Shown here: positions 1 through 55,995 of the stretch, one piece after another
How the letters are laid out: the number at the start of each line of letters is the position of its first letter
Position numbering within the stretch: position 1 is the first letter of the stretch
Source: a virus
Reading direction: 5' to 3' (one strand)
Length of the DNA stretch: 55,995 nucleotides
Virus record (IMG/VR): IMGVR_UViG_3300019892_000038
Location: 1-55,995 of that record
Position numbers and translations under genes: made by a program
Notes under the pieces: generated by a model
The model's database searches: none
Told to the model about the DNA's origin: nothing
Seen by the model: only the letters and a program-made list of their open reading frames with translations

Positions 1-705
1 TCATGCGTTGCTCGCTAACTGTGCCGATACGTATGGGCGTGTCTGATATGCATACCCAGCAAGCGTCCCACCACCTGTCGCGACGTGCCACTGTTTTTGT
101 GTTCCATCACCAGCGGGGTGTGTCGCACAGTCATACTCACCATTCGCGTCTGTTGTCACAACTTTTACTGGTCCCTCTGACACACCCGCTTCCCAAACGT
201 ACACCCGCGCTGATGCAACTGGACTGCCCTGCCCATCGAGCACCACACCACTGATGATCTCACTGCCCGGTAGTTCAATAGCAATCGCACTGAGGCTTAT
301 CGTTGTAGTGACTGATGTTGGTTCGACAGCCGCCTGCACCGGGATGGTCGGTGATAGCCGTATTCGTCCTGATACTGCAATTGAGGAGGGATTGACAGGC
401 ACCTGCACCGGGTTGGTCGGTGATGGCTGTGATTGTCCTGATACTGCAATTGATGAGGCACTGGCAATCGTTAGTGAGCCGGTTAGTGGGGGCGACTCAC
501 CAATATCATTTGTTGCTGTGACCGCGTATGAGATTGTTCCAGTATCGGGTGCGTTTGTGTCATCATAGCTCCCGGTTGATGATGCGAGTGATACAATTTG
601 GGTGTAGTCGCCGGGGAATGATGGGCTTGGTGTTGTGCTCCGATAGACGGTCTCTGCGCTATGTGGGTCAGCAGATGGTGTCCATGTAAGCGATACTGTT
701 GCCAT
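1..705 (-). CDS. Tail-associated adhesin-like protein, FN3-like plus carboxypeptidase-regulatory-like domain
   Basis: This 234-residue protein is complete at the window edge (its TGA occupies positions 1-3). Residues about 1-85 read like a fibronectin type III fold (VSLTWTPSADPHSAETVYRS, later ISYAVTATNDIGES). A Ser/Pro/Val linker with a duplicated unit SSIAVSGQSQPSPTNPVQVP / SSIAVSGRIRLSPTIPVQAA follows. Residues about 150-234 (VVLDGQGSPVASARVYVWEA, TTDANGEYDC) resemble a carboxypeptidase regulatory-like beta-sandwich. Such domains are common in surface-binding phage fibres. It follows the Kelch gene by 1 bp and is the last gene of the tail operon seen here. Binding to a host surface is inferred from fold type and position; the ligand is unknown. 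Confidence 0.7.
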   Translation of the reverse strand: MATVSLTWTPSADPHSAETVYRSTTPSPSFPGDYTQIVSLASSTGSYDDTNAPDTGTISYAVTATNDIGESPPLTGSLTIASASSIAVSGQSQPSPTNPVQVPVNPSSIAVSGRIRLSPTIPVQAAVEPTSVTTTISLSAIAIELPGSEIISGVVLDGQGSPVASARVYVWEAGVSEGPVKVVTTDANGEYDCATHPAGDGTQKQWHVATGGGTLAGYAYQTRPYVSAQLASNA

Positions 706-706
706 A

Positions 707-1459
707 TTATTGTACCGTTAGTGTCAGTCCAGTTGGTGCTGATGGTGCTGATGGTCCTGTGTATTTTTCAACGGAACTATATATAGTAGCGAACTGTACA
801 TTTGCACCACCAATGGCATAGATATTACCGTTTGCATCTGATGTCGAGGCATGGACTTTCCGTTCATTCGACATACTAGCAATAGTAGTCCATGATGACC
901 CATCCCACTTTTCAACTGATTTTAGTACATTACCAACTTCCTTCTCACCACCAATCGCATAGATATTATCGTTACCGTCTGATGCAGCCGCTAGATCCAC
1001 GCGTTTTGTGGACATATTTGGAAGTGATGTCCATGACGACCCATCCCATTTTTCAACGGACGAAAGATTATCTACTCCATCTGAACCACCAATCGCGTAG
1101 ATATTACCACTGGTATCTGATGCAGCCGCTATATTCTCGCGTTTTGTGGGGATATTTGGAAGTGATGTCCATGACGACCCATCCCATTTTTCAACGGACG
1201 AAGTTGCTTGTGCGTCTTGATCTTTCCCACCAATAACATAAATATTATCGTCACCGTCTGATGTCGCAGCATGAGTAAACCGTGCTGTAGACATATCAGG
1301 AATATTACTCCATGACGACCCATCCCATTTTTCAACGGACGAAGTTGCTTGTCCAGTTGTACCACCAATCGCGTAGATATTACCGTTACCGTCTGATGTC
1401 GCAGCATGACCATACCGTGCTGTCGATATATCAGGAATACTACCCCATGAACCAGCCAT
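707..1459 (-). CDS. Kelch-repeat tail fibre / receptor-binding candidate
   Basis: This 250-residue protein has five tandem repeats of about 48 residues with the Kelch signature: a doublet in IYAIGG, then SSVEKWDGSSWT, then a set of polar residues with ATSDGNGN. The repeats start near residues 5, 50, 100, 148 and 195 and predict a five-bladed beta-propeller, which is a carbohydrate- or protein-binding scaffold. The repeats are very similar at DNA level too, which suggests recent internal duplication or recombination. A short tail (SAPSAPTGLTL) at the C-terminus may link to the next FN3 protein. It sits between a small tail protein and the FN3-like gene with almost no spacing. Receptor binding is inferred from position. 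Confidence 0.75.
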   Translation of the reverse strand: MAGSWGSIPDISTARYGHAATSDGNGNIYAIGGTTGQATSSVEKWDGSSWSNIPDMSTARFTHAATSDGDDNIYVIGGKDQDAQATSSVEKWDGSSWTSLPNIPTKRENIAAASDTSGNIYAIGGSDGVDNLSSVEKWDGSSWTSLPNMSTKRVDLAAASDGNDNIYAIGGEKEVGNVLKSVEKWDGSSWTTIASMSNERKVHASTSDANGNIYAIGGANVQFATIYSSVEKYTGPSAPSAPTGLTLTVQ

Positions 1460-1462
1460 CTA

Positions 1463-1771
1463 TCAACCCCGCTCTTTGATTTCAGTTCTGAGCGTTGCTG
1501 AATCATCAGGCAACGGTGGAACTTGACTCAACTTCATCGCAAAATCAGTGAGAGCAGTATCACCATTGCCAAGCGCATAGGTGTACGTTGCCGAAAAACT
1601 TGTTTCTGTCTGATATGTCGTTCCATCATCGAGTGTCCCACCACTGCTGTCATGTCGAATCAACAACTCAATACTATCATCACTGTCAAGTTGTTTGACA
1701 GCATCAACTGCATTGCCAATATCAGTCCATGAGACATCTCGCAGGATGATTGAATAGGTATGTGACTCCAT
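1463..1771 (-). CDS. Small tail-region protein of unknown function
   Basis: A 102-residue acidic protein (MESHTYSIILRDVSWTDIGN...). No family is recognised. It contains an amphipathic alpha/beta pattern without membrane segments or a signal peptide. It lies 15 bp downstream of a tail protein and 3 bp upstream of the Kelch gene, so it is almost certainly co-transcribed with the receptor-binding cassette. It may be a fibre assembly or connector protein, but nothing in the sequence proves this. Confidence 0.6.
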   Translation of the reverse strand: MESHTYSIILRDVSWTDIGNAVDAVKQLDSDDSIELLIRHDSSGGTLDDGTTYQTETSFSATYTYALGNGDTALTDFAMKLSQVPPLPDDSATLRTEIKERG

Positions 1772-1786
1772 TTATATCATTCCAAT

Positions 1787-2188
1787 TTACTCAAGTGTAA
1801 TTGCCGGTCCACCAGACGGCACATCAATCTGTTGAATCCCAGTTGACCCGCCAATAGTACGCGCCTGTTGTAAGTCACCAGCTGCAATCAGCGTGCCACT
1901 GCCATCAGTGATGAAATAGCCATCAACATCAGTGGACGACCCAAGATCGCTAAAGTCAAATGAGACAGTGTTGTCAGAACTGACGATTGCACTGCCACTT
2001 GATGTACCGACACTGAACGTCGTGGATGCACGACTGTAGTTTGTATTGCCCGGTTCGGTCGTTATCGCACCGGTGCTATCAGTCTCACCAAGCGAGTCGG
2101 ATGTATTGTAGAGTCCGATACTCAGTGTTTGACCGCCAACGACATTGTTCAACAGGTATTGCTCACCAGCGTTTGTGACTACCGGCAT
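1787..2188 (-). CDS. Tail fibre-associated protein, paralogue of the 2318-2758 product
   Basis: A 133-residue protein beginning MPVVTNAGEQYLLNNVVGGQ. It aligns by eye with the next upstream product over most of its length: NAGE..LL, GQT, LYN.SD.LGE, TEP, NYSR.S.T.S, and F.FSD occur in the same order. Small Thr/Ser/Gly-rich beta proteins of this type are common just downstream of baseplate genes in tailed viruses. Function is unknown; a structural role in a tail tip or fibre base is inferred from operon position. A 129-bp gap of short degenerate repeats separates the two paralogues. Confidence 0.65.
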   Translation of the reverse strand: MPVVTNAGEQYLLNNVVGGQTLSIGLYNTSDSLGETDSTGAITTEPGNTNYSRASTTFSVGTSSGSAIVSSDNTVSFDFSDLGSSTDVDGYFITDGSGTLIAAGDLQQARTIGGSTGIQQIDVPSGGPAITLE

Positions 2189-2317
2189 TGTTGTGTCTCC
2201 ATGAAATATATCATATGTGGTATGTCTGTCGTGTCTGTCGTATCTATCGTATCTATCGTATCTGTCGTGTCTGTCGTATCTATTGTGTTTGTTGTGTGTA
2301 TAACGTAGGCGGTGGTA
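2189..2317. repeat. Degenerate 9-10 bp tandem repeat between two paralogous tail genes
   Basis: About 70 bases of short units (GTCTGTCGT / GTATCTATC, reading on the plus strand) run between 2222 and 2290. A spurious open frame on the minus strand encodes only Asp/Thr dipeptides. No gene is called here. Such tracts can change length by replication slippage and may also mark the junction of the gene duplication. Confidence 0.6.
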
Positions 2318-2758
2318 TTATGCACTTGTTGCGGTGCCGTCAACACCGATTCCGAAGTCACCCGGTGCGATTTCGAGTTCATCGAACGCGGCTGTGTTTC
2401 GGATTGTTGTCATTGATGGATTTGCGATGGCACCGAAGTCTGGGTGAATGACAATCGCGGCGTCAACATCCTGTGCATTTGGACTGCCCTGAATAATATC
2501 GGAAAAGTCGAACAGCATCTGTTCACTGTTCTCGCCGATCCAGTTGTTGTTATTGTTTTGGGAGGCGCTCAGGGTGATTGATTGGCGTGAGTAGTTCGTG
2601 GATGATGCATCCGGCTCGGTCGATACCTCGCTCATTGTTGAAAACTCACCAAGCTGATCGGATGAATCATTGTAGAGTGCGACTTCAACGGTTTGTCCGT
2701 CGTATCCTTGTTTGATAAGCAGTTCCTCACCGGCGTTGAAGATAATATCAGTCGTCAT
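2318..2758 (-). CDS. Tail fibre-associated protein, paralogue of the 1787-2188 product
   Basis: A 146-residue protein (MTTDIIFNAGEELLIKQGYD...) sharing the ordered motifs NAGEELL, GQTVEVALYN, LGE, TEP, NYSRQS and FDFSD with its downstream neighbour, which marks a gene duplication. It has an Asn-rich patch (QNNNNNW). The ATG overlaps the end of a small possible ORF. It is the first solid gene after the composite dyad element at 3074-3109. Role in the tail tip is inferred only from context. Confidence 0.65.
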   Translation of the reverse strand: MTTDIIFNAGEELLIKQGYDGQTVEVALYNDSSDQLGEFSTMSEVSTEPDASSTNYSRQSITLSASQNNNNNWIGENSEQMLFDFSDIIQGSPNAQDVDAAIVIHPDFGAIANPSMTTIRNTAAFDELEIAPGDFGIGVDGTATSA

Positions 2759-2873
2759 TGGTGTAACTCAAAGTCAGTGTCGTGTTAGTGTCGTCGTTCG
2801 TGTCTGCGTTCGCGTCTGCGGTATTAGTCGTGTGGTTATCGTCGTGATTGTGGGTGCGGTTATCATCGTCCAC
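2748..2873 (-). CDS. Possible 41-residue low-complexity ORF
   Basis: A GTG-started frame encodes an Asp/Asn/Thr/His-rich peptide (VDDDNRTHNHDDNHTTNTAD...) whose stop overlaps the ATG of the next gene by 11 bp, as in translational coupling. The acidic composition fits a haloarchaeal protein, but the low complexity and alternative start make it doubtful. It may simply be repeat DNA that happens to be open. Confidence 0.22.
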   Translation of the reverse strand: MDDDNRTHNHDDNHTTNTADANADTNDDTNTTLTLSYTNDD

Positions 2874-2977
2874 ACAGTATGCGGCGTCAGTACCTGTATA
2901 TCGCGTTTATCATCTGTTAAGTGTTTTCGCACAGTCACAGTGATAGTGTTAGTGATAGTGATAGTGATAGTGACAGT

Positions 2978-2990
2978 GGCGATCATCGCC
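2978..2990. repeat. GGCGATNATCGCC palindrome, copy 1
   Basis: GGCGATCATCGCC, which extends to the 17-bp palindrome GTGGCGATCATCGCCAC at 2976-2992. It lies about 85 bp from the composite dyad in the same gap. Confidence 0.7.
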
Positions 2991-3047
2991 ACTTGCTTCT
3001 TCATCCATGTTTCCATCCACGTTCACATCCATCATCACCATTCAGAC

Positions 3048-3109
3048 TGAAATGTATATCTCCCAGTCTTGGAAATGTATATGTACATTTCAAATGTATA
3101 TATACATCT
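3048..3109 (-). promoter_or_regulatory. Composite dyad element, copy 1
   Basis: The core (3074-3109) has a near-palindrome ATGTATATGTACAT and a perfect palindrome ATGTATATATACAT separated by TTCAA. An extra half-site GAAATGTATATCT lies at 3049-3061, and a conserved ATGGGTGGATAGTAT follows on the right. Seven copies exist in the window, all between minus-strand genes. It is probably an operator or promoter for the fibre genes to its left. Which protein binds it is unknown. Confidence 0.65.
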
Positions 3110-3174
3110 TCTCTATGGGTGGATAGTATAGTAGTGTGTCGTGGATGTCGTTGGTGGTGTCGCTATCGTCGTTG

Positions 3175-3372
3175 TTACCGTAGTCGTTGATCGTATATGT
3201 CACCGAGTAGCCATCCACACCGCCAATAATGTTTCTCGCGTGTGTAGTCAGTATTCTCGGTGGTATGCACGCCACAGTAGAAGCCGTCAACCATCGCGTG
3301 CCATTCTCTGAATGTCAACTCGCCTGCTATCGGGAGTGTAATCATTGTGTCACTCTCGCTTGCAGAAGTCAT
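3175..3372 (-). CDS. Small hypothetical protein, 65 residues
   Basis: The sequence MTSASESDTMITLPIAGELT... continues into REWHAMVDGFYCGVHTTENT and HYWRCGWLLGD. The aromatic-rich, normal-complexity core with two Cys and several His looks like a genuine small domain, perhaps metal-binding. It starts 14 bp after the holin-like gene and ends just before the dyad-containing gap, so it is likely the last gene of its transcript. No family is recognised. Confidence 0.55.
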   Translation of the reverse strand: MTSASESDTMITLPIAGELTFREWHAMVDGFYCGVHTTENTDYTREKHYWRCGWLLGDIYDQRLR

Positions 3373-3386
3373 ATCTATATCTATGT

Positions 3387-3833
3387 CTATGTCTTTGTCT
3401 TGGTATTACTTCCGTCTGCGTTCTGGTTGTGTATCTGTCTATCACGCTTCCGTTGATGGAGTTGCTCAATCCGTTCCATATCGACATCGACATCAATCTC
3501 CGTCTCATCATCAAGATCAGACGAGATATCAGCAAATGCGTACGTGAGTTGGGATAATAACTCGCCTTGGATGCGGATTTCTTCGAGCATCTCTGTATGT
3601 GACTCGTGTAACTGTTCGTTCTTGTTGCGCTGGCGTGGGATAAATCCCTTCTCGCCGTTCTGTTGCCCTTTGAGGACAGTTTCAACGCGCTTTGATGTGT
3701 CATATGCGATTTTCACAAGCCCACCAAGTGATGTGAGAATTGCCGCGAGAATCGTGACAAGGATGCCAAGCACCCATTCAATCGGGAGTTGGACTTGCAT
3801 CGATATGACCAGTGCCGTCAGATCGATGTGCAT
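3387..3833 (-). CDS. Membrane-anchored coiled-coil protein, holin-like or tail-operon membrane protein
   Basis: A 148-residue protein with one clear membrane segment near residues 18-42 (WVLGILVTILAAILTSLGGL). A basic stretch and a long polar helix (HESHTEMLEEIRIQGELLSQ) follow, then an acidic and His/Gln-rich tail. A single membrane helix followed by a coiled coil is seen in some phage holins and haemolysin-XhlA-like proteins, and the position after the tail fibre fits a lysis role. Its ATG overlaps the upstream stop as TAATG, indicating coupling. Lysis is inference; no endolysin gene is recognised beside it. Confidence 0.55.
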   Translation of the reverse strand: MHIDLTALVISMQVQLPIEWVLGILVTILAAILTSLGGLVKIAYDTSKRVETVLKGQQNGEKGFIPRQRNKNEQLHESHTEMLEEIRIQGELLSQLTYAFADISSDLDDETEIDVDVDMERIEQLHQRKRDRQIHNQNADGSNTKTKT

Positions 3834-4129
3834 TACGATTGGGTAATATTTGTTTTTGCTGTCGAAAGGTCTGGTTCAACACCCAGATCAACAAGTTTCT
3901 GTGCGAGTGTGTCAATCGCTGTTGGTGCATCGGCGAGTGGAACCGTCTTCTCAAGATTAAATCGGAAGTACACTTCTCCATTCTCGATGTATATTGTTCC
4001 GGTGCCGAAGTTCAACGACGAGTCCTGTGCGACAGACAGAAGTTGGTCAACTATTGTGTGTGCTTGTTGATTTGCAGTTGGGTCAATACTCGATTCGCCT
4101 CGGTATGTCAGTGTAATCTCTCGTGCCAT
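3833..4129 (-). CDS. Small hypothetical tail-operon protein
   Basis: A 98-residue protein (MAREITLTYRGESSIDPTAN...). It predicts an alpha/beta fold with a run FGTGTIYIENGEVYFRFNLE of beta strands. It lies 5 bp downstream of the collagen-like fibre and is coupled to the next gene by a one-base stop/start overlap. A fibre chaperone or trimerisation role is possible from position, but no family is recognised. Confidence 0.6.
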   Translation of the reverse strand: MAREITLTYRGESSIDPTANQQAHTIVDQLLSVAQDSSLNFGTGTIYIENGEVYFRFNLEKTVPLADAPTAIDTLAQKLVDLGVEPDLSTAKTNITQS

Positions 4130-4134
4130 TGTAA

Positions 4135-5607
4135 TTAGTTTGTTGTTGTATCGGTTGACGTGCTATCTGTCGTCTCGTTTCGTTCTTGCTTTGCTTCTTC
4201 AATTCGTGCTTGTCTCTGTTCTTTCACTTTTTGTCGTTGTTGACTGAATTTGTCCACACGGGTTTCATCAAGCTCTGAGATGTTATGTGCAAATTCGATT
4301 GAGTCAATATCGGTTGCACCGTTAAAGTAGCGTTCTGATGCTTCAGCCCACTTTTCATCATTCTTCCGTGTTGTGACAGCACCTTGATTTTTGAACATCA
4401 CGTCATCAGTTCGTTGTCCAACAACCATTACGTCGTATTTACCATCAGTATCTGCGTGTACTGTCCATGAATCTGTATCAAGATATGCCGATCCAAAATG
4501 ATCGTCGGGGGTGATATGTGATGTCCAATCAGAGCCAAAATCATCATCTAACACATACGCAGGGAAGTCTGGTTTTGCTGTTCCGTTTATCACACGGACT
4601 GTATCCCGATAGATGAGTCCACCTGAGACTGGACCCTCATATGCACCATGTCGTAGTTGATAATTATTCTTTGTTGGGTGGTCAATAACGAAATTCTTTG
4701 AATTACCGTTTATATCTCCTTGTGCTGTAAAGGTAGTTGAAGCTACAACTTTATCTCGACCAAAAAGCCCTAAATCACCTGCATTACCAAAATCATCGAA
4801 ATGAGTAATGAATGGATAAACATTATCAGGAGAATCGAAACCAATACTACCTGCCGTTGCAATACCAAAACCATCCATATTAAATAGATGAACGACACTG
4901 GTGTTTTCATTGATCTCGTTTGGTCCTGCTGGTCCTTGTGGTCCTTCTGGTCCTTGTGGTCCCTGTGAACCGTCTGATCCATCTGCACCATCAAATCCAC
5001 GTGGACCTCGATTTCCTTGCGGTCCTTCTGGTCCTGTTGGTCCTTCTGGTCCTTGTGGTCCTTGTGGTCCTTCTGGTACACCTATATCAAATGTATCATT
5101 CGTAATTGACAGTGTGGCAGATGATCCACTTGTTAATGTCGATGCTGATGCAGATACCGTATTGTTGATAAAGTCACTCACATCAGCATCAGAATAATTA
5201 CTTGTTCCAACATTCGATGCATTAAGTAATTTGTTCTCATTCAGATCTAAATCTGAATTGAGGACATCAACATCACCACCATTGTTGATTTGCAGTTTGT
5301 CTTGAAGATTTTCCAAGTCTCGGAAGCGTATTGAACTTGTTGTGCCTGCTGGTGTTGTATTTACAATGTCTGTATCCGTCTGTTGGTCATTTCGATAGCC
5401 ACCAAACCCACCATTCAGAATACCACCACTATCGTCAATATTCAGACGATTTACATCTTGAATATCATTACTATTCATCTGAACATCGCCTGATAGTGAT
5501 AGTGATCCAAGATTCAACGACTGAATTGTTGTTGCTGTGTCTTCAAGGAACGACTTAATCGTATTCTGTAGCTGTGTGATCGTCCGTCCGATTGTCTTCT
5601 TTGCCAT
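4135..5607 (-). CDS. Collagen-like tail fibre protein
   Basis: A 490-residue fibre. Residues 1-50 form a helix-rich base ([20 protein letters not shown]), and residues about 50-170 are beta-rich with repeats of [10 protein letters not shown] type. Residues about 174-230 are a Gly-X-Y collagen stretch ([20 protein letters not shown]). Residues about 235-440 form a distal globular domain, and an Arg/Gln/Glu coiled coil ([20 protein letters not shown]) ends the protein. Collagen stretches in phage fibres trimerise and make slender shafts. The gene follows the tail-tip genes and precedes the receptor cassette. Host attachment is a strong inference; the ligand is unknown. Confidence 0.8.
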
Positions 5608-5656
5608 ATGTAGAAACTTGTATTAGATATGTCGTGTCATCGCTGTGTTATATTCG

Positions 5657-6208
5657 CTATTCAATTACAAAGAGTCGGCTTGCAGTGCGGTCAAACACAA
5701 GCGTGCCAGATGAAAGTCGATTTTGTCCGTCTTCACTATCAATCGCCTGTTCATCAGGATACGTTAGCGTCCCACTGTCGGATATGAGATTCCATTGCTC
5801 ACGCGCTGTGTTCGACTGTGTATCAACAGTTCCGATTTTGAAACTTGCAGTCGTCGGTTTTGTATCGCCCGCTGTGGCGATAATCGCCGGATCATCACCA
5901 CTGCCAACGCCAGCATCAAAGAAGAGATGATTTACCGTGCTACTATCAAGTGTGACCGTTGTCTCGTCAATTTCCGCGACAGCGACCGCATCTCGGACTG
6001 TCTCCACGGGTGTAATATTTGGATGATCGGTTGTCATTGACCCACGATTGACAACTGCCTTACCACCGGCAACGGTAACAGCAGGCGCAGTAAAGTCCGG
6101 GTTCAACGTCAGTCCACTCACGATGCCAGACACACCACGCCCAGATTGAAACGCAAAATAGGCAGCGTCCGGCAAGTCACCGGGCTGTGGAAAGACAAGA
6201 TTGGTCAT
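5657..6208 (-). CDS. Tail fibre / tail-tip structural protein
   Basis: A 183-residue beta-rich protein: MTNLVFPQPGDLPDAAYFAF, then GRGVSGIVSGLTLNPDFTAP and VAVAEIDETTVTLDSSTVNH. This pattern, in which a feature is listed with a value and a time or position variable, resembles phage tail proteins that sit between gpI-like protein and the fibre shaft. It begins immediately after a 26-residue minigene (TAG then ATG). The exact family is not recognised. Confidence 0.6.
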   Translation of the reverse strand: MTNLVFPQPGDLPDAAYFAFQSGRGVSGIVSGLTLNPDFTAPAVTVAGGKAVVNRGSMTTDHPNITPVETVRDAVAVAEIDETTVTLDSSTVNHLFFDAGVGSGDDPAIIATAGDTKPTTASFKIGTVDTQSNTAREQWNLISDSGTLTYPDEQAIDSEDGQNRLSSGTLVFDRTASRLFVIE

Positions 6209-6289
6209 CTATACGACACCACCATAACTGTTGATACTCTGCTGTGCATATGTATTATATCTCCTCTGTGATGCTCCCGTCGCTATCAT
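6209..6289 (-). CDS. Translationally coupled 26-residue minigene
   Basis: The frame MIATGASQRRYNTYAQQSIN continues to SYGGVV and stop. Its ATG overlaps the upstream stop as ATGA (6286-6289), and its TAG directly abuts the ATG of the next gene. Both junctions have the geometry of true coupled genes in this operon. The composition (Tyr, Gln, Ser, Gly) is not low complexity. Function is unknown; it could be a structural peptide or only a translation coupler. Confidence 0.4.
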   Translation of the reverse strand: MIATGASQRRYNTYAQQSINSYGGVV

Positions 6290-6672
6290 ATATTTGCTGC
6301 GCTGACCGGAATGACAAATTCCTCTGTTTGTCCTGCGTCCACTGTCACCGGCGCGAATGAGTCAACAAACGTGAGTTGTACAGTGCCATCAGGACGTGCG
6401 ATAAACGCACCAACTTCACTAATCGCAGTGCCCTCTGACACCTCAATACCCCCGGTAACTCGGATTGTCAGTTCATACTCTGTATTTTGTGGCTCAGTGC
6501 TCAATTCTTTGAGTTGCACATTTTGACTTGCGCGTGATGCACGATGTACTCGGTTATCGAGTGTCGTTGCAGAGCTATCTTCAACTGTCCCGGTTCCAAC
6601 CGCGATATCGCTGAGATTGTCTAAGATCAGTGCCGTCGCCGCCGTCACGCCAATATCTGTCAAAAGTGTCAT
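6286..6672 (-). CDS. Tail-collar-like structural protein
   Basis: A 128-residue beta-rich protein: MTLLTDIGVTAATALILDNL, then IAVGTGTVEDSSATTLDNRV and EVGAFIARPDGTVQLTFVDS. Proteins with the succession 'A-VGTG-T, then E-G-F, then F' are found in P2/Mu-like clusters as the N-terminal part of tail-collar or fibre-attachment proteins. It lies 69 bp downstream of the gpI-like gene, as in such clusters. It probably connects fibre to baseplate. Confidence 0.6.
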   Translation of the reverse strand: MTLLTDIGVTAATALILDNLSDIAVGTGTVEDSSATTLDNRVHRASRASQNVQLKELSTEPQNTEYELTIRVTGGIEVSEGTAISEVGAFIARPDGTVQLTFVDSFAPVTVDAGQTEEFVIPVSAANI

Positions 6673-6741
6673 AACGAGTATTGAGTCACACTAATATCGT
6701 CTAATAGGAACCGGAAGATGTTTGAAAGCGTTGGCATACCA

Positions 6742-7518
6742 CTACACCGACAGTGCAAATCCATCGGTACTCAGTGCTTCAAGTGTCTCTGATGATAGCC
6801 CATCTGCAACAACAGTCCGAGCAGCAGCATCCTGAAGCTGAAGAAATGCTGATGGTGTGACCGACGCACTGTCGGCAAGTAATCTGACCGGCTCAACAAG
6901 ACTGACAGACACGGCGTCGGCAAGCTCTGCGAGCGTTCGCACCGTATCAGACTGATGTGCTTCCCAGTCCATCAATGTCAACTCGTATTCACGCCCACCA
7001 ATCGCAGATAGCACAATTCCCTCGCCACTCAACACACCTAACTCCTGTCGTGACAGACGGCGTTGTGTGTTCTGCCGTGCAATAAACGTCTCATCAATAC
7101 GCACATCATCACGTCCACGACCGATTCCAAGTCCAACTGCAAATTTCACGTCCCTGACAGTACCACGCCCTTCAAACGCTCGGACAATTGAACTCAGAAA
7201 TTGCCGATATGCGCGATCATCACGACCACGGCGGCGACCAAGCCGACCAAAATCTTTCCCAATCTCGTCAAGATCACGCCCGGTCGCATGTGGCAGCTGG
7301 TAACTGTCGATTGCATCTCGAAGACCGAGGCTGAGAGCCGCGAGATCGCCATCAATACCACTCGCCAACTGTTGTACTTCACTATCATCAGCCTGTGGCA
7401 GTGGGAGCGCGAGATTATCGCTTACAGTCGCGTCAATAGCAGTTGTATCGCGTGTCGTGTCATCATCTGTCTCTGTCTGTTCAGGATCGCCTGAGAGTCT
7501 ATTGAGGTCAGTAAACAT
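6742..7518 (-). CDS. Baseplate protein I-like (tail protein I)
   Basis: A 258-residue protein. The ATG at 7518 (MFTDLNRLSGDPEQTETDDD) is preferred over an upstream codon inside the J-like gene. The core LGLRDAIDSYQLPHATGRDL, then EIGKDFGRLGRRRGRDDRAY, matches the conserved pattern of P2 gpI-type proteins, where short helices precede a 'G-x-R-x-x-G-x-x-D-xx-Y' segment. Known family members sit next to gpJ in the baseplate wedge and carry the fibres. Gene order J-I is conserved here. Confidence 0.75.
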   Translation of the reverse strand: MFTDLNRLSGDPEQTETDDDTTRDTTAIDATVSDNLALPLPQADDSEVQQLASGIDGDLAALSLGLRDAIDSYQLPHATGRDLDEIGKDFGRLGRRRGRDDRAYRQFLSSIVRAFEGRGTVRDVKFAVGLGIGRGRDDVRIDETFIARQNTQRRLSRQELGVLSGEGIVLSAIGGREYELTLMDWEAHQSDTVRTLAELADAVSVSLVEPVRLLADSASVTPSAFLQLQDAAARTVVADGLSSETLEALSTDGFALSV

Positions 7519-7543
7519 ACTATGAGATACGCTATACGCTGGG

Positions 7544-8716
7544 TTATGGTGCGACGGAGATGGAGACAGAGACTGATTCAAGCACAATACGTTCCTTCTG
7601 CGTCACGGCGACATCATCACTCACAACTGTGCCATTACTGGTGATCGTGAGATCTCTAATGCCACGGATATTCGCAACTGAACCCATAATTGTTGCGATA
7701 ATACTATCGCGTATCAAGTCATTACCAATGGGTGTATTCTCGATATCTTCTGCAATAGCGTCCTCAACCAGTGTCGGCTCAACAGCGCCGCCGTCTGTTG
7801 TCACAGTCACATCAACAGTGACCGAAATCTGTGTCGGTCGGACAAGCGCAACATTCACACCAATCGGGCGTAACGAATCAATCTCATCTTCTAATGCGGC
7901 ATCATCCGGACCACCATCCACGACAATCTCAACTGGAACAACTGTTTCATCAACAATTACATCTCGTAATTCAAGTCCGTCAAACGCAGATATAAGCCCG
8001 CCACGAACACCGGCACGTGTTCCACCATCCGACTGCTGTATCAATGCACGACGGGCACGCGTGCGAAGACTCTCATTACTCTCTGGTTCAGCACCACCAG
8101 TTGTGCGTGTTGGGTTTGTGACAGACGTGACACCCACACGTGGTTCTGGAATCCGCTCGATTGTTCCGGCACCGACGTTAAACTCAGTGCCCCGCTCAGT
8201 CGCCTCAATCGGCACTGTAACTGTCGTCGTGCCGTCCGGTGGGTCGATAGGCTCGGTCGTCTCAAACGTCCGCAGTGACGTATCAGCGGTTTGCACACGG
8301 AAGCCACTGTCAACTTCGATATCATCATTTCGCACGTCAGCTTCAATCGTGCCTGTGGCAAACGATCCGGGATCGCGGACAACACCGTTCTGTCGTGCTT
8401 TGGCGTCTAAATCACTGTCGTCCATTAACAGATTTAACAGATCAAGATCAACAGTCCCGCCATCATCCTCTTCTGCAAGATCAAGCTCGGCGAGATCTTG
8501 TCGTGTGATTGGACCGCCAGCGTATTCGATCCATCCTGACAGTTGGGCGGCAAGCACACCATGCCAGAGAATATCGAGTGCAAATGCAACACCATCATCA
8601 ACAATCGCACGCTCAACACTTGTTTCTGACCAGTTGGTAATCTCTGAGTTGCTCGCCAGAATCCGATCTCGTATTGACGTGTATATCGTATTTTGCTGTC
8701 GTGGTTCAATTGGCAT
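7544..8716 (-). CDS. Baseplate assembly protein J-like
   Basis: A 390-residue protein with the J-family architecture. An N-terminal helix-rich part (residues 1-110) comes first, then beta-rich repeats TVTVPIEATERGTEFNVGAG and GVTSVTNPTRTTGGAEPESN. The signature ESNESLRTRARRAL and the C-terminal ELRDVIVDETVVPVEIVVDG region follow. The 'GGxxxExdexlRxR' motif is typical of gpJ/Mu gp47 proteins of the contractile-tail baseplate wedge. It follows the W/gp25-like gene, as in P2 and in extracellular contractile systems. Confidence 0.85.
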   Translation of the reverse strand: MPIEPRQQNTIYTSIRDRILASNSEITNWSETSVERAIVDDGVAFALDILWHGVLAAQLSGWIEYAGGPITRQDLAELDLAEEDDGGTVDLDLLNLLMDDSDLDAKARQNGVVRDPGSFATGTIEADVRNDDIEVDSGFRVQTADTSLRTFETTEPIDPPDGTTTVTVPIEATERGTEFNVGAGTIERIPEPRVGVTSVTNPTRTTGGAEPESNESLRTRARRALIQQSDGGTRAGVRGGLISAFDGLELRDVIVDETVVPVEIVVDGGPDDAALEDEIDSLRPIGVNVALVRPTQISVTVDVTVTTDGGAVEPTLVEDAIAEDIENTPIGNDLIRDSIIATIMGSVANIRGIRDLTITSNGTVVSDDVAVTQKERIVLESVSVSISVAP

Positions 8717-8754
8717 ATGTATATGTCTTGAAACTCCGTTCTGTGTGCCTATCG

Positions 8755-9120
8755 CTACCGTATCACGCTGAACACTAACTCACCACGTGTATCATCTATC
8801 GTGGTATATGTGACACTCACCTCAATCGACGTTTGTCGCTGTGCAATCACTTCTGTCGTCTCAATTGATGCAATCCGCGAATCATCAGCTGCAACTGACT
8901 CTGCAATATTTCCAATCTGTGCACTGAGCTTGGATTGCTGATATGTGTCAAGAATATCTTGGTCTTGCACACGTCGTGACAGTGCAAATGACACATCTCG
9001 ATTGAGTATCTCGACGCCACCAGTGGTTGCGATACTCCCACCACTTGTCTGTAAGTCAAACTGTGGTGTCACATCAACACCAACACCGAATTGTTCGTCC
9101 TCTGTCAACTCAGTTGTCAT
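8755..9120 (-). CDS. Baseplate wedge protein, gp25 / P2 W-like
   Basis: A 121-residue protein: MTTELTEDEQFGVGVDVTPQ, then GGVEILNRDVSFALSRRVQD and ISVTYTTIDDTRGELVFSVI-like ends. The order (N-terminal strand, a helix carrying LSRR, and two C-terminal beta strands) matches the gp25-like wedge family, although the usual EPR motif is not evident. Its placement between the PAAR-like and J-like genes supports the call. It nucleates sheath assembly in related systems. Confidence 0.7.
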   Translation of the reverse strand: MTTELTEDEQFGVGVDVTPQFDLQTSGGSIATTGGVEILNRDVSFALSRRVQDQDILDTYQQSKLSAQIGNIAESVAADDSRIASIETTEVIAQRQTSIEVSVTYTTIDDTRGELVFSVIR

Positions 9121-9138
9121 ATATATCTAGCTCTGTTC

Positions 9139-9510
9139 TTACTCCGTGATTGTGAGACTTGTTTGTGCGGTCGTCTCAACAGACGCAGTGCCACCGGACC
9201 CCGGATCGGTTGTCGTGTCATCACGACACATCACAGACGTGCCATCAATTGAGAGTGGATGTATTTGATCTGTTTGCAGACTGTGTGACTGAAAGTCAGT
9301 ACACCCCGGACCATCTGGCGGGATGTACTCGTGTGCATGAGAGCCGAACACCATCCGGTCATCACGTGTCGCAATATCTGAGCCATTCACGGTTAGTATC
9401 GTCGTGTTGTCAGTATTTTCAACCGTGCCGGATGCGGGTTCAGTACACTCTGTTGGATGTCCAGTCGCCTCGCATGATGCGCCGATTGTTGTTGGTGTCT
9501 CTGACGCCAT
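9139..9510 (-). CDS. PAAR-like spike-tip protein
   Basis: A 123-residue protein: MASETPTTIGASCEATGHPT, then TVNGSDIATRDDRMVFGSHA and IHPLSIDGTSVMCRDDTTTD. PAAR-type proteins form a small metal-bound cone capping the VgrG/gpV spike. Here Cys and His residues (C13, H17, C22, H53, H55, C66, H71) are distributed as metal ligands might be. The segment 'V-NG-IA-R--D' matches PAAR sequences. Its place between V and W homologues is as expected. Identity is a family-level inference. Confidence 0.6.
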   Translation of the reverse strand: MASETPTTIGASCEATGHPTECTEPASGTVENTDNTTILTVNGSDIATRDDRMVFGSHAHEYIPPDGPGCTDFQSHSLQTDQIHPLSIDGTSVMCRDDTTTDPGSGGTASVETTAQTSLTITE

Positions 9511-9536
9511 TCTTTGGTATGGTATCGTATATTATC

Positions 9537-10154
9537 TTAGCCGCTATTGTCAAATGATGGTGCGCTTCCTGTCGTGTCGATATCCACCGTGTTGCCGTAT
9601 AATTTGATATTACCATCTGACGGGATTTCGATGCCATGCCCGTTCTCATTCCGGATCAGGATACGTCCGCTCGAAAGATTATACTCAATGCCGCCTGTTG
9701 CCTCGCGCTCTTCGGGACCACACTTCACAACGCGTGCAAGTGGTTCATCAGCATCATTTGTTACGACTTCGATTGAGGCACCCTCGCGTGTAAATCGCAT
9801 CTCACCCGGCTCTGCAATCGGCGCACGATCTGTGTCTGCATCGCCATAGACAACGCCATCAACTAACGGTGCTGTCTGGTCGGCGTTGCGGAATGACAGC
9901 CGGACAAGACTCCCGACTGTTGGCAGTGCTGCCGCACCACTGGTCGGCTGTTTGATCGGCACGTCAGTTACCTTTGTTTGATTCTCTGGTGGGATATTTG
10001 AGTCAGGCGGGAATAACGCAACATCAACCTCGTGATTAGAGATTGTTTCTGGCGTCTGCCGTGTTCGGATATCAAGCACGCGTCCGATAACCTCGTCAGC
10101 ACCTTCAAGCTCAATGACACGCTGTAATCCGTCGTATGAAGTTGGTTCCGTCAT
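9537..10154 (-). CDS. Baseplate spike protein V-like (gpV/gp45)
   Basis: A 205-residue protein. Residues about 1-110 form an OB-fold-like module (RVLDIRTRQTPETISNHEVD, then TVGSLVRLSFRNADQTAPLV), with the gpV-typical phrase PLVDGVVYGDAD. The C-terminus (IRNENGHGIEIPSDGNIKLY, then GNTVDIDTTG) is the repeated beta-helix that makes the needle. The spike sits under the hub and pierces the cell envelope. It lies 40 bp downstream of the D-like hub gene. Confidence 0.8.
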   Translation of the reverse strand: MTEPTSYDGLQRVIELEGADEVIGRVLDIRTRQTPETISNHEVDVALFPPDSNIPPENQTKVTDVPIKQPTSGAAALPTVGSLVRLSFRNADQTAPLVDGVVYGDADTDRAPIAEPGEMRFTREGASIEVVTNDADEPLARVVKCGPEEREATGGIEYNLSSGRILIRNENGHGIEIPSDGNIKLYGNTVDIDTTGSAPSFDNSG

Positions 10155-10194
10155 ATCTCTGTCTGTATCTCTGTCTGTATCTCTGTCTCTATCG
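10155..10194. repeat. CTGTAT/CTCTGT hexamer-type repeat between D- and V-like genes
   Basis: The gap reads as four near-copies of ATCTCTGTCTGT on the plus strand. It contains no gene. Similar 6-12 nt tracts occur at several gene junctions in this window. Confidence 0.5.
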
Positions 10195-11151
10195 TTAGTT
10201 ACCGCTCACAACAGCACCCGGTGTAATATCTGTCAGAAACCCCTCGCCATTGTTGACGCGATGGACAAGTTTTGTGATGATGAAGTTTGCATCATCGGCG
10301 ATATTGACAGGATTGACAACATCAAGTGGTCGGAGGCGTTCATCGCCAAGACTCACAATCGCTCCCTCAGCGCGTTGCTTCTGAAACTCGTTCAATAGTG
10401 ATTTCGCATAATTCCGCGCCTGTGCATCTGTTTTTGCCTCACTCACACGTTTGAGAAACTGTTTGCCATCCTCGTCACCGACCGTCGCGATTGGTGGCTG
10501 TGATGCGATAAACCACTTCGCACGGCTTGTAGCGCGTGCGCCTGCCGACTGCGAGCTTGTCCCAACGACTGTCACTTGTGTGTACGGTGGCGTTTTGAGT
10601 CCGGCGTCTGTCTCTGGTTTTACGTATGGCAGTCCATACTGTGTGGTATCCGGTGTTTGTTGCACAGCAAGCTGATTTTCAGGTGTGATATACCAGACGC
10701 CATTAATCAGCTTCGCAACGGTATCAACCACCTGATCGCCTTTCGCGTTCGCAAAATTCGGCGAGATAGTGCTGTTCCCAACCGCCGGTGCCGCACCGAT
10801 CTCAACACCACTCCCAGATGAGACACGTTGCAGAATCGCAATTGGTGATGCATCATTGAACTTCTGTGTTAACGTGAACGTCTTGAGGTCTTTAATCGCG
10901 TCAAATGCCCGAATCCGAGTCGTGTTTTCACCTGTTGGTTTAAACTCACCAACGGTCAACGTCCCGATAAGTGTGTTATTGATAAACGCTCGGAGTGTAT
11001 CGCCAACGGACGCGTTAATATCAACATCGGGCGTCTCGACTTCAATCACAGCGGCTTCATTCAAGCGTGATGTTTCATACCGAAGTGTCGAGACATCAGC
11101 CCGTGCACCGTTGATAATCGCCCGTGCTGTGACATCTGTGTCATATACCAT
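10195..11151 (-). CDS. Baseplate hub protein D-like (late control D)
   Basis: A 318-residue protein with the pattern of gpD/gp27-like hubs. An N-terminal barrel (RAIINGARADVSTLRYETSR, then TLRAFINNTLIGTLTVGEFK) and the middle phrase RIRAFDAIKDLKTFTLTQKF come first. The region ITPENQLAVQQTPDTTQYGL and the C-terminal LGDERLRPLDVVNPVNIADD follow. The hub joins the tail tube to the spike and is a family of the T4 gp27 fold. It is flanked by U-like and V-like genes, the usual order. Confidence 0.8.
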   Translation of the reverse strand: MVYDTDVTARAIINGARADVSTLRYETSRLNEAAVIEVETPDVDINASVGDTLRAFINNTLIGTLTVGEFKPTGENTTRIRAFDAIKDLKTFTLTQKFNDASPIAILQRVSSGSGVEIGAAPAVGNSTISPNFANAKGDQVVDTVAKLINGVWYITPENQLAVQQTPDTTQYGLPYVKPETDAGLKTPPYTQVTVVGTSSQSAGARATSRAKWFIASQPPIATVGDEDGKQFLKRVSEAKTDAQARNYAKSLLNEFQKQRAEGAIVSLGDERLRPLDVVNPVNIADDANFIITKLVHRVNNGEGFLTDITPGAVVSGN

Positions 11152-11159
11152 CGCTGTGA

Positions 11160-11516
11160 TTAGCCCTCTGTAACCTCGATCAGACTCAGTTGATAACTAA
11201 ACACGCGGTCGTCATTATACTCCTTCTGCATCGGATCAGTGTCGGTGTCAGCGACCACTGCTTGCCCTTGGAAGCGTGGGGTGGTCACGCTGATTTCACC
11301 AGTCAACTTATCGATAAACTCGGCATCATCTGCAAAACACTCGCCACGTATTTCAACACGTTTGGCACCACGCCCCAGATGTTGCACTTGATTTGGTTTA
11401 CCGACAACCTCGTGTACAACCGTTGTGTGTGGTTGTTGTTTGTTCACGAGCGGTGTCGTCAACGCGCCATACGTGTCGATTGTTCGTCCATCATATACTG
11501 GTGCAAATCGTGCCAT
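11160..11516 (-). CDS. Tail protein U-like
   Basis: A 118-residue protein: MARFAPVYDGRTIDTYGALT, then VQHLGRGAKRVEIRGECFAD and EFIDKLTGEISVTTPRFQGQ. The pattern 'GRG-k-i-I-G-----D---i--L' is characteristic of P2 gpU-like proteins that sit between tape measure and hub. It is the first gene after the dyad element at 11602-11638, about 85 bp upstream of its ATG, so that element likely controls the whole baseplate operon. Confidence 0.65.
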   Translation of the reverse strand: MARFAPVYDGRTIDTYGALTTPLVNKQQPHTTVVHEVVGKPNQVQHLGRGAKRVEIRGECFADDAEFIDKLTGEISVTTPRFQGQAVVADTDTDPMQKEYNDDRVFSYQLSLIEVTEG

Positions 11517-11601
11517 AGACGTGATACTCCATCTACATACTTATTCGCATCCGCATCCGCATCCGCATCCTCTCACTGATACTCACACATACTTGTATTC
11601 G
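11517..11601. repeat. CGCATC hexamer repeat in baseplate operon leader
   Basis: About 11546-11573 contains consecutive CGCATC units (reading CATCCGCATCCG on the plus strand), between the dyad and the U-like start codon. No ORF of normal complexity exists. Equivalent GGATGTGGATGT tracts lie on the other side of the dyad in several other copies. Confidence 0.5.
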
Positions 11602-11638
11602 ATATATACATATACATTTCAAATGTATATATACATCT
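11602..11638 (-). promoter_or_regulatory. Composite dyad element, copy 2
   Basis: The near-palindrome here is ATATATACATATACAT, different in its first half from the other copies, followed by TTTCAA and the perfect palindrome ATGTATATATACAT. It separates the tape measure gene from the baseplate operon and ends about 85 bp from the U-like start codon. Confidence 0.65.
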
Positions 11639-11657
11639 TCGATATGGTGTGGGTATG

Positions 11658-13964
11658 TTAGTCTGTGCCTTGTTGTTGTTGCCGTTGGCGGCGAAGTGCG
11701 CGTTGCACTGCCTTTTCAACAAGACGCGCTGTCTCCTGTGGTGACGAGTTGTTGCTGTTCACCGTGACATTCACTTCTTGATTATTGTCTGATCTATCTT
11801 GCCCGCGTGCTGGTCCGGCAGGTCGAGATGGACTTGGAAGCCGCTCACTATCATCCTCGGGCGGTCCACCCGTTTTACTGTTATCTGGTCCGGCTGCATT
11901 ATCGATGACAGTCAGTGTATCATCAAGAATATCAATACCACCGAGGAACTGTTCAGTCTCTTTTGCAGCACTGCCGAAGAATTGTTGAAGTATTTTGAGC
12001 AACTCAACAAAGCCATTGATAAGGATATTTATCACGTCAGCAAATGGTTTGATGATTTTCAATATCGCAGCAATTGCAGCGAGTGTCAGATCAAGCACGC
12101 GTATTAATGATTCAACTGATGGTCCAAAGATATCAATCAGTAAGACACCAATCTCGACTAATTCCGGTCCAAGCCCGGCAAGTGCTTCCGTAATTCCTGC
12201 TAATTCTGGTCCAACTTGAATAGCAGCATCAGTGACCACATCAACTGCGCCTGCAAGTGCCCGAAGCGATCCCCGAATAATATCATCAAGTAGTGGTTGT
12301 AACTCTCTAATACCTCGTTTCAGATCATTCAAGATCGGTGTGAGGATATCAATCTGGAACAACGCACCAAATAGATCGCGTAATGTCGGTGCGAGGTCTG
12401 CAACCGTTTGTGCAATCTTCGACAGTCCATCAATCGCCTTGTTGAGTGTCGCAATCGCGAGGTCGCCAAACCCATCAATGCTTTTCAGTGGTGCGACCGC
12501 AGAGCGTGCCGCTTTGGCAGCGCGTTTGAATATCGCGGCAAATCCGCCCCAGATTGATTCAATATCTTCCGAGGCTTGCTTGAAGTCTTTGGCAATTGGG
12601 AGTAACCCCGCGCCAAAGAGTGCGATAAGTCCACCACCCGCCGCAGCGAAGACGAGTGCCAGTCCTGCAAGCACAGCAATGAGTGCTGAGACAAGTGCAA
12701 TCACAACTGTTAGCGCAACAGCAAGTCCGGCGAGTGATGCTTTGAGCGTGCCATTCGCGACTGCGGCTGATAACGCGGTTCCAGTCTGTGTTGTTTGTGC
12801 TGCTGCGAGAATCGAGGATTTTGCGGTGGCGACTGATGATGATCCTGCAACAGCACCGATAACTCCCGAAAGGATACCTGTAGCCGATGATGATGATAAC
12901 ATGGTACGCCGTAGCCCGGTCAGACCACCGTCTAAATCACCTAACTTATCAACTGCGTCATCTGTGTCGTCACCAAATTCGACTATTTGGTCGCTGGTCC
13001 CAGCAATAGCCGCTCGAAACTTTCGTGTTCGCTCACTATCCATCCCATCGGCGAGCAGTTTTGGTTGGATTGTGCCACGTCCAGTCGTTTGCTTCTTATC
13101 AGCAGCCACATCTTGAAGTCTCTGTAGCTCGTCGGTCGCGTCTGATGTTTCGCGTCCAAATTCTTCTGTTGCATCAGCACTCGCCATAATGCCTGCAACA
13201 TATTTCGCAAGCTCGCTTTCTCCATCATCAGCTGCTTCAGCTATTTCTGTCGCCTCATCAGTAAGCTCACTGAATCTCTCAGGGACATTCTCATCTTCCA
13301 TATCACCGAATGGGTTTATCTCGAAGTCACTATCGTCAAATGACGCCACTGCAGCCTCTACTTCCGCGACTGACTCAGTAACGGTATCGGCATCAGACAC
13401 AACATCATCATCAATCATATCGCTGAGTGCATCGCCAGCAGTGTCAGATGTGTCGCCAAAGTCACCGACTGCCTCATCTGCATTATCTACTGACTCAGCA
13501 GTGTCATCAACAGCCTCGGACGCTGAACGTGCATCTTCTCGAAACCCAAACGGATCTTCATCAAATGAATCACGTCCTTCTGCGGCACGGCGTGCTGCCC
13601 GCTCCTCATTTGTTGGGATGCGAGCGTCGTCGCTCTCATAGAGCGGTTCAAAGTCATCAGAGTCGAAGTCAAAATCACCCTCTGTTGCACTTTCTACTGC
13701 ATCGCCAAGGTTTGTGGCTGATTCCGCCGCCGCTTCTGCATCAGTGTCAAAATTACGAACAGTCTCTGAAGTCCGACTGATATTATCATCAGCATCACTA
13801 ATCGCGTCAGAAGCTGCATCTGTTTCGTCGCCAAATGCCTCGGCAGCGTCGGCACTATCGTTAAATGAGTCCGCCGCATCATCCGTTCGATTTGCGATAC
13901 GGCGGAGTGTTCGTCGAAAATCATCACCATCGGCGGTAATAATCGCCCGAAGTGCCTCAAACAT
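11658..13964 (-). CDS. Tail tape measure protein
   Basis: A 768-residue protein with the expected architecture. Residues 1-330 are extremely Asp/Glu/Ala-rich coiled coil (RRIANRTDDAADSFNDSADA and similar). Residues about 390-465 are hydrophobic (SLAGLAVALTVVIALVSALI, then GLALVFAAAGGGLIALFGAG), which suits membrane-insertion segments. Residues about 490-690 are amphipathic helices with ALAGLGPELVEIGVLLIDIF. The C-terminus is Gln/Arg-rich (AVQRALRRQRQQQQ). The protein sets tail length and is injected first. At about 0.15 nm per residue it would suggest a tail near 115 nm; this is a rule of thumb, not measured. Confidence 0.85.
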   Translation of the reverse strand: MFEALRAIITADGDDFRRTLRRIANRTDDAADSFNDSADAAEAFGDETDAASDAISDADDNISRTSETVRNFDTDAEAAAESATNLGDAVESATEGDFDFDSDDFEPLYESDDARIPTNEERAARRAAEGRDSFDEDPFGFREDARSASEAVDDTAESVDNADEAVGDFGDTSDTAGDALSDMIDDDVVSDADTVTESVAEVEAAVASFDDSDFEINPFGDMEDENVPERFSELTDEATEIAEAADDGESELAKYVAGIMASADATEEFGRETSDATDELQRLQDVAADKKQTTGRGTIQPKLLADGMDSERTRKFRAAIAGTSDQIVEFGDDTDDAVDKLGDLDGGLTGLRRTMLSSSSATGILSGVIGAVAGSSSVATAKSSILAAAQTTQTGTALSAAVANGTLKASLAGLAVALTVVIALVSALIAVLAGLALVFAAAGGGLIALFGAGLLPIAKDFKQASEDIESIWGGFAAIFKRAAKAARSAVAPLKSIDGFGDLAIATLNKAIDGLSKIAQTVADLAPTLRDLFGALFQIDILTPILNDLKRGIRELQPLLDDIIRGSLRALAGAVDVVTDAAIQVGPELAGITEALAGLGPELVEIGVLLIDIFGPSVESLIRVLDLTLAAIAAILKIIKPFADVINILINGFVELLKILQQFFGSAAKETEQFLGGIDILDDTLTVIDNAAGPDNSKTGGPPEDDSERLPSPSRPAGPARGQDRSDNNQEVNVTVNSNNSSPQETARLVEKAVQRALRRQRQQQQGTD

Positions 13965-14022
13965 TATCTATGAAAGTATGTCGCTCACAACGACACTCAA
14001 TCGCGGTCGTGGTCGTGCTCGG

Positions 14023-14307
14023 TTAGTCACCGTATTTGCGGCGTGCACGCTCTGCATACGCGTGTGATAAATAAACGCGTTGTACTGGTGTCAAGTCGAT
14101 AGCGGATGTGACACCCGGCAATCCAAATAATTCGATCTCGTTCAATAAGACAAGTCCGGCGTCACTTCTCGCGAAACTGGATGGTCTCGCCTTCGTCCAC
14201 ACCCGCCCCCATATCAAGCGCCGCAAAGGCAGCCTCGTAAAAGAGTGGGTCTGGAAGGACATCAACAATCTCGGTAATCTCTCGGTCTGAGAGTGTGTTA
14301 TGCTCAA
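14023..14307 (-). CDS. Tail assembly chaperone second frame (G-T-like extension)
   Basis: Only the last 50 or so residues (from FARSDAGLVLLNEIELFGLP, then LTPVQRVYLSHAYAERARRK) look like protein; the upstream part is a shadow of the chaperone in another frame. This arrangement matches lambda G/GT and Mu 41/42. A +1 (or -2) ribosomal shift near TTTC at 14173-14176, or at the GGGGG run 14206-14210, would fuse it to the upstream chaperone as a product of about 215 residues. The slip sites are seen; use of frameshifting is inferred. Confidence 0.55.
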   Translation of the reverse strand: MSITHSQTERLPRLLMSFQTHSFTRLPLRRLIWGRVWTKARPSSFARSDAGLVLLNEIELFGLPGVTSAIDLTPVQRVYLSHAYAERARRKYGD

Positions 14308-14674
14308 GTGAGTCTTTCAGCAGTTCATCAAGTTTTGCTGTTGCCTCACCACCGAGCACCGCGTCTTTCGGGTCAATTTCACTCTCGTCACCCAAGAGGT
14401 CTTCTTCATCGAAGTTCTCTTCAATATCTTCGATATCTTGTTGGCTATCTTTTATCTCATGTTCCACGGCATCGATAAATGACGATGGGATCGCGTTTTG
14501 TGCTTCTGACCGTAACACGCGATCTGGCGGTGTCATTCGGAAGTCGATAGTGCCAGTTTCATGATGTAGCTGCCACTTTCTGCCCTGCTTTGCGGACTTG
14601 AGAATCTCCTGTTGAACTTCGTGTGGTCGGTTATTTGCCATTATCAGATAACAACCATCTCTTCCGCTTCCCAA
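14162..14674 (-). CDS. Tail assembly chaperone (G-like)
   Basis: A 170-residue acidic helical protein: MGSGRDGCYLIMANNRPHEV (the true start may be the ATG at 14641, MANNRPHEVQQEIL), then QQDIEDIEENFDEEDLLGDE and EITEIVDVLPDPLFYEAAFA. It sits between tail tube and tape measure, the universal position of tape-measure chaperones. Its ending FREK-stop lies inside an overlapping open frame that carries the likely T domain. Start choice: the ATG at 14641 lies 3 bp from the tube stop at 14644, while the upstream codon overlaps that gene by 31 bp. Confidence 0.7.
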   Translation of the reverse strand: MGSGRDGCYLIMANNRPHEVQQEILKSAKQGRKWQLHHETGTIDFRMTPPDRVLRSEAQNAIPSSFIDAVEHEIKDSQQDIEDIEENFDEEDLLGDESEIDPKDAVLGGEATAKLDELLKDSLEHNTLSDREITEIVDVLPDPLFYEAAFAALDMGAGVDEGETIQFREK

Positions 14675-15024
14675 TCAAAAGATGTTTCGGCGAGATCATC
14701 AGACGGATAGTCACGCTCAAGCGAGATTGTGACACCATTAAATCTGACACCACCACCATCCTCCTCTTCAAAAATAAGCCGATGCTTATCCGTCATGGCG
14801 TTGAGGATTGTATTCCGGAACTCTGGGTCTTGTCCGTTATAGGTGAAACTACCCGATATATCAAGCCCTGTAACGGATTTATTCGTTCGTTCCGGTTTTG
14901 TGTCATCAAACTGCGCGTCTGTCGTTTGTGTATCAACGCTCAGTGATTTTTCTGTGACAGGCAGTGTACTCCCGTCAACAATTAACGATGCTTGATCGCC
15001 GCGATAGTCTTTGTCAAGTACCAT
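14644..15024 (-). CDS. Tail tube protein
   Basis: A 126-residue beta-rich protein: MVLDKDYRGDQASLIVDGST, then LDISGSFTYNGQDPEFRNTI and ISLERDYPSDDLAETSFDWE. It follows the sheath gene directly, the standard place for the tube of contractile tails, and the size matches XkdM/gp19-like tubes (about 120-170 residues). The tube polymerises inside the sheath. The call rests on position and on the alternating beta pattern ending in a DWEAEEMVVI strand. Confidence 0.7.
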   Translation of the reverse strand: MVLDKDYRGDQASLIVDGSTLPVTEKSLSVDTQTTDAQFDDTKPERTNKSVTGLDISGSFTYNGQDPEFRNTILNAMTDKHRLIFEEEDGGGVRFNGVTISLERDYPSDDLAETSFDWEAEEMVVI

Positions 15025-15088
15025 GTTTGAGTCCAGTTATATGTCTGGGTATGCGTCTGTGTATGCGTCTGGGTCTGTGTCGCTCATC

Positions 15089-16438
15089 TCAGTTAAGGAA
15101 GACGTTGAATAGTACCGAGTCTGTCACACCATTTGGTGTCACTGCAACATCAACAGTCACCTCTGTCGGTGTTGGGTTCTGTGCAGTCACATCAAGAATA
15201 GCATCATCAATCTCATCCGGATCTTGGAGTAACCCTTGTCGAACAAACTGCTCAAGACCCGCTAATACCTCCTGTTCAACAATCGTTAATGTGCTGCTAT
15301 TGCCAACGCTATCGAGTGCAACCTGCCCAACCTCACGAGATGTCAATATGATTTGATCGAGCAATCGACGCGTAAACAGATCTGCTGTAAATGATGCATC
15401 ATCAATTGTTGCGATATTTCCATCAATCTCAATATCGCCGCTCGATTGAATCGGAATGACACGTTTTTCTCGGAGTTGATTCCGTTCATTAAACGCAAGC
15501 GTTTGTGTTGTCTCAACATTTGTCAATGTCGTTCCTTGGAGTGCATCTTCAAATGTTGTCTGTGCAAGTCCACCAGCAATCGCACCAAGTATCGTCCCCA
15601 TATGCCCTGCTGACCGGACATTACCATAGAGGAACATCCCTGTTGTGGCAACCGAGTCTGTGTACGAACCGGCGTCAATTTCTGGCTCACCGCTTCGACC
15701 CATCGCATTTGGTTGTGCACCGGCGTGTCCACGCGCCAACTTGTATGAATCCTGTCTGAGTCCACTAATCTCTCCGGCAACTTCATCTGCAACAACCTCA
15801 CTCGTATGTAGTGCAACAATGTCACCAACTGTGCTCTCAGCTATTTCATTACCCCCGCGTTGGATTGCAGTGTCCCATGTGGCAGTCTGATAGGTGAGTG
15901 AGACATTGCTTGCTGAGTGTGCATAGTCACCAGTAAACGGATTCAACACAAGTGTGTCAGACGTTGTTGGTGTTGGTAATGTTGAGCCGTCACCCGGCGT
16001 GTTGTACACAAACTCAACATCAAGTGTTGTGCCACCACCCGCCTCTGCCGTCACCATCGACTGTGATTCATATATCGGTAATGGGTCACTATTGATGCCG
16101 GGATCACTGACATCATCGGTAATGTTACCATCTGTGCCTAACGTGATATTTGACACTTCCTCAAACGCTGGATACACTGCAAACAGTGAGCCGGGTGATG
16201 CACCATTATCAAACGCCTGTGAAATCCCGCGTCCAAGACGGCTATTCTGCCCAACAAGGTTCACGTCTGTCCGATCTGTGACCGTGAATGGTTCATTTGC
16301 AGTAACCTCAGATGATGCATCTACATCGGCTGTTCCGACAAGTACAATCGTCTGTGTTTCTGCAAGTTCGATACCACTGACCGATTGCCCAATTGTTTCG
16401 ACTTGTACACCGGGCGTTCGTCCATATGTGAGTCCCAT
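15089..16438 (-). CDS. Tail sheath protein
   Basis: A 449-residue protein beginning MGLTYGRTPGVQVETIGQSV, a typical sheath start ('-PGVyv-ei'), with TIVLVGTADVDASSE and SRLGRGISQAFDNGASPGSL in the N-terminal part. The C-terminal domain has DLFTRRLLDQIILTSREVGQ and the final beta strands VTVDVAVTPNGVTDSVLFNV. These C-terminal strands mesh with neighbours in contractile systems. It shows that the virion has a contractile tail. It is followed by the tube gene after 64 bp. Confidence 0.85.
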   Translation of the reverse strand: MGLTYGRTPGVQVETIGQSVSGIELAETQTIVLVGTADVDASSEVTANEPFTVTDRTDVNLVGQNSRLGRGISQAFDNGASPGSLFAVYPAFEEVSNITLGTDGNITDDVSDPGINSDPLPIYESQSMVTAEAGGGTTLDVEFVYNTPGDGSTLPTPTTSDTLVLNPFTGDYAHSASNVSLTYQTATWDTAIQRGGNEIAESTVGDIVALHTSEVVADEVAGEISGLRQDSYKLARGHAGAQPNAMGRSGEPEIDAGSYTDSVATTGMFLYGNVRSAGHMGTILGAIAGGLAQTTFEDALQGTTLTNVETTQTLAFNERNQLREKRVIPIQSSGDIEIDGNIATIDDASFTADLFTRRLLDQIILTSREVGQVALDSVGNSSTLTIVEQEVLAGLEQFVRQGLLQDPDEIDDAILDVTAQNPTPTEVTVDVAVTPNGVTDSVLFNVFLN

Positions 16439-16524
16439 AATGCTAATCTAAATAACCTAACATAACCTCACCTATTCTTATGACACACCGCGATTACACA
16501 TGTATAATACACGTCAGCGTGATG

Positions 16525-17166
16525 CTACTCAGTTGTCCCCCGTGCCGGAAGCCGTTGTGGGGTCTCTGCCTCGGCTTCTGTCAGTTGCTCCGGTGCGACA
16601 TCTGCCGGTGGTGTCTCAACCGTGTCAATCAACGCAGCATCAGTGATAGAAACCGTTGAGATCCGCATTGTCAACTCGGTCTCATACTTCCGTAACGACA
16701 CTTCACCTGATAGCTCAGGTGTCGGTGATGATGTGTTGACACTAAAATATTCGACACCCTCTGTCAACGGTGTCGCGGTGAGTGTATTGCCATCTTCATC
16801 ACGAAACTCGTTTGCACCATCAAACGTGCCGTATGTATCGAGTAGCAGTTCAGTCTCAATTCCCAACTCTTGTGCATCATCTCCTGACTGCTCTGGCACA
16901 ACTGTTCGGACTTGTAACGACAACTCGACAATCCGCTTCCGGACCACACCATTGAATGTGCCATCAGCTGCAAACTCAAATCCAACAACCCGGCTGTCAT
17001 GCGGATTATCTGGCGCGGACGTGAGCAACTGAATTACATACCACGGCGCAACAAGGCGATTATGCTCACGAAAATAATTCGGTTCCGTTAACACAGCATC
17101 GTTGTAGCCGATGTCTGACGCGTCGATTGCACGTCCGATTGTTTCTTTTGCGTCTTTTGGCGTCAT
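16525..17166 (-). CDS. Tail completion / terminator-like protein
   Basis: A 213-residue protein: MTPKDAKETIGRAIDASDIG, then APWYVIQLLTSAPDNPHDSR and FNGVVRKRIVELSLQVRTVV. It lies between the gp10-like connector and the sheath, where tail terminators are encoded. Its ATG overlaps the upstream stop as ATGA. The C-terminal 40 residues are Pro/Glu/Ala-rich and probably disordered. Family membership is not certain. Confidence 0.55.
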   Translation of the reverse strand: MTPKDAKETIGRAIDASDIGYNDAVLTEPNYFREHNRLVAPWYVIQLLTSAPDNPHDSRVVGFEFAADGTFNGVVRKRIVELSLQVRTVVPEQSGDDAQELGIETELLLDTYGTFDGANEFRDEDGNTLTATPLTEGVEYFSVNTSSPTPELSGEVSLRKYETELTMRISTVSITDAALIDTVETPPADVAPEQLTEAEAETPQRLPARGTTE

Positions 17167-17630
17167 ATATTATCTCGGAACGTCCCGCGTATCTTATTCC
17201 GAAGTCGATCATCAAGGTCAGCCCGTGAGTTACGAAGTGCTGGTCCAAGAAACGGTTGTTCTTCAGCGCCCGGATGGTCAACCTCGTATGTCGCTACCCA
17301 TTCGCCATCAACTTTGAAGATAAGTGGACCGTCAGTATCGTCTTTTGGCGTGATCTTGTGTGGTCGGGTTCCAAATTCAACGTATGGCGCGTAGTCAACA
17401 TTCGTTCCGATCTCGTATCGGTTATCAGTTACTTTATCCGCGCTGATTGATTCGCTGAGGCGTCCAGTATCGACAGGCGCACGACGTTGCGCGTCACGTG
17501 CCACGTCTTCGGCAATCTCTTCAAGCTCATCATCAGCATCGTCTCCAAACGCGTCAGCAACATCCCGCAGACTATCAGCAAAATCTCTGAGTGTCTCCGC
17601 AAAATCATCAAATCCGCCAAAGCTAACCAT
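17163..17630 (-). CDS. HK97 gp10-like head-tail joining protein
   Basis: A 155-residue protein. The ATG at 17630 (MVSFGGFDDFAETLRDFADS) is preferred over an in-frame codon inside the upstream gene. The signature EEIAEDVARDAQRRAPVDTG, then RYEIGTNVDYAPYVEFGTRP is the hallmark of the HK97 gp10 family ('--aP-dTG-L---I', 'Y---ve-Gt---'). Such proteins complete the head-to-tail interface. It overlaps both neighbours by a few bases. Confidence 0.85.
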   Translation of the reverse strand: MVSFGGFDDFAETLRDFADSLRDVADAFGDDADDELEEIAEDVARDAQRRAPVDTGRLSESISADKVTDNRYEIGTNVDYAPYVEFGTRPHKITPKDDTDGPLIFKVDGEWVATYEVDHPGAEEQPFLGPALRNSRADLDDRLRNKIRGTFRDNI

Positions 17631-17631
17631 G

Positions 17632-18036
17632 TTATACTGAAAAGAAGCTAAATTGCCGATCTTGTGTCTCGTCAGCATCAGATTCGTTGATGCTGTATAT
17701 CAATTCATCATATTCTGTGCCGAGTAGTTCAACAAACTCTGCTGAGTCTTCGGCACTGCCACTCACCAGTTGTCCACTCACTGCGCTTGCTGGCTCTTCT
17801 GCCGCCATGAAGAGATGTTTTGTCGCGTATATTTCAACGGCGTTCTGTATTAACGGCGTCTGTGCCTCAACAGGAATTGGTGCACCGTCGTTAATATCGG
17901 CTTCAACACGTGCCTCAGCAAGTTCTGCCGCGTTGAGTTTATCAATCGGTCCAAACGCGTCGAGGTCGGGACCGGGATTTGGAATATCGCTCAGTCGGTC
18001 AAGATACTTGAGATCGCGTTCACTCTGATACGCCAT
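17632..18036 (-). CDS. Head-tail connector protein
   Basis: A 134-residue mostly helical protein: MAYQSERDLKYLDRLSDIPN, then IDKLNAAELAEARVEADIND and QNAVEIYATKHLFMAAEEPA. Helical proteins of this size between capsid and gp10-like gene usually act as adaptors (gp6/gp15-like). It is the first gene after dyad copy 3, about 80 bp upstream. Position supports the role; sequence family is not firmly identified. Confidence 0.6.
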   Translation of the reverse strand: MAYQSERDLKYLDRLSDIPNPGPDLDAFGPIDKLNAAELAEARVEADINDGAPIPVEAQTPLIQNAVEIYATKHLFMAAEEPASAVSGQLVSGSAEDSAEFVELLGTEYDELIYSINESDADETQDRQFSFFSV

Positions 18037-18088
18037 ACTCCATTTACATCACACCGATGTTAGAATATGGCGGCATCCACCATCCAGT

Positions 18089-18152
18089 TTTGAAATATAC
18101 ATCTCACCCTCTCGGAAATGTATATGTACATTTCAAATGTATATATACATCT
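18089..18152 (-). promoter_or_regulatory. Composite dyad element, copy 3
   Basis: The core at 18117-18152 has near-palindrome plus ATGTATATATACAT, and the extra half-site TTTGAAATATACATCT lies at 18089-18104. To the right are GTGTAGTAGTATG and GGATGTGGATGTGGAT repeats before the stop of the preceding gene. It lies upstream of the connector, sheath and tail genes. Confidence 0.65.
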
Positions 18153-18211
18153 TGTATATAGACGTGTAGTAGTATGTCGTGTGGATGTGGATGTGGATGT
18201 GGATAACGCGT

Positions 18212-18826
18212 TTAGTTGCTGATCTCTTGCTTCGCCTGTCGTTTCAACGCCGCAACTTGTGTGCGTGGGAGTGTTGAGAGATGCTGTCGGATTTGGTGTC
18301 CGCTTTTCGACCCGTGTATCTCGTCACCGTCATAGTGTTTCGCCATTTTGGCGAGCATCGCGTAATCATCAGGGATGTGTGATAAATCAGCCTCTGACCC
18401 GACATCTTTGTCGGTCATACCATCTGGCGACTCTGGTTCGCTTTCGCCATCATCAGTCGTATCGGTCTCAGCATCGGTGTCTGTCTCCGTCTCGTCATCT
18501 GAGCCTATTTTTGCCGCATCAACTAGTTTTGACTCGTCGTCTTCGTCTGTACCTGTGTCTGTATCTGCATCTGTGTCTGAGTGGCGATTATCGCCATCTT
18601 TCACTTCTTCGACACTTTCTTCGACATTTTCTTCGACACTTTCTTCGACATCTTCTGATGCAGTGTCAGTATCGGGTTCGGTTGCAGACGCGTCATCACG
18701 CACACGCTCAAAGGTGTGTGGAAAGTCAGCTGCAATTGATTCACTGATCGATACCGTATCGCCAACAGTTGCGCGGGAGCCATCAGGTCGGCGGAATGTC
18801 CCTGCAACAACGCGGTACGTCGGCAT
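18212..18826 (-). CDS. Acidic head-region protein with disordered centre
   Basis: A 204-residue protein in three parts. Residues 1-45 form a small beta domain (MPTYRVVAGTFRRPDGSRAT). Residues about 46-150 are Asp/Glu/Thr/Ser only (VEESVEENVEESVEEV-like, DTDADTDTGTDEDD). Residues about 155-204 form a compact basic-acidic domain (YAMLAKMAKHYDGDEIHGSK). The start may form a capsid-associated head-completion domain. A GGCGATTATCGCC palindrome lies inside the coding sequence. It is the last gene before dyad copy 3. Confidence 0.6.
   Translation of the reverse strand: MPTYRVVAGTFRRPDGSRATVGDTVSISESIAADFPHTFERVRDDASATEPDTDTASEDVEESVEENVEESVEEVKDGDNRHSDTDADTDTGTDEDDESKLVDAAKIGSDDETETDTDAETDTTDDGESEPESPDGMTDKDVGSEADLSHIPDDYAMLAKMAKHYDGDEIHGSKSGHQIRQHLSTLPRTQVAALKRQAKQEISN
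18583..18595. repeat. GGCGATNATCGCC palindrome, copy 2
   Basis: A perfect GGCGATTATCGCC inside a coding region that encodes the disordered acidic linker, where sequence constraint is low. Confidence 0.65.
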
Positions 18827-18881
18827 AGTTGTCCGTGATTATGGAAACTGGTCGTATGAGTGTTTGGGTTATACGACCGTC

Positions 18882-19154
18882 TTAGACACCGCCAGCGCCG
18901 GTAAACTCATACGTCACACGCCAATCGCCGTTCAAGTACACGACCTTTGCAGCGTTCCCACTGCCAGCAACGTCCCAATTCGTGCCATCAGCGATGTATG
19001 TATCGCCATTGACCGGATTCGCAGGCGGTTCAGTCTGCGGCACAAACCGTCGTCCACTTCGTCCAACATGATCGAGAATGTTGTTGACCGAAATGCCGAG
19101 GTCGAGCCGTGCAAAGTACCCGTCTGGTTCGCCGGTCCCTTGTTCATCAGTCAT
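18882..19154 (-). CDS. Small head-region protein
   Basis: A 90-residue protein: MTDEQGTGEPDGYFARLDLG, then EPPANPVNGDTYIADGTNWD and VVYLNGDWRVTYEFTGAGGV. The beta-rich half with 'NP--GD-yi---t-WD' resembles small tail- or head-decoration modules with a carbohydrate-binding-like look. It is downstream of the capsid gene by 9 bp and is presumably a virion protein. No family is certain. Confidence 0.55.
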   Translation of the reverse strand: MTDEQGTGEPDGYFARLDLGISVNNILDHVGRSGRRFVPQTEPPANPVNGDTYIADGTNWDVAGSGNAAKVVYLNGDWRVTYEFTGAGGV

Positions 19155-19163
19155 GAATAGTAA

Positions 19164-20189
19164 TTATTTGGGCGTTGTGCCGCCGGTGTAGTATGCAATT
19201 CCACATTGTCCTCTGAGCGTATCCTTCACGCGTGGTGTCATGCACATAACCGTCTTGAAGTAATCACGGAATGGGTCTTCCCACTGTACAACCTGCTCCT
19301 CCAGTCCGATTGCGAGATCAACAACATCAGCAGTCGGACGGAACATCAACACAGCATCATCCTGCAAGAACTCTAAGGTCTTGATCTCATTCACAAACTG
19401 AAGGTTCTCGATTCGCTCACGGATAAGCCGATCACCAGTCCCCTCTGGATCTGGGTCATCGAGTGTATCCTCAAGATCCTCACCAACATAAACAAGATAT
19501 CCTTCGCCGGTTGGTCGGAAGTTGTCGTCTTTGAGGTCACGTGCCATATCGTCCTTCAGATTGTCACGGATCACAGCCGGATTGTCTACCCAGTCACCAA
19601 GCGTCCCGGTATGGACGCTCGGATGATTGGTCAGTCCGTACATTGTGTATCCGTCAACAGTTGAGTTTGGATTGTCACCGGAAATCGTCGGTTCCCATCC
19701 GTAGAGCGTGAGTCGCTCGACAGCTTCTGCAACGGCACGGGCGGACCCCTCTGCATTAAGCGTTTCAAGGTCTTGCCCTGCCATGCCCTGTCCGACTGGG
19801 CCATCAGTGCCGGTCTCTCGGAAGCCGATACTGAAGTCCGAATGGATCAGTGGCAGTGGGGCACCAGCAAGGTCGTATTCGACATTGCCTTCGTCAGTTG
19901 CGGTTTCTGGTTGCATCGAGATTGTTGCCGTGGCTTCGTAATCCTGTTTGTGCCACTGCGCAACTTTGTTCTGCACACTCTCGTCAACAGTCAACCCACG
20001 GTCACGAAGATCGTCCACAATCGTCAGGACATCTTCCATCGCTGGGTAGACTGCATCTTCAATGCCAATCCATGCGTCCTGTGGCAGTGACGCGTTGGCA
20101 CGGATTTGACGCCGTGTCTGTTCGTCTTGTAGTAATTGCAGTCGTGCGTACTTTGGTACGTTACTGATATCTTGTGTTGCTGAAACCAT
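19164..20189 (-). CDS. Major capsid protein, HK97/encapsulin-like fold
   Basis: A 341-residue protein. N-terminal helices (ARLQLLQDEQTRRQIRANAS) are followed by VYPAMEDVLTIVDDLRDRGL. Family I encapsulin-like features include the glycine-rich central segment, TLYGWEPTISGDNPNSTVDG, a TMYGLTNHP motif, and a C-terminal WEDPFRDYFKTVMCMTPRVK, then GIAYYTGG. 'GLtNhp' followed by such a C-terminal beta strand is typical of the bacteriocin/encapsulin-related capsid family found in viruses. Full length suggests no long N-terminal scaffold domain; scaffold and protease are in the gene two upstream. It assembles the icosahedral shell. Confidence 0.88.
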   Translation of the reverse strand: MVSATQDISNVPKYARLQLLQDEQTRRQIRANASLPQDAWIGIEDAVYPAMEDVLTIVDDLRDRGLTVDESVQNKVAQWHKQDYEATATISMQPETATDEGNVEYDLAGAPLPLIHSDFSIGFRETGTDGPVGQGMAGQDLETLNAEGSARAVAEAVERLTLYGWEPTISGDNPNSTVDGYTMYGLTNHPSVHTGTLGDWVDNPAVIRDNLKDDMARDLKDDNFRPTGEGYLVYVGEDLEDTLDDPDPEGTGDRLIRERIENLQFVNEIKTLEFLQDDAVLMFRPTADVVDLAIGLEEQVVQWEDPFRDYFKTVMCMTPRVKDTLRGQCGIAYYTGGTTPK

Positions 20190-20191
20190 CG

Positions 20192-20680
20192 TTAGTTCAC
20201 CACCTCAACCGCGACTAATGCTGACTCTGTTGCACCGCTCAAGTCGAGTTTCTCGTCCACTTCAAATGCCGGATCAGACGTATCTGCTGCTGTAAAGAGT
20301 CCGGTTCCGGCTTCCGGTGAAATTGCATCTCCAACATCGACGTTCTCACCACTCTTCAAGAGCACGTTCAGACCGCCACCGGAGGCACGACAGCCTGCAA
20401 GCAGCTCACCGTTCTCGAAGCCCTCGTCGGTTTGCGCGTCCATGCCACGCCCACGTGCGGGCGTGACGATATAGACAGCATTGCCCTCAGTACCGTCATG
20501 ATACTCAAACACGCGGTAGCCGTCTGTATTGGTTGTGATCTGCACGGCTGCACCGGGGAAAATCGGATTACTTTCACCATTCGATGCTTCGGTCTGCGTC
20601 ATTTCACCGCCGCCGTGACGGATAATGCTCAGTGTCTTATCGCCACCGGCGGTATGTCTAAATCCTTCTCGATCAACCAT
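20192..20680 (-). CDS. Capsid decoration-like protein
   Basis: A 162-residue beta-rich protein: MVDREGFRHTAGGDKTLSII, then RVFEYHDGTEGNAVYIVTPA and VDVGDAISPEAGTGLFTAAD. Its ending matches small head proteins of the DUF2190 type ('v--GD----------------A--Al--------aLV-V'). It is immediately upstream of the capsid gene (stop TAACG then ATG). It probably binds the shell surface. Confidence 0.65.
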   Translation of the reverse strand: MVDREGFRHTAGGDKTLSIIRHGGGEMTQTEASNGESNPIFPGAAVQITTNTDGYRVFEYHDGTEGNAVYIVTPARGRGMDAQTDEGFENGELLAGCRASGGGLNVLLKSGENVDVGDAISPEAGTGLFTAADTSDPAFEVDEKLDLSGATESALVAVEVVN

Positions 20681-20682
20681 CG

Positions 20683-23600
20683 TTAGTCACCTCCGCTCCG
20701 CTTTCGTGATTCCCAATTGCTACGCCCGCCTGCCGGGTACTCTTCAACCTCTTCTTGGCTTGGCTCTGGACCGCCAGACATCATTCCACCACCGCCCATC
20801 GCGTTGACAGTGCGGTCTTTCTGTCCGGCAACACCGGCGTAGTTAGCCGTATTCATATGCTGCTCTGCGAGTGACTCAAGATTCTCACTCGACAGTTCAA
20901 GCGCCGCATCTTTACTCATGCCTTCAACAGCGTTGGCAACTATTTCCGCGTGTTCTTCTTTTTCGGCGTTTGCCTGTCTGTTGAGCGTATCTTCGACCAT
21001 CGCCTTCAACTCTTCAACTTCGCGTTTGACGCTCTCGAAGTTCTCCTTATCAACGACGTTATTCATCATCTCTTCGTCCTCTTCATCCTCCTCGTCGTCC
21101 TCGTCCTCGCCACCATGCCCATCACCGTGCATTTCGTTCGTGATGTTGAGGCTTTCTTCGAGGGCGACGAGTTGCTCGTCGGTCATTCCTTCAAGCTCCG
21201 ATACGCCAAACGCCGATTCTGCTGCCAGCGTCTTGATGTCCGTATTCATATTCACAACTGTGTCCGTGTTTGTATTCGCGTCCGTGTCTGTATCCGCATC
21301 CGCATCAGTATCGACCGTATTGGAACTATCCGGTGCGTCCCAACTACGGAGATTATTTTCGTTCTCCTGATCGGTGTAGATGTACTTGAGGACCTCTTGG
21401 TCCATCATCTCACCCTCTTCGCTCATCTGGTCAATAACCGCAATCATCTTGCCATCATCCGGCTCGGCGGTTCGCTGATTTCCGTCAACAGTCCGTGAGC
21501 CATCCTCGACAATTTCTTTGACCTTTCCGTACACCGTGCCACCGGACCAGTCCCATTTGACCGTATCACCCTTCGACATCGCATTAACGGTGTAGTCACG
21601 GGACTTTCGTACCGGTTCAATCAGATCGTAATCGCTCTGCGTGTTCGTCATCGTGTCGTCATCATTACTCGTCGGTGTGTCTGTATCTGTGCCTGCATCG
21701 ATGTCCGTATCTGCATCAACAGTCGTGCCATTCAGTGCCGACACGAAGTCTTTGAACACATCAAGTGCAGATGATGCATCGTCAGTTGCTGACGTGTCTC
21801 CACCAGCACCGTCACCGTCAGTATCAGCACTATCAGCACTCAGACTGTTGAGTGTATTGACAACCGTCTCAACTGACAGGTCGCTCTGAGATGTGGCGTC
21901 AGACGCGGACCTCTCAATCGACGTTACATACGCGTTTGCGAGCGCACGTCGATTTGTTGCATGATCGCTGTCGAGCGCGTTGATGATAGCGATAGTTTCT
22001 GTTTCGCCCATCGCCCACTCTGATGCGAGTCGTGGTGCAACATGGTCACGCACATTCATCGCGTCAATGTGTGGACCAACACCACTGTCAATATCGACTG
22101 CTGGTGGCTCGTAATTCATCGCCATCGTTACTGTGTCACGCCCTTCTGCATCTGCGAGGGCGGTCTGTACATCCACCGCGTTGAGTGTCGAAGACTGCTC
22201 TGACACCGCTGCGGCATACGCCGCTCTGTCTGCCGGATCATCGTCGTCAAGTGCGGAGATGAAGGCGTTGACAAGCGCCGTATCCATCTCCCACTCACGT
22301 GCGAGGAATGGCACGACATTGTGACGTATTGAAATATCGTCTACTTCAATATCCGTGTCTGTCATAGCAATTGGATATGCGTTGAGTGAAAAGTCCTCAG
22401 CTGCGTCGATTGCCGACTCAAGATCATCTTTTGTCCCTTCAGCCCAGTTCAACCCAGTGCCGGTTCCAGTACCACCCCACAACGAGTATTGGACTTCCCC
22501 ACAGCCACTCAGCCACGTCTCTTCCGACCAGTTTGGCGGCGTCGAGTCAATACCACCATCTAAATCAGACTCGTGACTGTCGAGATACGTCGGGATTGGG
22601 GTGCCATTATCACGGGTCAGGAAGTCCTCGGGGGCGAGATTACCATCGATGATCTGATTCGCTCGTTGCTCACCGACACCGGTGCCACAGTCGCCTAACT
22701 CATCAGGATACGTCTCTGTTTTCGCCTTCAGTCCGGCTTCAGCAGCATTGATAACTGCATCAGGTGGTGTCAGATCGACCGTCCGATCACCAATATCAAC
22801 ACTAACATCGTTTGTTCGTGGACGGACATGATAGGTGCGTGTGTCGGTCGCACTGACATCCGTGTACTGTCTGTCTGTATGTGAGGTGTGTGGTGATGGA
22901 CGACTCCGCATCGGACGCTCGTATGTGATCCGCCCAGTTGCGGCGTTCATCGTCGGCATCATATCCGACGCCGCCATATCACGGTCAACGTCCATGTCCA
23001 TCTGCAGCTCGGACATATCCATCTCGGCGGTCGGCATAGATGCATCACCGTCAGCCATATGCACGACATCTGAGTAGCCCGCGCTGTACGTGAAGCCACT
23101 ATCAACAAGTGACCCATCTTGTACACCGTGAATACTGACCATCACCTTCTTCGACTCGTCAGCAACGTGCTCGACACGACCAAAGAGATTCGGCAATCCC
23201 TGAAAGTGCACAAAGTCGCCTTGTGACCACTTTGGCGTCGGCATCGCGTTTGCACGCATACTATCAGGCATATCACGCGCCGAGCGTGGCGCATCCCAAC
23301 TGCGTAGATTATCCTCATTCATCGCGCCATCATGCGCGTATTTCAGGACACGTTGTCCGGTCGGCTCGCTCGCATCGCTATATGTCTCGATATCAACAAC
23401 GATCTGATTTGCACCGGCACACTTTCGCTCTGCAATAATCTCAGCACACCCATTTCTCACAACCGTCCGAATACGACCGTGCTGTGTCTCACCGTCCGTA
23501 TCCCATTGGACGTACTCACCGGCACGGATATATCTGAGATTCCCGCTTGCAGTGCCAATGTTTGTGACGTACTCGAAATCAGACTCACGCTGCTCTTTGA

Positions 23601-24969
23601 GCCGTACCTCGTATTCACCGTGGGTGTCACACGGCATATGGATCGTTACATCATCACGATATCGATGCGGGTGACTATGTATCTCACCGTCACAGCCAAG
23701 CTCAAAGGAGCGTTCACGTGCCTTCTGCTCATCGACAAATCTATCTGTGCCATCAGTCGGCAGTATTGTTTGATTGTCGTAGTTCGCGTTGACAGACTCG
23801 CCGTTTTCATCATACTCATTTCCAGACGGCCACTCACCGCTATGCTCTGCAAGCAGTGAATTTGTCTGTGAGACAATCGAGTCCTCAGCAGGTGAATGAT
23901 AGGCGAGTTGTCTGGCAGATCGTAACGCATCCTCGTTTAGCTCATCGTCTGTGTTGACAACCGGGTATGATCGGACTTGCCCAGCCCCATCTGGGTCACG
24001 TGCCGTCCCGACAAGTGTTCGGTCGGCAACATACGAGAGCGCGTCGTTAGAGACGGTATTGACAGTGATATCCTCAGGCGGCTCACTATCTTGTTGCTCG
24101 TAGTACGCGGTGACGTACTCGGTGAACGTCGGTGGATTCCATTCTGCTGATGTCAAGCCATCATAGGAGGGCGTGCGTGCCGTGTCACGAGCGTTTGCAT
24201 GAAACCCACACCGACAGGCACCAGCAGAACACCCGCCGATTGGCGCTGCTGTCTCTGTCGTCTGACGGGCGTTGGCACGTGGGGCACCGCACCCGTCTTC
24301 CCAGCTACACCGCGCTTGAAACTCGTCAGACGGGAAGATTGCGATATGGTCTGGGATGATATATCCCTGTTCGATATCGTAGGATTGCCCGTTATGTTTC
24401 CCACCAGATTGATCGTCGTCAATTGTCGCATAGCCAGCGGAGACGCTCACGTCTTCGTCTGATTGTAAGAGGTCAACAACGTCAGACGCGAGTCCACCAA
24501 TATCGCGAGCTTTCTCAATGTCAATCCATGCTTGCACACGGAGTTTTTCATTGTCGATAAGTTGTGGGTCATATGCCTGCCCAATAACTGTCTCTGTGTA
24601 TTCTGATGCGAGATCAGCGGTGCGTGTTGGGTTCTCTGGATGAATGTAGGTAAGCGGTGTGCCAGCCCACATGTCGGAGGATTCACGCAATCGCTGTGAC
24701 GAGAGTAATTCTTTGGTGTTATACTCGGGGTAGTCAAGCACCATTTCCCGTGCGGCAATCACGGGGAAGACAAGATACTCGCGTCCATTTCGCGTCACGG
24801 TCTCTGCCTCTGCATCCATCGTCACGGTCTGGTTATTGCCGCGTGGGAAGGCACTGCTCGCATTTGCAGTTATATCCGAGTCAGTACCGCTCGATGGTGT
24901 ATCAACACAGCGACCGCTAATGCTGTGATATCGAATCGGTCGATTGGAGAAAGGGTGTGCTGCTGTCAC
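20683..24969 (-). CDS. Giant prohead protease / scaffold fusion with Tudor-like modules
   Basis: A 1428-residue protein (an alternative ATG at 24819 would remove 50 residues). Residues about 50-235 resemble DUF2213/XkdF-type prohead proteases (EYLVFPVIAAREMVLDYPEY, then GTPLTYIHPENPTRTADLAS and GYIIPDHIAIFPSDEF). Tudor-like DUF2945-like modules follow near residues 483 and 590 (GDFVHFQGLPNLFGRVEHVA), and a third near 1140 (GDTVKWDWSGGTVYGKVKEI). A CGTGVGE...LWGGTG segment lies near 780-835 and duplicated helical units near 885 and 975. Residues about 1240-1345 form an acidic scaffold-like coiled coil. Typical DUF2213 proteins are about a third of this size, so the middle of about 1000 residues is an expansion. 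Its job is capsid maturation; the Tudor function is unknown. Confidence 0.75.
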   Translation of the reverse strand: MTAAHPFSNRPIRYHSISGRCVDTPSSGTDSDITANASSAFPRGNNQTVTMDAEAETVTRNGREYLVFPVIAAREMVLDYPEYNTKELLSSQRLRESSDMWAGTPLTYIHPENPTRTADLASEYTETVIGQAYDPQLIDNEKLRVQAWIDIEKARDIGGLASDVVDLLQSDEDVSVSAGYATIDDDQSGGKHNGQSYDIEQGYIIPDHIAIFPSDEFQARCSWEDGCGAPRANARQTTETAAPIGGCSAGACRCGFHANARDTARTPSYDGLTSAEWNPPTFTEYVTAYYEQQDSEPPEDITVNTVSNDALSYVADRTLVGTARDPDGAGQVRSYPVVNTDDELNEDALRSARQLAYHSPAEDSIVSQTNSLLAEHSGEWPSGNEYDENGESVNANYDNQTILPTDGTDRFVDEQKARERSFELGCDGEIHSHPHRYRDDVTIHMPCDTHGEYEVRLKEQRESDFEYVTNIGTASGNLRYIRAGEYVQWDTDGETQHGRIRTVVRNGCAEIIAERKCAGANQIVVDIETYSDASEPTGQRVLKYAHDGAMNEDNLRSWDAPRSARDMPDSMRANAMPTPKWSQGDFVHFQGLPNLFGRVEHVADESKKVMVSIHGVQDGSLVDSGFTYSAGYSDVVHMADGDASMPTAEMDMSELQMDMDVDRDMAASDMMPTMNAATGRITYERPMRSRPSPHTSHTDRQYTDVSATDTRTYHVRPRTNDVSVDIGDRTVDLTPPDAVINAAEAGLKAKTETYPDELGDCGTGVGEQRANQIIDGNLAPEDFLTRDNGTPIPTYLDSHESDLDGGIDSTPPNWSEETWLSGCGEVQYSLWGGTGTGTGLNWAEGTKDDLESAIDAAEDFSLNAYPIAMTDTDIEVDDISIRHNVVPFLAREWEMDTALVNAFISALDDDDPADRAAYAAAVSEQSSTLNAVDVQTALADAEGRDTVTMAMNYEPPAVDIDSGVGPHIDAMNVRDHVAPRLASEWAMGETETIAIINALDSDHATNRRALANAYVTSIERSASDATSQSDLSVETVVNTLNSLSADSADTDGDGAGGDTSATDDASSALDVFKDFVSALNGTTVDADTDIDAGTDTDTPTSNDDDTMTNTQSDYDLIEPVRKSRDYTVNAMSKGDTVKWDWSGGTVYGKVKEIVEDGSRTVDGNQRTAEPDDGKMIAVIDQMSEEGEMMDQEVLKYIYTDQENENNLRSWDAPDSSNTVDTDADADTDTDANTNTDTVVNMNTDIKTLAAESAFGVSELEGMTDEQLVALEESLNITNEMHGDGHGGEDEDDEEDEEDEEMMNNVVDKENFESVKREVEELKAMVEDTLNRQANAEKEEHAEIVANAVEGMSKDAALELSSENLESLAEQHMNTANYAGVAGQKDRTVNAMGGGGMMSGGPEPSQEEVEEYPAGGRSNWESRKRSGGD

Positions 24970-25250
24970 GGATCAGAATGAGTGTCTATAATTGACAATG
25001 CAATACAAGTCGCACGACAAATGGAGTGTGGAAGAGTCGCACTTCCACAACGCGTACTCACGCACTCCAATACGCGACCACATCGCCCGGTCGCACTGTG
25101 GTCATGAGATGCTTGATGGTGTCGGGCTGTCGCATCTCTCGACAGGATCATTCACCAACGCAACCATCATGCCATGCCAAATCGTTGCCGAGAATCCGTC
25201 TGTGTCGGCAAACCAAATGGCGCTGATGGGTGTGGATGCATACACGGATA

Positions 25251-25335
25251 GATATCGATTGGTTATCGATTTCGATATCGCTTATGATTATGAATATGAA
25301 TCAGATATCGATTGGTTATCGATTGGTTATCGATT
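25251..25335. repeat. Iterated ATCGATTGGTTATCGATT motif
   Basis: Units at about 25254-25271, 25307-25324 and 25318-25335; the last two overlap. They contain ATCGAT palindromes at regular spacing with TTGGTT between, and an AT-rich TATGATTATGAATATGAATC segment lies between the first and second. Iterated palindromes of this type are typical of binding sites for replication or partition proteins, but no cognate gene is nearby. Confidence 0.6.
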
Positions 25336-25548
25336 TTGATGTCGGTCTCTATGAGTTACGAAAGTTACTGGACAGCAACGAAGCTGAAATCAACAGAAGT
25401 GTCGTTTCGGTCGGACTTACAAGTCAAGCAGGGATATCATCCAACAGTCTCGGAGACTGTCATGGAAGTCGACCAAGCAGGTATGATAACCCAGACGAAT
25501 GCAGCATGTCGTGTGCCACTACCGAACCGCGTACTATCAACAACGCGA

Positions 25549-25587
25549 CAGTACAGTACAGTACAGTACAGTGCAGTGCAATACAGT
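25549..25587. repeat. ACAGT pentamer tract
   Basis: Consecutive ACAGT/GCAGT units. The complementary-looking tract of ACTGC/ACTGT units occurs at 43440-43480 in another gene-poor zone. Confidence 0.6.
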
Positions 25588-26034
25588 GCTCTGTCGGTAT
25601 GTCAGCGACAGTATGCAATAACCTGTTGCCACACCTCGATGAGTGTCATTCGCATGTGACCGGGACCATCACGTCACACTCCCGCGTGAGGAAGTCGAAA
25701 TAAGCATGACAACAGATCATCCGTGTCTCACGACGGCCTCTTTCGCATCCACAATAATTCGTCAGACAGTCGTATAGTAATGTCATCCATCTCAGAAATG
25801 CGCAATAGTGAACAGTCAAAACATCCTCTGGCGAACGTGAATATCACAACACCGTCATCAGAAATACCGCAATGATAGACAAGTCACTGTCCGACGAATC
25901 CCCAACTGCATCACAGACGGCTGATACAGTGGAGTTGGTATAAATATACCTGCCACGTATTATAAACCTTATCGCACAACCAGTCGGTTGCTTGGATTTC
26001 CATCTATCTCAACACACATGATACAGAAAAAGTA

Positions 26035-26057
26035 TATTTGAATAGTATATTCAAATA
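26035..26057 (-). terminator. AT-rich hairpin followed by T-run, terminator candidate
   Basis: Ten-base arms TATTTGAATA and TATTCAAATA flank GTA. On the minus strand, downstream of the last zinc-protein gene (stop at 26073), the hairpin is followed by TACTTTTTCTG. This geometry fits termination of that operon. The arms are AT-rich, so hairpin strength is modest and it could instead be a binding site. Confidence 0.45.
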
Positions 26058-26072
26058 ACAAGTGTATATCTG

Positions 26073-26186
26073 TTACGTCAAGCGAAGCGTCGATCTCAGA
26101 CTACACTCCTTACAGTAATAGCCGATATACGTATCGCGTATGAACATCTTACCGCACTCAATACAATTCCGCTCACTCTGTGACAC
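26073..26186 (-). CDS. 37-residue zinc-finger miniprotein
   Basis: A GTG-started frame overlapping the upstream stop codon region: VSQSERNCIECGKMFIRDTY, then IGYYCKECSLRSTLRLT. Two CxxC knuckles (C8-C11 and C25-C28), 13 residues apart, form a zinc ribbon. Such miniproteins are abundant in haloarchaea and their viruses and may bind nucleic acid or protein. It is the last gene of the operon. The start codon overlaps the previous gene by 14 bases; no other start fits. Confidence 0.6.
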   Translation of the reverse strand: MSQSERNCIECGKMFIRDTYIGYYCKECSLRSTLRLT

Positions 26187-26394
26187 GCTCAATCACCTCA
26201 TAGTGATCCGCGTTCAAAAACGCCGCCGTCAATTCCTGTCTCACCTTCCCGTCTTCATCAACAAATGCAACAAACGCGTTATCCGATAAGTCCGAATTTG
26301 TGTTTTTGACGCGTAGTTTTTCGCCCGCTCGCGACTCTGCAACACTCAATCGCGGGAAATTCTCTGATGCCTCTTCTGGTCGATTCTCTGACAT
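26173..26394 (-). CDS. Small hypothetical protein, 73 residues
   Basis: The ATG at 26394 (MSENRPEEASENFPRLSVAE) is chosen over an upstream hydrophobic extension in the leader. The body AGEKLRVKNTNSDLSDNAFV, then FVDEDGKVRQELTAAFLNAD, looks like a compact acidic beta-alpha domain. Function unknown. It is followed by the overlapping zinc miniprotein. Confidence 0.55.
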   Translation of the reverse strand: MSENRPEEASENFPRLSVAESRAGEKLRVKNTNSDLSDNAFVAFVDEDGKVRQELTAAFLNADHYEVIERVTE

Positions 26395-26457
26395 TCTATC
26401 CCTTACTATGTGTTGCGAATAAATAAGGGTTACGAACAACAAATATACGTGATATCA

Positions 26458-27036
26458 TCAACAGAGCTTCGTTTGGACCTTCCGATCAACACTACCAATG
26501 AGCGTCTTCGCCTCACCAACCGGATCGAACATCACACGCTCAGACTGTTCATACTGTAACCGTGACGGCATACACGTGCCCGTGTACGCAAGCTGTATGA
26601 CGACGCCACCATCAGCGAGCAGATAATCAAATCCATCCTTTGCCAATCTCGCATGCCCGACCTGTGACTTATCTCGATGAACAGTCTGCGGCAGGTCTGT
26701 TGCACAAATCTCAGTATTCTCCTTATGCACATGGCGTCCATCATACCTCAGATTTGCCTGATACAGTGACCACGGCGGGTCAAATACTATCGTCTCAAAA
26801 CTCTCTGGGTCAAGCACAGTCGGTAGTTTCGCAACATCAAGATGATACTCTGCGTGACGGGCCGTATCTTTGTCATTTCGGATTATCGCATCCGTGTGTG
26901 TTAATCGACACTTGCCCGCACACGCGTTCAGTACACGCCCGCTCAGTTTTGATTCAACCCACTCTCTGATCGGTGTCGTTTCAAATGTCCACCGACCGTG
27001 TGGCGCTGTCTGCACAAAGTCTGTCGAAATACCCAT
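26458..27036 (-). CDS. DPPW-type SAM-dependent methyltransferase
   Basis: A 192-residue protein with VLNACAGKCRLTHTDAIIRN as a SAM-binding motif I region and ETIVFDPPWSLYQANLRYDG, whose DPPW is the catalytic motif IV of N6-adenine and N4-cytosine amino-methyltransferases. The C-terminus (GVVIQLAYTGTCMPSRLQYE) completes a Rossmann-like fold. Compact enzymes of this type occur in halovirus genomes and may modify viral DNA against host restriction, though an RNA or protein substrate is possible. The ATG overlaps the stop of the membrane miniprotein as TAATG. No recognition domain or cognate nuclease is visible. Confidence 0.75.
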   Translation of the reverse strand: MGISTDFVQTAPHGRWTFETTPIREWVESKLSGRVLNACAGKCRLTHTDAIIRNDKDTARHAEYHLDVAKLPTVLDPESFETIVFDPPWSLYQANLRYDGRHVHKENTEICATDLPQTVHRDKSQVGHARLAKDGFDYLLADGGVVIQLAYTGTCMPSRLQYEQSERVMFDPVGEAKTLIGSVDRKVQTKLC

Positions 27037-27191
27037 TACGGGTCCATATCGTCGTGTTGGTCTCTCGTATCCTGTTGTCGGTGTCGAAGGCGTTTCCGTT
27101 CACGATAGCCTTCTGCTGACATTGCGAGTAATCCAAGCAGGAACATCACACCAAACAGCGTGAGTATCACAACTGCTTCAACAACACTCAT
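27036..27191 (-). CDS. 51-residue single-span membrane protein
   Basis: MSVVEAVVILTLFGVMFLLG, then LLAMSAEGYRERKRLRHRQQ and an acidic end. Residues 3-25 are a membrane helix, followed by a basic patch that suggests a cytoplasmic tail. It is coupled by ATGA overlap upstream and TAATG downstream. Function unknown. Confidence 0.6.
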   Translation of the reverse strand: MSVVEAVVILTLFGVMFLLGLLAMSAEGYRERKRLRHRQQDTRDQHDDMDP

Positions 27192-27328
27192 TCGCTATCC
27201 TCGCGATTTGTCGCCCGCCATTTCGCAACTGTTCGTGCATATCCGGGTAGAATCACGCCTTTTTGTTCCCATAATCGTATTGCCACACCCGCAGTGGGAT
27301 CAATATCGTCGTGTGAATCAGTAGTCAT
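27188..27328 (-). CDS. 46-residue hypothetical protein
   Basis: MTTDSHDDIDPTAGVAIRLW, then EQKGVILPGYARTVAKWRAT and NREDSE. The middle reads like one amphipathic helix-turn-helix unit. It overlaps the upstream and downstream genes through ATGA sequences, so it belongs to the same translated chain. No family recognised. Confidence 0.55.
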   Translation of the reverse strand: MTTDSHDDIDPTAGVAIRLWEQKGVILPGYARTVAKWRATNREDSE

Positions 27329-27522
27329 CCGTTATCATGCTCCTGACAGTACATACACTCCCCACGCCATAGGGTGAGGTTGCCACATCGTCGGCAGCGT
27401 TTATCTGACGGTTTATGCTCATCACATCGACGGACGATTTCTACATCACTTCCAGTCTGTAGTGGTACTGGATGTATGCCCGGGTTATCGCAAAGACCAC
27501 AGTCCTCATAATCCGTACTCAT
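27325..27522 (-). CDS. Double zinc-ribbon miniprotein
   Basis: A 65-residue protein with CGLCDNPG, then RCDEHKPSDKRCRRCGNLTL and GECMYCQEHD. The set of CxxC / CxxH motifs predicts two zinc sites in a CPxCG-like haloarchaeal arrangement. It is coupled to neighbours by ATGA overlaps at both ends. Probably a nucleic-acid or protein adaptor; the partner is unknown. Confidence 0.6.
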   Translation of the reverse strand: MSTDYEDCGLCDNPGIHPVPLQTGSDVEIVRRCDEHKPSDKRCRRCGNLTLWRGECMYCQEHDNG

Positions 27523-27800
27523 TCGGTATGCTCCGTCTCAATATCGCGGTCTGTCTGTGGCATCTCTTCAACATCAACAACATACTCGCGGAACCACTCG
27601 TCACTTTCGTTAATTGCCTGTCGCATATTAGTCGAACGTGGATGTGATGCTTTTTTCAGTGCCATGTCGCGTGATTCTGCCTCAACTTGTAAGGTCATCG
27701 TGTATCGGGCGACTATCGGTACATCATACAGTTCGGTGGCTGTCTCTGTCTCTGTCTCTGTATCGCCATCACTCGGCACTTCTGTAAGTTTCTCTGACAT
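27519..27800 (-). CDS. Small acidic hypothetical protein
   Basis: A 93-residue protein. The ATG at 27800 (MSEKLTEVPSDGDTETETET) is preferred to a TTG nine bases upstream. After an Asp/Glu/Thr-rich lead, the domain LYDVPIVARYTMTLQVEAES, then RDMALKKASHPRSTNMRQAI, resembles small viral proteins of the 'YxVxVxAxDxxxAxxxA' style. It is the first gene of the tightly coupled seven-gene operon ending at 26073. Function unknown. Confidence 0.55.
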   Translation of the reverse strand: MSEKLTEVPSDGDTETETETATELYDVPIVARYTMTLQVEAESRDMALKKASHPRSTNMRQAINESDEWFREYVVDVEEMPQTDRDIETEHTE

Positions 27801-27858
27801 AATCGACAAATAATACTAGGTGCTAGTGGTAAATAAGTGTTCTGTTATATCGATGGTG

Positions 27859-28020
27859 CTAGATAATCGAATTATCCGGATACTGATACTGAAATTCATG
27901 TCCACACTCACTACATCGATAATAATATATCTCAAGATCCGGCTCATTGGTCACTTTCGTCACGTTCACAGCAAATGGAATAGCGTCACACAACGGTGCA
28001 GGGCATCCAATACTCTCCAT
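27859..28020 (-). CDS. 53-residue zinc-binding miniprotein
   Basis: MESIGCPAPLCDAIPFAVNV, then NEPDLEIYYYRCSECGHEFQ and YQYPDNSII. Cysteines in CPAPLC and CSEC arrangement form one zinc ribbon. A compact beta core (EIYYYRCSECGHEF) is typical of rubredoxin-like ribbon proteins. It lies between two small viral genes. Confidence 0.55.
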   Translation of the reverse strand: MESIGCPAPLCDAIPFAVNVTKVTNEPDLEIYYYRCSECGHEFQYQYPDNSII

Positions 28021-28054
28021 GCAAATCTATGCCAATATTGAGTATGGCTCTATT

Positions 28055-28522
28055 TTAGCGTTCGGACACATCCCAGTCCGCGTCTGGATACAAAAACTGT
28101 AGTTCATCACGGAGTGCGTTCACAATACCGTCACTATGCGGTACATGTTCGCGTGGGGTTACGTCACGTGCAATCGTCGGTGCATCATACTTGTCTAAGA
28201 GATGGTCGTTTACGTCGATCCATTTTGAAACGACATCCATTGGCGTATTCTCGACTGTATGATACACGACGCCATCATGCATGGGATCACGGTCGGGTGT
28301 CGAGTATCCAAGCCAGATGTCCGCATGTGGGCGGTATATAGCGACATGTTTGTGCTTCGCTGTGTTGCATATTAGATCGTCGTTTGGCGCTCCATCGTCG
28401 TCAAGTTTGTCGTTGACGAACATTGTCTCGCTCACGGCGATTGGTCCGTGCTCGTGGGCGAATCGTGTGATTGCTGTCTTTGTCGCGGTTGATTCGGTGG
28501 TAGGTGTGTTCTCTGTCATCAT
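28055..28522 (-). CDS. Hypothetical protein, 155 residues
   Basis: Start is the MM at 28522/28519 (MMTENTPTTESTATKTAITR); the frame extends upstream through the dyad element, which is not coding. The body HVAIYRPHADIWLGYSTPDR, then VVYHTVENTPMDVVSKWIDV, looks like a compact alpha/beta domain. TATTATAAAG at about 28543-28552 on the minus strand may be the TATA box, with the dyad core 93 bp upstream of the ATG. Function unknown. Confidence 0.6.
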   Translation of the reverse strand: MMTENTPTTESTATKTAITRFAHEHGPIAVSETMFVNDKLDDDGAPNDDLICNTAKHKHVAIYRPHADIWLGYSTPDRDPMHDGVVYHTVENTPMDVVSKWIDVNDHLLDKYDAPTIARDVTPREHVPHSDGIVNALRDELQFLYPDADWDVSER

Positions 28523-28614
28523 CGTATGTATTATTACGTGAGGAGACTTTATAATACTTACGATAATATTAGCAACACGGTCATGCCAACAGTTAGTGGC
28601 ACACCTCTCTCGGA

Positions 28615-28650
28615 AATGTATATGTACATTTGAAATGTATATATACATCT
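28615..28650 (-). promoter_or_regulatory. Composite dyad element, copy 4
   Basis: Near-palindrome ATGTATATGTACAT, TTGAA, then ATGTATATATACAT; followed by CTATGGGTGTGTAGTAT. It lies between the holin-like gene and the 155-residue protein, about 93 bp from the latter's start codon. Confidence 0.65.
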
Positions 28651-28676
28651 CCTCTATGGGTGTGTAGTATAGTGTG

Positions 28677-28994
28677 TTAGTTGTTGCTGTTGCTGTTGCT
28701 ATTGCTGTTGCTATTACTGTCGTCGGTTATCTCGTCTTTCTTAACGAGAAGTTGATAGAGTCCAGTCCGAACCGACGACCAGTGCGCATAGATGACTATC
28801 CAGACGATTGCTGCGATGATCCAGAACGCGAATAACTCAACATATATCGGCGCGAAGTCTACGGTATTGGCGATTATCGCCAAGAATTTTTCTTGCACCT
28901 TCCCAACTGCACCACCGAGGACGACCATCAGAAAAGTGCCGTTAAGCAATGCTTTCTCAATCCGTCGTTCAGGGTCTGTTGTATCGTTATTCAT
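28677..28994 (-). CDS. Two-span membrane protein with Asn-Ser repeat tail, holin-like
   Basis: A 105-residue protein. The ATG at 28994 (MNNDTTDPERRIEKALLNGT) overlaps the upstream stop as ATGAATAA. Hydrophobic segments lie near residues 20-40 (FLMVVLGGAVGKVQEKFLAI) and 47-70 (VELFAFWIIAAIVWIVIYAH). The C-terminus is SNSNSNSNSNN, from GCTATT-like hexamers. Two helices and a short polar tail suit a holin, but no lysis enzyme is seen. A GGCGATTATCGCC palindrome lies within the gene. Confidence 0.55.
   Translation of the reverse strand: MNNDTTDPERRIEKALLNGTFLMVVLGGAVGKVQEKFLAIIANTVDFAPIYVELFAFWIIAAIVWIVIYAHWSSVRTGLYQLLVKKDEITDDSNSNSNSNSNSNN
28869..28881. repeat. GGCGATNATCGCC palindrome, copy 3
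   Basis: GGCGATTATCGCC inside the holin-like gene, 220 bp from dyad copy 4. In the coding frame it encodes a plain helix segment. Confidence 0.65.
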
Positions 28995-29178
28995 CTGCTG
29001 TACTCCGTTTGTCGTGTGTAACCGCAGTCTCAAAGCAATGTTCGCAGAGTGGGACACCGCGTTTCAGCGCCCGTGTGATAGATATTTCACGGGCACCAAC
29101 ACTCAGATTGTGGCAGGTCTCGTTTCGGTGATAGGTATTGTCAACATCGACAATTCCCCGATCCGGATGCTCAGACAT
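28987..29178 (-). CDS. 63-residue Cys/His-rich miniprotein
   Basis: The ATG at 29178 (MSEHPDRGIVDVDNTYHRNE) is preferred. The pattern ETCHNLSVGAREISITRALK, then RGVPLCEHCFETAVTHDKRS contains CxxC and further Cys/His that could bind zinc. Similar short proteins with 'CH-L--ga--I----A--RG---C--C' occur in haloviruses. It is translationally coupled to the holin-like gene. Function unknown. Confidence 0.6.
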   Translation of the reverse strand: MSEHPDRGIVDVDNTYHRNETCHNLSVGAREISITRALKRGVPLCEHCFETAVTHDKRSTADE

Positions 29179-29383
29179 CAGCAAATATTGTCGGTGTTAC
29201 CGGATAAATCTCATCGCATGGCGCAGATATGGCGATGATCGCCACCTATCGAGCGATGAGACTTATACTCCCAAACCTCACATACCGACATGTAGCGATA
29301 CACCACGAGTACGTCTGCAACCACATCCGAACGCAAATCCAAATCCAAATCTAAATCCAAACCGCATCCGCGTCTCTCTGATT
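29179..29383. promoter_or_regulatory. Divergent intergenic region with palindrome and repeats
   Basis: This 205-bp gap lies between the divergent 63-residue gene (minus) and the phosphoesterase gene (plus). It contains GGCGATGATCGCC at 29231-29243 and AATCCA-type repeats at about 29330-29365. Both genes must be promoted from here. Confidence 0.5.
29231..29243. repeat. GGCGATNATCGCC palindrome, copy 4
   Basis: GGCGATGATCGCC in the divergent promoter region, so it could regulate both directions. Confidence 0.65.
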
Positions 29384-30580
29384 ATGAGTGAGTCACTTCC
29401 TGATTTGACAGACCGAGAACGGGCAATCCTCAACCTTCTTCCGGCGCACATCAGCACTATTGCCGACCAGCTAGGGTTTGCGGAATCAACAATTCGCAAT
29501 CATATCACCGATATCCGTAACAAAGATGTCGAAGTCGAGTACGACAACAAAGCACGGCAATACTTCATCGCTGATGACCGAGCGCCGACTGTTGAGCGCA
29601 TTAGCAGTACGCATAAGTCGCAAATTACGAAAAACGCAAATGAAGTTATCGAAGCCGAGCACTCGCATTTGCTTCGGCGACTTGAACAGACAGACCCACT
29701 CCGCCCACAATCACCCACGACAGATAACGACGAAGTATTCATGCCAGTCATCGGCGACATTCACTTTGGCGATGTTGTCGAAGCGACTGATGGATCACAC
29801 GTCTATGATATTGCGGCTGCACGAGAATCTGTGAGCGAATTTGCCGAACGAAGCCTCCAAATCTATGATATCGAATCACAGACACAAACATACAATGAAT
29901 GCGCGCTCGTGATTCTCGGCGATATTGCGACCGGAACCCACATTTACGACGGACAAATCCACGATATTGAAGCCTATCTTGGCGACCAAGTGACGGAAAG
30001 TGCACAGGCACTTATCGATCTCGTTCTTACCTATGCAAACGTCTTTGAACACGTCTCCGTGTACTGTGTGCTTGGAAATCACGGTCTCGACAGAGCAAGT
30101 GCCGCCCGTGGGTCAAACACAGACCTGATAACATATCGATGGATGCAAGATGCACTCCGGCGGATGCGACCCAGTAATATCGAGCTAGAAATTGCAGATG
30201 GCAGTCACAGCCTCACCACGCGTATCAACTCACAAGTCGTCCATATCCGACACGGGCAGAACGGACAACGCCATGTCGATAAAACAGCCGCCAGCGCCCG
30301 TGATTGGCGTGGTATCTGGGCAAAAACAACCAATCCAATTGACGATAACGACACTGGCTTCGACATCGCACTACGCGGGCATTTTCATACACCAAGTCTC
30401 GACTGGCTCATGAACACGTATCCAGTTATCACCGCGCCAAGTCCAAAACCCGGTGGTGAATTTGCAGATAAGATTGGCTATCCTGATGTTGGTCGCCCAC
30501 GTCACCTTGGGTGGTGTTTCGGTGTCGGATCATCACGACGACTGACGTTTAAACGACTGATTGACGACGGAACCCAATAA
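29384..30580 (+). CDS. HTH domain plus calcineurin-like metallophosphoesterase
   Basis: A 398-residue plus-strand protein. The ATG at 29384 (MSESLPDLTDRERAILNLLP) is preferred to one 82 codons upstream in low-complexity sequence. Residues 8-60 form a winged helix-turn-helix (AHISTIADQLGFAESTIRNH). Residues about 122-390 hold the phosphoesterase motifs GDIHFGD, GDIA, GNHGLD and GHFH in order, the di-metal signature also used by Mre11-like nucleases and phosphodiesterases. DNA or nucleotide substrates are likely. It is encoded against the surrounding minus-strand genes and may be an early gene or a recent insertion. Confidence 0.75.
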   Translation: MSESLPDLTDRERAILNLLPAHISTIADQLGFAESTIRNHITDIRNKDVEVEYDNKARQYFIADDRAPTVERISSTHKSQITKNANEVIEAEHSHLLRRLEQTDPLRPQSPTTDNDEVFMPVIGDIHFGDVVEATDGSHVYDIAAARESVSEFAERSLQIYDIESQTQTYNECALVILGDIATGTHIYDGQIHDIEAYLGDQVTESAQALIDLVLTYANVFEHVSVYCVLGNHGLDRASAARGSNTDLITYRWMQDALRRMRPSNIELEIADGSHSLTTRINSQVVHIRHGQNGQRHVDKTAASARDWRGIWAKTTNPIDDNDTGFDIALRGHFHTPSLDWLMNTYPVITAPSPKPGGEFADKIGYPDVGRPRHLGWCFGVGSSRRLTFKRLIDDGTQ

Positions 30581-30594
30581 CAGTAACAGTAATC

Positions 30595-30717
30595 ATGCAA
30601 AAACAGAACATCCGATGGCAACTCTATCTCGCAGAGAAAGAAACACAGGCTATTGTGTGCGAGTTACCTATTGGATGGCGACGTGAGTATGCGAATACCC
30701 GCAACCGTGAGCGATAG
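30595..30717 (+). CDS. 40-residue hypothetical protein
   Basis: MQKQNIRWQLYLAEKETQAI, then VCELPIGWRREYANTRNRER. It starts 14 bp after the phosphoesterase and ends two bases from the convergent minus-strand gene. Mixed hydrophobic and basic composition; no family recognised. It is probably co-transcribed with the phosphoesterase. Confidence 0.45.
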   Translation: MQKQNIRWQLYLAEKETQAIVCELPIGWRREYANTRNRER

Positions 30718-30719
30718 AT

Positions 30720-31697
30720 TCAACGCCATAAATCTGTCAAATAAACTTCATCTTTAGTTGATCCACAGAACGCTTTGGGACTACGGATTTTACCACGCAT
30801 TTCTCGCACACAGCCATCAAATGACGCGTTGAAGTCCGCCCACATATCCATCAAAATTAATCGCGCCGGACGCTCCGATTCTTCCCACGTTGGTGGGTAA
30901 TCATCCCATCCAACATCATCCATAACGTCGATTTCGCCGACCACATCATTTGTCCGAATGACAGCATCGCGCTGTATATTCTCGCGGTCACGATCAGTAT
31001 AGTTTGTTGCGACTTCTGCATCCTCAATGTCCTCTTTCGGTGCATCTGATATCGGACCCCAATCTGACGACGATAACTCAGCGCCATCTGTGATTACCGT
31101 TCGGTCCTCTGTCGCCACAACATAGAGTGGCTCTGTCTGTGATGCACCAAACGACTGCTCGCCAAACTCGAATGTATCAGTGTGTAACTCAAGTACGGTT
31201 CCACGTTCATCATCACCGACCATTACACGGTCATTTGCTGAATACTCTGCAAATTTTGATGTTTCAAGATTCGTCCGTGGACGCTCGTCAATCGCCGCAC
31301 GCAACGCGTTCACCGTCTTGCCGGGCACATACCGTACCTCACCATCAATCTTACAGACGTGATAATCGTCAAGTCCATACTTCCGCGCATTTATCTCCGC
31401 GATTCGTGGTGTTTCATAGTGCTCATCCGGAATGAGAAATTCGTGACTGTTGTACGTCGGTAATGATGTGGAGAGAATCTCCATCGAGTCAAGTGGCAGA
31501 TCGTCGATGGATATCCGGTCGTCATCACGTACCTCGGCGATACTGATATTGCCATTGCGTACACTTTCTGCGATTGCTTCCACCGGCATTGATGTCCGAC
31601 TATTTGTCTGATCGGGTATCATCGGTGCTGGGTCGAATTGTGCATCTGTGTCTGAATCGCCATCTGAGTTTGTGTCTGTGTTTGGCTCCGGTGTCAT
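30720..31697 (-). CDS. Virion-operon protein with YHV/PG module
   Basis: A 325-residue protein. Residues 1-40 are acidic and disordered (MTPEPNTDTNSDGDSDTDAQ). Near residues 95-130, INARKYGLDDYHVCKIDGEV, then RYVPGKTVNALRAAI, matches a module also seen in the giant zincin protein and at the portal C-terminus. The C-terminal half is beta-rich (RVMVGDDERGTVLELHTDTF), a Tudor-like style, and ends in SFDGCVREMRGKIRSPKAF. It is downstream of the zincin gene by 30 bp, so a capsid-associated role is likely. Function unknown. Confidence 0.6.
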   Translation of the reverse strand: MTPEPNTDTNSDGDSDTDAQFDPAPMIPDQTNSRTSMPVEAIAESVRNGNISIAEVRDDDRISIDDLPLDSMEILSTSLPTYNSHEFLIPDEHYETPRIAEINARKYGLDDYHVCKIDGEVRYVPGKTVNALRAAIDERPRTNLETSKFAEYSANDRVMVGDDERGTVLELHTDTFEFGEQSFGASQTEPLYVVATEDRTVITDGAELSSSDWGPISDAPKEDIEDAEVATNYTDRDRENIQRDAVIRTNDVVGEIDVMDDVGWDDYPPTWEESERPARLILMDMWADFNASFDGCVREMRGKIRSPKAFCGSTKDEVYLTDLWR

Positions 31698-31727
31698 ATC
31701 TGTTTGTTACTACGTGGTGTATGTCTG

Positions 31728-34700
31728 TTAAAGCTCACGACCGAGGAATGAATCAAGATAGTGTTGGAGATTATACGTCTCACCGGGTTCATTAACGGGC
31801 GTTTCAGTTTGCTGTTCATCAACAACAGTCCCGTCGTCAATATATCCAATCAGCAGTTCTTTCACATATGCTTCAGCGACAAAATCATCGGAGCTTGTCG
31901 CGGCATAATCGGAGATCCCATTCTGAATATCGTCACCAACGTCATCAAGTACGCGATCAAATTTGACGGGTTCAACAATCCCAGCAGCACCACGCGGACC
32001 GGTGTTCATCTCTCGCATATGATGGACCGCGTGTGCAAATTCATGTAACGCCGCATCACGAAGCCGACTGCTAAAGAGCTTATACCCGGCGTCACTGCCG
32101 AGCAATGCCGAGCGTTGGAAGTTGTCTTCGGCGTTGAACATAACCGCGAATCTGCCCTCATCATCTACCGCGTCATTATAGAAGTTCGGTGGTCCATAGC
32201 TGGCAACTGGATTGCCGTCGTAATCGTCAGGTTTGGCACCACTGGGTAGATCAGACCGAATCTCATCAATCTGTGATGGTAGTTCGTCTTCACGCTCTTG
32301 GATAACACCGATTGCGCGTGTGACTTCAGCTGCCTGTCGCGGATTGAAGTTCTCATATCGAACAGTTGTATCCGCAGGCGTTGCCGCGTCAGCAGTTTTC
32401 TCGATCTCAATTACTTTTCTCTCGTCTGCAAGTTCGGAGTCATCAATATCGTCAATCACACCGATCAGATTATTTCCAGTTGGTCCGTCTGCCGGTGTTG
32501 GCGCTGGTGTTGATGTCGAGTCTGAGTCTGAGTCTGTCTCTGTGTCTGTGTCTGTTGAACCTCCACCACCGCCATCAACGATATCACTACCATTACCACT
32601 ACCACCACTATCCTCGCCATCACCAGTAATGTCACTTTGCGGATTTGCGTCTGGAATATCGTCAATTGTTGCGGCGCTTCGTGGCGCACCTTCAATTGTA
32701 ATTACGCTATTTGGATCGAGGATACCGCGCACATCCGCATCGTTATCCTGTAAAAACTGTAGCATCTCCTTTGTTGTGAGGTCTGTCACAGCACGCCAAT
32801 CATCAGCAAACTCGAATGTGCTTTCAACAAATTTCCCGGTATCAGGATCACGAGGGTGTAGCTCCGGCACCCATCCATCGCCCGTATCTTCCGCGTTCCG
32901 TCGCATTTCCTGACGTGCACGCGGTTCACCCTCCATCTCACGATCATCAACAGGCGTCACCTCCGGGCGACCAGCCTGTACCCAGTGGACCCATCGTGTG
33001 AGCCATGCGCGTGTTATTTCTTGCAGTGCATCAGGAAAGACCGGCACTGAGCGAATGACCTCACGTGGGCGTGCGTTCTGTCGCGTGTTCTGTCGTGTCA
33101 CTGCTTGTGATAATTCGGCGTTACTATTGCCCGGACGATAGTAAATATCGCCATTGTAGCGTGTCACATGATACGTCGGTCCGAGACCAAGTTTCACCGC
33201 ACGTTGCTTTGCATACTTCGGTGCATTGTACCGATACCGTTCACGATTGAGTGTCATAGGTGAATTAGTTGTCTCTTCAGTGGGTACACCCGCATCAATA
33301 TCCGAACGCTCTCTGGCAATTGCCTGTGCGGTCTCTCGTGCGGCGTCACGAGCATCATCTGACGGTTCGACATCCGCTGTCGCAAGCGGTGACTCACCGA
33401 CTAAGGCTGGCGGTAGGTCGTCGCGAAGTTCTGATTCAGCATCTGCCGGATATGCAGTGTCAAATGACCGTCCTGTCGTCCCACGCGTGTCAATTCCGTT
33501 TCCGTTTCCGTTTCCGTTTCCGTCTGTGCCCGATTGACTGTGCACCCATCGCTTTAGCGTCCGGATTGCAGCGCTTGTCTGACGGACCACATTTGTGGTT
33601 GCCGTCTCCTCGGCTACTGACTCGTCTTCAAGTGGGCGTCCCATGAGTGTTTCATAGAAGTCTGTGATGTCAACTGGTATCTCGTCCGCCTCACCACGAA
33701 ACTGTTTGACGTACATCTCCGCGACAAACTCTGGTGAGATTGTTGATCCATACGTCGAAACAACCTCGTCAATCCGACTCTGAAGTGATGGCAGCTCACT
33801 GATATCCACCAAGTTCTTGTCGTCATAGCCGGTCGCATCACCGTTTTCAGCACGTTCAAGATGGACTGCATGTGCCATTTCGTGCACGATCAGATCACGA
33901 ACTTGACGCGATACGATATACCCATCATCATTCAGATTCTCAACACGCGGACCAGTCATTTTCGTATTACTAATTTGAATCCCACTCCCCTCGTCAATCT
34001 CTGGGTCAAAGTCCTCGTTTGAAACATGACTGGCGATTGGCATTGCGTTATCTTCCGACCGGTGATAATCGATTACCGGTTGTTTCAGGTCGCCTTTGAT
34101 TGACTGTAATCGGGTCGGCAACGCGCCAAATTCCTCCTGAAACTCACCCACTGCAATACCGACTTCGCGTGCCTGTTGTGGATCTAATGAGCTAAAATCT
34201 GTCTCTAAGCCAGTCACCGTCTGAATGAGATCGCCAATACGCTCAGATGGCGATGGACCAGCATCAAATTTCGATGTTTGGTCGCTAATCTCTCTCACAG
34301 AATCAGCTAACTCTGTACCAGATGGCATCTCATCAGCCGGTGTATCACTTGTTGGGATCAGCGGATCAACATCAGCATCAGCATCATCCTGATTATCGTC
34401 GCCATCATCCGGCTCGTCAGTAAACATTGACTCAAGATCGCCAATCCCGTCAATGTTATCTGGACTGTCGAGATTCCGTGGCACGTCTTCAACAGTCACC
34501 GCACTGTTCGGATCAAGTACCGAGTCAATCGGCGCACCGTTATTGTCGAGATAGCCAAGCATCGACTCTGATGATACATCAAGCAGTGCTGATTCATCAC
34601 CGGGGATGTCGAACGACCGCTCAACAAATTTGCCTGTGTCCGGGTCACGCGGGTGTAAATCCGGTTCCCACGTCTCATTCTGGCGGGCACGATATCGACG

Positions 34701-36215
34701 TGTGTTTGTTGTCTGTCCGTCCGACGCATCATCGCTATCTGTGGCATCAGCTTCTGGAACCGTGTCACCAAATGCACCGGTACTGCTATCATCATATCGT
34801 ATTCGCACCGGAATATCATCAGTCTCCTCAGACAATACCGCCGCAATCGAGCGATGGCGTCCTTCTTGGATCGATGTTGGACGCCCGTCAGATCCAATCA
34901 CAACAAGTGGCAATGGCACACCGTCACCCTCTGGTGCTTGCTCAACGTCGAACACTTCGACTAGCTCATCAACCTGTGACGGTAAAATGTCCTTCACCCA
35001 ATCTGATTTTGACGCACTGCCACCCTGTTGCAGTCCTTGCTTCCAAATCTCTGCCTGTATCTGTAACGAGTCCTCGGCTGGCATTTCAACAACTGTATCA
35101 TCCGGAAACTCGACCGTGAACGGATCATCAACCTCGTCTGCATCAACAACCTCACCCTCAAACTCGGTGTCGCCAAACTCACCGCGCTGTAATTTCTCTG
35201 CAACGACGGGTGGCACGTCATCTGGTACGTCCTCGACACCAGCCGACTCGGCATCTTCTGCCCGATATGCACCCGCAAGATCGTCGGCGATTGCTTGTTT
35301 TTCCTGCCGACGTTGTTCCGCTTGTGCCTCTCGTTCTTTCTCAACATCCGGGTGAACCATCGTATGTGTCGCCTCCCACCCAGTTAATACATCCTGTTTA
35401 CTCAGGTCAATCTCCTCACCGTCAGTCGTTTCGATAATCGTGCCCGAGCGTTCATCACGTTTGGTCACACCAAATGCTGTCTGTGTTCCGCCACCGACAC
35501 CAAGCCCACCGAGCATCCCATCACCGTCCTCCTCTTTCTCAAGCCGGACAATCGTGTTTGGCACCTTCGCTTTTTGCATCACATTCGTATCTGACACACC
35601 GGTGATATCAGATGGGTCATCCGCCTCGCTGAACAGTGACTCAGCCTCTGTCGCCATTTCAGTCAGACTTAACCCACCCGGTCGTTCAACAAATCGCCCC
35701 TCAGAATCACGTGGGTGTAATGCCGGATTCCACGCGTCGTCATTCTGTCGGATACGTCGTCGTCGCTGTCGATTAGTGCGTTCTTGCACCTCGCCTTTTG
35801 CAGCTGGTGCGTCACTTAAATCGCGTTCTGAGACCGGTGTCACATCCGGACGCCCCGCCGCAACCCACGCTGCCCATCGAATCAACCACGCACGTGTAAT
35901 TTCGCGCAATCGATCTGGTAACACCGGCACCGAACGAATAACATCACGTGGACTGAGCTTCTCTGATGGCACATTTGACATCGGACGTGCATGCACCCGT
36001 GTGGGTGTTGTGTACTGTTGATATGACGCGTAGAACAACTCATCTTTGCTTGACCCCGGAAAGTAGAGCGTCTTGCCAGATGATACTGTTTCAACATAAT
36101 AATCGGACCCAAGTCCAAGCGCCCGTGCCCGTGCTTTTGCATCAGCCGGTGTCGTTTGTGCGTGCTCCGCGACTATTGGTGGGTACGTATCAAAACTGTC
36201 GTGATGATGTGCCAT
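31728..36215 (-). CDS. Giant head-associated protein with two zincin motifs, ParB-like segment and repeated modules
   Basis: A 1495-residue protein. The ATG at 36215 has AGGAG six bases ahead, better than the GTG 27 bases upstream. Near residue 25 it has the YHV/PG module, repeated near 1015. PREVIRSVPVLPDRLREITR at about 95 recurs near 1060. HPRD-x-x-GxFVE tags lie near 165, 520 and 1120. A ParB-like segment (VVIGSDGRPTSIQEGRHRSI) lies near 448. Zinc-metalloprotease-like HEMAHAVH (about 778) and HEFAHAVH (about 1392) end each half. The layout shows internal duplication. It sits between portal and protease, where Mu-F-like capsid maturation proteins are found. Active proteolysis is inference from HExxH; remaining zinc ligands are not confirmed. 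Confidence 0.7.
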   Translation of the reverse strand: MAHHHDSFDTYPPIVAEHAQTTPADAKARARALGLGSDYYVETVSSGKTLYFPGSSKDELFYASYQQYTTPTRVHARPMSNVPSEKLSPRDVIRSVPVLPDRLREITRAWLIRWAAWVAAGRPDVTPVSERDLSDAPAAKGEVQERTNRQRRRRIRQNDDAWNPALHPRDSEGRFVERPGGLSLTEMATEAESLFSEADDPSDITGVSDTNVMQKAKVPNTIVRLEKEEDGDGMLGGLGVGGGTQTAFGVTKRDERSGTIIETTDGEEIDLSKQDVLTGWEATHTMVHPDVEKEREAQAEQRRQEKQAIADDLAGAYRAEDAESAGVEDVPDDVPPVVAEKLQRGEFGDTEFEGEVVDADEVDDPFTVEFPDDTVVEMPAEDSLQIQAEIWKQGLQQGGSASKSDWVKDILPSQVDELVEVFDVEQAPEGDGVPLPLVVIGSDGRPTSIQEGRHRSIAAVLSEETDDIPVRIRYDDSSTGAFGDTVPEADATDSDDASDGQTTNTRRYRARQNETWEPDLHPRDPDTGKFVERSFDIPGDESALLDVSSESMLGYLDNNGAPIDSVLDPNSAVTVEDVPRNLDSPDNIDGIGDLESMFTDEPDDGDDNQDDADADVDPLIPTSDTPADEMPSGTELADSVREISDQTSKFDAGPSPSERIGDLIQTVTGLETDFSSLDPQQAREVGIAVGEFQEEFGALPTRLQSIKGDLKQPVIDYHRSEDNAMPIASHVSNEDFDPEIDEGSGIQISNTKMTGPRVENLNDDGYIVSRQVRDLIVHEMAHAVHLERAENGDATGYDDKNLVDISELPSLQSRIDEVVSTYGSTISPEFVAEMYVKQFRGEADEIPVDITDFYETLMGRPLEDESVAEETATTNVVRQTSAAIRTLKRWVHSQSGTDGNGNGNGNGIDTRGTTGRSFDTAYPADAESELRDDLPPALVGESPLATADVEPSDDARDAARETAQAIARERSDIDAGVPTEETTNSPMTLNRERYRYNAPKYAKQRAVKLGLGPTYHVTRYNGDIYYRPGNSNAELSQAVTRQNTRQNARPREVIRSVPVFPDALQEITRAWLTRWVHWVQAGRPEVTPVDDREMEGEPRARQEMRRNAEDTGDGWVPELHPRDPDTGKFVESTFEFADDWRAVTDLTTKEMLQFLQDNDADVRGILDPNSVITIEGAPRSAATIDDIPDANPQSDITGDGEDSGGSGNGSDIVDGGGGGSTDTDTETDSDSDSTSTPAPTPADGPTGNNLIGVIDDIDDSELADERKVIEIEKTADAATPADTTVRYENFNPRQAAEVTRAIGVIQEREDELPSQIDEIRSDLPSGAKPDDYDGNPVASYGPPNFYNDAVDDEGRFAVMFNAEDNFQRSALLGSDAGYKLFSSRLRDAALHEFAHAVHHMREMNTGPRGAAGIVEPVKFDRVLDDVGDDIQNGISDYAATSSDDFVAEAYVKELLIGYIDDGTVVDEQQTETPVNEPGETYNLQHYLDSFLGREL

Positions 36216-36247
36216 ATCAAATCTCCTGTGCTCAATCAACACGGTGA

Positions 36248-38428
36248 TTATGAGAATCGCATCCGATCCGGTTCACCGTTCACGTTTGTCGTTGTGCCTG
36301 CGTCTGTGCCGCTTTCTGCATCCGACTGTGATTCTTGTCCGGATGGTGACTGTGATTGTGACTGTGATTGTGACTGTGATTGTGACTGTTGTGCTGAGAC
36401 ACTTTCACCGTCTGTGCGCTGTAATGCCTGTGTAAATGCTTGGGCGTCTGGTCCGGGCGCATACTTCACACTGCCTTCTTGCACACGAACATGGTAGCCG
36501 CTGATACCGTCAAGCTCCTCGGCACGTTCACGCGCCTGTTCTGGCGAGTCATATAGCTCATCAGGATACGGGAAGCCACTAAATGAATCAGCCTCACCCT
36601 GAGTGCCGTCAGGTTGCCCCTGTTCAGAATCAGGTCCACCCGTACCGGGCTGTTGTGGTGCTGTTCCCGAATCACTACCACCACTTGTGACACTATCGCC
36701 GCCCTGTTCGCCTGCACCACCTTGCCCAAGTGGCTCACGGCTTGGGTCTTGCTCTGCCTGTGGACGGTCGAGTTTGTCCGGATCGATATTGCCACCACGG
36801 TTCGGATTCCAGCCAAGCGCCTGTCGTAACTCTGGCACTGTTGCTAACAGTGACGTGTCGCCACCCGGTGCGATAGTTTTGACCGCTTGTGCAATCTGTA
36901 ACTTCAACTCCCACTCTTGTATCTCTGTCAGTTCCTCAAGCGACGGCCACTTAATCACAAACCCATCGCCCTCTGGCTCCGGTAACACACCGACATCAAT
37001 CAACCGCTGAATAAACGGCTCAATAATCACAGCATTCGCGTAATTGTTCCGGCGAGACGCAATCTTTCGCTCATACTTCGTCAAGTCTGTCGCATCTGCC
37101 GTATCAGCGCGGTCCTGTCCCGTCAAAATGGACTTTGGAATATCTGTTGCCGCACTAATCGCCTCATAATTCGCATCCAAATGTGGCACCGGACTTGAAA
37201 TCGTGCTGTCAATCGAATCAATCTGCGCCGGTGTCGCAAGTGTCCGGTCAAAGTTTTGTAAGAACTCTTCAATCTCTCGCTCGACATCATCTGCATCATC
37301 GAAGTCCATGAACTTGCCCTGTGAAGTCTGTGGTGGGCGGATGTGCAATCCCTGATACCCGGCACGCCAATACCCCTCACCACTTGCAGCGCGTATCTTA
37401 TCGATGTTCAACAACTCATGAAAGATCGGCTTCAACGCCGGAATCCCAGCCAAATCGTCCTCAAGCGTTCCCTCTGGCACATGCAATGCGCGTGTGTAAT
37501 GCACGACTTGTGACTGATACCGACTGTTCTCATCACCCGGCTCAACCTCTTCAGTGACAATATCAAACTGCTCTGGCAACCGGAACCGTGGTGACGACAT
37601 ATCAGAAACCGTCTCAATGTCTGTAATGCGGTCTTCGCCGAAGACAGCCAGATACATCAGATCATCAGCGCCGTCAAATTCTGACTCACCAAGATCAGGT
37701 GGGACATTCGCATCAGATCGTTGTTGATACTGGGCGAGTCCTTCAGGGTCCATCGTCGCGTCTGCCGACACACCGCCAACCGGTGTGACCATATCACGCC
37801 CATCAGTAAAGCCGAATACTAAAACTGCATAATGTCCTAACCGAGCGAGTTTATCAAGCACGCGCAATCTGTGCATCGGCTTTCGGCGTGTGTACTCACC
37901 CGACATGAGTTTCTCAACTTCTTTCTCAAAGTCTGATTGTGGATCACCACTGTCAGCGTACTTTGCATCGTGGATTTTTGGTGTGTCTTTCCACGTATCG
38001 TTGACGGGTTTGTTGATAACAGCGCGAGCTTCTGGTTGCCGGACATATCGGATGTAAAACGACTCAAACTCAAACTCCTCTTCACGTGGGTAGTTGACCG
38101 CACTCCATACAGTCGGCTGCCCGGCGTTCTCGAACATACCGAGAGTAACGCCATCATCCGGCGCGTCAATACCCTTGTATGGATTTGTGTTTAGTCGAAG
38201 CCCATTTCTGTCGTTTGACTCAGCAGATACAGCTGCCGTTGTTGACGGCGTACCTGTCATTCGACTTGTCACGTCAAGCGCCTGTTTCTCAACGGCTGTG
38301 GCACGGACATGTGAGTTACTCAATCGCGTGCCAATGTACGGCGTTGTTTCGTTATTGTAATTGCCGTTGCCACTGCTATTGCTATTGCTATTGCTACGGC
38401 TCCGGTTATTGTCATCCGAGTCGCTCAT
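36248..38428 (-). CDS. Portal protein, DUF1073 type
   Basis: A 726-residue protein. Residues 1-70 are Ser/Asn-rich. The portal domain follows (FENAGQPTVWSAVNYPREEE, then ESFYIRYVRQPEARAVINKP and LARLGHYAVLVFGFTDGRDM), with YWRAGYQGLHIRPPQTSQGK, NRNNYANAVIIEPFIQ-like helices and TDIPKSILTGQDRADTADAT near 430-460. That SILTGQ-style segment is typical of phage portal family 3 (DUF1073). Residues about 560-640 are Gly/Gln/Pro-rich. A YHV/PG module (ISGYHVRVQEGSVKYAPGPD) lies near residue 640, then an SQ repeat. The portal makes the head vertex channel and docks terminase. It is preceded by dyad copy 5. Confidence 0.85.
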   Translation of the reverse strand: MSDSDDNNRSRSNSNSNSSGNGNYNNETTPYIGTRLSNSHVRATAVEKQALDVTSRMTGTPSTTAAVSAESNDRNGLRLNTNPYKGIDAPDDGVTLGMFENAGQPTVWSAVNYPREEEFEFESFYIRYVRQPEARAVINKPVNDTWKDTPKIHDAKYADSGDPQSDFEKEVEKLMSGEYTRRKPMHRLRVLDKLARLGHYAVLVFGFTDGRDMVTPVGGVSADATMDPEGLAQYQQRSDANVPPDLGESEFDGADDLMYLAVFGEDRITDIETVSDMSSPRFRLPEQFDIVTEEVEPGDENSRYQSQVVHYTRALHVPEGTLEDDLAGIPALKPIFHELLNIDKIRAASGEGYWRAGYQGLHIRPPQTSQGKFMDFDDADDVEREIEEFLQNFDRTLATPAQIDSIDSTISSPVPHLDANYEAISAATDIPKSILTGQDRADTADATDLTKYERKIASRRNNYANAVIIEPFIQRLIDVGVLPEPEGDGFVIKWPSLEELTEIQEWELKLQIAQAVKTIAPGGDTSLLATVPELRQALGWNPNRGGNIDPDKLDRPQAEQDPSREPLGQGGAGEQGGDSVTSGGSDSGTAPQQPGTGGPDSEQGQPDGTQGEADSFSGFPYPDELYDSPEQARERAEELDGISGYHVRVQEGSVKYAPGPDAQAFTQALQRTDGESVSAQQSQSQSQSQSQSQSPSGQESQSDAESGTDAGTTTNVNGEPDRMRFS

Positions 38429-38506
38429 ACATCCATACTCCTACCTAGACCCAATAGTGATTCGTTTGTAGGCGTTGCGGCATCTATTCACTCTACCGTC
38501 GCTGGA

Positions 38507-38542
38507 AATGTATATGTACATTTCAAATGTATATATACATCT
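38507..38542 (-). promoter_or_regulatory. Composite dyad element, copy 5
   Basis: Near-palindrome ATGTATATGTACAT, TTTCAA, ATGTATATATACAT. To the right are GTGTAAGAGATACTG, GGATGTGGATGTGG and GGCGATTATCGCC. The edge is about 79 bp from the portal start codon. Confidence 0.65.
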
Positions 38543-38597
38543 TCAATATACGTGTGTAAGAGATACTGAATGTGGATGTGGATGTGGTTGTGAATGT

Positions 38598-38610
38598 GGC
38601 GATTATCGCC
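38598..38610. repeat. GGCGATNATCGCC palindrome, copy 5
   Basis: GGCGATTATCGCC in the gap between the zinc protein and portal, 56 bp from the dyad. Confidence 0.7.
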
Positions 38611-38628
38611 ATGTTGTCTGAGACCGCC

Positions 38629-38901
38629 TTATCCAATCCCAATCCGGTCGTCAACGGTTAACCCACACACCTGACACTCACTGATACGATGTGGTTGCTT
38701 CCCGCCATATCGTTCTGACTCAACGCGCACGTCAATCGTCACATGATGTGTCGTCTCGCGCTCACAACGCTCACACTGCTCTGCCATCGTCTTATAGAAT
38801 GACGCGGTGTCAGCATCGGACTCAGTATCATCACCCGTGCCTGTCTTGGTGCCGGTGTCAGTGTCAGTGTCAGTGTCATTTATGTCTGGGTTATTTGCCA
38901 T
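38629..38901 (-). CDS. Zinc-ribbon protein of common halovirus type
   Basis: A 90-residue protein. An Asp/Thr-rich lead precedes YKTMAEQCERCERETTHHVT, then HRISECQVCGLTVDD. Two CxxC pairs (CERC, CQVC) form a zinc ribbon. Short proteins with 'CerC---T-H-V-i----e----------r-CevCG' are widespread in haloviruses and haloarchaea. It is placed between TerL and the portal gene, so may be head-related. Exact role unknown. Confidence 0.65.
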   Translation of the reverse strand: MANNPDINDTDTDTDTGTKTGTGDDTESDADTASFYKTMAEQCERCERETTHHVTIDVRVESERYGGKQPHRISECQVCGLTVDDRIGIG

Positions 38902-38946
38902 CGTGTCAAATCATCGTCGTGGTCGTCATCACTACGTGCGTGATTC

Positions 38947-40578
38947 TCAGAAGTAACTGCCCGGTACTGTTTGCACGCTATCTGTCTCTGCCGATGCCAT
39001 TGCGACTGCCATATACGCTGCATCCAAATAATCTGGACTCTGATTTAAACGCCCTGCGACATCATCCTTCGGCGATGCGTGATACCGATTTGCATCATAC
39101 GCCTTACTGTACTTCTCCTCCAACGTAATCTCACGTGCGCCAGCTAACAACTCCGTTCGCAATCGCCCGTTCCGGATTGTGCCACCGTTCTGTAAAAACT
39201 CACCAAGCAAACAGACGCCCTCGGTCCACTTGTTGCCATACTCCTCTGCATTATACGCATTTGCCTTTGCCTTGAATCGTTCGACGTTCGGATACCACTC
39301 ATTGACGCGATCTGCTGACCCAGACCCACTGCCAATCGAGTCAATCGCAAACTTACAGCGCCATGTACTCTCATCAATATTCTCACGCACAATCCGCTCA
39401 TTATCCACATGATTGCCATACTTCCACGTTTCGAGTACCCGTATCTCATCGCCAAATACCCCGGCTAAGACGTTGCCATCTGCCGCTGTCCCGGCTCCTC
39501 GTGCCACGTCCCATCCGAGTCCATCCGGCGGCTGTGTCGGTGGCACAGTCTGCGTGTCAATATACGATGTCTCAACATCGTCAACCGTGTACGGTCGTAA
39601 CGCATCTGCCGCCTGTGGTGGAATCTCTCCCAATCGACGCCGATACCACTGCACACTCAAATCATCACGTTGCCAACTATCTGCCGCAATCTGTGCCGCG
39701 CCCTGCCATCCACCACCCTCCTCGACCGGCCACGACTCACCATTCCACGACTCCCAATCCTGCTTAATCTGTGACAGGCGTGTCATCTCCGGTATCATCT
39801 TATCCTCAACACTCGACTTCAACTTCGGATACTGCAACACATCGTCAATCACAACCGATCCATCTGCATCGCGCTCATACGGATCTTCGTGGGTCATCTC
39901 AAGCTGGACGTTGAACGCATCAAAACTACTGTACTGTAACGTCGTCCACGCATCCGACTGCATCATCCGATACACAATATTCGTCTCATCACGCGGTGGA
40001 TTCGCAACAGCAACGATCTTGTCATTCGCATCCGTCAATAACGACTCAAGCGAATCAATCATATCTGCATCAACACGATCCTTATCAGCCTCCTCAATCA
40101 CCGCCAACAAGTGCTCATTATGCACACCCTCAAGCTCACCCGAGTCCTGTGGCGCAGCGGCTTCAAGATAATGTTCTGGGTCACTCGTCTCAATCCGTGG
40201 CGGGTTCAACAAATACCGACCCGGAACATACGATGCAATATCACCATGCAAACTCTCAATCGGATCACAGTACGTCCGCTTCAACTTCTGATATGTCCCA
40301 CTCGTCGCAATCACCGTCGTCGGATAATTGACATTCAAAAACGCGAGACTGAAACATGCCAAAATGTACGTCTTCCCAAATCCATTCCCACCAACAATCA
40401 ACACGCGCTGGTTCTCTGCAATCGTGTCGATGATCTCCTGCTGTGTCAGACTTGGAATGACTGAGAGATAATCCTCGATCCATTGCCCGTACTTTGCATC
40501 CGCGTGATACCACCCCGGCGGGTGGGCATCGGCTGGCGATAATCGCCGCTCATCACCACGAGACCCTGCCATATCCAT
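38947..40578 (-). CDS. Terminase large subunit
   Basis: A 543-residue packaging motor. Walker A IVGGNGFGKT ends at residue 70, Walker B LLAVIEEAD is at 157-165, and the coupling motif IVAVANPP is near 188. The C-terminal RNase H-like nuclease has GLGWDVARG, with its first Asp, IDSIGSGSG, and SPKDDVAGRLNQSPDYLDAA containing the later Asp. It pumps DNA into the prohead and cuts concatemers. An alternative ATG lies two codons in. The gene is preceded by the motif-dense non-coding island and followed by the zinc protein, portal and capsid genes. The likely small subunit is the HTH gene at 44288-44836. Confidence 0.88.
   Translation of the reverse strand: MDMAGSRGDERRLSPADAHPPGWYHADAKYGQWIEDYLSVIPSLTQQEIIDTIAENQRVLIVGGNGFGKTYILACFSLAFLNVNYPTTVIATSGTYQKLKRTYCDPIESLHGDIASYVPGRYLLNPPRIETSDPEHYLEAAAPQDSGELEGVHNEHLLAVIEEADKDRVDADMIDSLESLLTDANDKIVAVANPPRDETNIVYRMMQSDAWTTLQYSSFDAFNVQLEMTHEDPYERDADGSVVIDDVLQYPKLKSSVEDKMIPEMTRLSQIKQDWESWNGESWPVEEGGGWQGAAQIAADSWQRDDLSVQWYRRRLGEIPPQAADALRPYTVDDVETSYIDTQTVPPTQPPDGLGWDVARGAGTAADGNVLAGVFGDEIRVLETWKYGNHVDNERIVRENIDESTWRCKFAIDSIGSGSGSADRVNEWYPNVERFKAKANAYNAEEYGNKWTEGVCLLGEFLQNGGTIRNGRLRTELLAGAREITLEEKYSKAYDANRYHASPKDDVAGRLNQSPDYLDAAYMAVAMASAETDSVQTVPGSYF
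40535..40547. repeat. GGCGATNATCGCC palindrome, copy 6
   Basis: GGCGATAATCGCC inside the first codons of the terminase gene (residues about 10-15). Confidence 0.6.
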
Positions 40579-41015
40579 CCGTATGCCATTCGCTCGTATA
40601 TCCCTGTCGTGAACACTGATGGTCCCATCATACTACGTAGGGAGGGTTATACCCAAGAATCCCAGTTCGCTGTGTTTCGGAACCGTGCCAATGGACCGGG
40701 GGTGAATTTCAGTTTGCTGACAGAAACTCCCCACAGGGGCTGAGACCGTCTTAGACTGTCTTAGATCGTTTCTAAGCGTGTCTAAGCGTGTCTCAGTGAG
40801 TCTCAGATATGCAAATCTCTCAGACTGGATTAGACACGTTTAGCGGACTTCTTAGTAGCTCTTAGTGTGTCTTAGCGTATATCGCGACGGTCGTATCTCA
40901 GACAGATTTTAAGATACTAAGAGCACTTCTTAGCGTGTCTCTGTCGGTCGTTATCAGACTAATTCAGACACGTTTAGAGACCACATAACAGTATTAGAAT
41001 ACGTGATATAGATAC

Positions 41016-41118
41016 CTGTCTGAGACCGTCTTAACGGTCTCTTAGCGTATCTTAATCGAATAGGATACAAACCACTAGGCTAGTGAGAAAAGCGCCTAAG
41101 ACCGGTCTCTGTCGTGTC
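41016..41118. repeat. Direct repeat of about 103 bp, copy A
   Basis: Begins CTGTCTGAGACCGTC and ends near GACCGGTCTCTGTCG, with three mismatches to copy B, 134 bp away. It holds the inverted repeat GAGACCGTCTTAACGGTCTC at 41022-41041 and CCACTAGGCTAGT. Confidence 0.75.
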
Positions 41119-41149
41119 GTGTCGTGTCGTGACCGGTCTCTGTCGGTCT

Positions 41150-41252
41150 CTGTCTGAGACCGTCTTAACGGTCTCTTAGCGTATCTTAATCGAATAGGAT
41201 ACAAACCACTAGGCTAGTAAGAAAAGCGAATAAGACCGGTCTCTGTCGGTCT
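41150..41252. repeat. Direct repeat of about 103 bp, copy B
   Basis: Same order of elements as copy A; the inverted repeat is at 41156-41175. It differs at GTGAGAAAA/GTAAGAAAA and GCGCCT/GCGAAT. Confidence 0.75.
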
Positions 41253-41468
41253 CTGTCGTGTCGTGTCGTGTCTAGGGGCTGCAGTGAATTAGTGGTCGGT
41301 CTCTGGAATCCTACCCTCACATGATCGTCGAAGGGGAGGATAATAAGTAGTCGGCGTATCGAGATACCGTAAGACCGGCGTTAAAGACGTATCTCGCCGG
41401 TATAACGAACGGAAAGAAAAGAGGAATTAGTTTTGTGTGAAACGCCGGTAAGAGACCGTGAGACCGAG

Positions 41469-42131
41469 TTATTCTAGGTTTTCAGGATATCCGAACCTTT
41501 CGATACTAAGCCCGCCTTCGATACTGAATTTTGCCCACGTGTCGTTATTACCGTCGTATCGCTGGAATTTCAGGGTCTCAGCGTCTGAGACTAGCCTTCT
41601 CACAGATTTAGTACCTGATTCTATGTCGTCCTCGTAAACGTCTATGTAGGCGATAGAGACCGTCTCCTCGTCGTTTTCGACGGTCTCAGTATCCACGACG
41701 GTGTTTTCACACTGGTACGGATTAGAAGTACTATTCTGATATGGCGTTTTTAAGAGGTATTCGACTGTGTGACCCACTTCTAATTCACTGATAACGCCGG
41801 TCTCAGAGTCTGAGACTTCTTTTTCAGTTTTGAGATTTTCGTCGTTGGAATTATCTTTCGTGTAATCCTTCTTATCCTTCTTTTCGACTTTCGTCTTATT
41901 AGCTAATTCTCTGAAGTGTGATAGGACTGTACTTCGGATATTTCCGGTCTCTGAGACCTTAGCGTACGCTTCACGTTCGGCGGGAAGTGCACTGATTAGG
42001 TCTCCGGTATCGGCGTTTTGAATCTTAGCTTCTATTTCCCGAATTTCGTCGTCTGAAAGCCTCTCGTCGTAGTTTTCGCGAACTTCTGATAGGTCGATAC
42101 TAGCGCCGTTCGTAGTGTCTGAATCAGACAT
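41469..42131 (-). CDS. Hypothetical protein, Lys-rich, inside motif island
   Basis: A 220-residue protein. The ATG at 42131 (MSDSDTTNGASIDLSEVREN) is preferred over an upstream codon. The first half is helical and charged with a Lys-rich run (KVEKKDKKDYTKDNSNDENL). The second half is a beta-rich domain (GHTVEYLLKTPYQNSTSNPY, then TVSIAYIDVYEDDIESGTKS). Lys use is unusual compared with the acidic neighbours. GTCTCAG/CTGAGAC words continue through the coding DNA, so its base context matches the island. Function unknown. It may be a DNA-binding protein of the packaging or replication region, or part of a foreign insert. Confidence 0.6.
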   Translation of the reverse strand: MSDSDTTNGASIDLSEVRENYDERLSDDEIREIEAKIQNADTGDLISALPAEREAYAKVSETGNIRSTVLSHFRELANKTKVEKKDKKDYTKDNSNDENLKTEKEVSDSETGVISELEVGHTVEYLLKTPYQNSTSNPYQCENTVVDTETVENDEETVSIAYIDVYEDDIESGTKSVRRLVSDAETLKFQRYDGNNDTWAKFSIEGGLSIERFGYPENLE

Positions 42132-42146
42132 TACGATTAAACACAT

Positions 42147-42859
42147 GAGAGGAAGGTTAATAAGTGTTTCGAAGTCTATCTAATGACTACTAGTAATTAC
42201 AGACAGTCTTTTTATTATATTACATAATTATAGACTGAGACAGGCTTAGATAGCTTTAGAGACTCTTAGAATCGATCTGAGCTAGTCTCAGTATCTCTCC
42301 TAATTCTGTATTAGTAATGCGCGTATATGCGCGATATTGCTCAATTGCTCTGTTGGTCTCATTGATCTGCTTGCGCGCAACGAGATCAATGATTAGATGC
42401 GCACAACGAGCCAACTGCAAGCATGATCCGAGCACAACGAGCCAAGCGCAACTGATGGCGCAACAAGTCACGATGATCTGCGCGGAACGCACCGACGAGA
42501 GTTTGAGCAACCGAGCAACACGACACTCCACGGTCGTTCATCCGCCACGCCTCATCTGCACGCTGTCGCAGTCGCTGGGACGCTGATGCTCAGTGTCAGG
42601 TCATTCGGGCTTCATCGAGAGACTTGACGTACCCAGATGTCGTCGCTGAGTCTCAGCTGCATCCGAGCGTGCTGTCATTCATGTGTGGGCAGTGGACTCA
42701 GATCAATCAGCATCTGTCGGAACAGTCATCGCGCTGTTGTCACGCACAGTGTGGCTACCGGATGGCGGATGGCGGTTGCCGGATGGCGGATGGCGGTTGC
42801 CGGATGGCGGATGGCGGTTGCCGGATGCCGGATGACGGTTGGCGGTTGCCGGTTGTGAG
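42147..42859. other. Gene-poor region between hypothetical genes
   Basis: Left part (42235-42300) repeats GTCTTAG-type words again. The middle (42310-42540) has several GCGCAACGAG/CACAACGAGCC units and one doubtful ORF. The right part holds a 21-bp tandem array. No other gene was found. Confidence 0.55.
42256..42531 (-). CDS. Doubtful 91-residue ORF
   Basis: MECRVARLLKLSSVRSAQII continues with IIDLVARKQINETNRAIEQY and RITNTELGEILRLAQIDSKS. The C-terminal half looks helical and protein-like, and the N-terminal half hydrophobic, but the DNA consists of GCGCAACGAG-like repeats and Cys content is high for this genome. No promoter or coupling is visible. It could be a small membrane protein or repeat noise. 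Confidence 0.25.
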   Translation of the reverse strand: MECRVARLLKLSSVRSAQIIVTCCAISCAWLVVLGSCLQLARCAHLIIDLVARKQINETNRAIEQYRAYTRITNTELGEILRLAQIDSKSL

Positions 42860-42897
42860 TCACCGGTTGGCGGTTGGCGATTGCCAGTTGGCGGTTG
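42760..42897. repeat. 21-bp tandem array (iteron-like)
   Basis: Three exact units at 42760-42780, 42781-42801 and 42802-42822, each two GGATGGC heptamers followed by GGTTGCC. A degenerate fourth unit follows to 42850, then GGTTGGCGGTTGGCGATTGCC-like heptamers to about 42897. It overlaps the 3' end of the next gene. Heptamer-built tandem arrays near gene-poor DNA are typical of iterons or binding arrays; no replication gene is in the window. Confidence 0.75.
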
Positions 42898-43345
42898 TGA
42901 CAACTGATATTGACACGCGGTTGGCGGTTGGCACGTCATGGTCATGCTCGGTGATAATTGAGCGTAGTTGTCTGGTGAGTCGGCTGACACTGGTGACTGC
43001 TTTTGCGTGGTCAACGTGTTGTTGGGCGCTGAAGTGGTCACGGATGCCGGTGAGTGCGGCGTATGCTTCTTGGAGTGTGTCAATGATGATATTGGTTTTC
43101 TGGCGTGTGAGTGTCCGGGCAAAGAGGCAATCGCGTCGGGCGGATTGTGTGTCGGCGGTTGGATGTGGGCGACGGTCGGTGTCGGTGTATGCGACGTTAT
43201 CCATCACGTTCGTCTCAATTGTGTTTCGGAGTGCAAGTGGTTCCCAATGAACTTTGAGTGGCTCAGGAAACCAGTGTTGGGCGTCGAGACTTGTTGGATA
43301 TGGGGACGTCTTCAATGTGTCTGGTGACGTGTGTATGCTGTCCAT
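42860..43345 (-). CDS. Hypothetical protein, 161 residues
   Basis: The ATG at 43345 (MDSIHTSPDTLKTSPYPTSL) is preferred over a start in simple-repeat DNA. The middle PEPLKVHWEPLALRNTIETN, then TRQKTNIIIDTLQEAYAALT and IRDHFSAQQHVDHAKAVTSV, is a helical domain. The C-terminal ANWQSPTANR is encoded by the start of the 21-bp repeat region, so its end may vary. Function unknown. Confidence 0.5.
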   Translation of the reverse strand: MDSIHTSPDTLKTSPYPTSLDAQHWFPEPLKVHWEPLALRNTIETNVMDNVAYTDTDRRPHPTADTQSARRDCLFARTLTRQKTNIIIDTLQEAYAALTGIRDHFSAQQHVDHAKAVTSVSRLTRQLRSIITEHDHDVPTANRVSISVVTTANWQSPTANR

Positions 43346-43646
43346 GTCTTGTAAAACGTAGAGAATGGGCGATAGTAAGTGTGGCGATAGCAATAGATGT
43401 ACAATGGATTGCACGGTACTGTATTGGATTGGATTGCACGGTACTACACTGCACTGCACTGTACTGCATGATACTGCAATTGACTGCAATCAATCGCTGA
43501 TCGAAAGGTGTTTGCTTATGCGGCGCATCTGTCTACTCGCGTGGGTGACGCGTCAAATATCACCCTTTCTCTCCTCACGCGGTTTTCAATTAGTTAGTCA
43601 GTATCGGTGACAATAGAGCATGTCACCAAACGTGTCGGCATCGCAC
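43346..43646. other. Gene-free gap with short repeats
   Basis: It holds two copies of GGATTGCACGGTACT (43406-43420, 43431-43445) and a run of ACTGC/ACTGT pentamers (43440-43480). TCTCCTCACGCGG (about 43570) follows. Nothing like a gene is seen, apart from small frames in repeat DNA. Confidence 0.55.
43440..43480. repeat. ACTGC/ACTGT pentamer tract
   Basis: The same pentamer as at 25549-25587, in opposite orientation. Confidence 0.55.
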
Positions 43647-43808
43647 TCACATCGTGTTTAGCTCTTCATCACACCGTGCTAAGAGACGCTCACTGGTCGC
43701 CCAAGCTATTTCCTCAACTGGATACGCTGAACCTTCTGCAACCTGTGGAATCGGCTCTCCATCGAGCACACGCCCGCTCATGTGATGTAGGTCACCCATC
43801 CGACTCAT
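43647..43808 (-). CDS. 53-residue hypothetical protein
   Basis: MSRMGDLHHMSGRVLDGEPI, then PQVAEGSAYPVEEIAWATSE and RLLARCDEELNTM. It overlaps the upstream stop as ATGA, so it is translationally coupled to the 105-residue gene. No family is recognised. Confidence 0.55.
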   Translation of the reverse strand: MSRMGDLHHMSGRVLDGEPIPQVAEGSAYPVEEIAWATSERLLARCDEELNTM

Positions 43809-44122
43809 ACATTTACCTCCTCATCTGTGTCGCTCTGTGCATCCTCATAGCGGTGGCAGTAGAGCGCGTAATCATATGTGAGGTCATCATCGCATTCTGA
43901 CACCGTGTTTAGATCAAAGTCTGCGTCATTTATCTTATTCATCAGTATCGGCGAGATAAATATATCACTGGCAAACACGTCACAGATACAGATCAAGACC
44001 GTTTCCATCACCGGTGTGTCGTCACAGTGTCGGTCAACGTGCTCTACGTCATGTACGCAGTCGAGGTGGTCAACGCGTGCTACTATCTCCGGGTCGTCGG
44101 TCGTCAGTGTACTTTCAGACAT
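43805..44122 (-). CDS. Accessory small protein, 105 residues
   Basis: The ATG at 44122 (MSESTLTTDDPEIVARVDHL) lies 27 bases after the TATA-like box of the shared promoter cassette. The middle DCVHDVEHVDRHCDDTPVME has His/Cys spacing that could bind a metal. VLICICDVFASDIFISPILM follows. It is one of the MSES-type accessory genes. Function unknown; an early or host-takeover role is plausible. Confidence 0.55.
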   Translation of the reverse strand: MSESTLTTDDPEIVARVDHLDCVHDVEHVDRHCDDTPVMETVLICICDVFASDIFISPILMNKINDADFDLNTVSECDDDLTYDYALYCHRYEDAQSDTDEEVNV

Positions 44123-44175
44123 AGTACAGCTATTACTAGGAGAGGGAAGTATATAAGTCTGTCGGAATCCGATGG
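44121..44175 (-). promoter_or_regulatory. Accessory promoter cassette, copy 1
   Basis: Reading on the minus strand: CATCGGATTCCGACAGAC, TTATATAC box at about 44150-44157, then CTCTCCTAGTAATAGC and the ATG. The upstream CGGA-TTCCGACAGA resembles BRE-plus-TATA structure, and the 27-28 base box-to-ATG distance points to a leaderless mRNA. Confidence 0.65.
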
Positions 44176-44287
44176 TGATCCGTTGAGCGCAATCAGTCAC
44201 AGATTGACGTACGTTTCACAATCAGGCGTATTTCTAAACACCGGGTGCGTTTACTAGTAATTGGATCCTCGGTAAACGCATGTCAAG

Positions 44288-44836
44288 TTATTCGTCGTCA
44301 ACACCACTCGTTTGTTTCAATGCTTGCATATATGCTTCGTCCGGGTCCATGTCAATCTCAACGCGATCCGGTTCTTCATCAAGCTCGCCCACATCAAAGA
44401 GAAACTCGTTGAACTCTAGGCGTTTGTCTTGGGCTTGTGCCCACATGTCAGCGGCTTTCTCGCGCATTTTGCCAGCGGCACGGATGTCACCCGCTGCTTC
44501 CAATTTCTCGGCTTTCTCACCCAACTCACGCGCTGTTTTGGTGTGCTCTTCAATCACTTTCTCGCCAAGCATTGTTGTTTGGGCGACGGTTTTGTCACCG
44601 GCACGCTCACGGTAGTATTCTTGCAGGCGTTGGAAGTCGTGACTGATTGTGCTTTGATCGACATCGTATCTGGATGCGAGTTCGGTTTGGTTTACTTCCA
44701 TGTTGCGTGGGTGTCCGTATCGCTTGAGGTAGCGATATAGCTCTGCACGTCGTTCGACGTATGAGTAATTTGCTCGTGGTTTGTCGCTTGGTGGACTGAT
44801 TGCTGCGTACTCTGGTTGGTCGCTATCTTTTGCCAT
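44288..44836 (-). CDS. HTH DNA-binding protein, candidate small terminase subunit
   Basis: A 182-residue protein. The ATG at 44836 (MAKDSDQPEYAAISPPSDKP) is preferred. Residues about 30-85 contain a helix-turn-helix (NQTELASRYDVDQSTISHDF, then QRLQEYYRERAG). Residues about 85-150 form a long coiled coil (LGEKAEKLEAAGDIRAAGKM), and the C-terminus is acidic. N-terminal HTH, central oligomerising coil and acidic tail is the architecture of many TerS proteins; an HTH regulator is the alternative. It is on the same strand as TerL but 3.7 kb upstream. Confidence 0.55.
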   Translation of the reverse strand: MAKDSDQPEYAAISPPSDKPRANYSYVERRAELYRYLKRYGHPRNMEVNQTELASRYDVDQSTISHDFQRLQEYYRERAGDKTVAQTTMLGEKVIEEHTKTARELGEKAEKLEAAGDIRAAGKMREKAADMWAQAQDKRLEFNEFLFDVGELDEEPDRVEIDMDPDEAYMQALKQTSGVDDE

Positions 44837-45159
44837 CGCTGTCTGTTGATTTGGTCGTGACCCACCCAAATTAGTCTTATGAACGGCACACTACTGCGTT
44901 CAACCCATCGCCGTCATGCGATATCGGGTCATACACAACTGAAATCACGCCATCCATAACCCAACTATATACACGCCAATATGGACGGGCAACGCGGTAT
45001 CAACAGCGCAACTATGGCTCACAAGTGCAATGTATAGGCGCTCAACGCGGATCGATCAATGGCGTGTTGGGGTCGGGGTCGCCTTCAACCGCCAAAAAGA
45101 GCGCTGCAAGTGATTTGTGCCCTGTGCAACTGTCGCTGTGCAACGCGGTGTGTCGGCGC
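44837..45159. other. Gene-free gap with CAACGCGG repeats
   Basis: This 323-bp gap has three copies of CAACGCGG (44990, 45043, 45141). No ORF of normal composition is seen on either strand. Confidence 0.5.
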
Positions 45160-45750
45160 TTATCGCATCAGGTCACGTGCGTGTCCGGTATCGGTGTGTT
45201 CTTCAATGTACACGCGTGCCTCTGATTCGGTTTTGTCATAGGCAATCTTACAAATCTCGTAGCCACTAGCAACGATACGCTGTCGGTCAGTGTTCGATAG
45301 TGCAACTGCGTCTGGCTCAACATCGAATTTCAGTGAGAGGTAGTCATCGCGCAGTATCTCATCATCTGAGCGGATATAGCCAGACGCATCGGTCGTGTTT
45401 CTGAGTGCGGTGCCAATATCGTGGAGTGTGCTGTCGGCATCGGGCGTGGCGTATGTGACCATCGACTGTGGAATCACGTAGACGCGGAGCACAGGCGTGT
45501 CAAGGGCGTCTGGATTAGCAACGGCGACGAAGGCAATCTCGTACCCAGCGGTGTCAATCTGGGCGATACGCCCGCTTCCAAGTGGCACGGTCTGTGGTTT
45601 CTCGGCGGCGTAGTCAAGGGTGAGGATTTCTGGCTCATCTTTAAACACGCGTCCGTCAACGGCATCGGTGCGGTCTGCAAGGCGGTTCGCAACGGCGGTT
45701 CGGTCATCACTTTCTGCGACTGTCTCGCTTCGGCGTGTACTTTCAGACAT
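45160..45750 (-). CDS. Accessory protein, two-unit member of the small acidic family
   Basis: A 196-residue protein: MSESTRRSETVAESDDRTAV, then ANRLADRTDAVDGRVFKDEP and AQIDTAGYEIAFVAVANPDA. A second half repeats the style (RQRIVASGYEICKIAYDKTE). The 'LADRTDAVD' and 'I---GYEI--i' units recur in the products of 47981-48265 and 47265-47570, which defines a paralogous family. The promoter cassette lies directly upstream. Function unknown. Confidence 0.55.
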   Translation of the reverse strand: MSESTRRSETVAESDDRTAVANRLADRTDAVDGRVFKDEPEILTLDYAAEKPQTVPLGSGRIAQIDTAGYEIAFVAVANPDALDTPVLRVYVIPQSMVTYATPDADSTLHDIGTALRNTTDASGYIRSDDEILRDDYLSLKFDVEPDAVALSNTDRQRIVASGYEICKIAYDKTESEARVYIEEHTDTGHARDLMR

Positions 45751-45798
45751 AGTACACTCACTACTAGGAGAGGTAAGTTAATAAGTCTTACGAAGTCT
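45748..45798 (-). promoter_or_regulatory. Accessory promoter cassette, copy 2
   Basis: CTTCGTAAGACTTATTAAC with TTATTAA box at about 45778-45785, 28 bases before the ATG. Confidence 0.65.
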
Positions 45799-45909
45799 GG
45801 ATGCTATTCACGGTCTGCGACGTGTTGGGCGTGTTGGATGGCACAATTGTATGTCATGGCGTGTGGCAACGGCAACGAGGATCGAGGATTGGTGTCTGTG
45901 GTGGATTGA

Positions 45910-45945
45910 AATGTATATGTACATATGAGATGTATATATACATTT
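45910..45945 (-). promoter_or_regulatory. Composite dyad element, copy 6
   Basis: Near-palindrome ATGTATATGTACAT, ATGAG, then ATGTATATATACAT, followed by ATGGGTGGATAGTATG. The closest minus-strand start is 160 bp away, farther than for most copies. Confidence 0.6.
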
Positions 45946-46085
45946 GTGTGATGGGTGGATAGTATGTGGTCTGTCGTTGTACTGGATGCGGATGCAGACG
46001 TAGATGTAGCAATAGACGTCTTCAACTGGTGTGTCAAACGCGCTTATTGTGCTGCTGGCAACGATAGGGGTGCGTGGTTACGCGC

Positions 46086-46700
46086 TTATTCGTCGGCTTC
46101 TGGATCATCCGTAGATAGCTGTTTCCGCATCTCTGATTTGAGTTTACGTTTCAGCGAGCGCATCAGGTCTCGTTCGTCAACACTGTAGCGCGTGGATAGC
46201 TGTTTCCGCATCTCTTCTTTGAGTTGTGTTCGTAGCCCGTGCATGAGTTCTTCTTCATCGAGTCTGTGCCAGAAGTCATCTATCTCAATCTCGTCTGTCG
46301 GTGGCTCATACGACGATTCAGAGTCATACCACATCGTACTCAAATGTAGCTCAACCCATTCTTCGTCACTCTCAAACACCCATTGCTGTCTGTAATCGTG
46401 GTCATCGGCTGGTCTATAAAAGACAAGATTTTCGTTGTCAACCGTCACAGGCTCTGTGTTTTCCAATCGGTAGTAGCTCTCTGAGAGCTTCGCATGGGCG
46501 CGGTTCGGTATCATCGGGCTGTCGTCATCGACACGCACCTGCAACTCCATATCTCTGCCATTCGGAGTCGCTCCGTACCCAACAAGCATCGTATCAGTTT
46601 TCTCGCGCATCGCTTGGATTATCTCAATTTCCTCGTCGTCAATCATGTGCACGTCGTCTCGCAACTGTTCTATCGGTCTCGGGTACTGTTTCACCGTCAC
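46086..46700 (-). CDS. Accessory protein, 204 residues, with repeated C-terminal helices
   Basis: A GTG start at 46700 gives MTVKQYPRPIEQLRDDVHMI. The middle YRLENTEPVTVDNENLVFYR, then WVELHLSTMWYDSESSYEPP, is beta-rich. The C-terminus has two similar helices (HGLRTQLKEEMRKQLSTRYS, then LMRSLKRKLKSEMRKQLSTD), a tandem duplication typical of oligomerising or membrane-edge helices. The promoter cassette precedes it. Function unknown. Confidence 0.55.
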   Translation of the reverse strand: MTVKQYPRPIEQLRDDVHMIDDEEIEIIQAMREKTDTMLVGYGATPNGRDMELQVRVDDDSPMIPNRAHAKLSESYYRLENTEPVTVDNENLVFYRPADDHDYRQQWVFESDEEWVELHLSTMWYDSESSYEPPTDEIEIDDFWHRLDEEELMHGLRTQLKEEMRKQLSTRYSVDERDLMRSLKRKLKSEMRKQLSTDDPEADE

Positions 46701-46750
46701 ATATGTTCGTAGGAGAGGAGAGAATATAAGTCTTTCTATCTGATTCTTGC
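46698..46750 (-). promoter_or_regulatory. Accessory promoter cassette, copy 3 (diverged)
   Basis: TATA-like CTTATATTC at about 46732-46740, then TCTCCTCTCCTACG and the GTG start 32 bases on. Upstream sequence is less conserved. Confidence 0.5.
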
Positions 46751-46753
46751 AGT

Positions 46754-46766
46754 GGCGATGATCGCC
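46754..46766. repeat. GGCGATNATCGCC palindrome, copy 7
   Basis: GGCGATGATCGCC beside the promoter of the 204-residue gene, followed by CGGATGGCAGTTGTC, which resembles the heptamers of the 42.8-kb array. Confidence 0.65.
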
Positions 46767-46862
46767 GGATGGCAGTTGTCGGATGGCGGGTGATGGATGC
46801 GCACTTTCAGTTGCTCGATCTCAAAAAGAAAGGTGAAACTGCAATCGGCTACTACAACGACG

Positions 46863-47168
46863 TTAGAGCAAGTACTGTGGCGTGAGAATCACCAACAATC
46901 GCGCTTCGTCGTAGCCATCCGATGTTATCCTCATTCCGCTCACTACATACTCGTTTTCAAACAGCAACTGGATACCATCATCCGTAAGCCCATCCGAAAA
47001 GTCCTCATCAGGGATATCTTCAAACGCAAGCACAAGTCGTGTTAGTCCCGCATCGCCCTCGGTTACAGTCCAAAAGTCGGTGTACCCAAGCTCCGGGGCA
47101 AGCTGTCGTGCGTCTGACTCAATTCGTTCCTGTACATCCGGGTCTATCTGATGTGTACTCTCAGACAT
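46863..47168 (-). CDS. Accessory small protein, 101 residues
   Basis: MSESTHQIDPDVQERIESDA, then PELGYTDFWTVTEGDAGLTR and DGIQLLFENEYVVSGMRITS. A compact acidic alpha/beta protein. An ERIESDARQLAPELGYTDFW run resembles the LADRT unit of the family in style but is not a clear match. It has its own promoter cassette. Function unknown. Confidence 0.55.
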   Translation of the reverse strand: MSESTHQIDPDVQERIESDARQLAPELGYTDFWTVTEGDAGLTRLVLAFEDIPDEDFSDGLTDDGIQLLFENEYVVSGMRITSDGYDEARLLVILTPQYLL

Positions 47169-47225
47169 ACTACACTCACTACTAGGGGAGGGAGGTTAAT
47201 AAGTCTTGTGATTTCCGATGGCGAT
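47166..47225 (-). promoter_or_regulatory. Accessory promoter cassette, copy 4
   Basis: Box TTATTAAC at about 47196-47203, 28 bases before the ATG. The upstream sequence CATCGGAAATCACAAGAC is a diverged version of the usual CGGACTTCGACAGAC. Confidence 0.6.
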
Positions 47226-47264
47226 CTGTTGCACGCAACAAAAAGAGAGGGCGTATGCCCCTAT

Positions 47265-47570
47265 TTACTCGTCAATCGGCTGTAGTCGCACCTGCATATA
47301 CGGTCTGCCGTTCATCTCAGACTCTCCATACTCAATACTCTCTGGCATATACTGTAACTCAACACACGGCTCCATGTCCACGTTACTGATTTGTGGTCGA
47401 TCAACGTCAGTTTCAAAGTACAGTGACAAGCACGGTTCACCATCTGGTGTCATATGGACGTGACACCCAACTGCGCCGGTCTTGTCCGCAAGTTTCTCGC
47501 CATCTGTTTCGAGTTTCTCCGTTACATCCGCGTCGATTTCGCCGTCTATGTCTGTTCTCGTCTCTGACAT
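47265..47570 (-). CDS. Accessory small protein, family member
   Basis: The ATG at 47570 (MSETRTDIDGEIDADVTEKL) fits the promoter. 101 residues: TDGEKLADKTGAVGCHVHMT, then PDGEPCLSLYFETDVDRPQI and YGESEMNGRPYMQVRLQPID. LADKTGAVG aligns with LADRTDAVD of the 45160-45750 product. Two Cys and one or two His may bind a metal. Function unknown. Confidence 0.55.
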   Translation of the reverse strand: MSETRTDIDGEIDADVTEKLETDGEKLADKTGAVGCHVHMTPDGEPCLSLYFETDVDRPQISNVDMEPCVELQYMPESIEYGESEMNGRPYMQVRLQPIDE

Positions 47571-47620
47571 ACTACAATCTATATTAGGAGGGGAGAGTAT
47601 ATAAGTCTGTCGAAGTCCGA
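47568..47620 (-). promoter_or_regulatory. Accessory promoter cassette, copy 5
   Basis: CATCGGACTTCGACAGAC then TTATATAC (box 47598-47605), TCTCCCCTCCTAATATAG, 28 bases to the ATG. This is close to the consensus. Confidence 0.65.
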
Positions 47621-47666
47621 TGAACGTGCCACATAGCACAACTACGTCGGATGCATAGCGTGTGCA

Positions 47667-47942
47667 ATGTCACTGAGAGATATAACGGCGGCACTTGCAG
47701 ATATTGTTGCAGCAATTTTGCTGGTTTCATTCGCGTCGTATATCGGGTTGTCAATTCTTGCGGTTGCCGGTGCGTCATTACAGCGTGTTGGTCCGGTCTG
47801 GATTGGACTGTATGGGTTTCTGTTGCTGATGAGTGCGACAAAACTGTATGGCGCTGGCGTGTATAATGCGGTGAAGTCGATTGGGGGGCAGTTGCTTGGT
47901 GCTGACGCATCAGATCGACAGCAAGCGAATACCAAAAAATAG
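47667..47942 (+). CDS. Small membrane protein on the opposite strand
   Basis: A 91-residue plus-strand protein: MSLRDITAALADIVAAILLV, then SFASYIGLSILAVAGASLQR and VGPVWIGLYGFLLLMSATKL. Two to three membrane segments (about 8-30, 34-54 and 55-70) and a polar end (ASDRQQANTKK). It lies between two minus-strand accessory genes and lacks the shared cassette. Its function is unknown; holin or membrane stress protein are possibilities. Confidence 0.6.
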   Translation: MSLRDITAALADIVAAILLVSFASYIGLSILAVAGASLQRVGPVWIGLYGFLLLMSATKLYGAGVYNAVKSIGGQLLGADASDRQQANTKK

Positions 47943-47980
47943 GACCGCACTCAAACGCCAACTGGCTGTGTGTGTGTGTG

Positions 47981-48265
47981 TTATTCTCGTCGGACGTGCA
48001 CAACGAGGTCGCCGTCAAAGCCGGGGCGTGAGCCAGCAAATATTTTGTCAATCACATATCCCAGTTCATGAATCTTCGCTGTCTGGTCTGACCCAACTGC
48101 GCGTCCGCCAATCTCGTCTTCGTCATAGGCGAGGATTATTCGCTGGAAGTCAAAGGATATGTGGTGGTCAACGGCGTCTGTGTATCCGACCAATCGTTTC
48201 GCGTCATATTCTAACTGTGCATCCTGCGCTGCGACCGTCTCGGCTCGTGTAGTGCTTTCAGACAT
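47981..48265 (-). CDS. Accessory small protein, family member
   Basis: A 94-residue protein: MSESTTRAETVAAQDAQLEY, then DAKRLVGYTDAVDHHISFDF and QTAKIHELGYVIDKIFAGSR. It aligns by eye with the first half of the 45160-45750 product (MSEST-R-ETV, LA-RTDAVD, GS---A-I---GY-I--i). Promoter cassette directly upstream. Function unknown. Confidence 0.6.
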   Translation of the reverse strand: MSESTTRAETVAAQDAQLEYDAKRLVGYTDAVDHHISFDFQRIILAYDEDEIGGRAVGSDQTAKIHELGYVIDKIFAGSRPGFDGDLVVHVRRE

Positions 48266-48315
48266 ACTACACTCATTACTAAGAGAGGAGAGTTAATAAG
48301 TCTGTCGAAGTCCGA
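48263..48315 (-). promoter_or_regulatory. Accessory promoter cassette, copy 6
   Basis: CTTCGACAGAC then TTATTAAC (box 48293-48300), 28 bases to the ATG. Confidence 0.65.
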
Positions 48316-48355
48316 TGGAGATCCGTTGAACGCAATAAAAAAGAGAGGGTGTCGC

Positions 48356-48571
48356 TTACGCGTCAATCCATTCGTATCGGTCGCCCCGGTTGTCGTCAAC
48401 GTCATGTGCGGGAACAGTAGGACCGATGGACGACACATCGTCGCCAACGGTGGTGATGGTCTCCGGTTGCTGTGTCTTCGTTGCATAGCCGGGGAAGCCG
48501 TCTGAGTCAAATACACGTTCAACTGCGTACAGTACCTCGTCATTCTCAGTGTCTCGTATTTTTCGGGACAC
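48356..48571 (-). CDS. Accessory small protein, 71 residues
   Basis: A GTG start gives MSRKIRDTENDEVLYAVERV, then FDSDGFPGYATKTQQPETIT and TVGDDVSSIGPTVPAHDVDD. Compact and acidic; no family is recognised. The promoter cassette lies upstream with a GATTAAAAG-type box. Confidence 0.5.
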   Translation of the reverse strand: MSRKIRDTENDEVLYAVERVFDSDGFPGYATKTQQPETITTVGDDVSSIGPTVPAHDVDDNRGDRYEWIDA

Positions 48572-48625
48572 ATATCTATTAGGAAGGGAGAGATTAAAAG
48601 TTTGTCGAAGTCTGATGGCGATCTG
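48569..48625 (-). promoter_or_regulatory. Accessory promoter cassette, copy 7
   Basis: CATCAGACTTCGACAAACTT then TTTTAATC (box 48592-48600), 21-28 bases to the GTG. Spacing is one of the shorter in the set. Confidence 0.55.
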
Positions 48626-48657
48626 TTGACGGCAATAAAAAGAGAGGAGTCGATTAC

Positions 48658-49089
48658 TTACACGGGGATATCAACAGTACCGAACTGCTGATAATCCCAC
48701 GCATCATCGCGGTCGCCGTCAAAGTATTTCTCAGCCAGTAACTCAAACGCCTGTTTTGCCTGAGTGTCATTTGAATACTCCGCTTCGCCTCGTACCAGTG
48801 CTGCCAACTCGTCTTTACCCATCTGCCGGATATACTCATTTGTCAGCTCAAACGGTATTTTCTGTGAATCGTCATTAAAACGATTCAACTCCCAGTCTCG
48901 AAGTCGCTCCGCGCTTACTGATCCAATGCCGTCATACTCGATATAGGGCTTGCTGCTTATGACTGCCGCTTGCAGCTCTTCAACGGTGTCGAACGCGTCC
49001 GCGATTGGTCTGGCACTCTGTGTCTCTGTGACACGGAGGTTGAGCACTCGCTTTACGTCTTCAACTGTTAGTGGGTTCTTCTGTCCCAT
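48658..49089 (-). CDS. Accessory protein with helix-hairpin-helix-like segment
   Basis: The ATG at 49089 (MGQKNPLTVEDVKRVLNLRV) fits the promoter. 143 residues. ELQAAVISSKPYIEYDGIGS, then VSAERLRDWELNRFN resembles a helix-hairpin-helix ('I-GIG---A--I---') which would imply non-specific DNA or RNA contact. The C-terminal MGKDELAALVRGEAEYSNDT helical part may oligomerise. Function unknown. Confidence 0.55.
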   Translation of the reverse strand: MGQKNPLTVEDVKRVLNLRVTETQSARPIADAFDTVEELQAAVISSKPYIEYDGIGSVSAERLRDWELNRFNDDSQKIPFELTNEYIRQMGKDELAALVRGEAEYSNDTQAKQAFELLAEKYFDGDRDDAWDYQQFGTVDIPV

Positions 49090-49135
49090 ATCTGTACTTA
49101 GGAGAGGGAAGTTAATAAGTCTGTCGAAGTCCGTT
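49087..49135 (-). promoter_or_regulatory. Accessory promoter cassette, copy 8
   Basis: ACGGACTTCGACAGAC then TTATTAAC (box 49112-49119), 24-25 bases to the ATG. Confidence 0.65.
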
Positions 49136-49175
49136 GGCTGGCTGTTGCGAGCAACAAAAAGAGAGGGCACACACC

Positions 49176-49688
49176 CTATTCAGTCGTCCATTCAGTCGGC
49201 GTGTCATCATCATCACTCGCCCACTGTGTGTGCTCAGACTCCTCGATCATCTGATAGAGTTTCGACGGACTGTACTCGTCACTCAACAATACCTCGTGCT
49301 CAAAGCCGTCAAACGCGTGTGCGTCACCGAGTGTCTCTACAACCTCTGCAAGCACGTCATCAGGGACTGCGCGCAAATGAGACCTCTCACGCTCACTACC
49401 AACATAGTATTCGACAATCACGTCATAGGCGTCTGGCGATGGCGGTTCATAGCCGATTTCCATTATGTCTCGGTCTGGCACAATCACAGTCACACTCAAT
49501 GTCGGTGTTAACGACAACTCGATACCACCTCTGCCATGCACAACAGCGTGGTGTGCCAGCGACTCAATCAGTGGGTCTGTCTGGACACGTTCCAACACAC
49601 TCGTTCGGAGGTTCAAGCCCTGATAGTGTTTATATAGCGTTTCTTCTGCAGCATCGGTGTCTACCGTCTCAGATAATTCTTCTGTCAC
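49176..49688 (-). CDS. Accessory protein, 170 residues
   Basis: A GTG start at 49688 (VTEELSETVDTDAAEETLYK) is placed by the promoter. Body: HYQGLNLRTSVLERVQTDPL, then HHAVVHGRGGIELSLTPTLS and YDVIVEYYVGSERERSHLRA. The acidic end (ASDDDDTPTEWTTE) is typical of haloarchaeal proteins. No family recognised. Confidence 0.5.
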   Translation of the reverse strand: MTEELSETVDTDAAEETLYKHYQGLNLRTSVLERVQTDPLIESLAHHAVVHGRGGIELSLTPTLSVTVIVPDRDIMEIGYEPPSPDAYDVIVEYYVGSERERSHLRAVPDDVLAEVVETLGDAHAFDGFEHEVLLSDEYSPSKLYQMIEESEHTQWASDDDDTPTEWTTE

Positions 49689-49735
49689 AGATATACGTAA
49701 GTGGGGAGAGTATATAAGACCGTCGCTCTGGTATT
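49686..49735 (-). promoter_or_regulatory. Accessory promoter cassette, copy 9
   Basis: AGAGCGACGGTC then TTATATAC (box 49711-49718), 23-28 bases to the GTG. The upstream part differs from consensus. Confidence 0.6.
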
Positions 49736-49769
49736 GGGATCGATGGCGCATTGACTAACAGCATCCAGA

Positions 49770-49833
49770 TTTGAAATATACATCTCGGTCGGTTGCAGAT
49801 GTATATGTACATTTGAAATGTATATATACATTT
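49770..49833 (-). promoter_or_regulatory. Composite dyad element, copy 7
   Basis: Core 49798-49833 (near-palindrome ATGTATATGTACAT, TTGAA, ATGTATATATACAT) and half-site TTTGAAATATACATCT at 49770-49785. ATGGGTGTGTAGTATG follows. It lies 110 bp from the GTG of the 170-residue gene. Confidence 0.65.
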
Positions 49834-49919
49834 GCGTAATGGGTGTGTAGTATGTAGTGAGTGTGGATGTGGATGCGGATGTGGATGCTGCCCATCCATG
49901 TTGTGTCAACCGCGTGACT

Positions 49920-49932
49920 GGTGATTATCGCC
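49920..49932. repeat. GGCGATNATCGCC-like palindrome, copy 8 (imperfect)
   Basis: GGTGATTATCGCC, one mismatch, about 90 bp from dyad copy 7. Confidence 0.5.
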
Positions 49933-50014
49933 ATTGGATCGTGTTGGATCCAAGCGCGTGGCAACCGCAAAACAGAGTATCGTGTCACAACCGCCGTGGC
50001 GTCGGTCGTCGCAA

Positions 50015-50581
50015 CTATCCGCCGGGTTTCAACTCACCGGCAACCTTTAGGTGATATCCGGCGTCAACAAGGTGGTCAATAAGCACGCGGTCAATCTTAT
50101 CGACCGTCCAACAGCCGAACGTGTCATCAAACGTCGCGTGATACGCGTCCCATGCATCTGCGAGCAGCTCATCACCATCACTCGACAGCGCGTCATAGGT
50201 ATCGCCCCATAGACACACCTTATCGCCGTATCGTGTGCGTTGATGTCCGGCAATGTGGATCATGCCGGTCGGTTCTCGGCGTCGGTACTCAACCATCTGT
50301 GGTTCGACTTCGAGCAACGACTTCGAGGTCGGCATCCATGTGTCAGTCGTCATCCTGTCACGCCGGAGTGTAAAGCGTGGCGTCAAGGCTGACGCGTTCG
50401 GTGTCGCAGCGGCAATGTGATAGGCGTCATCTGTCTGGGTGTCGATAAGCGCCCAAACGTGGGGCGTCCATGTGCCAAACTTCTCATTACCCCACCACTC
50501 GCTTTCGAGCGAGAGCAAGTGAAGTCCGCTTCGGTGCGCAATCTCCTGTCGGTCGCATCTCCGCTGTGAGGTTTCAGACAT
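50015..50581 (-). CDS. Accessory protein, 188 residues
   Basis: MSETSQRRCDRQEIAHRSGL, then WWGNEKFGTWTPHVWALIDT and EYRRREPTGMIHIAGHQRTR. The His/Trp-rich body GDKVCLWGDTYDALSSDGDE has a single-domain look with one or two potential metal sites. It precedes the dyad element and has its own promoter cassette. Function unknown. Confidence 0.55.
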   Translation of the reverse strand: MSETSQRRCDRQEIAHRSGLHLLSLESEWWGNEKFGTWTPHVWALIDTQTDDAYHIAAATPNASALTPRFTLRRDRMTTDTWMPTSKSLLEVEPQMVEYRRREPTGMIHIAGHQRTRYGDKVCLWGDTYDALSSDGDELLADAWDAYHATFDDTFGCWTVDKIDRVLIDHLVDAGYHLKVAGELKPGG

Positions 50582-50640
50582 AATTTCTCTCCTCGCCCGT
50601 ACGTAAGAGGGGAGAGTTAATAAGTCTTATGAAGTCTTGT
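50580..50640 (-). promoter_or_regulatory. Accessory promoter cassette, copy 10
   Basis: CTTCATAAGAC then TTATTAAC (box 50617-50624), about 36 bases to the ATG, so a short leader is likely. Confidence 0.6.
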
Positions 50641-50649
50641 TGTGATATG

Positions 50650-51006
50650 TCACACTGTCGCGAGCAAGTCGCGTGGTGTAAGCGCATCTGGATTATCAAA
50701 CTCAAAGACGTCGCTCAATTTGTCTGGTAACTCAGTATGCAGGGCGACATCTGTTGTGAATTGGTCATGCAGTCGGGTATTGACACGCTCTGCAACACGG
50801 TCAGCATCAATTCTAATCGGTTTTGTCGTTGCGGTTGTCGCATTGACGAGAAATATCCTATGATCGTCGTCACGGATGTATGCGAAGTCACCATTCACGT
50901 CGCTCATTGTGACAATGGTTCCACCGTCAAAGAGAAATTCCCGTGGTGCAAACGCATCCGGATCAAGTCCAAATGACTCATTTGTTACACTCAATGGATC
51001 GATCAT
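50650..51006 (-). CDS. Accessory protein, 118 residues
   Basis: The ATG at 51006 (MIDPLSVTNESFGLDPDAFA) is preferred over a TTG six bases up. Body: PREFLFDGGTIVTMSDVNGD, then FAYIRDDDHRIFLVNATTAT and LHDQFTTDVALHTELPDKLS. It starts with the beta-rich ASN-rich style of the family. No exact cassette is present; TATA-like CTATAG lies near 51036. Function unknown. Confidence 0.5.
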   Translation of the reverse strand: MIDPLSVTNESFGLDPDAFAPREFLFDGGTIVTMSDVNGDFAYIRDDDHRIFLVNATTATTKPIRIDADRVAERVNTRLHDQFTTDVALHTELPDKLSDVFEFDNPDALTPRDLLATV

Positions 51007-51113
51007 TGTCAATTACAGATTGCTGCGCCAACTATAGACGCGTTACGGCATCGCATACATCACTGCAAAATAAGTGGGCTATTCAACGAACGGCGTGGCA
51101 ACGTGTCTATCGC

Positions 51114-51386
51114 TTACACGTCATATGGATTCTCAGCGTATATCTCAACTTCGCCATTCGCTTTTCGGATATTCCGCCGGGTAGCAGCCTCGTCAATATG
51201 AGTCGCTCTACCTAACGTGTCATCGTCACCAATTATATGTACGTACATCACGCCATCGCGTTTCGTGAATAGCACATCATTATACACATCTTCTGACACA
51301 ATCGTCATACCAGCATCAAGCAGTGCAATCGGGTCAAACTGTACTTCGCGGTCAATACTCTCGTGTCGGGTAGCACTTTCAGACAT
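51114..51386 (-). CDS. Accessory protein A of tandem paralogous pair
   Basis: A 90-residue protein: MSESATRHESIDREVQFDPI, then ALLDAGMTIVSEDVYNDVLF and TKRDGVMYVHIIGDDDTLGR, with EIYAENPYDV at the end. It aligns over its whole length with the next product to the right. It has its own promoter cassette. The pattern 'aGMTIV---------l-TKRDG--Y' shows a likely beta-rich small domain. Function unknown. Confidence 0.65.
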   Translation of the reverse strand: MSESATRHESIDREVQFDPIALLDAGMTIVSEDVYNDVLFTKRDGVMYVHIIGDDDTLGRATHIDEAATRRNIRKANGEVEIYAENPYDV

Positions 51387-51438
51387 ACTACAATCTATAT
51401 TAGGAGAGGGAGGTTAATAAGTCTTACGAAGTCTCTAT
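51384..51438 (-). promoter_or_regulatory. Accessory promoter cassette, copy 11
   Basis: AGACTTCGTAAGAC then TTATTAAC (box 51414-51421), 28 bases to the ATG; CATAGAGACTTCG is shared with copy 12. Confidence 0.65.
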
Positions 51439-51493
51439 GACACCGAAAATAAGCGGGCTATTCAACAGACGCTGCAAGCAACACGCCTATCCC

Positions 51494-51775
51494 TTACTCG
51501 TCATACGGATTCTCAGCGTGTATCTCAACTACACCACACGATTTTCTGACAACCCGGCGGGCATCATCCTCGTCAGTAGCAGTTGGGTCACACAGTATGT
51601 CACCTTCAAACTGGATCATACGCCGATAAATCTGCCCATCACGTTTCGTGAGGATTATATCGTCAGTCGGATGACGTGCGACAATCGTCATACCAGCATT
51701 AAGTATCGCAACTGGGTCACACTGTACTTCGCGATCAATACTCTCTACCTTGCTTCGAGTCGTGGCTTCTGACAT
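51494..51775 (-). CDS. Accessory protein B of tandem paralogous pair
   Basis: The ATG at 51775 (MSEATTRSKVESIDREVQCD) matches the promoter spacing. 93 residues: PVAILNAGMTIVARHPTDDI, then ILTKRDGQIYRRMIQFEGDI, ending EIHAENPYDE. Pairwise identity with the neighbour is high over start, centre and end, while the middle loop differs (VYNDVLF vs TDDIILT). This marks a recent tandem duplication that has diversified in one part. Confidence 0.65.
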   Translation of the reverse strand: MSEATTRSKVESIDREVQCDPVAILNAGMTIVARHPTDDIILTKRDGQIYRRMIQFEGDILCDPTATDEDDARRVVRKSCGVVEIHAENPYDE

Positions 51776-51835
51776 ACTACACATACACTTACGTGAGGAA
51801 AGTATATAAGTATTACGAAGTCTCTATGACACCAA
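51773..51835 (-). promoter_or_regulatory. Accessory promoter cassette, copy 12
   Basis: AGACTTCGTAATAC then TTATATAC (box 51803-51810), 28 bases to the ATG. Confidence 0.65.
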
Positions 51836-51849
51836 CAATATCGTGTGAA

Positions 51850-52236
51850 TCAAGCCACCTCGTATGGCTCCCTGAGTTTTCGTTCATCGCCCGTCTCCAA
51901 AACACCGAGCAGATCAACATGTGATAACTCCGGCATTGTTACCTCTGCGGTCGCACCATACCCAAATGACGTATCATCGAGCATAAACGCCCGTAGTCCA
52001 TCTTCGTCAACTGCTGACGGATCATCCACGTAGATATACACGTCCAAGTCACTCTCACCGGGTGTGTACGTCCCATCAACCGCACTCCCGACAATCCCGA
52101 TACCGGTCAACCTCGGTGGTTCGACATCAAACACAACGTGATAATACTCGTCAATCACAATCTGTAGCGCATCTTTTACTGCGGATGTGTACACGCCATC
52201 AACAATCTCGCCGTGAATCGCGGCACTCTCAGACAT
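51850..52236 (-). CDS. Minimal nucleotidyltransferase (pol-beta superfamily)
   Basis: A 128-residue protein. The ATG at 52236 (MSESAAIHGEIVDGVYTSAV) fits the promoter. Residues 45-75 hold IGIVGSAVDGTYTPGESDLD, then VYIYVDD, the nucleotidyltransferase signature GS-x-x-x-G-x-x-x-x-x-SD-x-D with the two catalytic Asp. A third carboxylate may be E104 or D108. Such minimal enzymes act as MNT antitoxins or AMPylating enzymes, or add nucleotides to RNA or proteins. No HEPN partner is seen adjacent, which makes an effector or anti-defence role possible (inference). Confidence 0.65.
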   Translation of the reverse strand: MSESAAIHGEIVDGVYTSAVKDALQIVIDEYYHVVFDVEPPRLTGIGIVGSAVDGTYTPGESDLDVYIYVDDPSAVDEDGLRAFMLDDTSFGYGATAEVTMPELSHVDLLGVLETGDERKLREPYEVA

Positions 52237-52290
52237 ACTACAATCTATATTAGGAGGGGAGAGTATATAAGTCTGTCGAACTCCGATGGC
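52234..52290 (-). promoter_or_regulatory. Accessory promoter cassette, copy 13
   Basis: CATCGGAGTTCGACAGAC then TTATATAC (box 52264-52271), TCTCCCCTCCTAATATAG, 28 bases to the ATG; near-identical to copy 5. Confidence 0.65.
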
Positions 52291-52324
52291 GGTGTGTATA
52301 TCAACAAGATACATGCGTGTGACC

Positions 52325-52337
52325 GGCGATTATCGTC
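52325..52337. repeat. GGCGATNATCGCC-like palindrome, copy 9 (imperfect)
   Basis: GGCGATTATCGTC, one mismatch, in the divergent gap beside the plus-strand promoter at 52358. Confidence 0.5.
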
Positions 52338-52344
52338 ACAACTA

Positions 52345-52386
52345 GATATCAAAACACTTATATACTCTCCTCTCCTAATAGAAGAT
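52345..52386 (+). promoter_or_regulatory. Accessory promoter cassette, copy 14 (plus strand)
   Basis: ACACTTATATACTCTCC with TATA at 52358-52364, then TCTCCTAATAGAAGAT and the GTG at 52387. The cassette also works on the plus strand. Confidence 0.65.
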
Positions 52387-52719
52387 GTGATACGAGATAT
52401 CACCGAGCGACCGAGCTACGAAGACCAGATTGTCGCAGAAATACTTGGGTCCGTCGAGACGTATGACCTGAGCGATGGTGGTGCGAATGGACCGTGGACG
52501 TTTGGCGACCTCGAAGTTGAGCGTGTGCATAACACGATTGTGTTCAGAAATTGGGAAACTGAACGCTATCTTGGAAAACTCGACTTGAGCGAGTTACCGA
52601 GCGGAGAGCTTGCCCCAGAGACGATTGACGATATTCTCCGTGGGCGATTGCACCGGCTCCATACGAGAGCGTCAGCGAATATGACAGATGATCCAGCAGT
52701 TGCGGAGGTAGACCGGTGA
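52387..52719 (+). CDS. Accessory protein, 110 residues, plus strand
   Basis: A GTG start (VIRDITERPSYEDQIVAEIL) sits 23-28 bases from the TATA box. Body: DGGANGPWTFGDLEVERVHN, then TIVFRNWETERYLGKLDLSE. Acidic ends and a beta-rich centre. It leads the plus-strand islet upstream of the PAPS-reductase-like gene. No family recognised. Confidence 0.55.
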   Translation: MIRDITERPSYEDQIVAEILGSVETYDLSDGGANGPWTFGDLEVERVHNTIVFRNWETERYLGKLDLSELPSGELAPETIDDILRGRLHRLHTRASANMTDDPAVAEVDR

Positions 52720-52820
52720 ACGAATAATCAGTAGATAGTGTAGTAGAATATAATATTCAAATAACACATGTACATCCGTCATGCGACACGCCCATACGCA
52801 ATCCAGCGTAAGACACGCGT

Positions 52821-54008
52821 ATGAAGGTGTATCTCGATGGCACGGTTCGTGAAGCCGCACGCGAACGGATCAACTTCTTTTTCGACCACTTCGATAACAT
52901 CATTGCTGCTGTCAGTGGCGGCAAAGATAGCACGGTTATTTTCAACTTGGTCAAAGATATCGCCGAAGAACGCGATGAGCTGCCAATTTATTGCCTCTGG
53001 ATAGATCAAGAGGCAGAGTATCAGGCAACTGCCGACACGGTTGAACACTGGATGACACAGGATGGCGTTATCCCACTATGGTTTCAGATCCCAATGAAAA
53101 TGACCAATGCAACAAGCGACAGTGAGAATTTCTTGCATTGTTGGGACCCGGAACTTGGACCGGACGGATGGATGCGCGAAAAGCACCCACTTGCGATTAC
53201 CGAAAATACATATGGCACACAACGCTTTGAGAAGCTCTTTGGCAATATACTCAAAGAGGAGTTTGATGATGGTGGAAAGACGGCGTTACTCGGTGGGATG
53301 CGCGCCCAAGAGTCACCACGTCGGCATGTGGCATTAACCAAACAGTCAACATGGAACGGGATTACCTACGGCAAGTTTCATGGCTACAGTCGCGACAAGC
53401 ATTTCACGTTTTATCCAATCTATGATTGGGGCTACTCGGATGTCTGGAAGTACATCCACGACACTGATAGAACGTACAATGATGTCTACGATAAGATGTA
53501 CAAAGCCGGTATTCCCATTCCGAATATGCGCGTGTCAAACGTCCACCACGAGCAAAGCGTCAATCTGCTCTTCACATTACAAGAGTTTGAACCCGAAACA
53601 TTTGACGCGCTTGCAGATCGCATTGGCGGTATTCATACGGCTGGACAAATGGGTGATGATGATTACTTCCCAGATGAGCTACCGTATATGTTTGAGAATT
53701 GGCGTGAGTATCGCAACTATCTACTTGAGACGTTAGTTGAGGATAAAGAGCATCGCAAGCGGTTCAAGCGCCACTTTATGACGATTGATTTACGAGCGGA
53801 GCATGACCCCGAAGAATATCCGCGATTGCTCAAGCGCTGCGTCAGAGGGATTCTGGCGAATGATTGGGAGGGTGGATCAACGCTCAAAAGTGCTGTTGCG
53901 CGTGTTGAAACCAGTCCGTATAATGAGATTCTTGAGTGGAAGAAAAACTGGTTGCGCGAAGAGGGCACATGGGACGATCTCAAAAAGAAGGGCATCGTCC
54001 GCGAGTGA
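52821..54008 (+). CDS. PAPS-reductase-family ATP-pyrophosphatase, IbrA-like
   Basis: A 395-residue protein. IIAAVSGGKDSTVIFNLVKD holds the PP-loop SGGKDST at residues 32-38, which adenylates a substrate. GGMRAQESPRR near 150 is the second signature (R-x-x-ES) of this superfamily. The C-terminal third (RVSNVHHEQSVNLLFTLQEF, then FDALADRIGGIHTAGQMGDD) resembles DUF3440 of IbrA-type proteins. IbrA proteins co-occur with ParB-like IbrB, and such a gene follows here after one small ORF. Known relatives act as regulators or in DNA sulfur chemistry; here the biochemistry is unknown. Confidence 0.75.
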   Translation: MKVYLDGTVREAARERINFFFDHFDNIIAAVSGGKDSTVIFNLVKDIAEERDELPIYCLWIDQEAEYQATADTVEHWMTQDGVIPLWFQIPMKMTNATSDSENFLHCWDPELGPDGWMREKHPLAITENTYGTQRFEKLFGNILKEEFDDGGKTALLGGMRAQESPRRHVALTKQSTWNGITYGKFHGYSRDKHFTFYPIYDWGYSDVWKYIHDTDRTYNDVYDKMYKAGIPIPNMRVSNVHHEQSVNLLFTLQEFEPETFDALADRIGGIHTAGQMGDDDYFPDELPYMFENWREYRNYLLETLVEDKEHRKRFKRHFMTIDLRAEHDPEEYPRLLKRCVRGILANDWEGGSTLKSAVARVETSPYNEILEWKKNWLREEGTWDDLKKKGIVRE

Positions 54009-54045
54009 GAATCACGGCGATTTCTACTGACAATCGGACTTCGTA

Positions 54046-54093
54046 AGACTTATATACTCTCCTCCCCTAGTAAAGAGTGAGGAGAGATAAGAT
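54046..54093 (+). promoter_or_regulatory. Accessory promoter cassette, copy 15 (plus strand)
   Basis: CGGACTTCGTAAGACTTATA, TATA at about 54048-54056, then CTCTCCTCCCCTAGTAAAG. The GAGGAGAG just before the ATG at 54094 may be a ribosome binding site, making a leader of 35-40 bases. Confidence 0.6.
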
Positions 54094-54507
54094 ATGTCCT
54101 CAGAAAGTCCGAACCGACAGACCTGTACAGTTGCCGACCACGTTGACATCAGCGTTGCACAGCGACCGCTAGACGCACCGCTCTATGAGAGTGGTGACGT
54201 TGCCCACGTGAGCACGTTGACACCACAGCAAAATGCCGACTCTGAGCGATATGAGTTTTCAACCACCGTGCTCTCAGTTGACACAATTACCGGTGATGAT
54301 GACGATGACGATAATGACGACTATGTTGAGCACGTCTACTTGCGCTACACGGACCCAGACCGCTTTGGCGACCACCGACCGATATACCGTCTTGTGATTG
54401 ATGGCGAGGATAATCGGCTTGAGCGATTACAGTCACCGAAGTGGCCGGATAGATGGTTCCGAGCCAGCCAGAAAGGGATTCTTGACTTGGAGAAAATCGA
54501 GCGATAA
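54094..54507 (+). CDS. Small acidic protein between the IbrA- and IbrB-like genes
   Basis: A 137-residue protein: MSSESPNRQTCTVADHVDIS, then SGDVAHVSTLTPQQNADSER and DDYVEHVYLRYTDPDRFGDH. It carries an eight-residue Asp-rich run (GDDDDDDNDD). Its own cassette suggests separate control from the flanking genes. No family is recognised. Co-location suggests a helper or regulator. Confidence 0.55.
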   Translation: MSSESPNRQTCTVADHVDISVAQRPLDAPLYESGDVAHVSTLTPQQNADSERYEFSTTVLSVDTITGDDDDDDNDDYVEHVYLRYTDPDRFGDHRPIYRLVIDGEDNRLERLQSPKWPDRWFRASQKGILDLEKIER

Positions 54508-54620
54508 CGCGTAATGCGCGTCGACACTGACTGATTGCGTGACCGCCCACTTCGACGGAGTTGCGCCCGTTGGAGTGGGTATTTCGCAATGCCTTAGCAT
54601 TGGTATGTCTAACACGTTGT

Positions 54621-55316
54621 ATGAGCGATCTTGAGGCGGTTAGAGACGCCATTGAATCACTTGTCGATACTGCTGATGATCCAAACGTGGTGTTGAACAA
54701 CGTCCAGTCAATTGTCTCTGAGCTGCGTCCAATTGACGAGTTTCCGATTGACGATGTGAAGTTTGTCCCACTTGAGAAAGTGTCAGCCAATAGCTACAAT
54801 CCAAACAAAGTTGCTGATAACGAGATGGAATTGCTGTATAAGAGTATCAAAGCCGATGGTTATACGCAACCAGTCGTCTGTGTCGAGGATGAGACGTATG
54901 ATGGTGATGAGACCAGATATCAGATTATTGATGGTTTTCATCGCTATATCACGATGAAACGTCATTCGGATATCCGTGAGCGATCAAACGGGCTACTCCC
55001 AATCACAGTCCTCGATAAGACGATGAACGAGCAACGTGCAGCCACAGTCCGACACAATCGTGCAAGCGGCAAGCACACGACATCTGGCAAGTCACAAGTG
55101 GTCTTTGAGATGTTACAGGACGGATGGGATGATGAACGGATTTGTGAAGAGCTTGGGATGGAACCAGAGGAGTTAGCGCGGTTGAAGCATACCAGTGGCT
55201 TTGCGAAACTCTTTGACGATACTGATTACTCACAACCGTGGAAAGCAACCGAACAGTTGCAGGTCGAGAAAGAATTTGATGAGATCGACCATCCACTCAG
55301 CGACGAGTCATGGTAA
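54621..55316 (+). CDS. ParB-like protein, IbrB-like partner
   Basis: A 231-residue protein. The ATG at 54621 (MSDLEAVRDAIESLVDTADD) is preferred over an in-frame start 20 codons up. VPLEKVSANSYNPNKVADNE, then DGYTQPVVCVEDETY and IIDGFHRYITMKRH are the ParB/sulfiredoxin-like fold with its GFHRY motif, replacing the canonical GERR. The C-terminal LQDGWDDERICEELGMEPEE looks like an HTH-like DNA-binding part. Its pairing with the PAPS-reductase-like gene matches IbrAB. ATPase or CTPase activity is not established. Confidence 0.7.
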   Translation: MSDLEAVRDAIESLVDTADDPNVVLNNVQSIVSELRPIDEFPIDDVKFVPLEKVSANSYNPNKVADNEMELLYKSIKADGYTQPVVCVEDETYDGDETRYQIIDGFHRYITMKRHSDIRERSNGLLPITVLDKTMNEQRAATVRHNRASGKHTTSGKSQVVFEMLQDGWDDERICEELGMEPEELARLKHTSGFAKLFDDTDYSQPWKATEQLQVEKEFDEIDHPLSDESW

Positions 55317-55329
55317 GTGACTCAGAACG

Positions 55330-55674
55330 TCATCTCGCTTCCTGAGACACCCACATCTTTTCAACGCGTTCATTCGGTTTCGGCTGCCGATATTCTTCGG
55401 TGTAGATGGCTTTCTCGTCATGAATAAGGATAACGTCGTCATGGATCGGGTACTTGCTCGGCTCTACGTATAACGCTCGATCATCGTCGTGGATAAGCAC
55501 CACAGCCCCATCGCCATCTTCGTCGGTCATCCATTCGATCTCGCCGTCATATGTATTCTCAGGCGTGTCAACCGTCACGTTATCGCCCAGTGTCAACTCG
55601 GCTAATGACGCTGCCCGTGTCTCTGCGAGGTCTGTCAACTCTGTTCGCACGGTCTCAGATTCGGTCTCAGACAT
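55330..55674 (-). CDS. Accessory small protein, 114 residues
   Basis: The ATG at 55674 (MSETESETVRTELTDLAETR) fits the promoter. Body: SLAELTLGDNVTVDTPENTY, then GEIEWMTDEDGDGAVVLIHD and SKYPIHDDVILIHDEKAIYT. The beta-rich centre contains a duplicated 'VvLIHD' unit (AVVLIHDDDRALYVE and DVILIHDEKAIYTEE). Function unknown. Confidence 0.55.
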   Translation of the reverse strand: MSETESETVRTELTDLAETRAASLAELTLGDNVTVDTPENTYDGEIEWMTDEDGDGAVVLIHDDDRALYVEPSKYPIHDDVILIHDEKAIYTEEYRQPKPNERVEKMWVSQEAR

Positions 55675-55725
55675 ACTACACTTACTATTAGGAGGGGAGG
55701 GATAATAAAAGTTACGGAGTCCGAT
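55672..55725 (-). promoter_or_regulatory. Accessory promoter cassette, copy 16
   Basis: CATCGGACTCCGTAAC then TTTTATTATC (box 55701-55709), 27-28 bases to the ATG. Confidence 0.6.
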
Positions 55726-55740
55726 GAGCATCCAGTTACG

Positions 55741-55902
55741 TCAATCTGAGATCGTCTCTCGGATGCGGAGTATCTCACGCGCTTTCGTGCGTTGGCGGGA
55801 TGTATAACTGCTGCAATGCATAATCCGCTCAAGTTTGGCGTCATCTAGCTGTTCTAACTCAGCCAGCGAGATCATCTGTGTCGTGCCCATCGCCACTGTC
55901 AT
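55741..55902 (-). CDS. 53-residue hypothetical helical protein
   Basis: MTVAMGTTQMISLAELEQLD, then DAKLERIMHCSSYTSRQRTK and AREILRIRETISD. The helix-loop-helix pattern suggests a DNA- or protein-binding mini-domain. The ATG at 55902 overlaps the upstream stop as ATGA, so it is preferred over an ATG four codons in. Confidence 0.55.
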   Translation of the reverse strand: MTVAMGTTQMISLAELEQLDDAKLERIMHCSSYTSRQRTKAREILRIRETISD

Positions 55903-55995
55903 TCTGAGACAACCGAATGTTCCTCAACGAACAACGCTCCGACGTTTTCTTCGCGGTCAATGTATTCGTCTGCCATTATCTCTGTATCGAACACA
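55899..55995 (-). CDS. Partial CDS, C-terminal 32 residues of a small protein
   Basis: The frame is open to the window edge: VFDTEIMADEYIDREENVGA, then LFVEEHSVVSE. An internal ATG lies at 55976, but the upstream codons look coding. It couples to the next gene by ATGA. The rest of the gene is outside. Confidence 0.5.
   Translation of the reverse strand, partial: VFDTEIMADEYIDREENVGALFVEEHSVVSE

Follow-up and report, generated by a model that had tools for sequence, protein, structure and literature searches.

Why does one short stretch of DNA recur in gap after gap along the genome of a single virus? The question is raised by IMG/VR record IMGVR_UViG_3300019892_000038 (66,403 bases), part of which, a window of 55,995 nucleotides that constitutes the whole stretch analyzed for the original prediction, had been described as carrying seven copies of a composite palindromic element. 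Gene timing in tailed archaeal viruses is largely unknown, and the element offers a compact 33-bp candidate.

We treat the virus as an uncultivated halovirus because its terminase matches those of cultivated haloviruses (30-37%, best with ChaoS9) and its sheath that of HGTV-1 (27.5%). Its predicted proteins are mostly acidic, and its structural genes (sheath, terminase, portal, tape measure, baseplate) form a tailed myovirus set. The record may be a fragment.

Anatomy of the element

All seven predicted locations proved correct. A 33-bp pattern tolerating up to three mismatches matches the window at exactly these seven places and never occurs in 100 dinucleotide shuffles, and two copies beyond the window bring the number in the full record to nine (Table 1; copies are named below by the position at which their core begins). 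The core consists of two 14-bp dyads close to ATGTAYATRTACAT, each built on TGTA-N4-TACA, and a 5-bp spacer. As predicted, the perfect dyad ATGTATATATACAT occurs in all seven window copies, at 3094, 11623, 18137, 28635, 38527, 45930, and 49818; the accompanying near-palindrome ATGTATATGTACAT is found in six (3075, 18118, 28616, 38508, 45911, 49799), and position 11604 holds the diverged form ATATACATATACAT. The spacer, announced as 5-6 bases of TTSAA, is 5 bp long in every copy and departs from that sequence at 45911 (ATGAG). The dyad centers lie 19 bp, or about 1.8 helical turns, apart, and we reject the earlier argument that placed the palindromes one helical turn from each other. Outside the element copies, the record contains no further dyad within two mismatches of ATGTAYATRTACAT.

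Table 1. Positions of the element copies and of associated genes and promoters in the record
Feature	Position	Strand	Details
Copy 1 (3075)	3048-3130	minus	third site 3049-3062; dyad 3075-3088; spacer 3089-3093; dyad 3094-3107; flanking word 3115-3130
Copy 2 (11604)	11604-11636	minus	diverged dyad 11604-11617; perfect dyad 11623-11636
Copy 3 (18118)	18089-18150	minus	third site 18092-18105; dyads 18118-18131 and 18137-18150
Copy 4 (28616)	28616-28648	minus	
Copy 5 (38508)	38508-38540	minus	
Copy 6 (45911)	45911-45943	minus	spacer ATGAG
Copy 7 (49799)	49770-49831	minus	third site 49773-49786; dyads 49799-49812 and 49818-49831
Eighth copy (56249)	56249-56281		beyond the window
Ninth copy (64117)	64117-64149		beyond the window; before plus-strand genes
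Tail/baseplate block downstream of copy 2	7544-11516	minus	baseplate wedge 7544-8716; tail protein 10195-11151
Portal gene downstream of copy 5	36248-38428	minus	phrog_146, E 7.5e-46
TATA match downstream of copy 4	28550-28554	minus	TTATA, +62
Early-type TATA box downstream of copy 6	45778-45784	minus	TTATTAA, -34 from ATG
Next start of copy 6	45750		+161
TATA match downstream of copy 7	49713-49717	minus	TTATA, +82
Next start of copy 7	about 49688		GTG, +111

Read along the transcribed strand, the element runs through a 16-base word near CATACTACACACSYAT, 7 bases, dyad 1 (ATGTATATATACAT), the spacer, and dyad 2 (ATGTACATATACAT). The flanking word, which had been reported for most copies, is clear in six of nine: the form ATGGGTGKRTAGTAT recurs in copies 3075, 28616, 45911, and 49799, the form ATATACGTGTGTAGTATG in 56249 and 64117, and the word is degenerate in 11604, 18118, and 38508. 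Past dyad 2, five of the nine copies (3075, 18118, 49799, 56249, 64117) carry a third site, GARATRTAYATTTC, in which ATGTA or ATATA starts from +16, or from +17 in copy 56249, and whose center lies 29-30 bp from that of dyad 2; these include the three half-sites previously noted near 3048, 18089, and 49770. In copy 64117, the flanking word and third site are inverted, and the two dyads keep their genomic order.

Placement in this virus

Open reading frames were chosen by a simple greedy rule, and coverage was counted with those of 80 amino acids or more. Eight of the nine cores do not overlap these frames, although they cover 83% of the record. The ninth (28616) overlaps the N-terminal extension of the frame at 28055-28648, upstream of a likelier start at 28519 that lies behind its own TATA box.

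The next start codon follows at +79 (copy 64117), +80 (38508), +82 (18118), or +88 (11604) with no TATA match in between, and at +97 (28616), +111 (49799), +134 (56249), or +161 (45911) behind a TATA box in each case. Copy 3075 is followed by a doubtful small frame at +59 and by a plausible gene only at +317. The original prediction had given about 75-110 bp for five copies.

Copies often stand at the boundaries of virion modules. Copy 11604 directly follows the tape-measure gene and leads into the tail/baseplate block, whose first gene (11160-11516) has no family match; copy 18118 precedes a gene at 17632-18036 and the connector gene at 17163-17678; and copy 38508 precedes the portal gene.

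Copies in related contigs and in host genomes

Related haloviruses carry diverged copies with an identical 19-bp geometry. Single-protein peptide scans of viral_contigs (sheath, terL, portal) found no relatives there, nor did strict dyad patterns match. A relaxed pattern returned nine stretches, six of them in halovirus-like contigs (G002, G003, G004, G005, G008, G009); three low-GC contigs were treated as unrelated, and an extra AT-rich stretch from a second relaxed scan was judged a chance match. Proteins common to these relatives and our virus reach 67-70% identity. Some contigs are redundant: the two copies of G003 recur one each in G002 and G005, and G008:1791 is the same as G004:24902. 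When this virus, G002, G003, G004, G008, and G009 were scanned without a spacing rule, 14-mers within two mismatches of ATGTAYATRTACAT amounted to 38 sites forming 19 pairs, all 19 bp apart and with no singles. Since the relative contigs were mostly found with the pair pattern, each of them owes at least one pair to selection.

With an alignment of four terL sequences as query, 72 loci were retrieved from viruses and 7 from genomes. In one of them, L015, whose terL is 50% identical, ATGTACATGTACAT-CTTAG-ATATACATGTACAT stands before terL, and a second copy is present. Among all 79 loci, a filter for tandem dyads of any sequence with a spacing of 16-25, which misses degenerate copies such as the second one in L015, returned one real case (L015) and one that is probably due to chance. 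Loci L013 and L014 carry a different type of dyad, in two copies each.

Alignment of the 17 distinct copies from this virus and its relatives shows that 17 of the 28 dyad positions are invariant and that a further 8 are conserved in 14 copies or more. Three positions remain, two of which form the symmetric inner pair in dyad 1: T..A here, C..G in most relatives.

Placement is partly preserved as well. Copies occupy corresponding places in relatives at the tape-measure and connector positions, and the other places differ. Tape-measure families are matched by genes ahead of copies in both G004 and G009. The copy stands directly after the tape-measure gene here, as it does in G009, whereas in G004 it comes two genes later, before a baseplate-hub gene (G004:8660). 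Copy G004:15122 precedes a tail-completion/Neck1-type gene, likewise found in this virus with one gene in between; the connector genes of this virus and G004 belong to the same family type and have no BLASTP similarity. In G003, a copy precedes terL.

Distances to the next gene vary. G004:8660, G009:3609, and G004:15122 abut their genes, standing 19, 21, and 27 bases before the ATG, and the Shine-Dalgarno-like sequences GGTGAT, GAGGTGAT, and GGAGTGAT of these genes start at +8, +8, and +14, 5 nt before the ATG. G003:8164 lies 66 bases before an ATG, with a Shine-Dalgarno-like sequence at +53, and G003:2244 has TTTATA at +8, a second TATA-like box (TTATTA) at +77, and its next start codon at +112. 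No convincing start codon lies near G004:21585, G004:24902, or G008:8289 (three of the eight distinct relative copies), as is the case for copy 3075 here.

From host genomes the element is nearly absent. The strict pattern had no match in genome_contigs, and the relaxed pattern had none in three provirus-bearing genomes at three mismatches and matched, at two mismatches, in one of 391 genomes of one haloarchaeal class (G286). The G286 pair is flanked by convergent genes, in an intergenic stretch rich in repeats; an integrase gene is about 4.6 kb away, and two further single dyads are close by. This arrangement fits neither a promoter nor strict pairing. Among cultivated haloviruses, no dyad pair within four mismatches occurs in the whole of HF2 or in the initial 50 kb of either HGTV-1 (143.9 kb in all) or ChaoS9 (55.1 kb in all). 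In the literature, ATGTACATGTACAT occurs in one unrelated paper only, and the element is absent among the matches listed for phiH1 operators and haloarchaeal late promoters.

Relation to TATA promoters

The genes at 43-66 kb of the record are preceded by about 17 separate, near-identical TATA promoters (18 scan hits, one of which is unlike the rest and was not counted), mostly with the TATA box 34 nt before the ATG. By analogy, we call them early-type. In 15 of the 17, no dyad element precedes the promoter, and four of the nine element copies (28616, 45911, 49799, 56249) lie upstream of separate TATA promoters.

The element itself holds no canonical TATA box: between -30 and +8, a canonical TATA match occurs in none of the 17 aligned copies, and the longest A/T runs of the relatives' copies in this interval measure 4-6 bases. 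For these reasons, it is apparently the dyads that mark the site, and not a TATA box. One dyad holds TATATATA in all nine copies of this virus, and in this virus only, where this sequence could play a TATA role.

Search for a regulator

Both helix-turn-helix (HTH) proteins that had been named as possible binders, the 44288 and 29384 products, are poor candidates. The former combines an HTH with a helical hairpin (model pLDDT 60); it has a weak hit to terminase small subunit (E 0.037), its homologue adjoins terL in contig G008, and it also occurs in the L013/L014 contigs, which lack such a dyad pair. A structure search with this product gave one unnamed hit under E 0.001. In the 29384 product, an exonuclease-type phosphoesterase is joined to a LuxR-type HTH whose match is weak, its E of 1.1e-4 falling short of the curated cut-off.

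RHH_1 had no match in this record and, across seven records, one hit under the curated cut-off, in G010. No clear repressor appears among the families listed for the record (the first 25 of 51, 98, and 52 in three scans), and no protein is common to this virus and the G286 or G007 regions. The putative regulator is probably virus-coded; its gene may lie outside the record, which is possibly a fragment, or the protein may be the host's.

A proposed operator-promoter

Sequence, copy number, geometry, direction, placement, and conservation in relatives are observed, and from them we infer that a protein binds the element. A dimeric DNA-binding regulator would be expected to leave a trace of this kind, with conserved symmetry, fixed spacing, direction-following flanks, and frequent placement before operons. 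On balance, and with modest confidence, we lean toward a virus-specific operator-promoter at which a dyad-binding regulator would switch gene modules. Two dimers of one sequence-specific protein would bind the adjacent 14-bp dyads, joined at some copies by the weaker third site further downstream, and their binding would set when the following gene block is transcribed. The original reading as the operator of a virus-wide late switch is supported in part, namely for an intergenic dyad element of fixed geometry, nearly absent from the host genomes searched, that often stands before operons; the operator role and the cooperative binding of dimers are hypothetical, and the word late suits poorly the four of nine copies upstream of TATA promoters.

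We favor a regulator-dependent promoter over an operator placed on an ordinary promoter because the site seems to be set by the dyads and not by a TATA box. Since conservation falls on the dyads as well, the bound regulator may recruit or position the host TFB and RNA polymerase at copies without a TATA box (11604, 18118, 38508, 64117, and the gene-abutting relatives), where transcription would start within a few bases of the downstream dyad. If the abutting relative genes have promoters of just their own, the positions of their Shine-Dalgarno-like sequences imply starts there or earlier, which would put a -26 box in or near the first dyad; the argument fails if transcription reaches these genes only by read-through. 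At copies with a separate TATA promoter some 60-130 bp downstream, the element may add a second, later-phase promoter to an early-made gene. Activation and repression are both compatible with the sequence.

Some observations speak against the proposal, namely the copies with no convincing start nearby (G004:21585, G004:24902, G008:8289, 3075), the TTTATA at +8 and second TATA-like box of G003:2244, the G286 arrangement, the TATATATA in one dyad of each copy here, and the activity of HF2 repeats without any virus factor. In addition, 15 of the 17 early-type promoters are without the element, the connector genes compared with G004 lack BLASTP similarity, and no binding protein was found among the families listed.

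In its boldest form, which we regard as speculative and rather doubtful, the proposal would define a TATA-independent class of archaeal-virus promoters in which a virus-coded dimer, bound twice at a distance of 19 bp, replaces the TATA box in setting the start site, recruits host TFB and RNA polymerase, and switches on the virion modules together. Such a class would be the archaeal counterpart of phage-specific late promoters, and promoters of this kind, if they lack TATA boxes, would show how an archaeal virus redirects the host RNA polymerase. With the element's fixed geometry, its conservation in an uncultivated virus group, its natural variants, its one inverted-flank copy, and its position at several virion-block boundaries, the putative regulon could be tested with synthetic DNA and without a cultured virus.

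Alternative explanations

The element could instead be a repressor or stoperator site, at which a viral repressor blocks initiation or elongation in the gaps and keeps modules silent in a dormant or early phase. Its copies lie in intergenic gaps, follow the direction of transcription, and precede early-type and virion genes alike, and the two dyads would cover the region bound by TBP, TFB, and RNA polymerase; many repressor sites are similarly spread over mycobacteriophage genomes (PMC9283540). Those stoperators, however, are described as asymmetric (PMC9283540), whereas the element is a pair of dyads. The core has no recognizable promoter of its own to repress, and no integrase was found in the record, nor any recognized repressor among the families listed, the record itself being perhaps a fragment. 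We consider this explanation unlikely.

Genome maintenance, with the element serving partition, replication, or packaging through a dyad-binding protein, strikes us as improbable. ParB_N matches occur in 4 of 81 scanned proteins, one of them (64165-64944) directly downstream of the ninth copy, and the repeat-rich surroundings of the G286 copy between convergent genes would suit such a role. However, no ParA-type ATPase (PF13614) was found in the possibly fragmentary record, two of the ParB_N genes lie near DNA-methyltransferase-like genes, which suggests another role, and operon-front placement with direction-following flanks suits transcription better.

An RNA-level element, in which the two dyads form a transcript hairpin for processing or termination between blocks, appears more improbable still. 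The dyads can pair as a 14-bp stem with a 5-nt loop, with predicted energies between -8.8 and -19.3 kcal/mol for 15 of the 17 sense strands, and processing of long HF2 transcripts has been suggested (PMC8707807). Yet which strand is the more stable varies between copies (the sense strand in 5 of 17, the antisense in 12), which makes this explanation less likely; two sense hairpins reach only -2.9 and -1.8 kcal/mol, a separate TATA promoter is found downstream of four copies, and the alignment has no T run after the core. Finally, a mobile repeat tolerating only intergenic insertion would account for near-identical copies within one genome, but we reject it as scarcely credible given the occurrence at virus operon fronts, the divergence of relatives' copies at fixed geometry, and the relaxed pattern's presence in only 1 of 391 haloarchaeal genomes.

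Comparison with known systems

The operator-promoter that we prefer has parallels in several systems. Archaeal viral repressors such as SSV1 F55 provide a precedent for viral-regulator sites at virus promoters in archaea, in a small fusellovirus of another archaeal phylum. With the mycobacteriophage stoperators (PMC9283540), the element has in common the many copies of one putative regulator site across a viral genome; it differs in consisting of paired dyads in an archaeal virus, whereas stoperators are asymmetric and bind a monomeric repressor that also terminates elongation.

The closest comparison by role is with the intergenic repeats of HF2 and other Haloferacalesvirus members (PMC8707807). 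According to that study, the class I and class II repeats carry promoters, active in reporters in Haloferax volcanii without other HF2 genes, with a TATA box at about -26 from the mapped start; the authors consider viral-regulator binding sites in the repeats likely and still to be examined. Like the element, the HF2 repeats are AT-rich, occur as several near-identical intergenic copies in one tailed halovirus, are conserved among relatives, and precede gene modules, one HF2 copy standing before the baseplate block; and like HF2 with its two classes, our virus has two, the TATA promoters and the dyads. In contrast, the HF2 motifs CTAAAGACTTAGAA, TCTTTAAGTC, CTTTAAGT, and CCCTTTAC occur on neither strand of the 66.4-kb record, and HF2 contains neither the dyad pair nor any other tandem dyad. 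The TATA box lies inside the HF2 repeats, as opposed to 0 of 17 element copies, and promoter activity, proven there with no need of a virus factor (PMC8707807), is what we propose here. By analogy, we would place the element beside the HF2 repeats by role, and not among them by sequence.

Regulator-like proteins

In haloarchaeal genome G286, an inverted repeat (9369-9431) accompanies the four dyads of locus L125 (Table); dyads and repeat are flanked by convergent genes, with an integrase gene about 4.6 kb away. Judged by eye, the product of the gene neighbouring the dyads (8636-9121) starts like a ribbon-helix-helix protein; a Pfam search with this product gave no match. In the halovirus-like relative G008, the gene immediately upstream of one copy of the element (L099:8365-8592) encodes a small protein whose start, MTTITVDDELADELAEY, resembles, on visual inspection, a ribbon-helix-helix regulator; Pfam returned no ribbon-helix-helix match for it. 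In this virus, the metallophosphoesterase fusion gene (Table) is among the few plausible plus-strand genes of the left half.

Other genes and repeat classes

A second repeat class comprises 17 near-identical TATA promoters of the GACTTATTAACTCTCCYCTCCTAATATAGATTGTAGTATG type at record positions 43-66 kb, many of which precede small genes with products starting MSE. Several ParB_N-domain proteins are encoded at record positions 54561-64944, with DNA-methyltransferase-like genes close by, together possibly constituting a split ParB-methyltransferase system.

Coordinates of features in this virus and in other sequences
Location	Strand	Feature
29384-30580	+	Weak LuxR-type HTH fused to exonuclease-type metallophosphoesterase
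44159, 45787, 47205, 47607, 48302, 51423, 52273		TATA promoters, GACTTATTAACTCTCCYCTCCTAATATAGATTGTAGTATG type (examples in window)
52821-54008	+	PAPS-reductase/PP-loop family gene, virus-borne
L125:9245-9481 (G286)		Two single dyads and one pair (four dyads in all)
L122 (G007:C1): 20107, 20506, 20808, 21818, 22845		Paired dyads
L013:7679-7717, L013:9226-9264; L014 likewise		TGAATTA-N4-TAATTCA-TTT-TAATTCA dyads

Paired dyads of the ATATATATATACATNNNNNGTGTATATATACAT type occur in the low-GC phage-like contigs G007, G001 and G006, flanked on one side by a terminator-like hairpin and on the other by gene starts. Spacing in G007 is 19 bp in three pairs and 22 in one, and one pair is degenerate. 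Megablast of 10 kb of low-GC contig among phages found no match.

The L013 virus is related to this halovirus (terL 52%). Its dyads and those of L014 (Table) lie upstream of TATA-like promoters, an arrangement that resembles a swap of operator specificity.

Follow-up and report, generated by a model that had tools for sequence, protein, structure and literature searches.

Helically spaced CTNAG arrays in a compositionally foreign segment upstream of the terminase gene of a predicted haloarchaeal tailed virus

Results

The terminase region of the virus record

The DNA analysed here (the window) comprises bases 1-55,995 of the 66,403-base IMG/VR virus record IMGVR_UViG_3300019892_000038. The gene for the terminase large subunit, terL, occupies positions 38947-40578 on the minus strand (PHROG 2, E = 5e-15) and its product is 38% identical to TerL of Halobacterium phage ChaoS9. 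The record also has genes for a portal protein and for a tail sheath. From these three genes and the identity to ChaoS9 TerL, we take the record to be that of a contractile-tailed virus of haloarchaea.

The gene at 44288-44869 (minus strand) encodes a helix-turn-helix (HTH) protein that we refer to as TerS-like since its counterpart directly precedes terL in at least 10 relatives and it matches the small terminase (TerS) family PHROG 57 weakly. An alignment-based model of the protein (mean pLDDT 71) contains an HTH and two long helices, which is the layout of small terminases (PMC4856287). Fold searches did not bear the assignment out: Foldseek returned nothing from the PDB at E <= 0.001, the hits being HTH regulators with low TM-scores, and the two good matches obtained in BFVD both lacked names. 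No homologue of the ChaoS9 TerS was found in the record.

Other genes of the window include a phosphoadenosine phosphosulfate reductase-like gene at 52821-54008 (PHROG 2302, E = 2e-87) and two long ORFs. The first (31728-36242, 1,504 aa) lies directly 3' of the portal gene and matches nothing in Pfam or PHROG; the second (20683-24969, 1,428 aa) matches DUF2213 and Hva1_TUDOR and may be a prohead protease joined to further domains. Within one virus record, ParB N-terminal-like domains were seen in four proteins, encoded at 54561-55316 of the window and at L004 9028-9693, 11541-12410 and 14166-14945, and a possible methyltransferase fragment (L004 8390-9022) adjoins the ParB-like genes.

A sharply bounded segment with foreign word use

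An earlier note on this DNA had described an island dense in the word GTCTNAG before terL. A Markov log-ratio scan delimited one sharply bounded segment at 40734-42316 (hereafter the island) with a score of 328, against 15 for the runner-up segment of the record. The island itself served to train the model, which inflates this score, but the dinucleotide and tetranucleotide scans, which had no such training, designate the same place as the top outlier of the record. The dinucleotide odds of CA/TG are 0.62 in the island versus 1.28 in the rest of the record and those of TA 1.10 versus 0.68, and the tetranucleotide correlation is lowest in the island, at 0.14, the lowest non-overlapping window standing at 0.55. 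The bias spans the island gene and the non-coding DNA alike, and the composition looks closer to that of HF2 or ChaoS9-type haloviruses than to that of the island's own virus.

Counting bore out the density of the words. Between 40739 and 42300 we found 25 occurrences of GTCTNAG/CTNAGAC, when dinucleotide shuffles gave 1.7 +/- 1.4 (maximum 7, n = 500), and 33 CTNAG for 8.7 expected. The densities of GTCTNAG and CTNAGAC are 9.0 and 7.1 per kb in the island, compared with 0.28 and 0.35 per kb outside it. In all halovirus loci that we examined the GTCTNAG background is at most about 1 per kb, versus 16 in the island.

Two CTNAG arrays with a 10/12-bp register

The words had also been reported to recur every 10-15 bases throughout the island. 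Regular spacing proved to be limited to two arrays, at 40740-40990 and 42235-42300, with a step of 10 bp and sometimes 12. In the left array, whose near edge is 162 bp from the terL start on the upstream side, the lag-10 self-match is 0.50 (null maximum 0.39), and seven CTNAG pairs exactly 10 bp apart are present in 40739-41060 for 0.73 expected, a number equalled in none of 20,000 trials. The right array lies upstream of the 225-aa gene described below and is likewise enriched in 10-bp pairs (P = 0.004). The array units vary outside a constant CT-N-AG core, and the phase is retained. Inside the 225-aa gene, in contrast, no CTNAG pair is exactly 10 bp apart, and in 41060-41470 the words are mainly GGTCTC/GAGACC rather than CTNAG. 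The Fourier analysis that had been suggested as a check gave the same division, with a significant result for the left part (P = 0.006) but not for the entire island (P = 0.058).

Two repeats previously given as 103 bp long are in fact 124 bp long; these plus-strand copies, at 41016-41139 and 41150-41273, are 91% identical, are offset by 134 bp and contain the two reported copies of GAGACCGTCTTAACGGTCTC, at 41022 and 41156. A long palindrome is also present in the island, which has no match to any Rfam element. Further repeats lie outside it. At 42753-42932, in the same junction between terL and the TerS-like gene but with the virus's own composition, 7-bp units (CGGATGG/CGGTTGG) recur at spacings of 7, 14 or 21 in a low-complexity array, and 43405-43484 holds imperfect repeats of TGGATTGCACGGTACTG and of CACTGCA-type words.

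The island gene

The only gene of the segment (P0001; 41469-42146, minus strand) encodes an acidic protein of 225 aa and carries unphased CTNAG and GAGAC words. GTCTNAG-type words occur eight times in this gene, compared with 1.6 under synonymous shuffling (P < 0.0005), and GAG-AC encodes each of its five Glu-Thr pairs, even though GAA is the codon used for 22 of its 30 Glu residues (P = 4e-4). The words in the gene are maintained at the DNA level, which supports the earlier claim that the bias resides in the DNA and not in the protein.

Searches of phages, plasmids, viral contigs and 391 haloarchaeal genomes gave neither a donor nor a convincing homologue of the protein or of the island DNA; the haloarchaeal set produced one marginal match (E = 0.009), in a single genome. 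Pfam and NCBIfam matches of the protein are weak and under the cut-off, and its single-sequence model (mean pLDDT 36) was too poor for use. A transposable element was considered and rejected: the sole long ORF has no transposase match and no target-site duplication was seen, the longest word common to the two ends of the island being 7 bp long and corresponding to the motif itself.

The terS-like/terL junction in relatives

The island, or anything similar, is absent from all 72 viral contigs with a related terL, and no clear phased array of any kind was seen upstream of terL in the halovirus relatives. In at least 10 relatives the HTH gene immediately precedes terL, so that the junction is closed, whereas here the TerS-like homologue sits 3.7 kb from terL with the island in between. 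In the two nearest relatives (L022 and L023) the same junction is filled by other genes, over 4.3 kb. Because the junction is closed in the former and carries other genes in the latter, comparison of these genomes favours the view that the island was inserted into a cargo-tolerant terS-like/terL junction. The earlier proposal of an inserted segment thus gained support, from the extreme composition, from the absence in the 72 relatives and from the closed junctions.

CTNAG arrays near terL in other viruses

A scan of IMG/VR for 10-bp arrays of four CTNAG units gave at least 120 matches, and a full scan for the reversed word GANTC, the sole control word, gave 116. Clusters were called dense when they held at least seven units in 120 bp, and proximity was defined as a terL within 2 kb. 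By these definitions terL was close to a dense cluster in 21 of the 51 viral contigs among the CTNAG matches listed, versus 1 of 27 for GANTC (Fisher P = 2e-4), and the array was upstream of terL in 17 of these 21 listed loci. The excess was also found with intergenic-like clusters only (CTNAG 20/49 among the matches listed, GANTC 1/12, P = 0.03) and after grouping of related contigs (8 of 17 groups among the matches listed versus 1 of 22, P = 0.003). Within terL-bearing contigs, 21 of the 26 arrays among the matches listed lay within 2 kb of the gene when 14.7 were expected by position (P = 0.009). Among dereplicated large ORFs beside the arrays, TerL (PHROG 2) represented 10 of 28 for CTNAG, among the matches listed, versus 4 of 60 for the control. 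The terminases beside arrays belong to several families (PHROGs 2, 38 and 979), and in L134 and L199 the array adjoins a recognisable TerS gene. Of the contigs added by a further motif scan, the five with a detected terL all had the array upstream of it.

Conversely, 30 of the 51 dense CTNAG clusters among the matches listed had no detected terL within 2 kb, and some dense clusters adjoin ribonucleotide reductase genes. Roseobacter phage CRP-7, whose TerL DNA is related to that of an array-bearing contig, has no array near terL. The association between CTNAG arrays and terL is suggestive rather than final, because the tests were devised after terminase-size genes had been noticed by the arrays, a single control word was used and the homology search was partly seeded with those same terminases.

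Intergenic 10-bp CTNAG arrays were seen in the unrelated viral contigs L132, L143, L161, L179, L199, L202, L214, L219 and L222, among others, and many of them lie upstream of terL, others (L128 and L145) adjoining ribonucleotide reductase genes; examples of the arrays are CTTAGACCTC in L199 and CTAAGACCTT in L214.

Discussion

The reading that we tentatively favour, with slightly less than even confidence, is that the island is a horizontally acquired packaging-initiation (pac-like) segment whose array could be wrapped by a small-terminase ring, one unit per turn. The left array adjoins the terminase genes, with 162 bp between it and the terL start codon, and its 10/12-bp register places the sites about one helical turn apart, as suits a TerS ring. 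In TerS rings, which have 8-11 subunits, the HTH motifs are spaced by roughly one turn of B-DNA, and about 100 bp of bendable DNA is believed to wind round each ring (PMC4737164). Each CTNAG unit would present the same face of the DNA to one DNA-binding motif of the ring, about 8-12 units (80-120 bp) would wrap it, and TerL would thereby be positioned for the first cut. TerS would then bind the array and packaging would begin there, the right array and the words within the gene possibly serving as additional sites and the 225-aa protein as a second TerS or an accessory factor of packaging. Against packaging stand the facts that no terL relative carries the array, that a packaging site alone leaves the word bias through a whole coding gene unexplained, and that ChaoS9 has its pac site within a different gene, upstream of the one for the HTH protein (PMC6471424). 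The earlier note had pictured a multi-protein landing site for packaging, an interpretation that is partly supported overall: the CTNAG arrays near terL elsewhere, in excess of the reversed word, and the spacing of TerS rings (PMC4737164) speak for it, but regular spacing across the whole island did not hold.

Known packaging sites offer partial likenesses. The pac sites of SPP1 and SF6, like the island, lie by terS and terL, contain repeats and consist of DNA thought to wind round a ring, meeting one HTH at each helical turn (PMC4737164). The SPP1 boxes are however few and SF6 TerS has little sequence preference, with a weak one for TTAGGTT (PMC4737164), whereas the island repeats a single palindromic word many times in a 10-bp register. 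The haloviruses phiH1, phiCh1 and ChaoS9 share the TerL lineage of the present virus and their site is likewise on the terL-upstream side, but it is a single GC-rich cut site in terS near the stop codon (PMC6471424). The island does not lie inside a ChaoS9-type terS, and ChaoS9 and the other relatives, unlike the island, have no CTNAG array. At the left end of T7, CCTAAAG words at positions 175-355, mostly 13 apart, resemble the island in having a CTAA(A)G-type word with near-helical spacing by a packaging end; they differ in their 7-bp unit and 13-bp spacing and belong to an unrelated phage, where they lie by direct terminal repeats.

A broader proposition, which we consider possible but doubtful, is that 10-bp CTNAG arrays upstream of terL are a recurring and so far undescribed packaging-site code, in which the DNA would be spooled with one TerS subunit per turn, and which would have evolved or been exchanged across unrelated bacterial and archaeal tailed viruses. 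A full-text literature search for CTNAG and phage, limited to open-licence papers, returned no packaging paper.

The main rival to packaging is that the arrays are plasmid-type partition or operator iterons, to which the 225-aa protein or a centromere-binding protein of the host would bind cooperatively, autoregulating the gene and aiding the segregation of a plasmid-like prophage. The words upstream of haloarchaeal parA genes bear on this directly. When the 300 bp upstream of parA were inspected (set L244-L273 and L309-L313; identity measured to L111:5128-6006), at least three CTNAG were present in 34 of the 35 loci with a parA at least 69% identical to the query, mostly with a 13-bp phase, and in 2 of 35 with a more distant parA. 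Their core, (T)CTWAG(A), is near the island unit. These iterons look like candidate partition sites and, as in the island, the palindromic core is tandem, phased and intergenic. An array lies upstream of the 225-aa gene, as autoregulation expects, and the related viruses phiCh1/pNMAG03 persist as plasmids (PMC6471424). The island phase is however 10/12 bp and not the 13 bp of the parA group, whose iterons are linked to parA and a ribbon-helix-helix (RHH)-like partner and not to a terminase. No ParA is present in the record, where a P-loop match was obtained only in terL among ORFs of at least 80 aa and a haloarchaeal ParA query found nothing, and the 225-aa protein is, by eye, unlike the partner encoded after parA. 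We regard partition or operator iterons as rather unlikely. As for that partner, the gene that follows haloarchaeal parA encodes a small protein whose C-terminal end looks RHH-like by eye. Four-unit 10/12-bp CTNAG arrays were found in only 2 of the 391 haloarchaeal genomes, in one with ParA and Orc1-like genes (by eye) close by, and the other array looks repetitive.

The island might instead have been acquired passively from another replicon, as a moron-like gene accompanied by operator arrays of its own, with no role in packaging, its proximity to terL reflecting an insertion-tolerant junction. A bias covering gene and non-coding DNA, a composition that looks nearer to HF2 or ChaoS9-type haloviruses and the other genes held at this junction by the two nearest relatives all fit such an origin. 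We nonetheless judge it unlikely: no donor was found among the phages, plasmids, viral contigs and 391 haloarchaeal genomes, the low GTCTNAG background of the halovirus loci examined means that the word is not accounted for by foreign DNA of an ordinary kind, and both the helical phasing and the terL association elsewhere would be left unexplained.

An iteron-type replication origin, bound by an initiator, would account for the iteron-like arrays, the long palindrome and the duplicated 124-bp repeats, but it is very improbable, as neither Orc1 nor RepH of ChaoS9 has a counterpart in the record by tblastn (a distant initiator, or one in missing sequence, being possible) and the island has no Rfam element. 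Functionless slippage and drift of simple sequence, to which the simple repeats in the neighbouring non-coding DNA (42753-42932 and 43405-43484) might point, is hardly credible given units that vary about an unchanging CT-N-AG core with the phase kept and a synonymous codon choice in the 225-aa gene that favours GAGAC.

The interest of the packaging reading lies in how headful phages recognise their own DNA, which is unsettled because the binding of the small-terminase motifs tested to date is weak and shows little selectivity for sequence (PMC4737164). If the reading is true, a word repeated once per turn by the terminase genes of unrelated viruses would provide a simple and testable sequence rule for this recognition, packaging sites would become predictable in the genomes of uncultured viruses, and an archaeal virus would be able to acquire a packaging site as a module.
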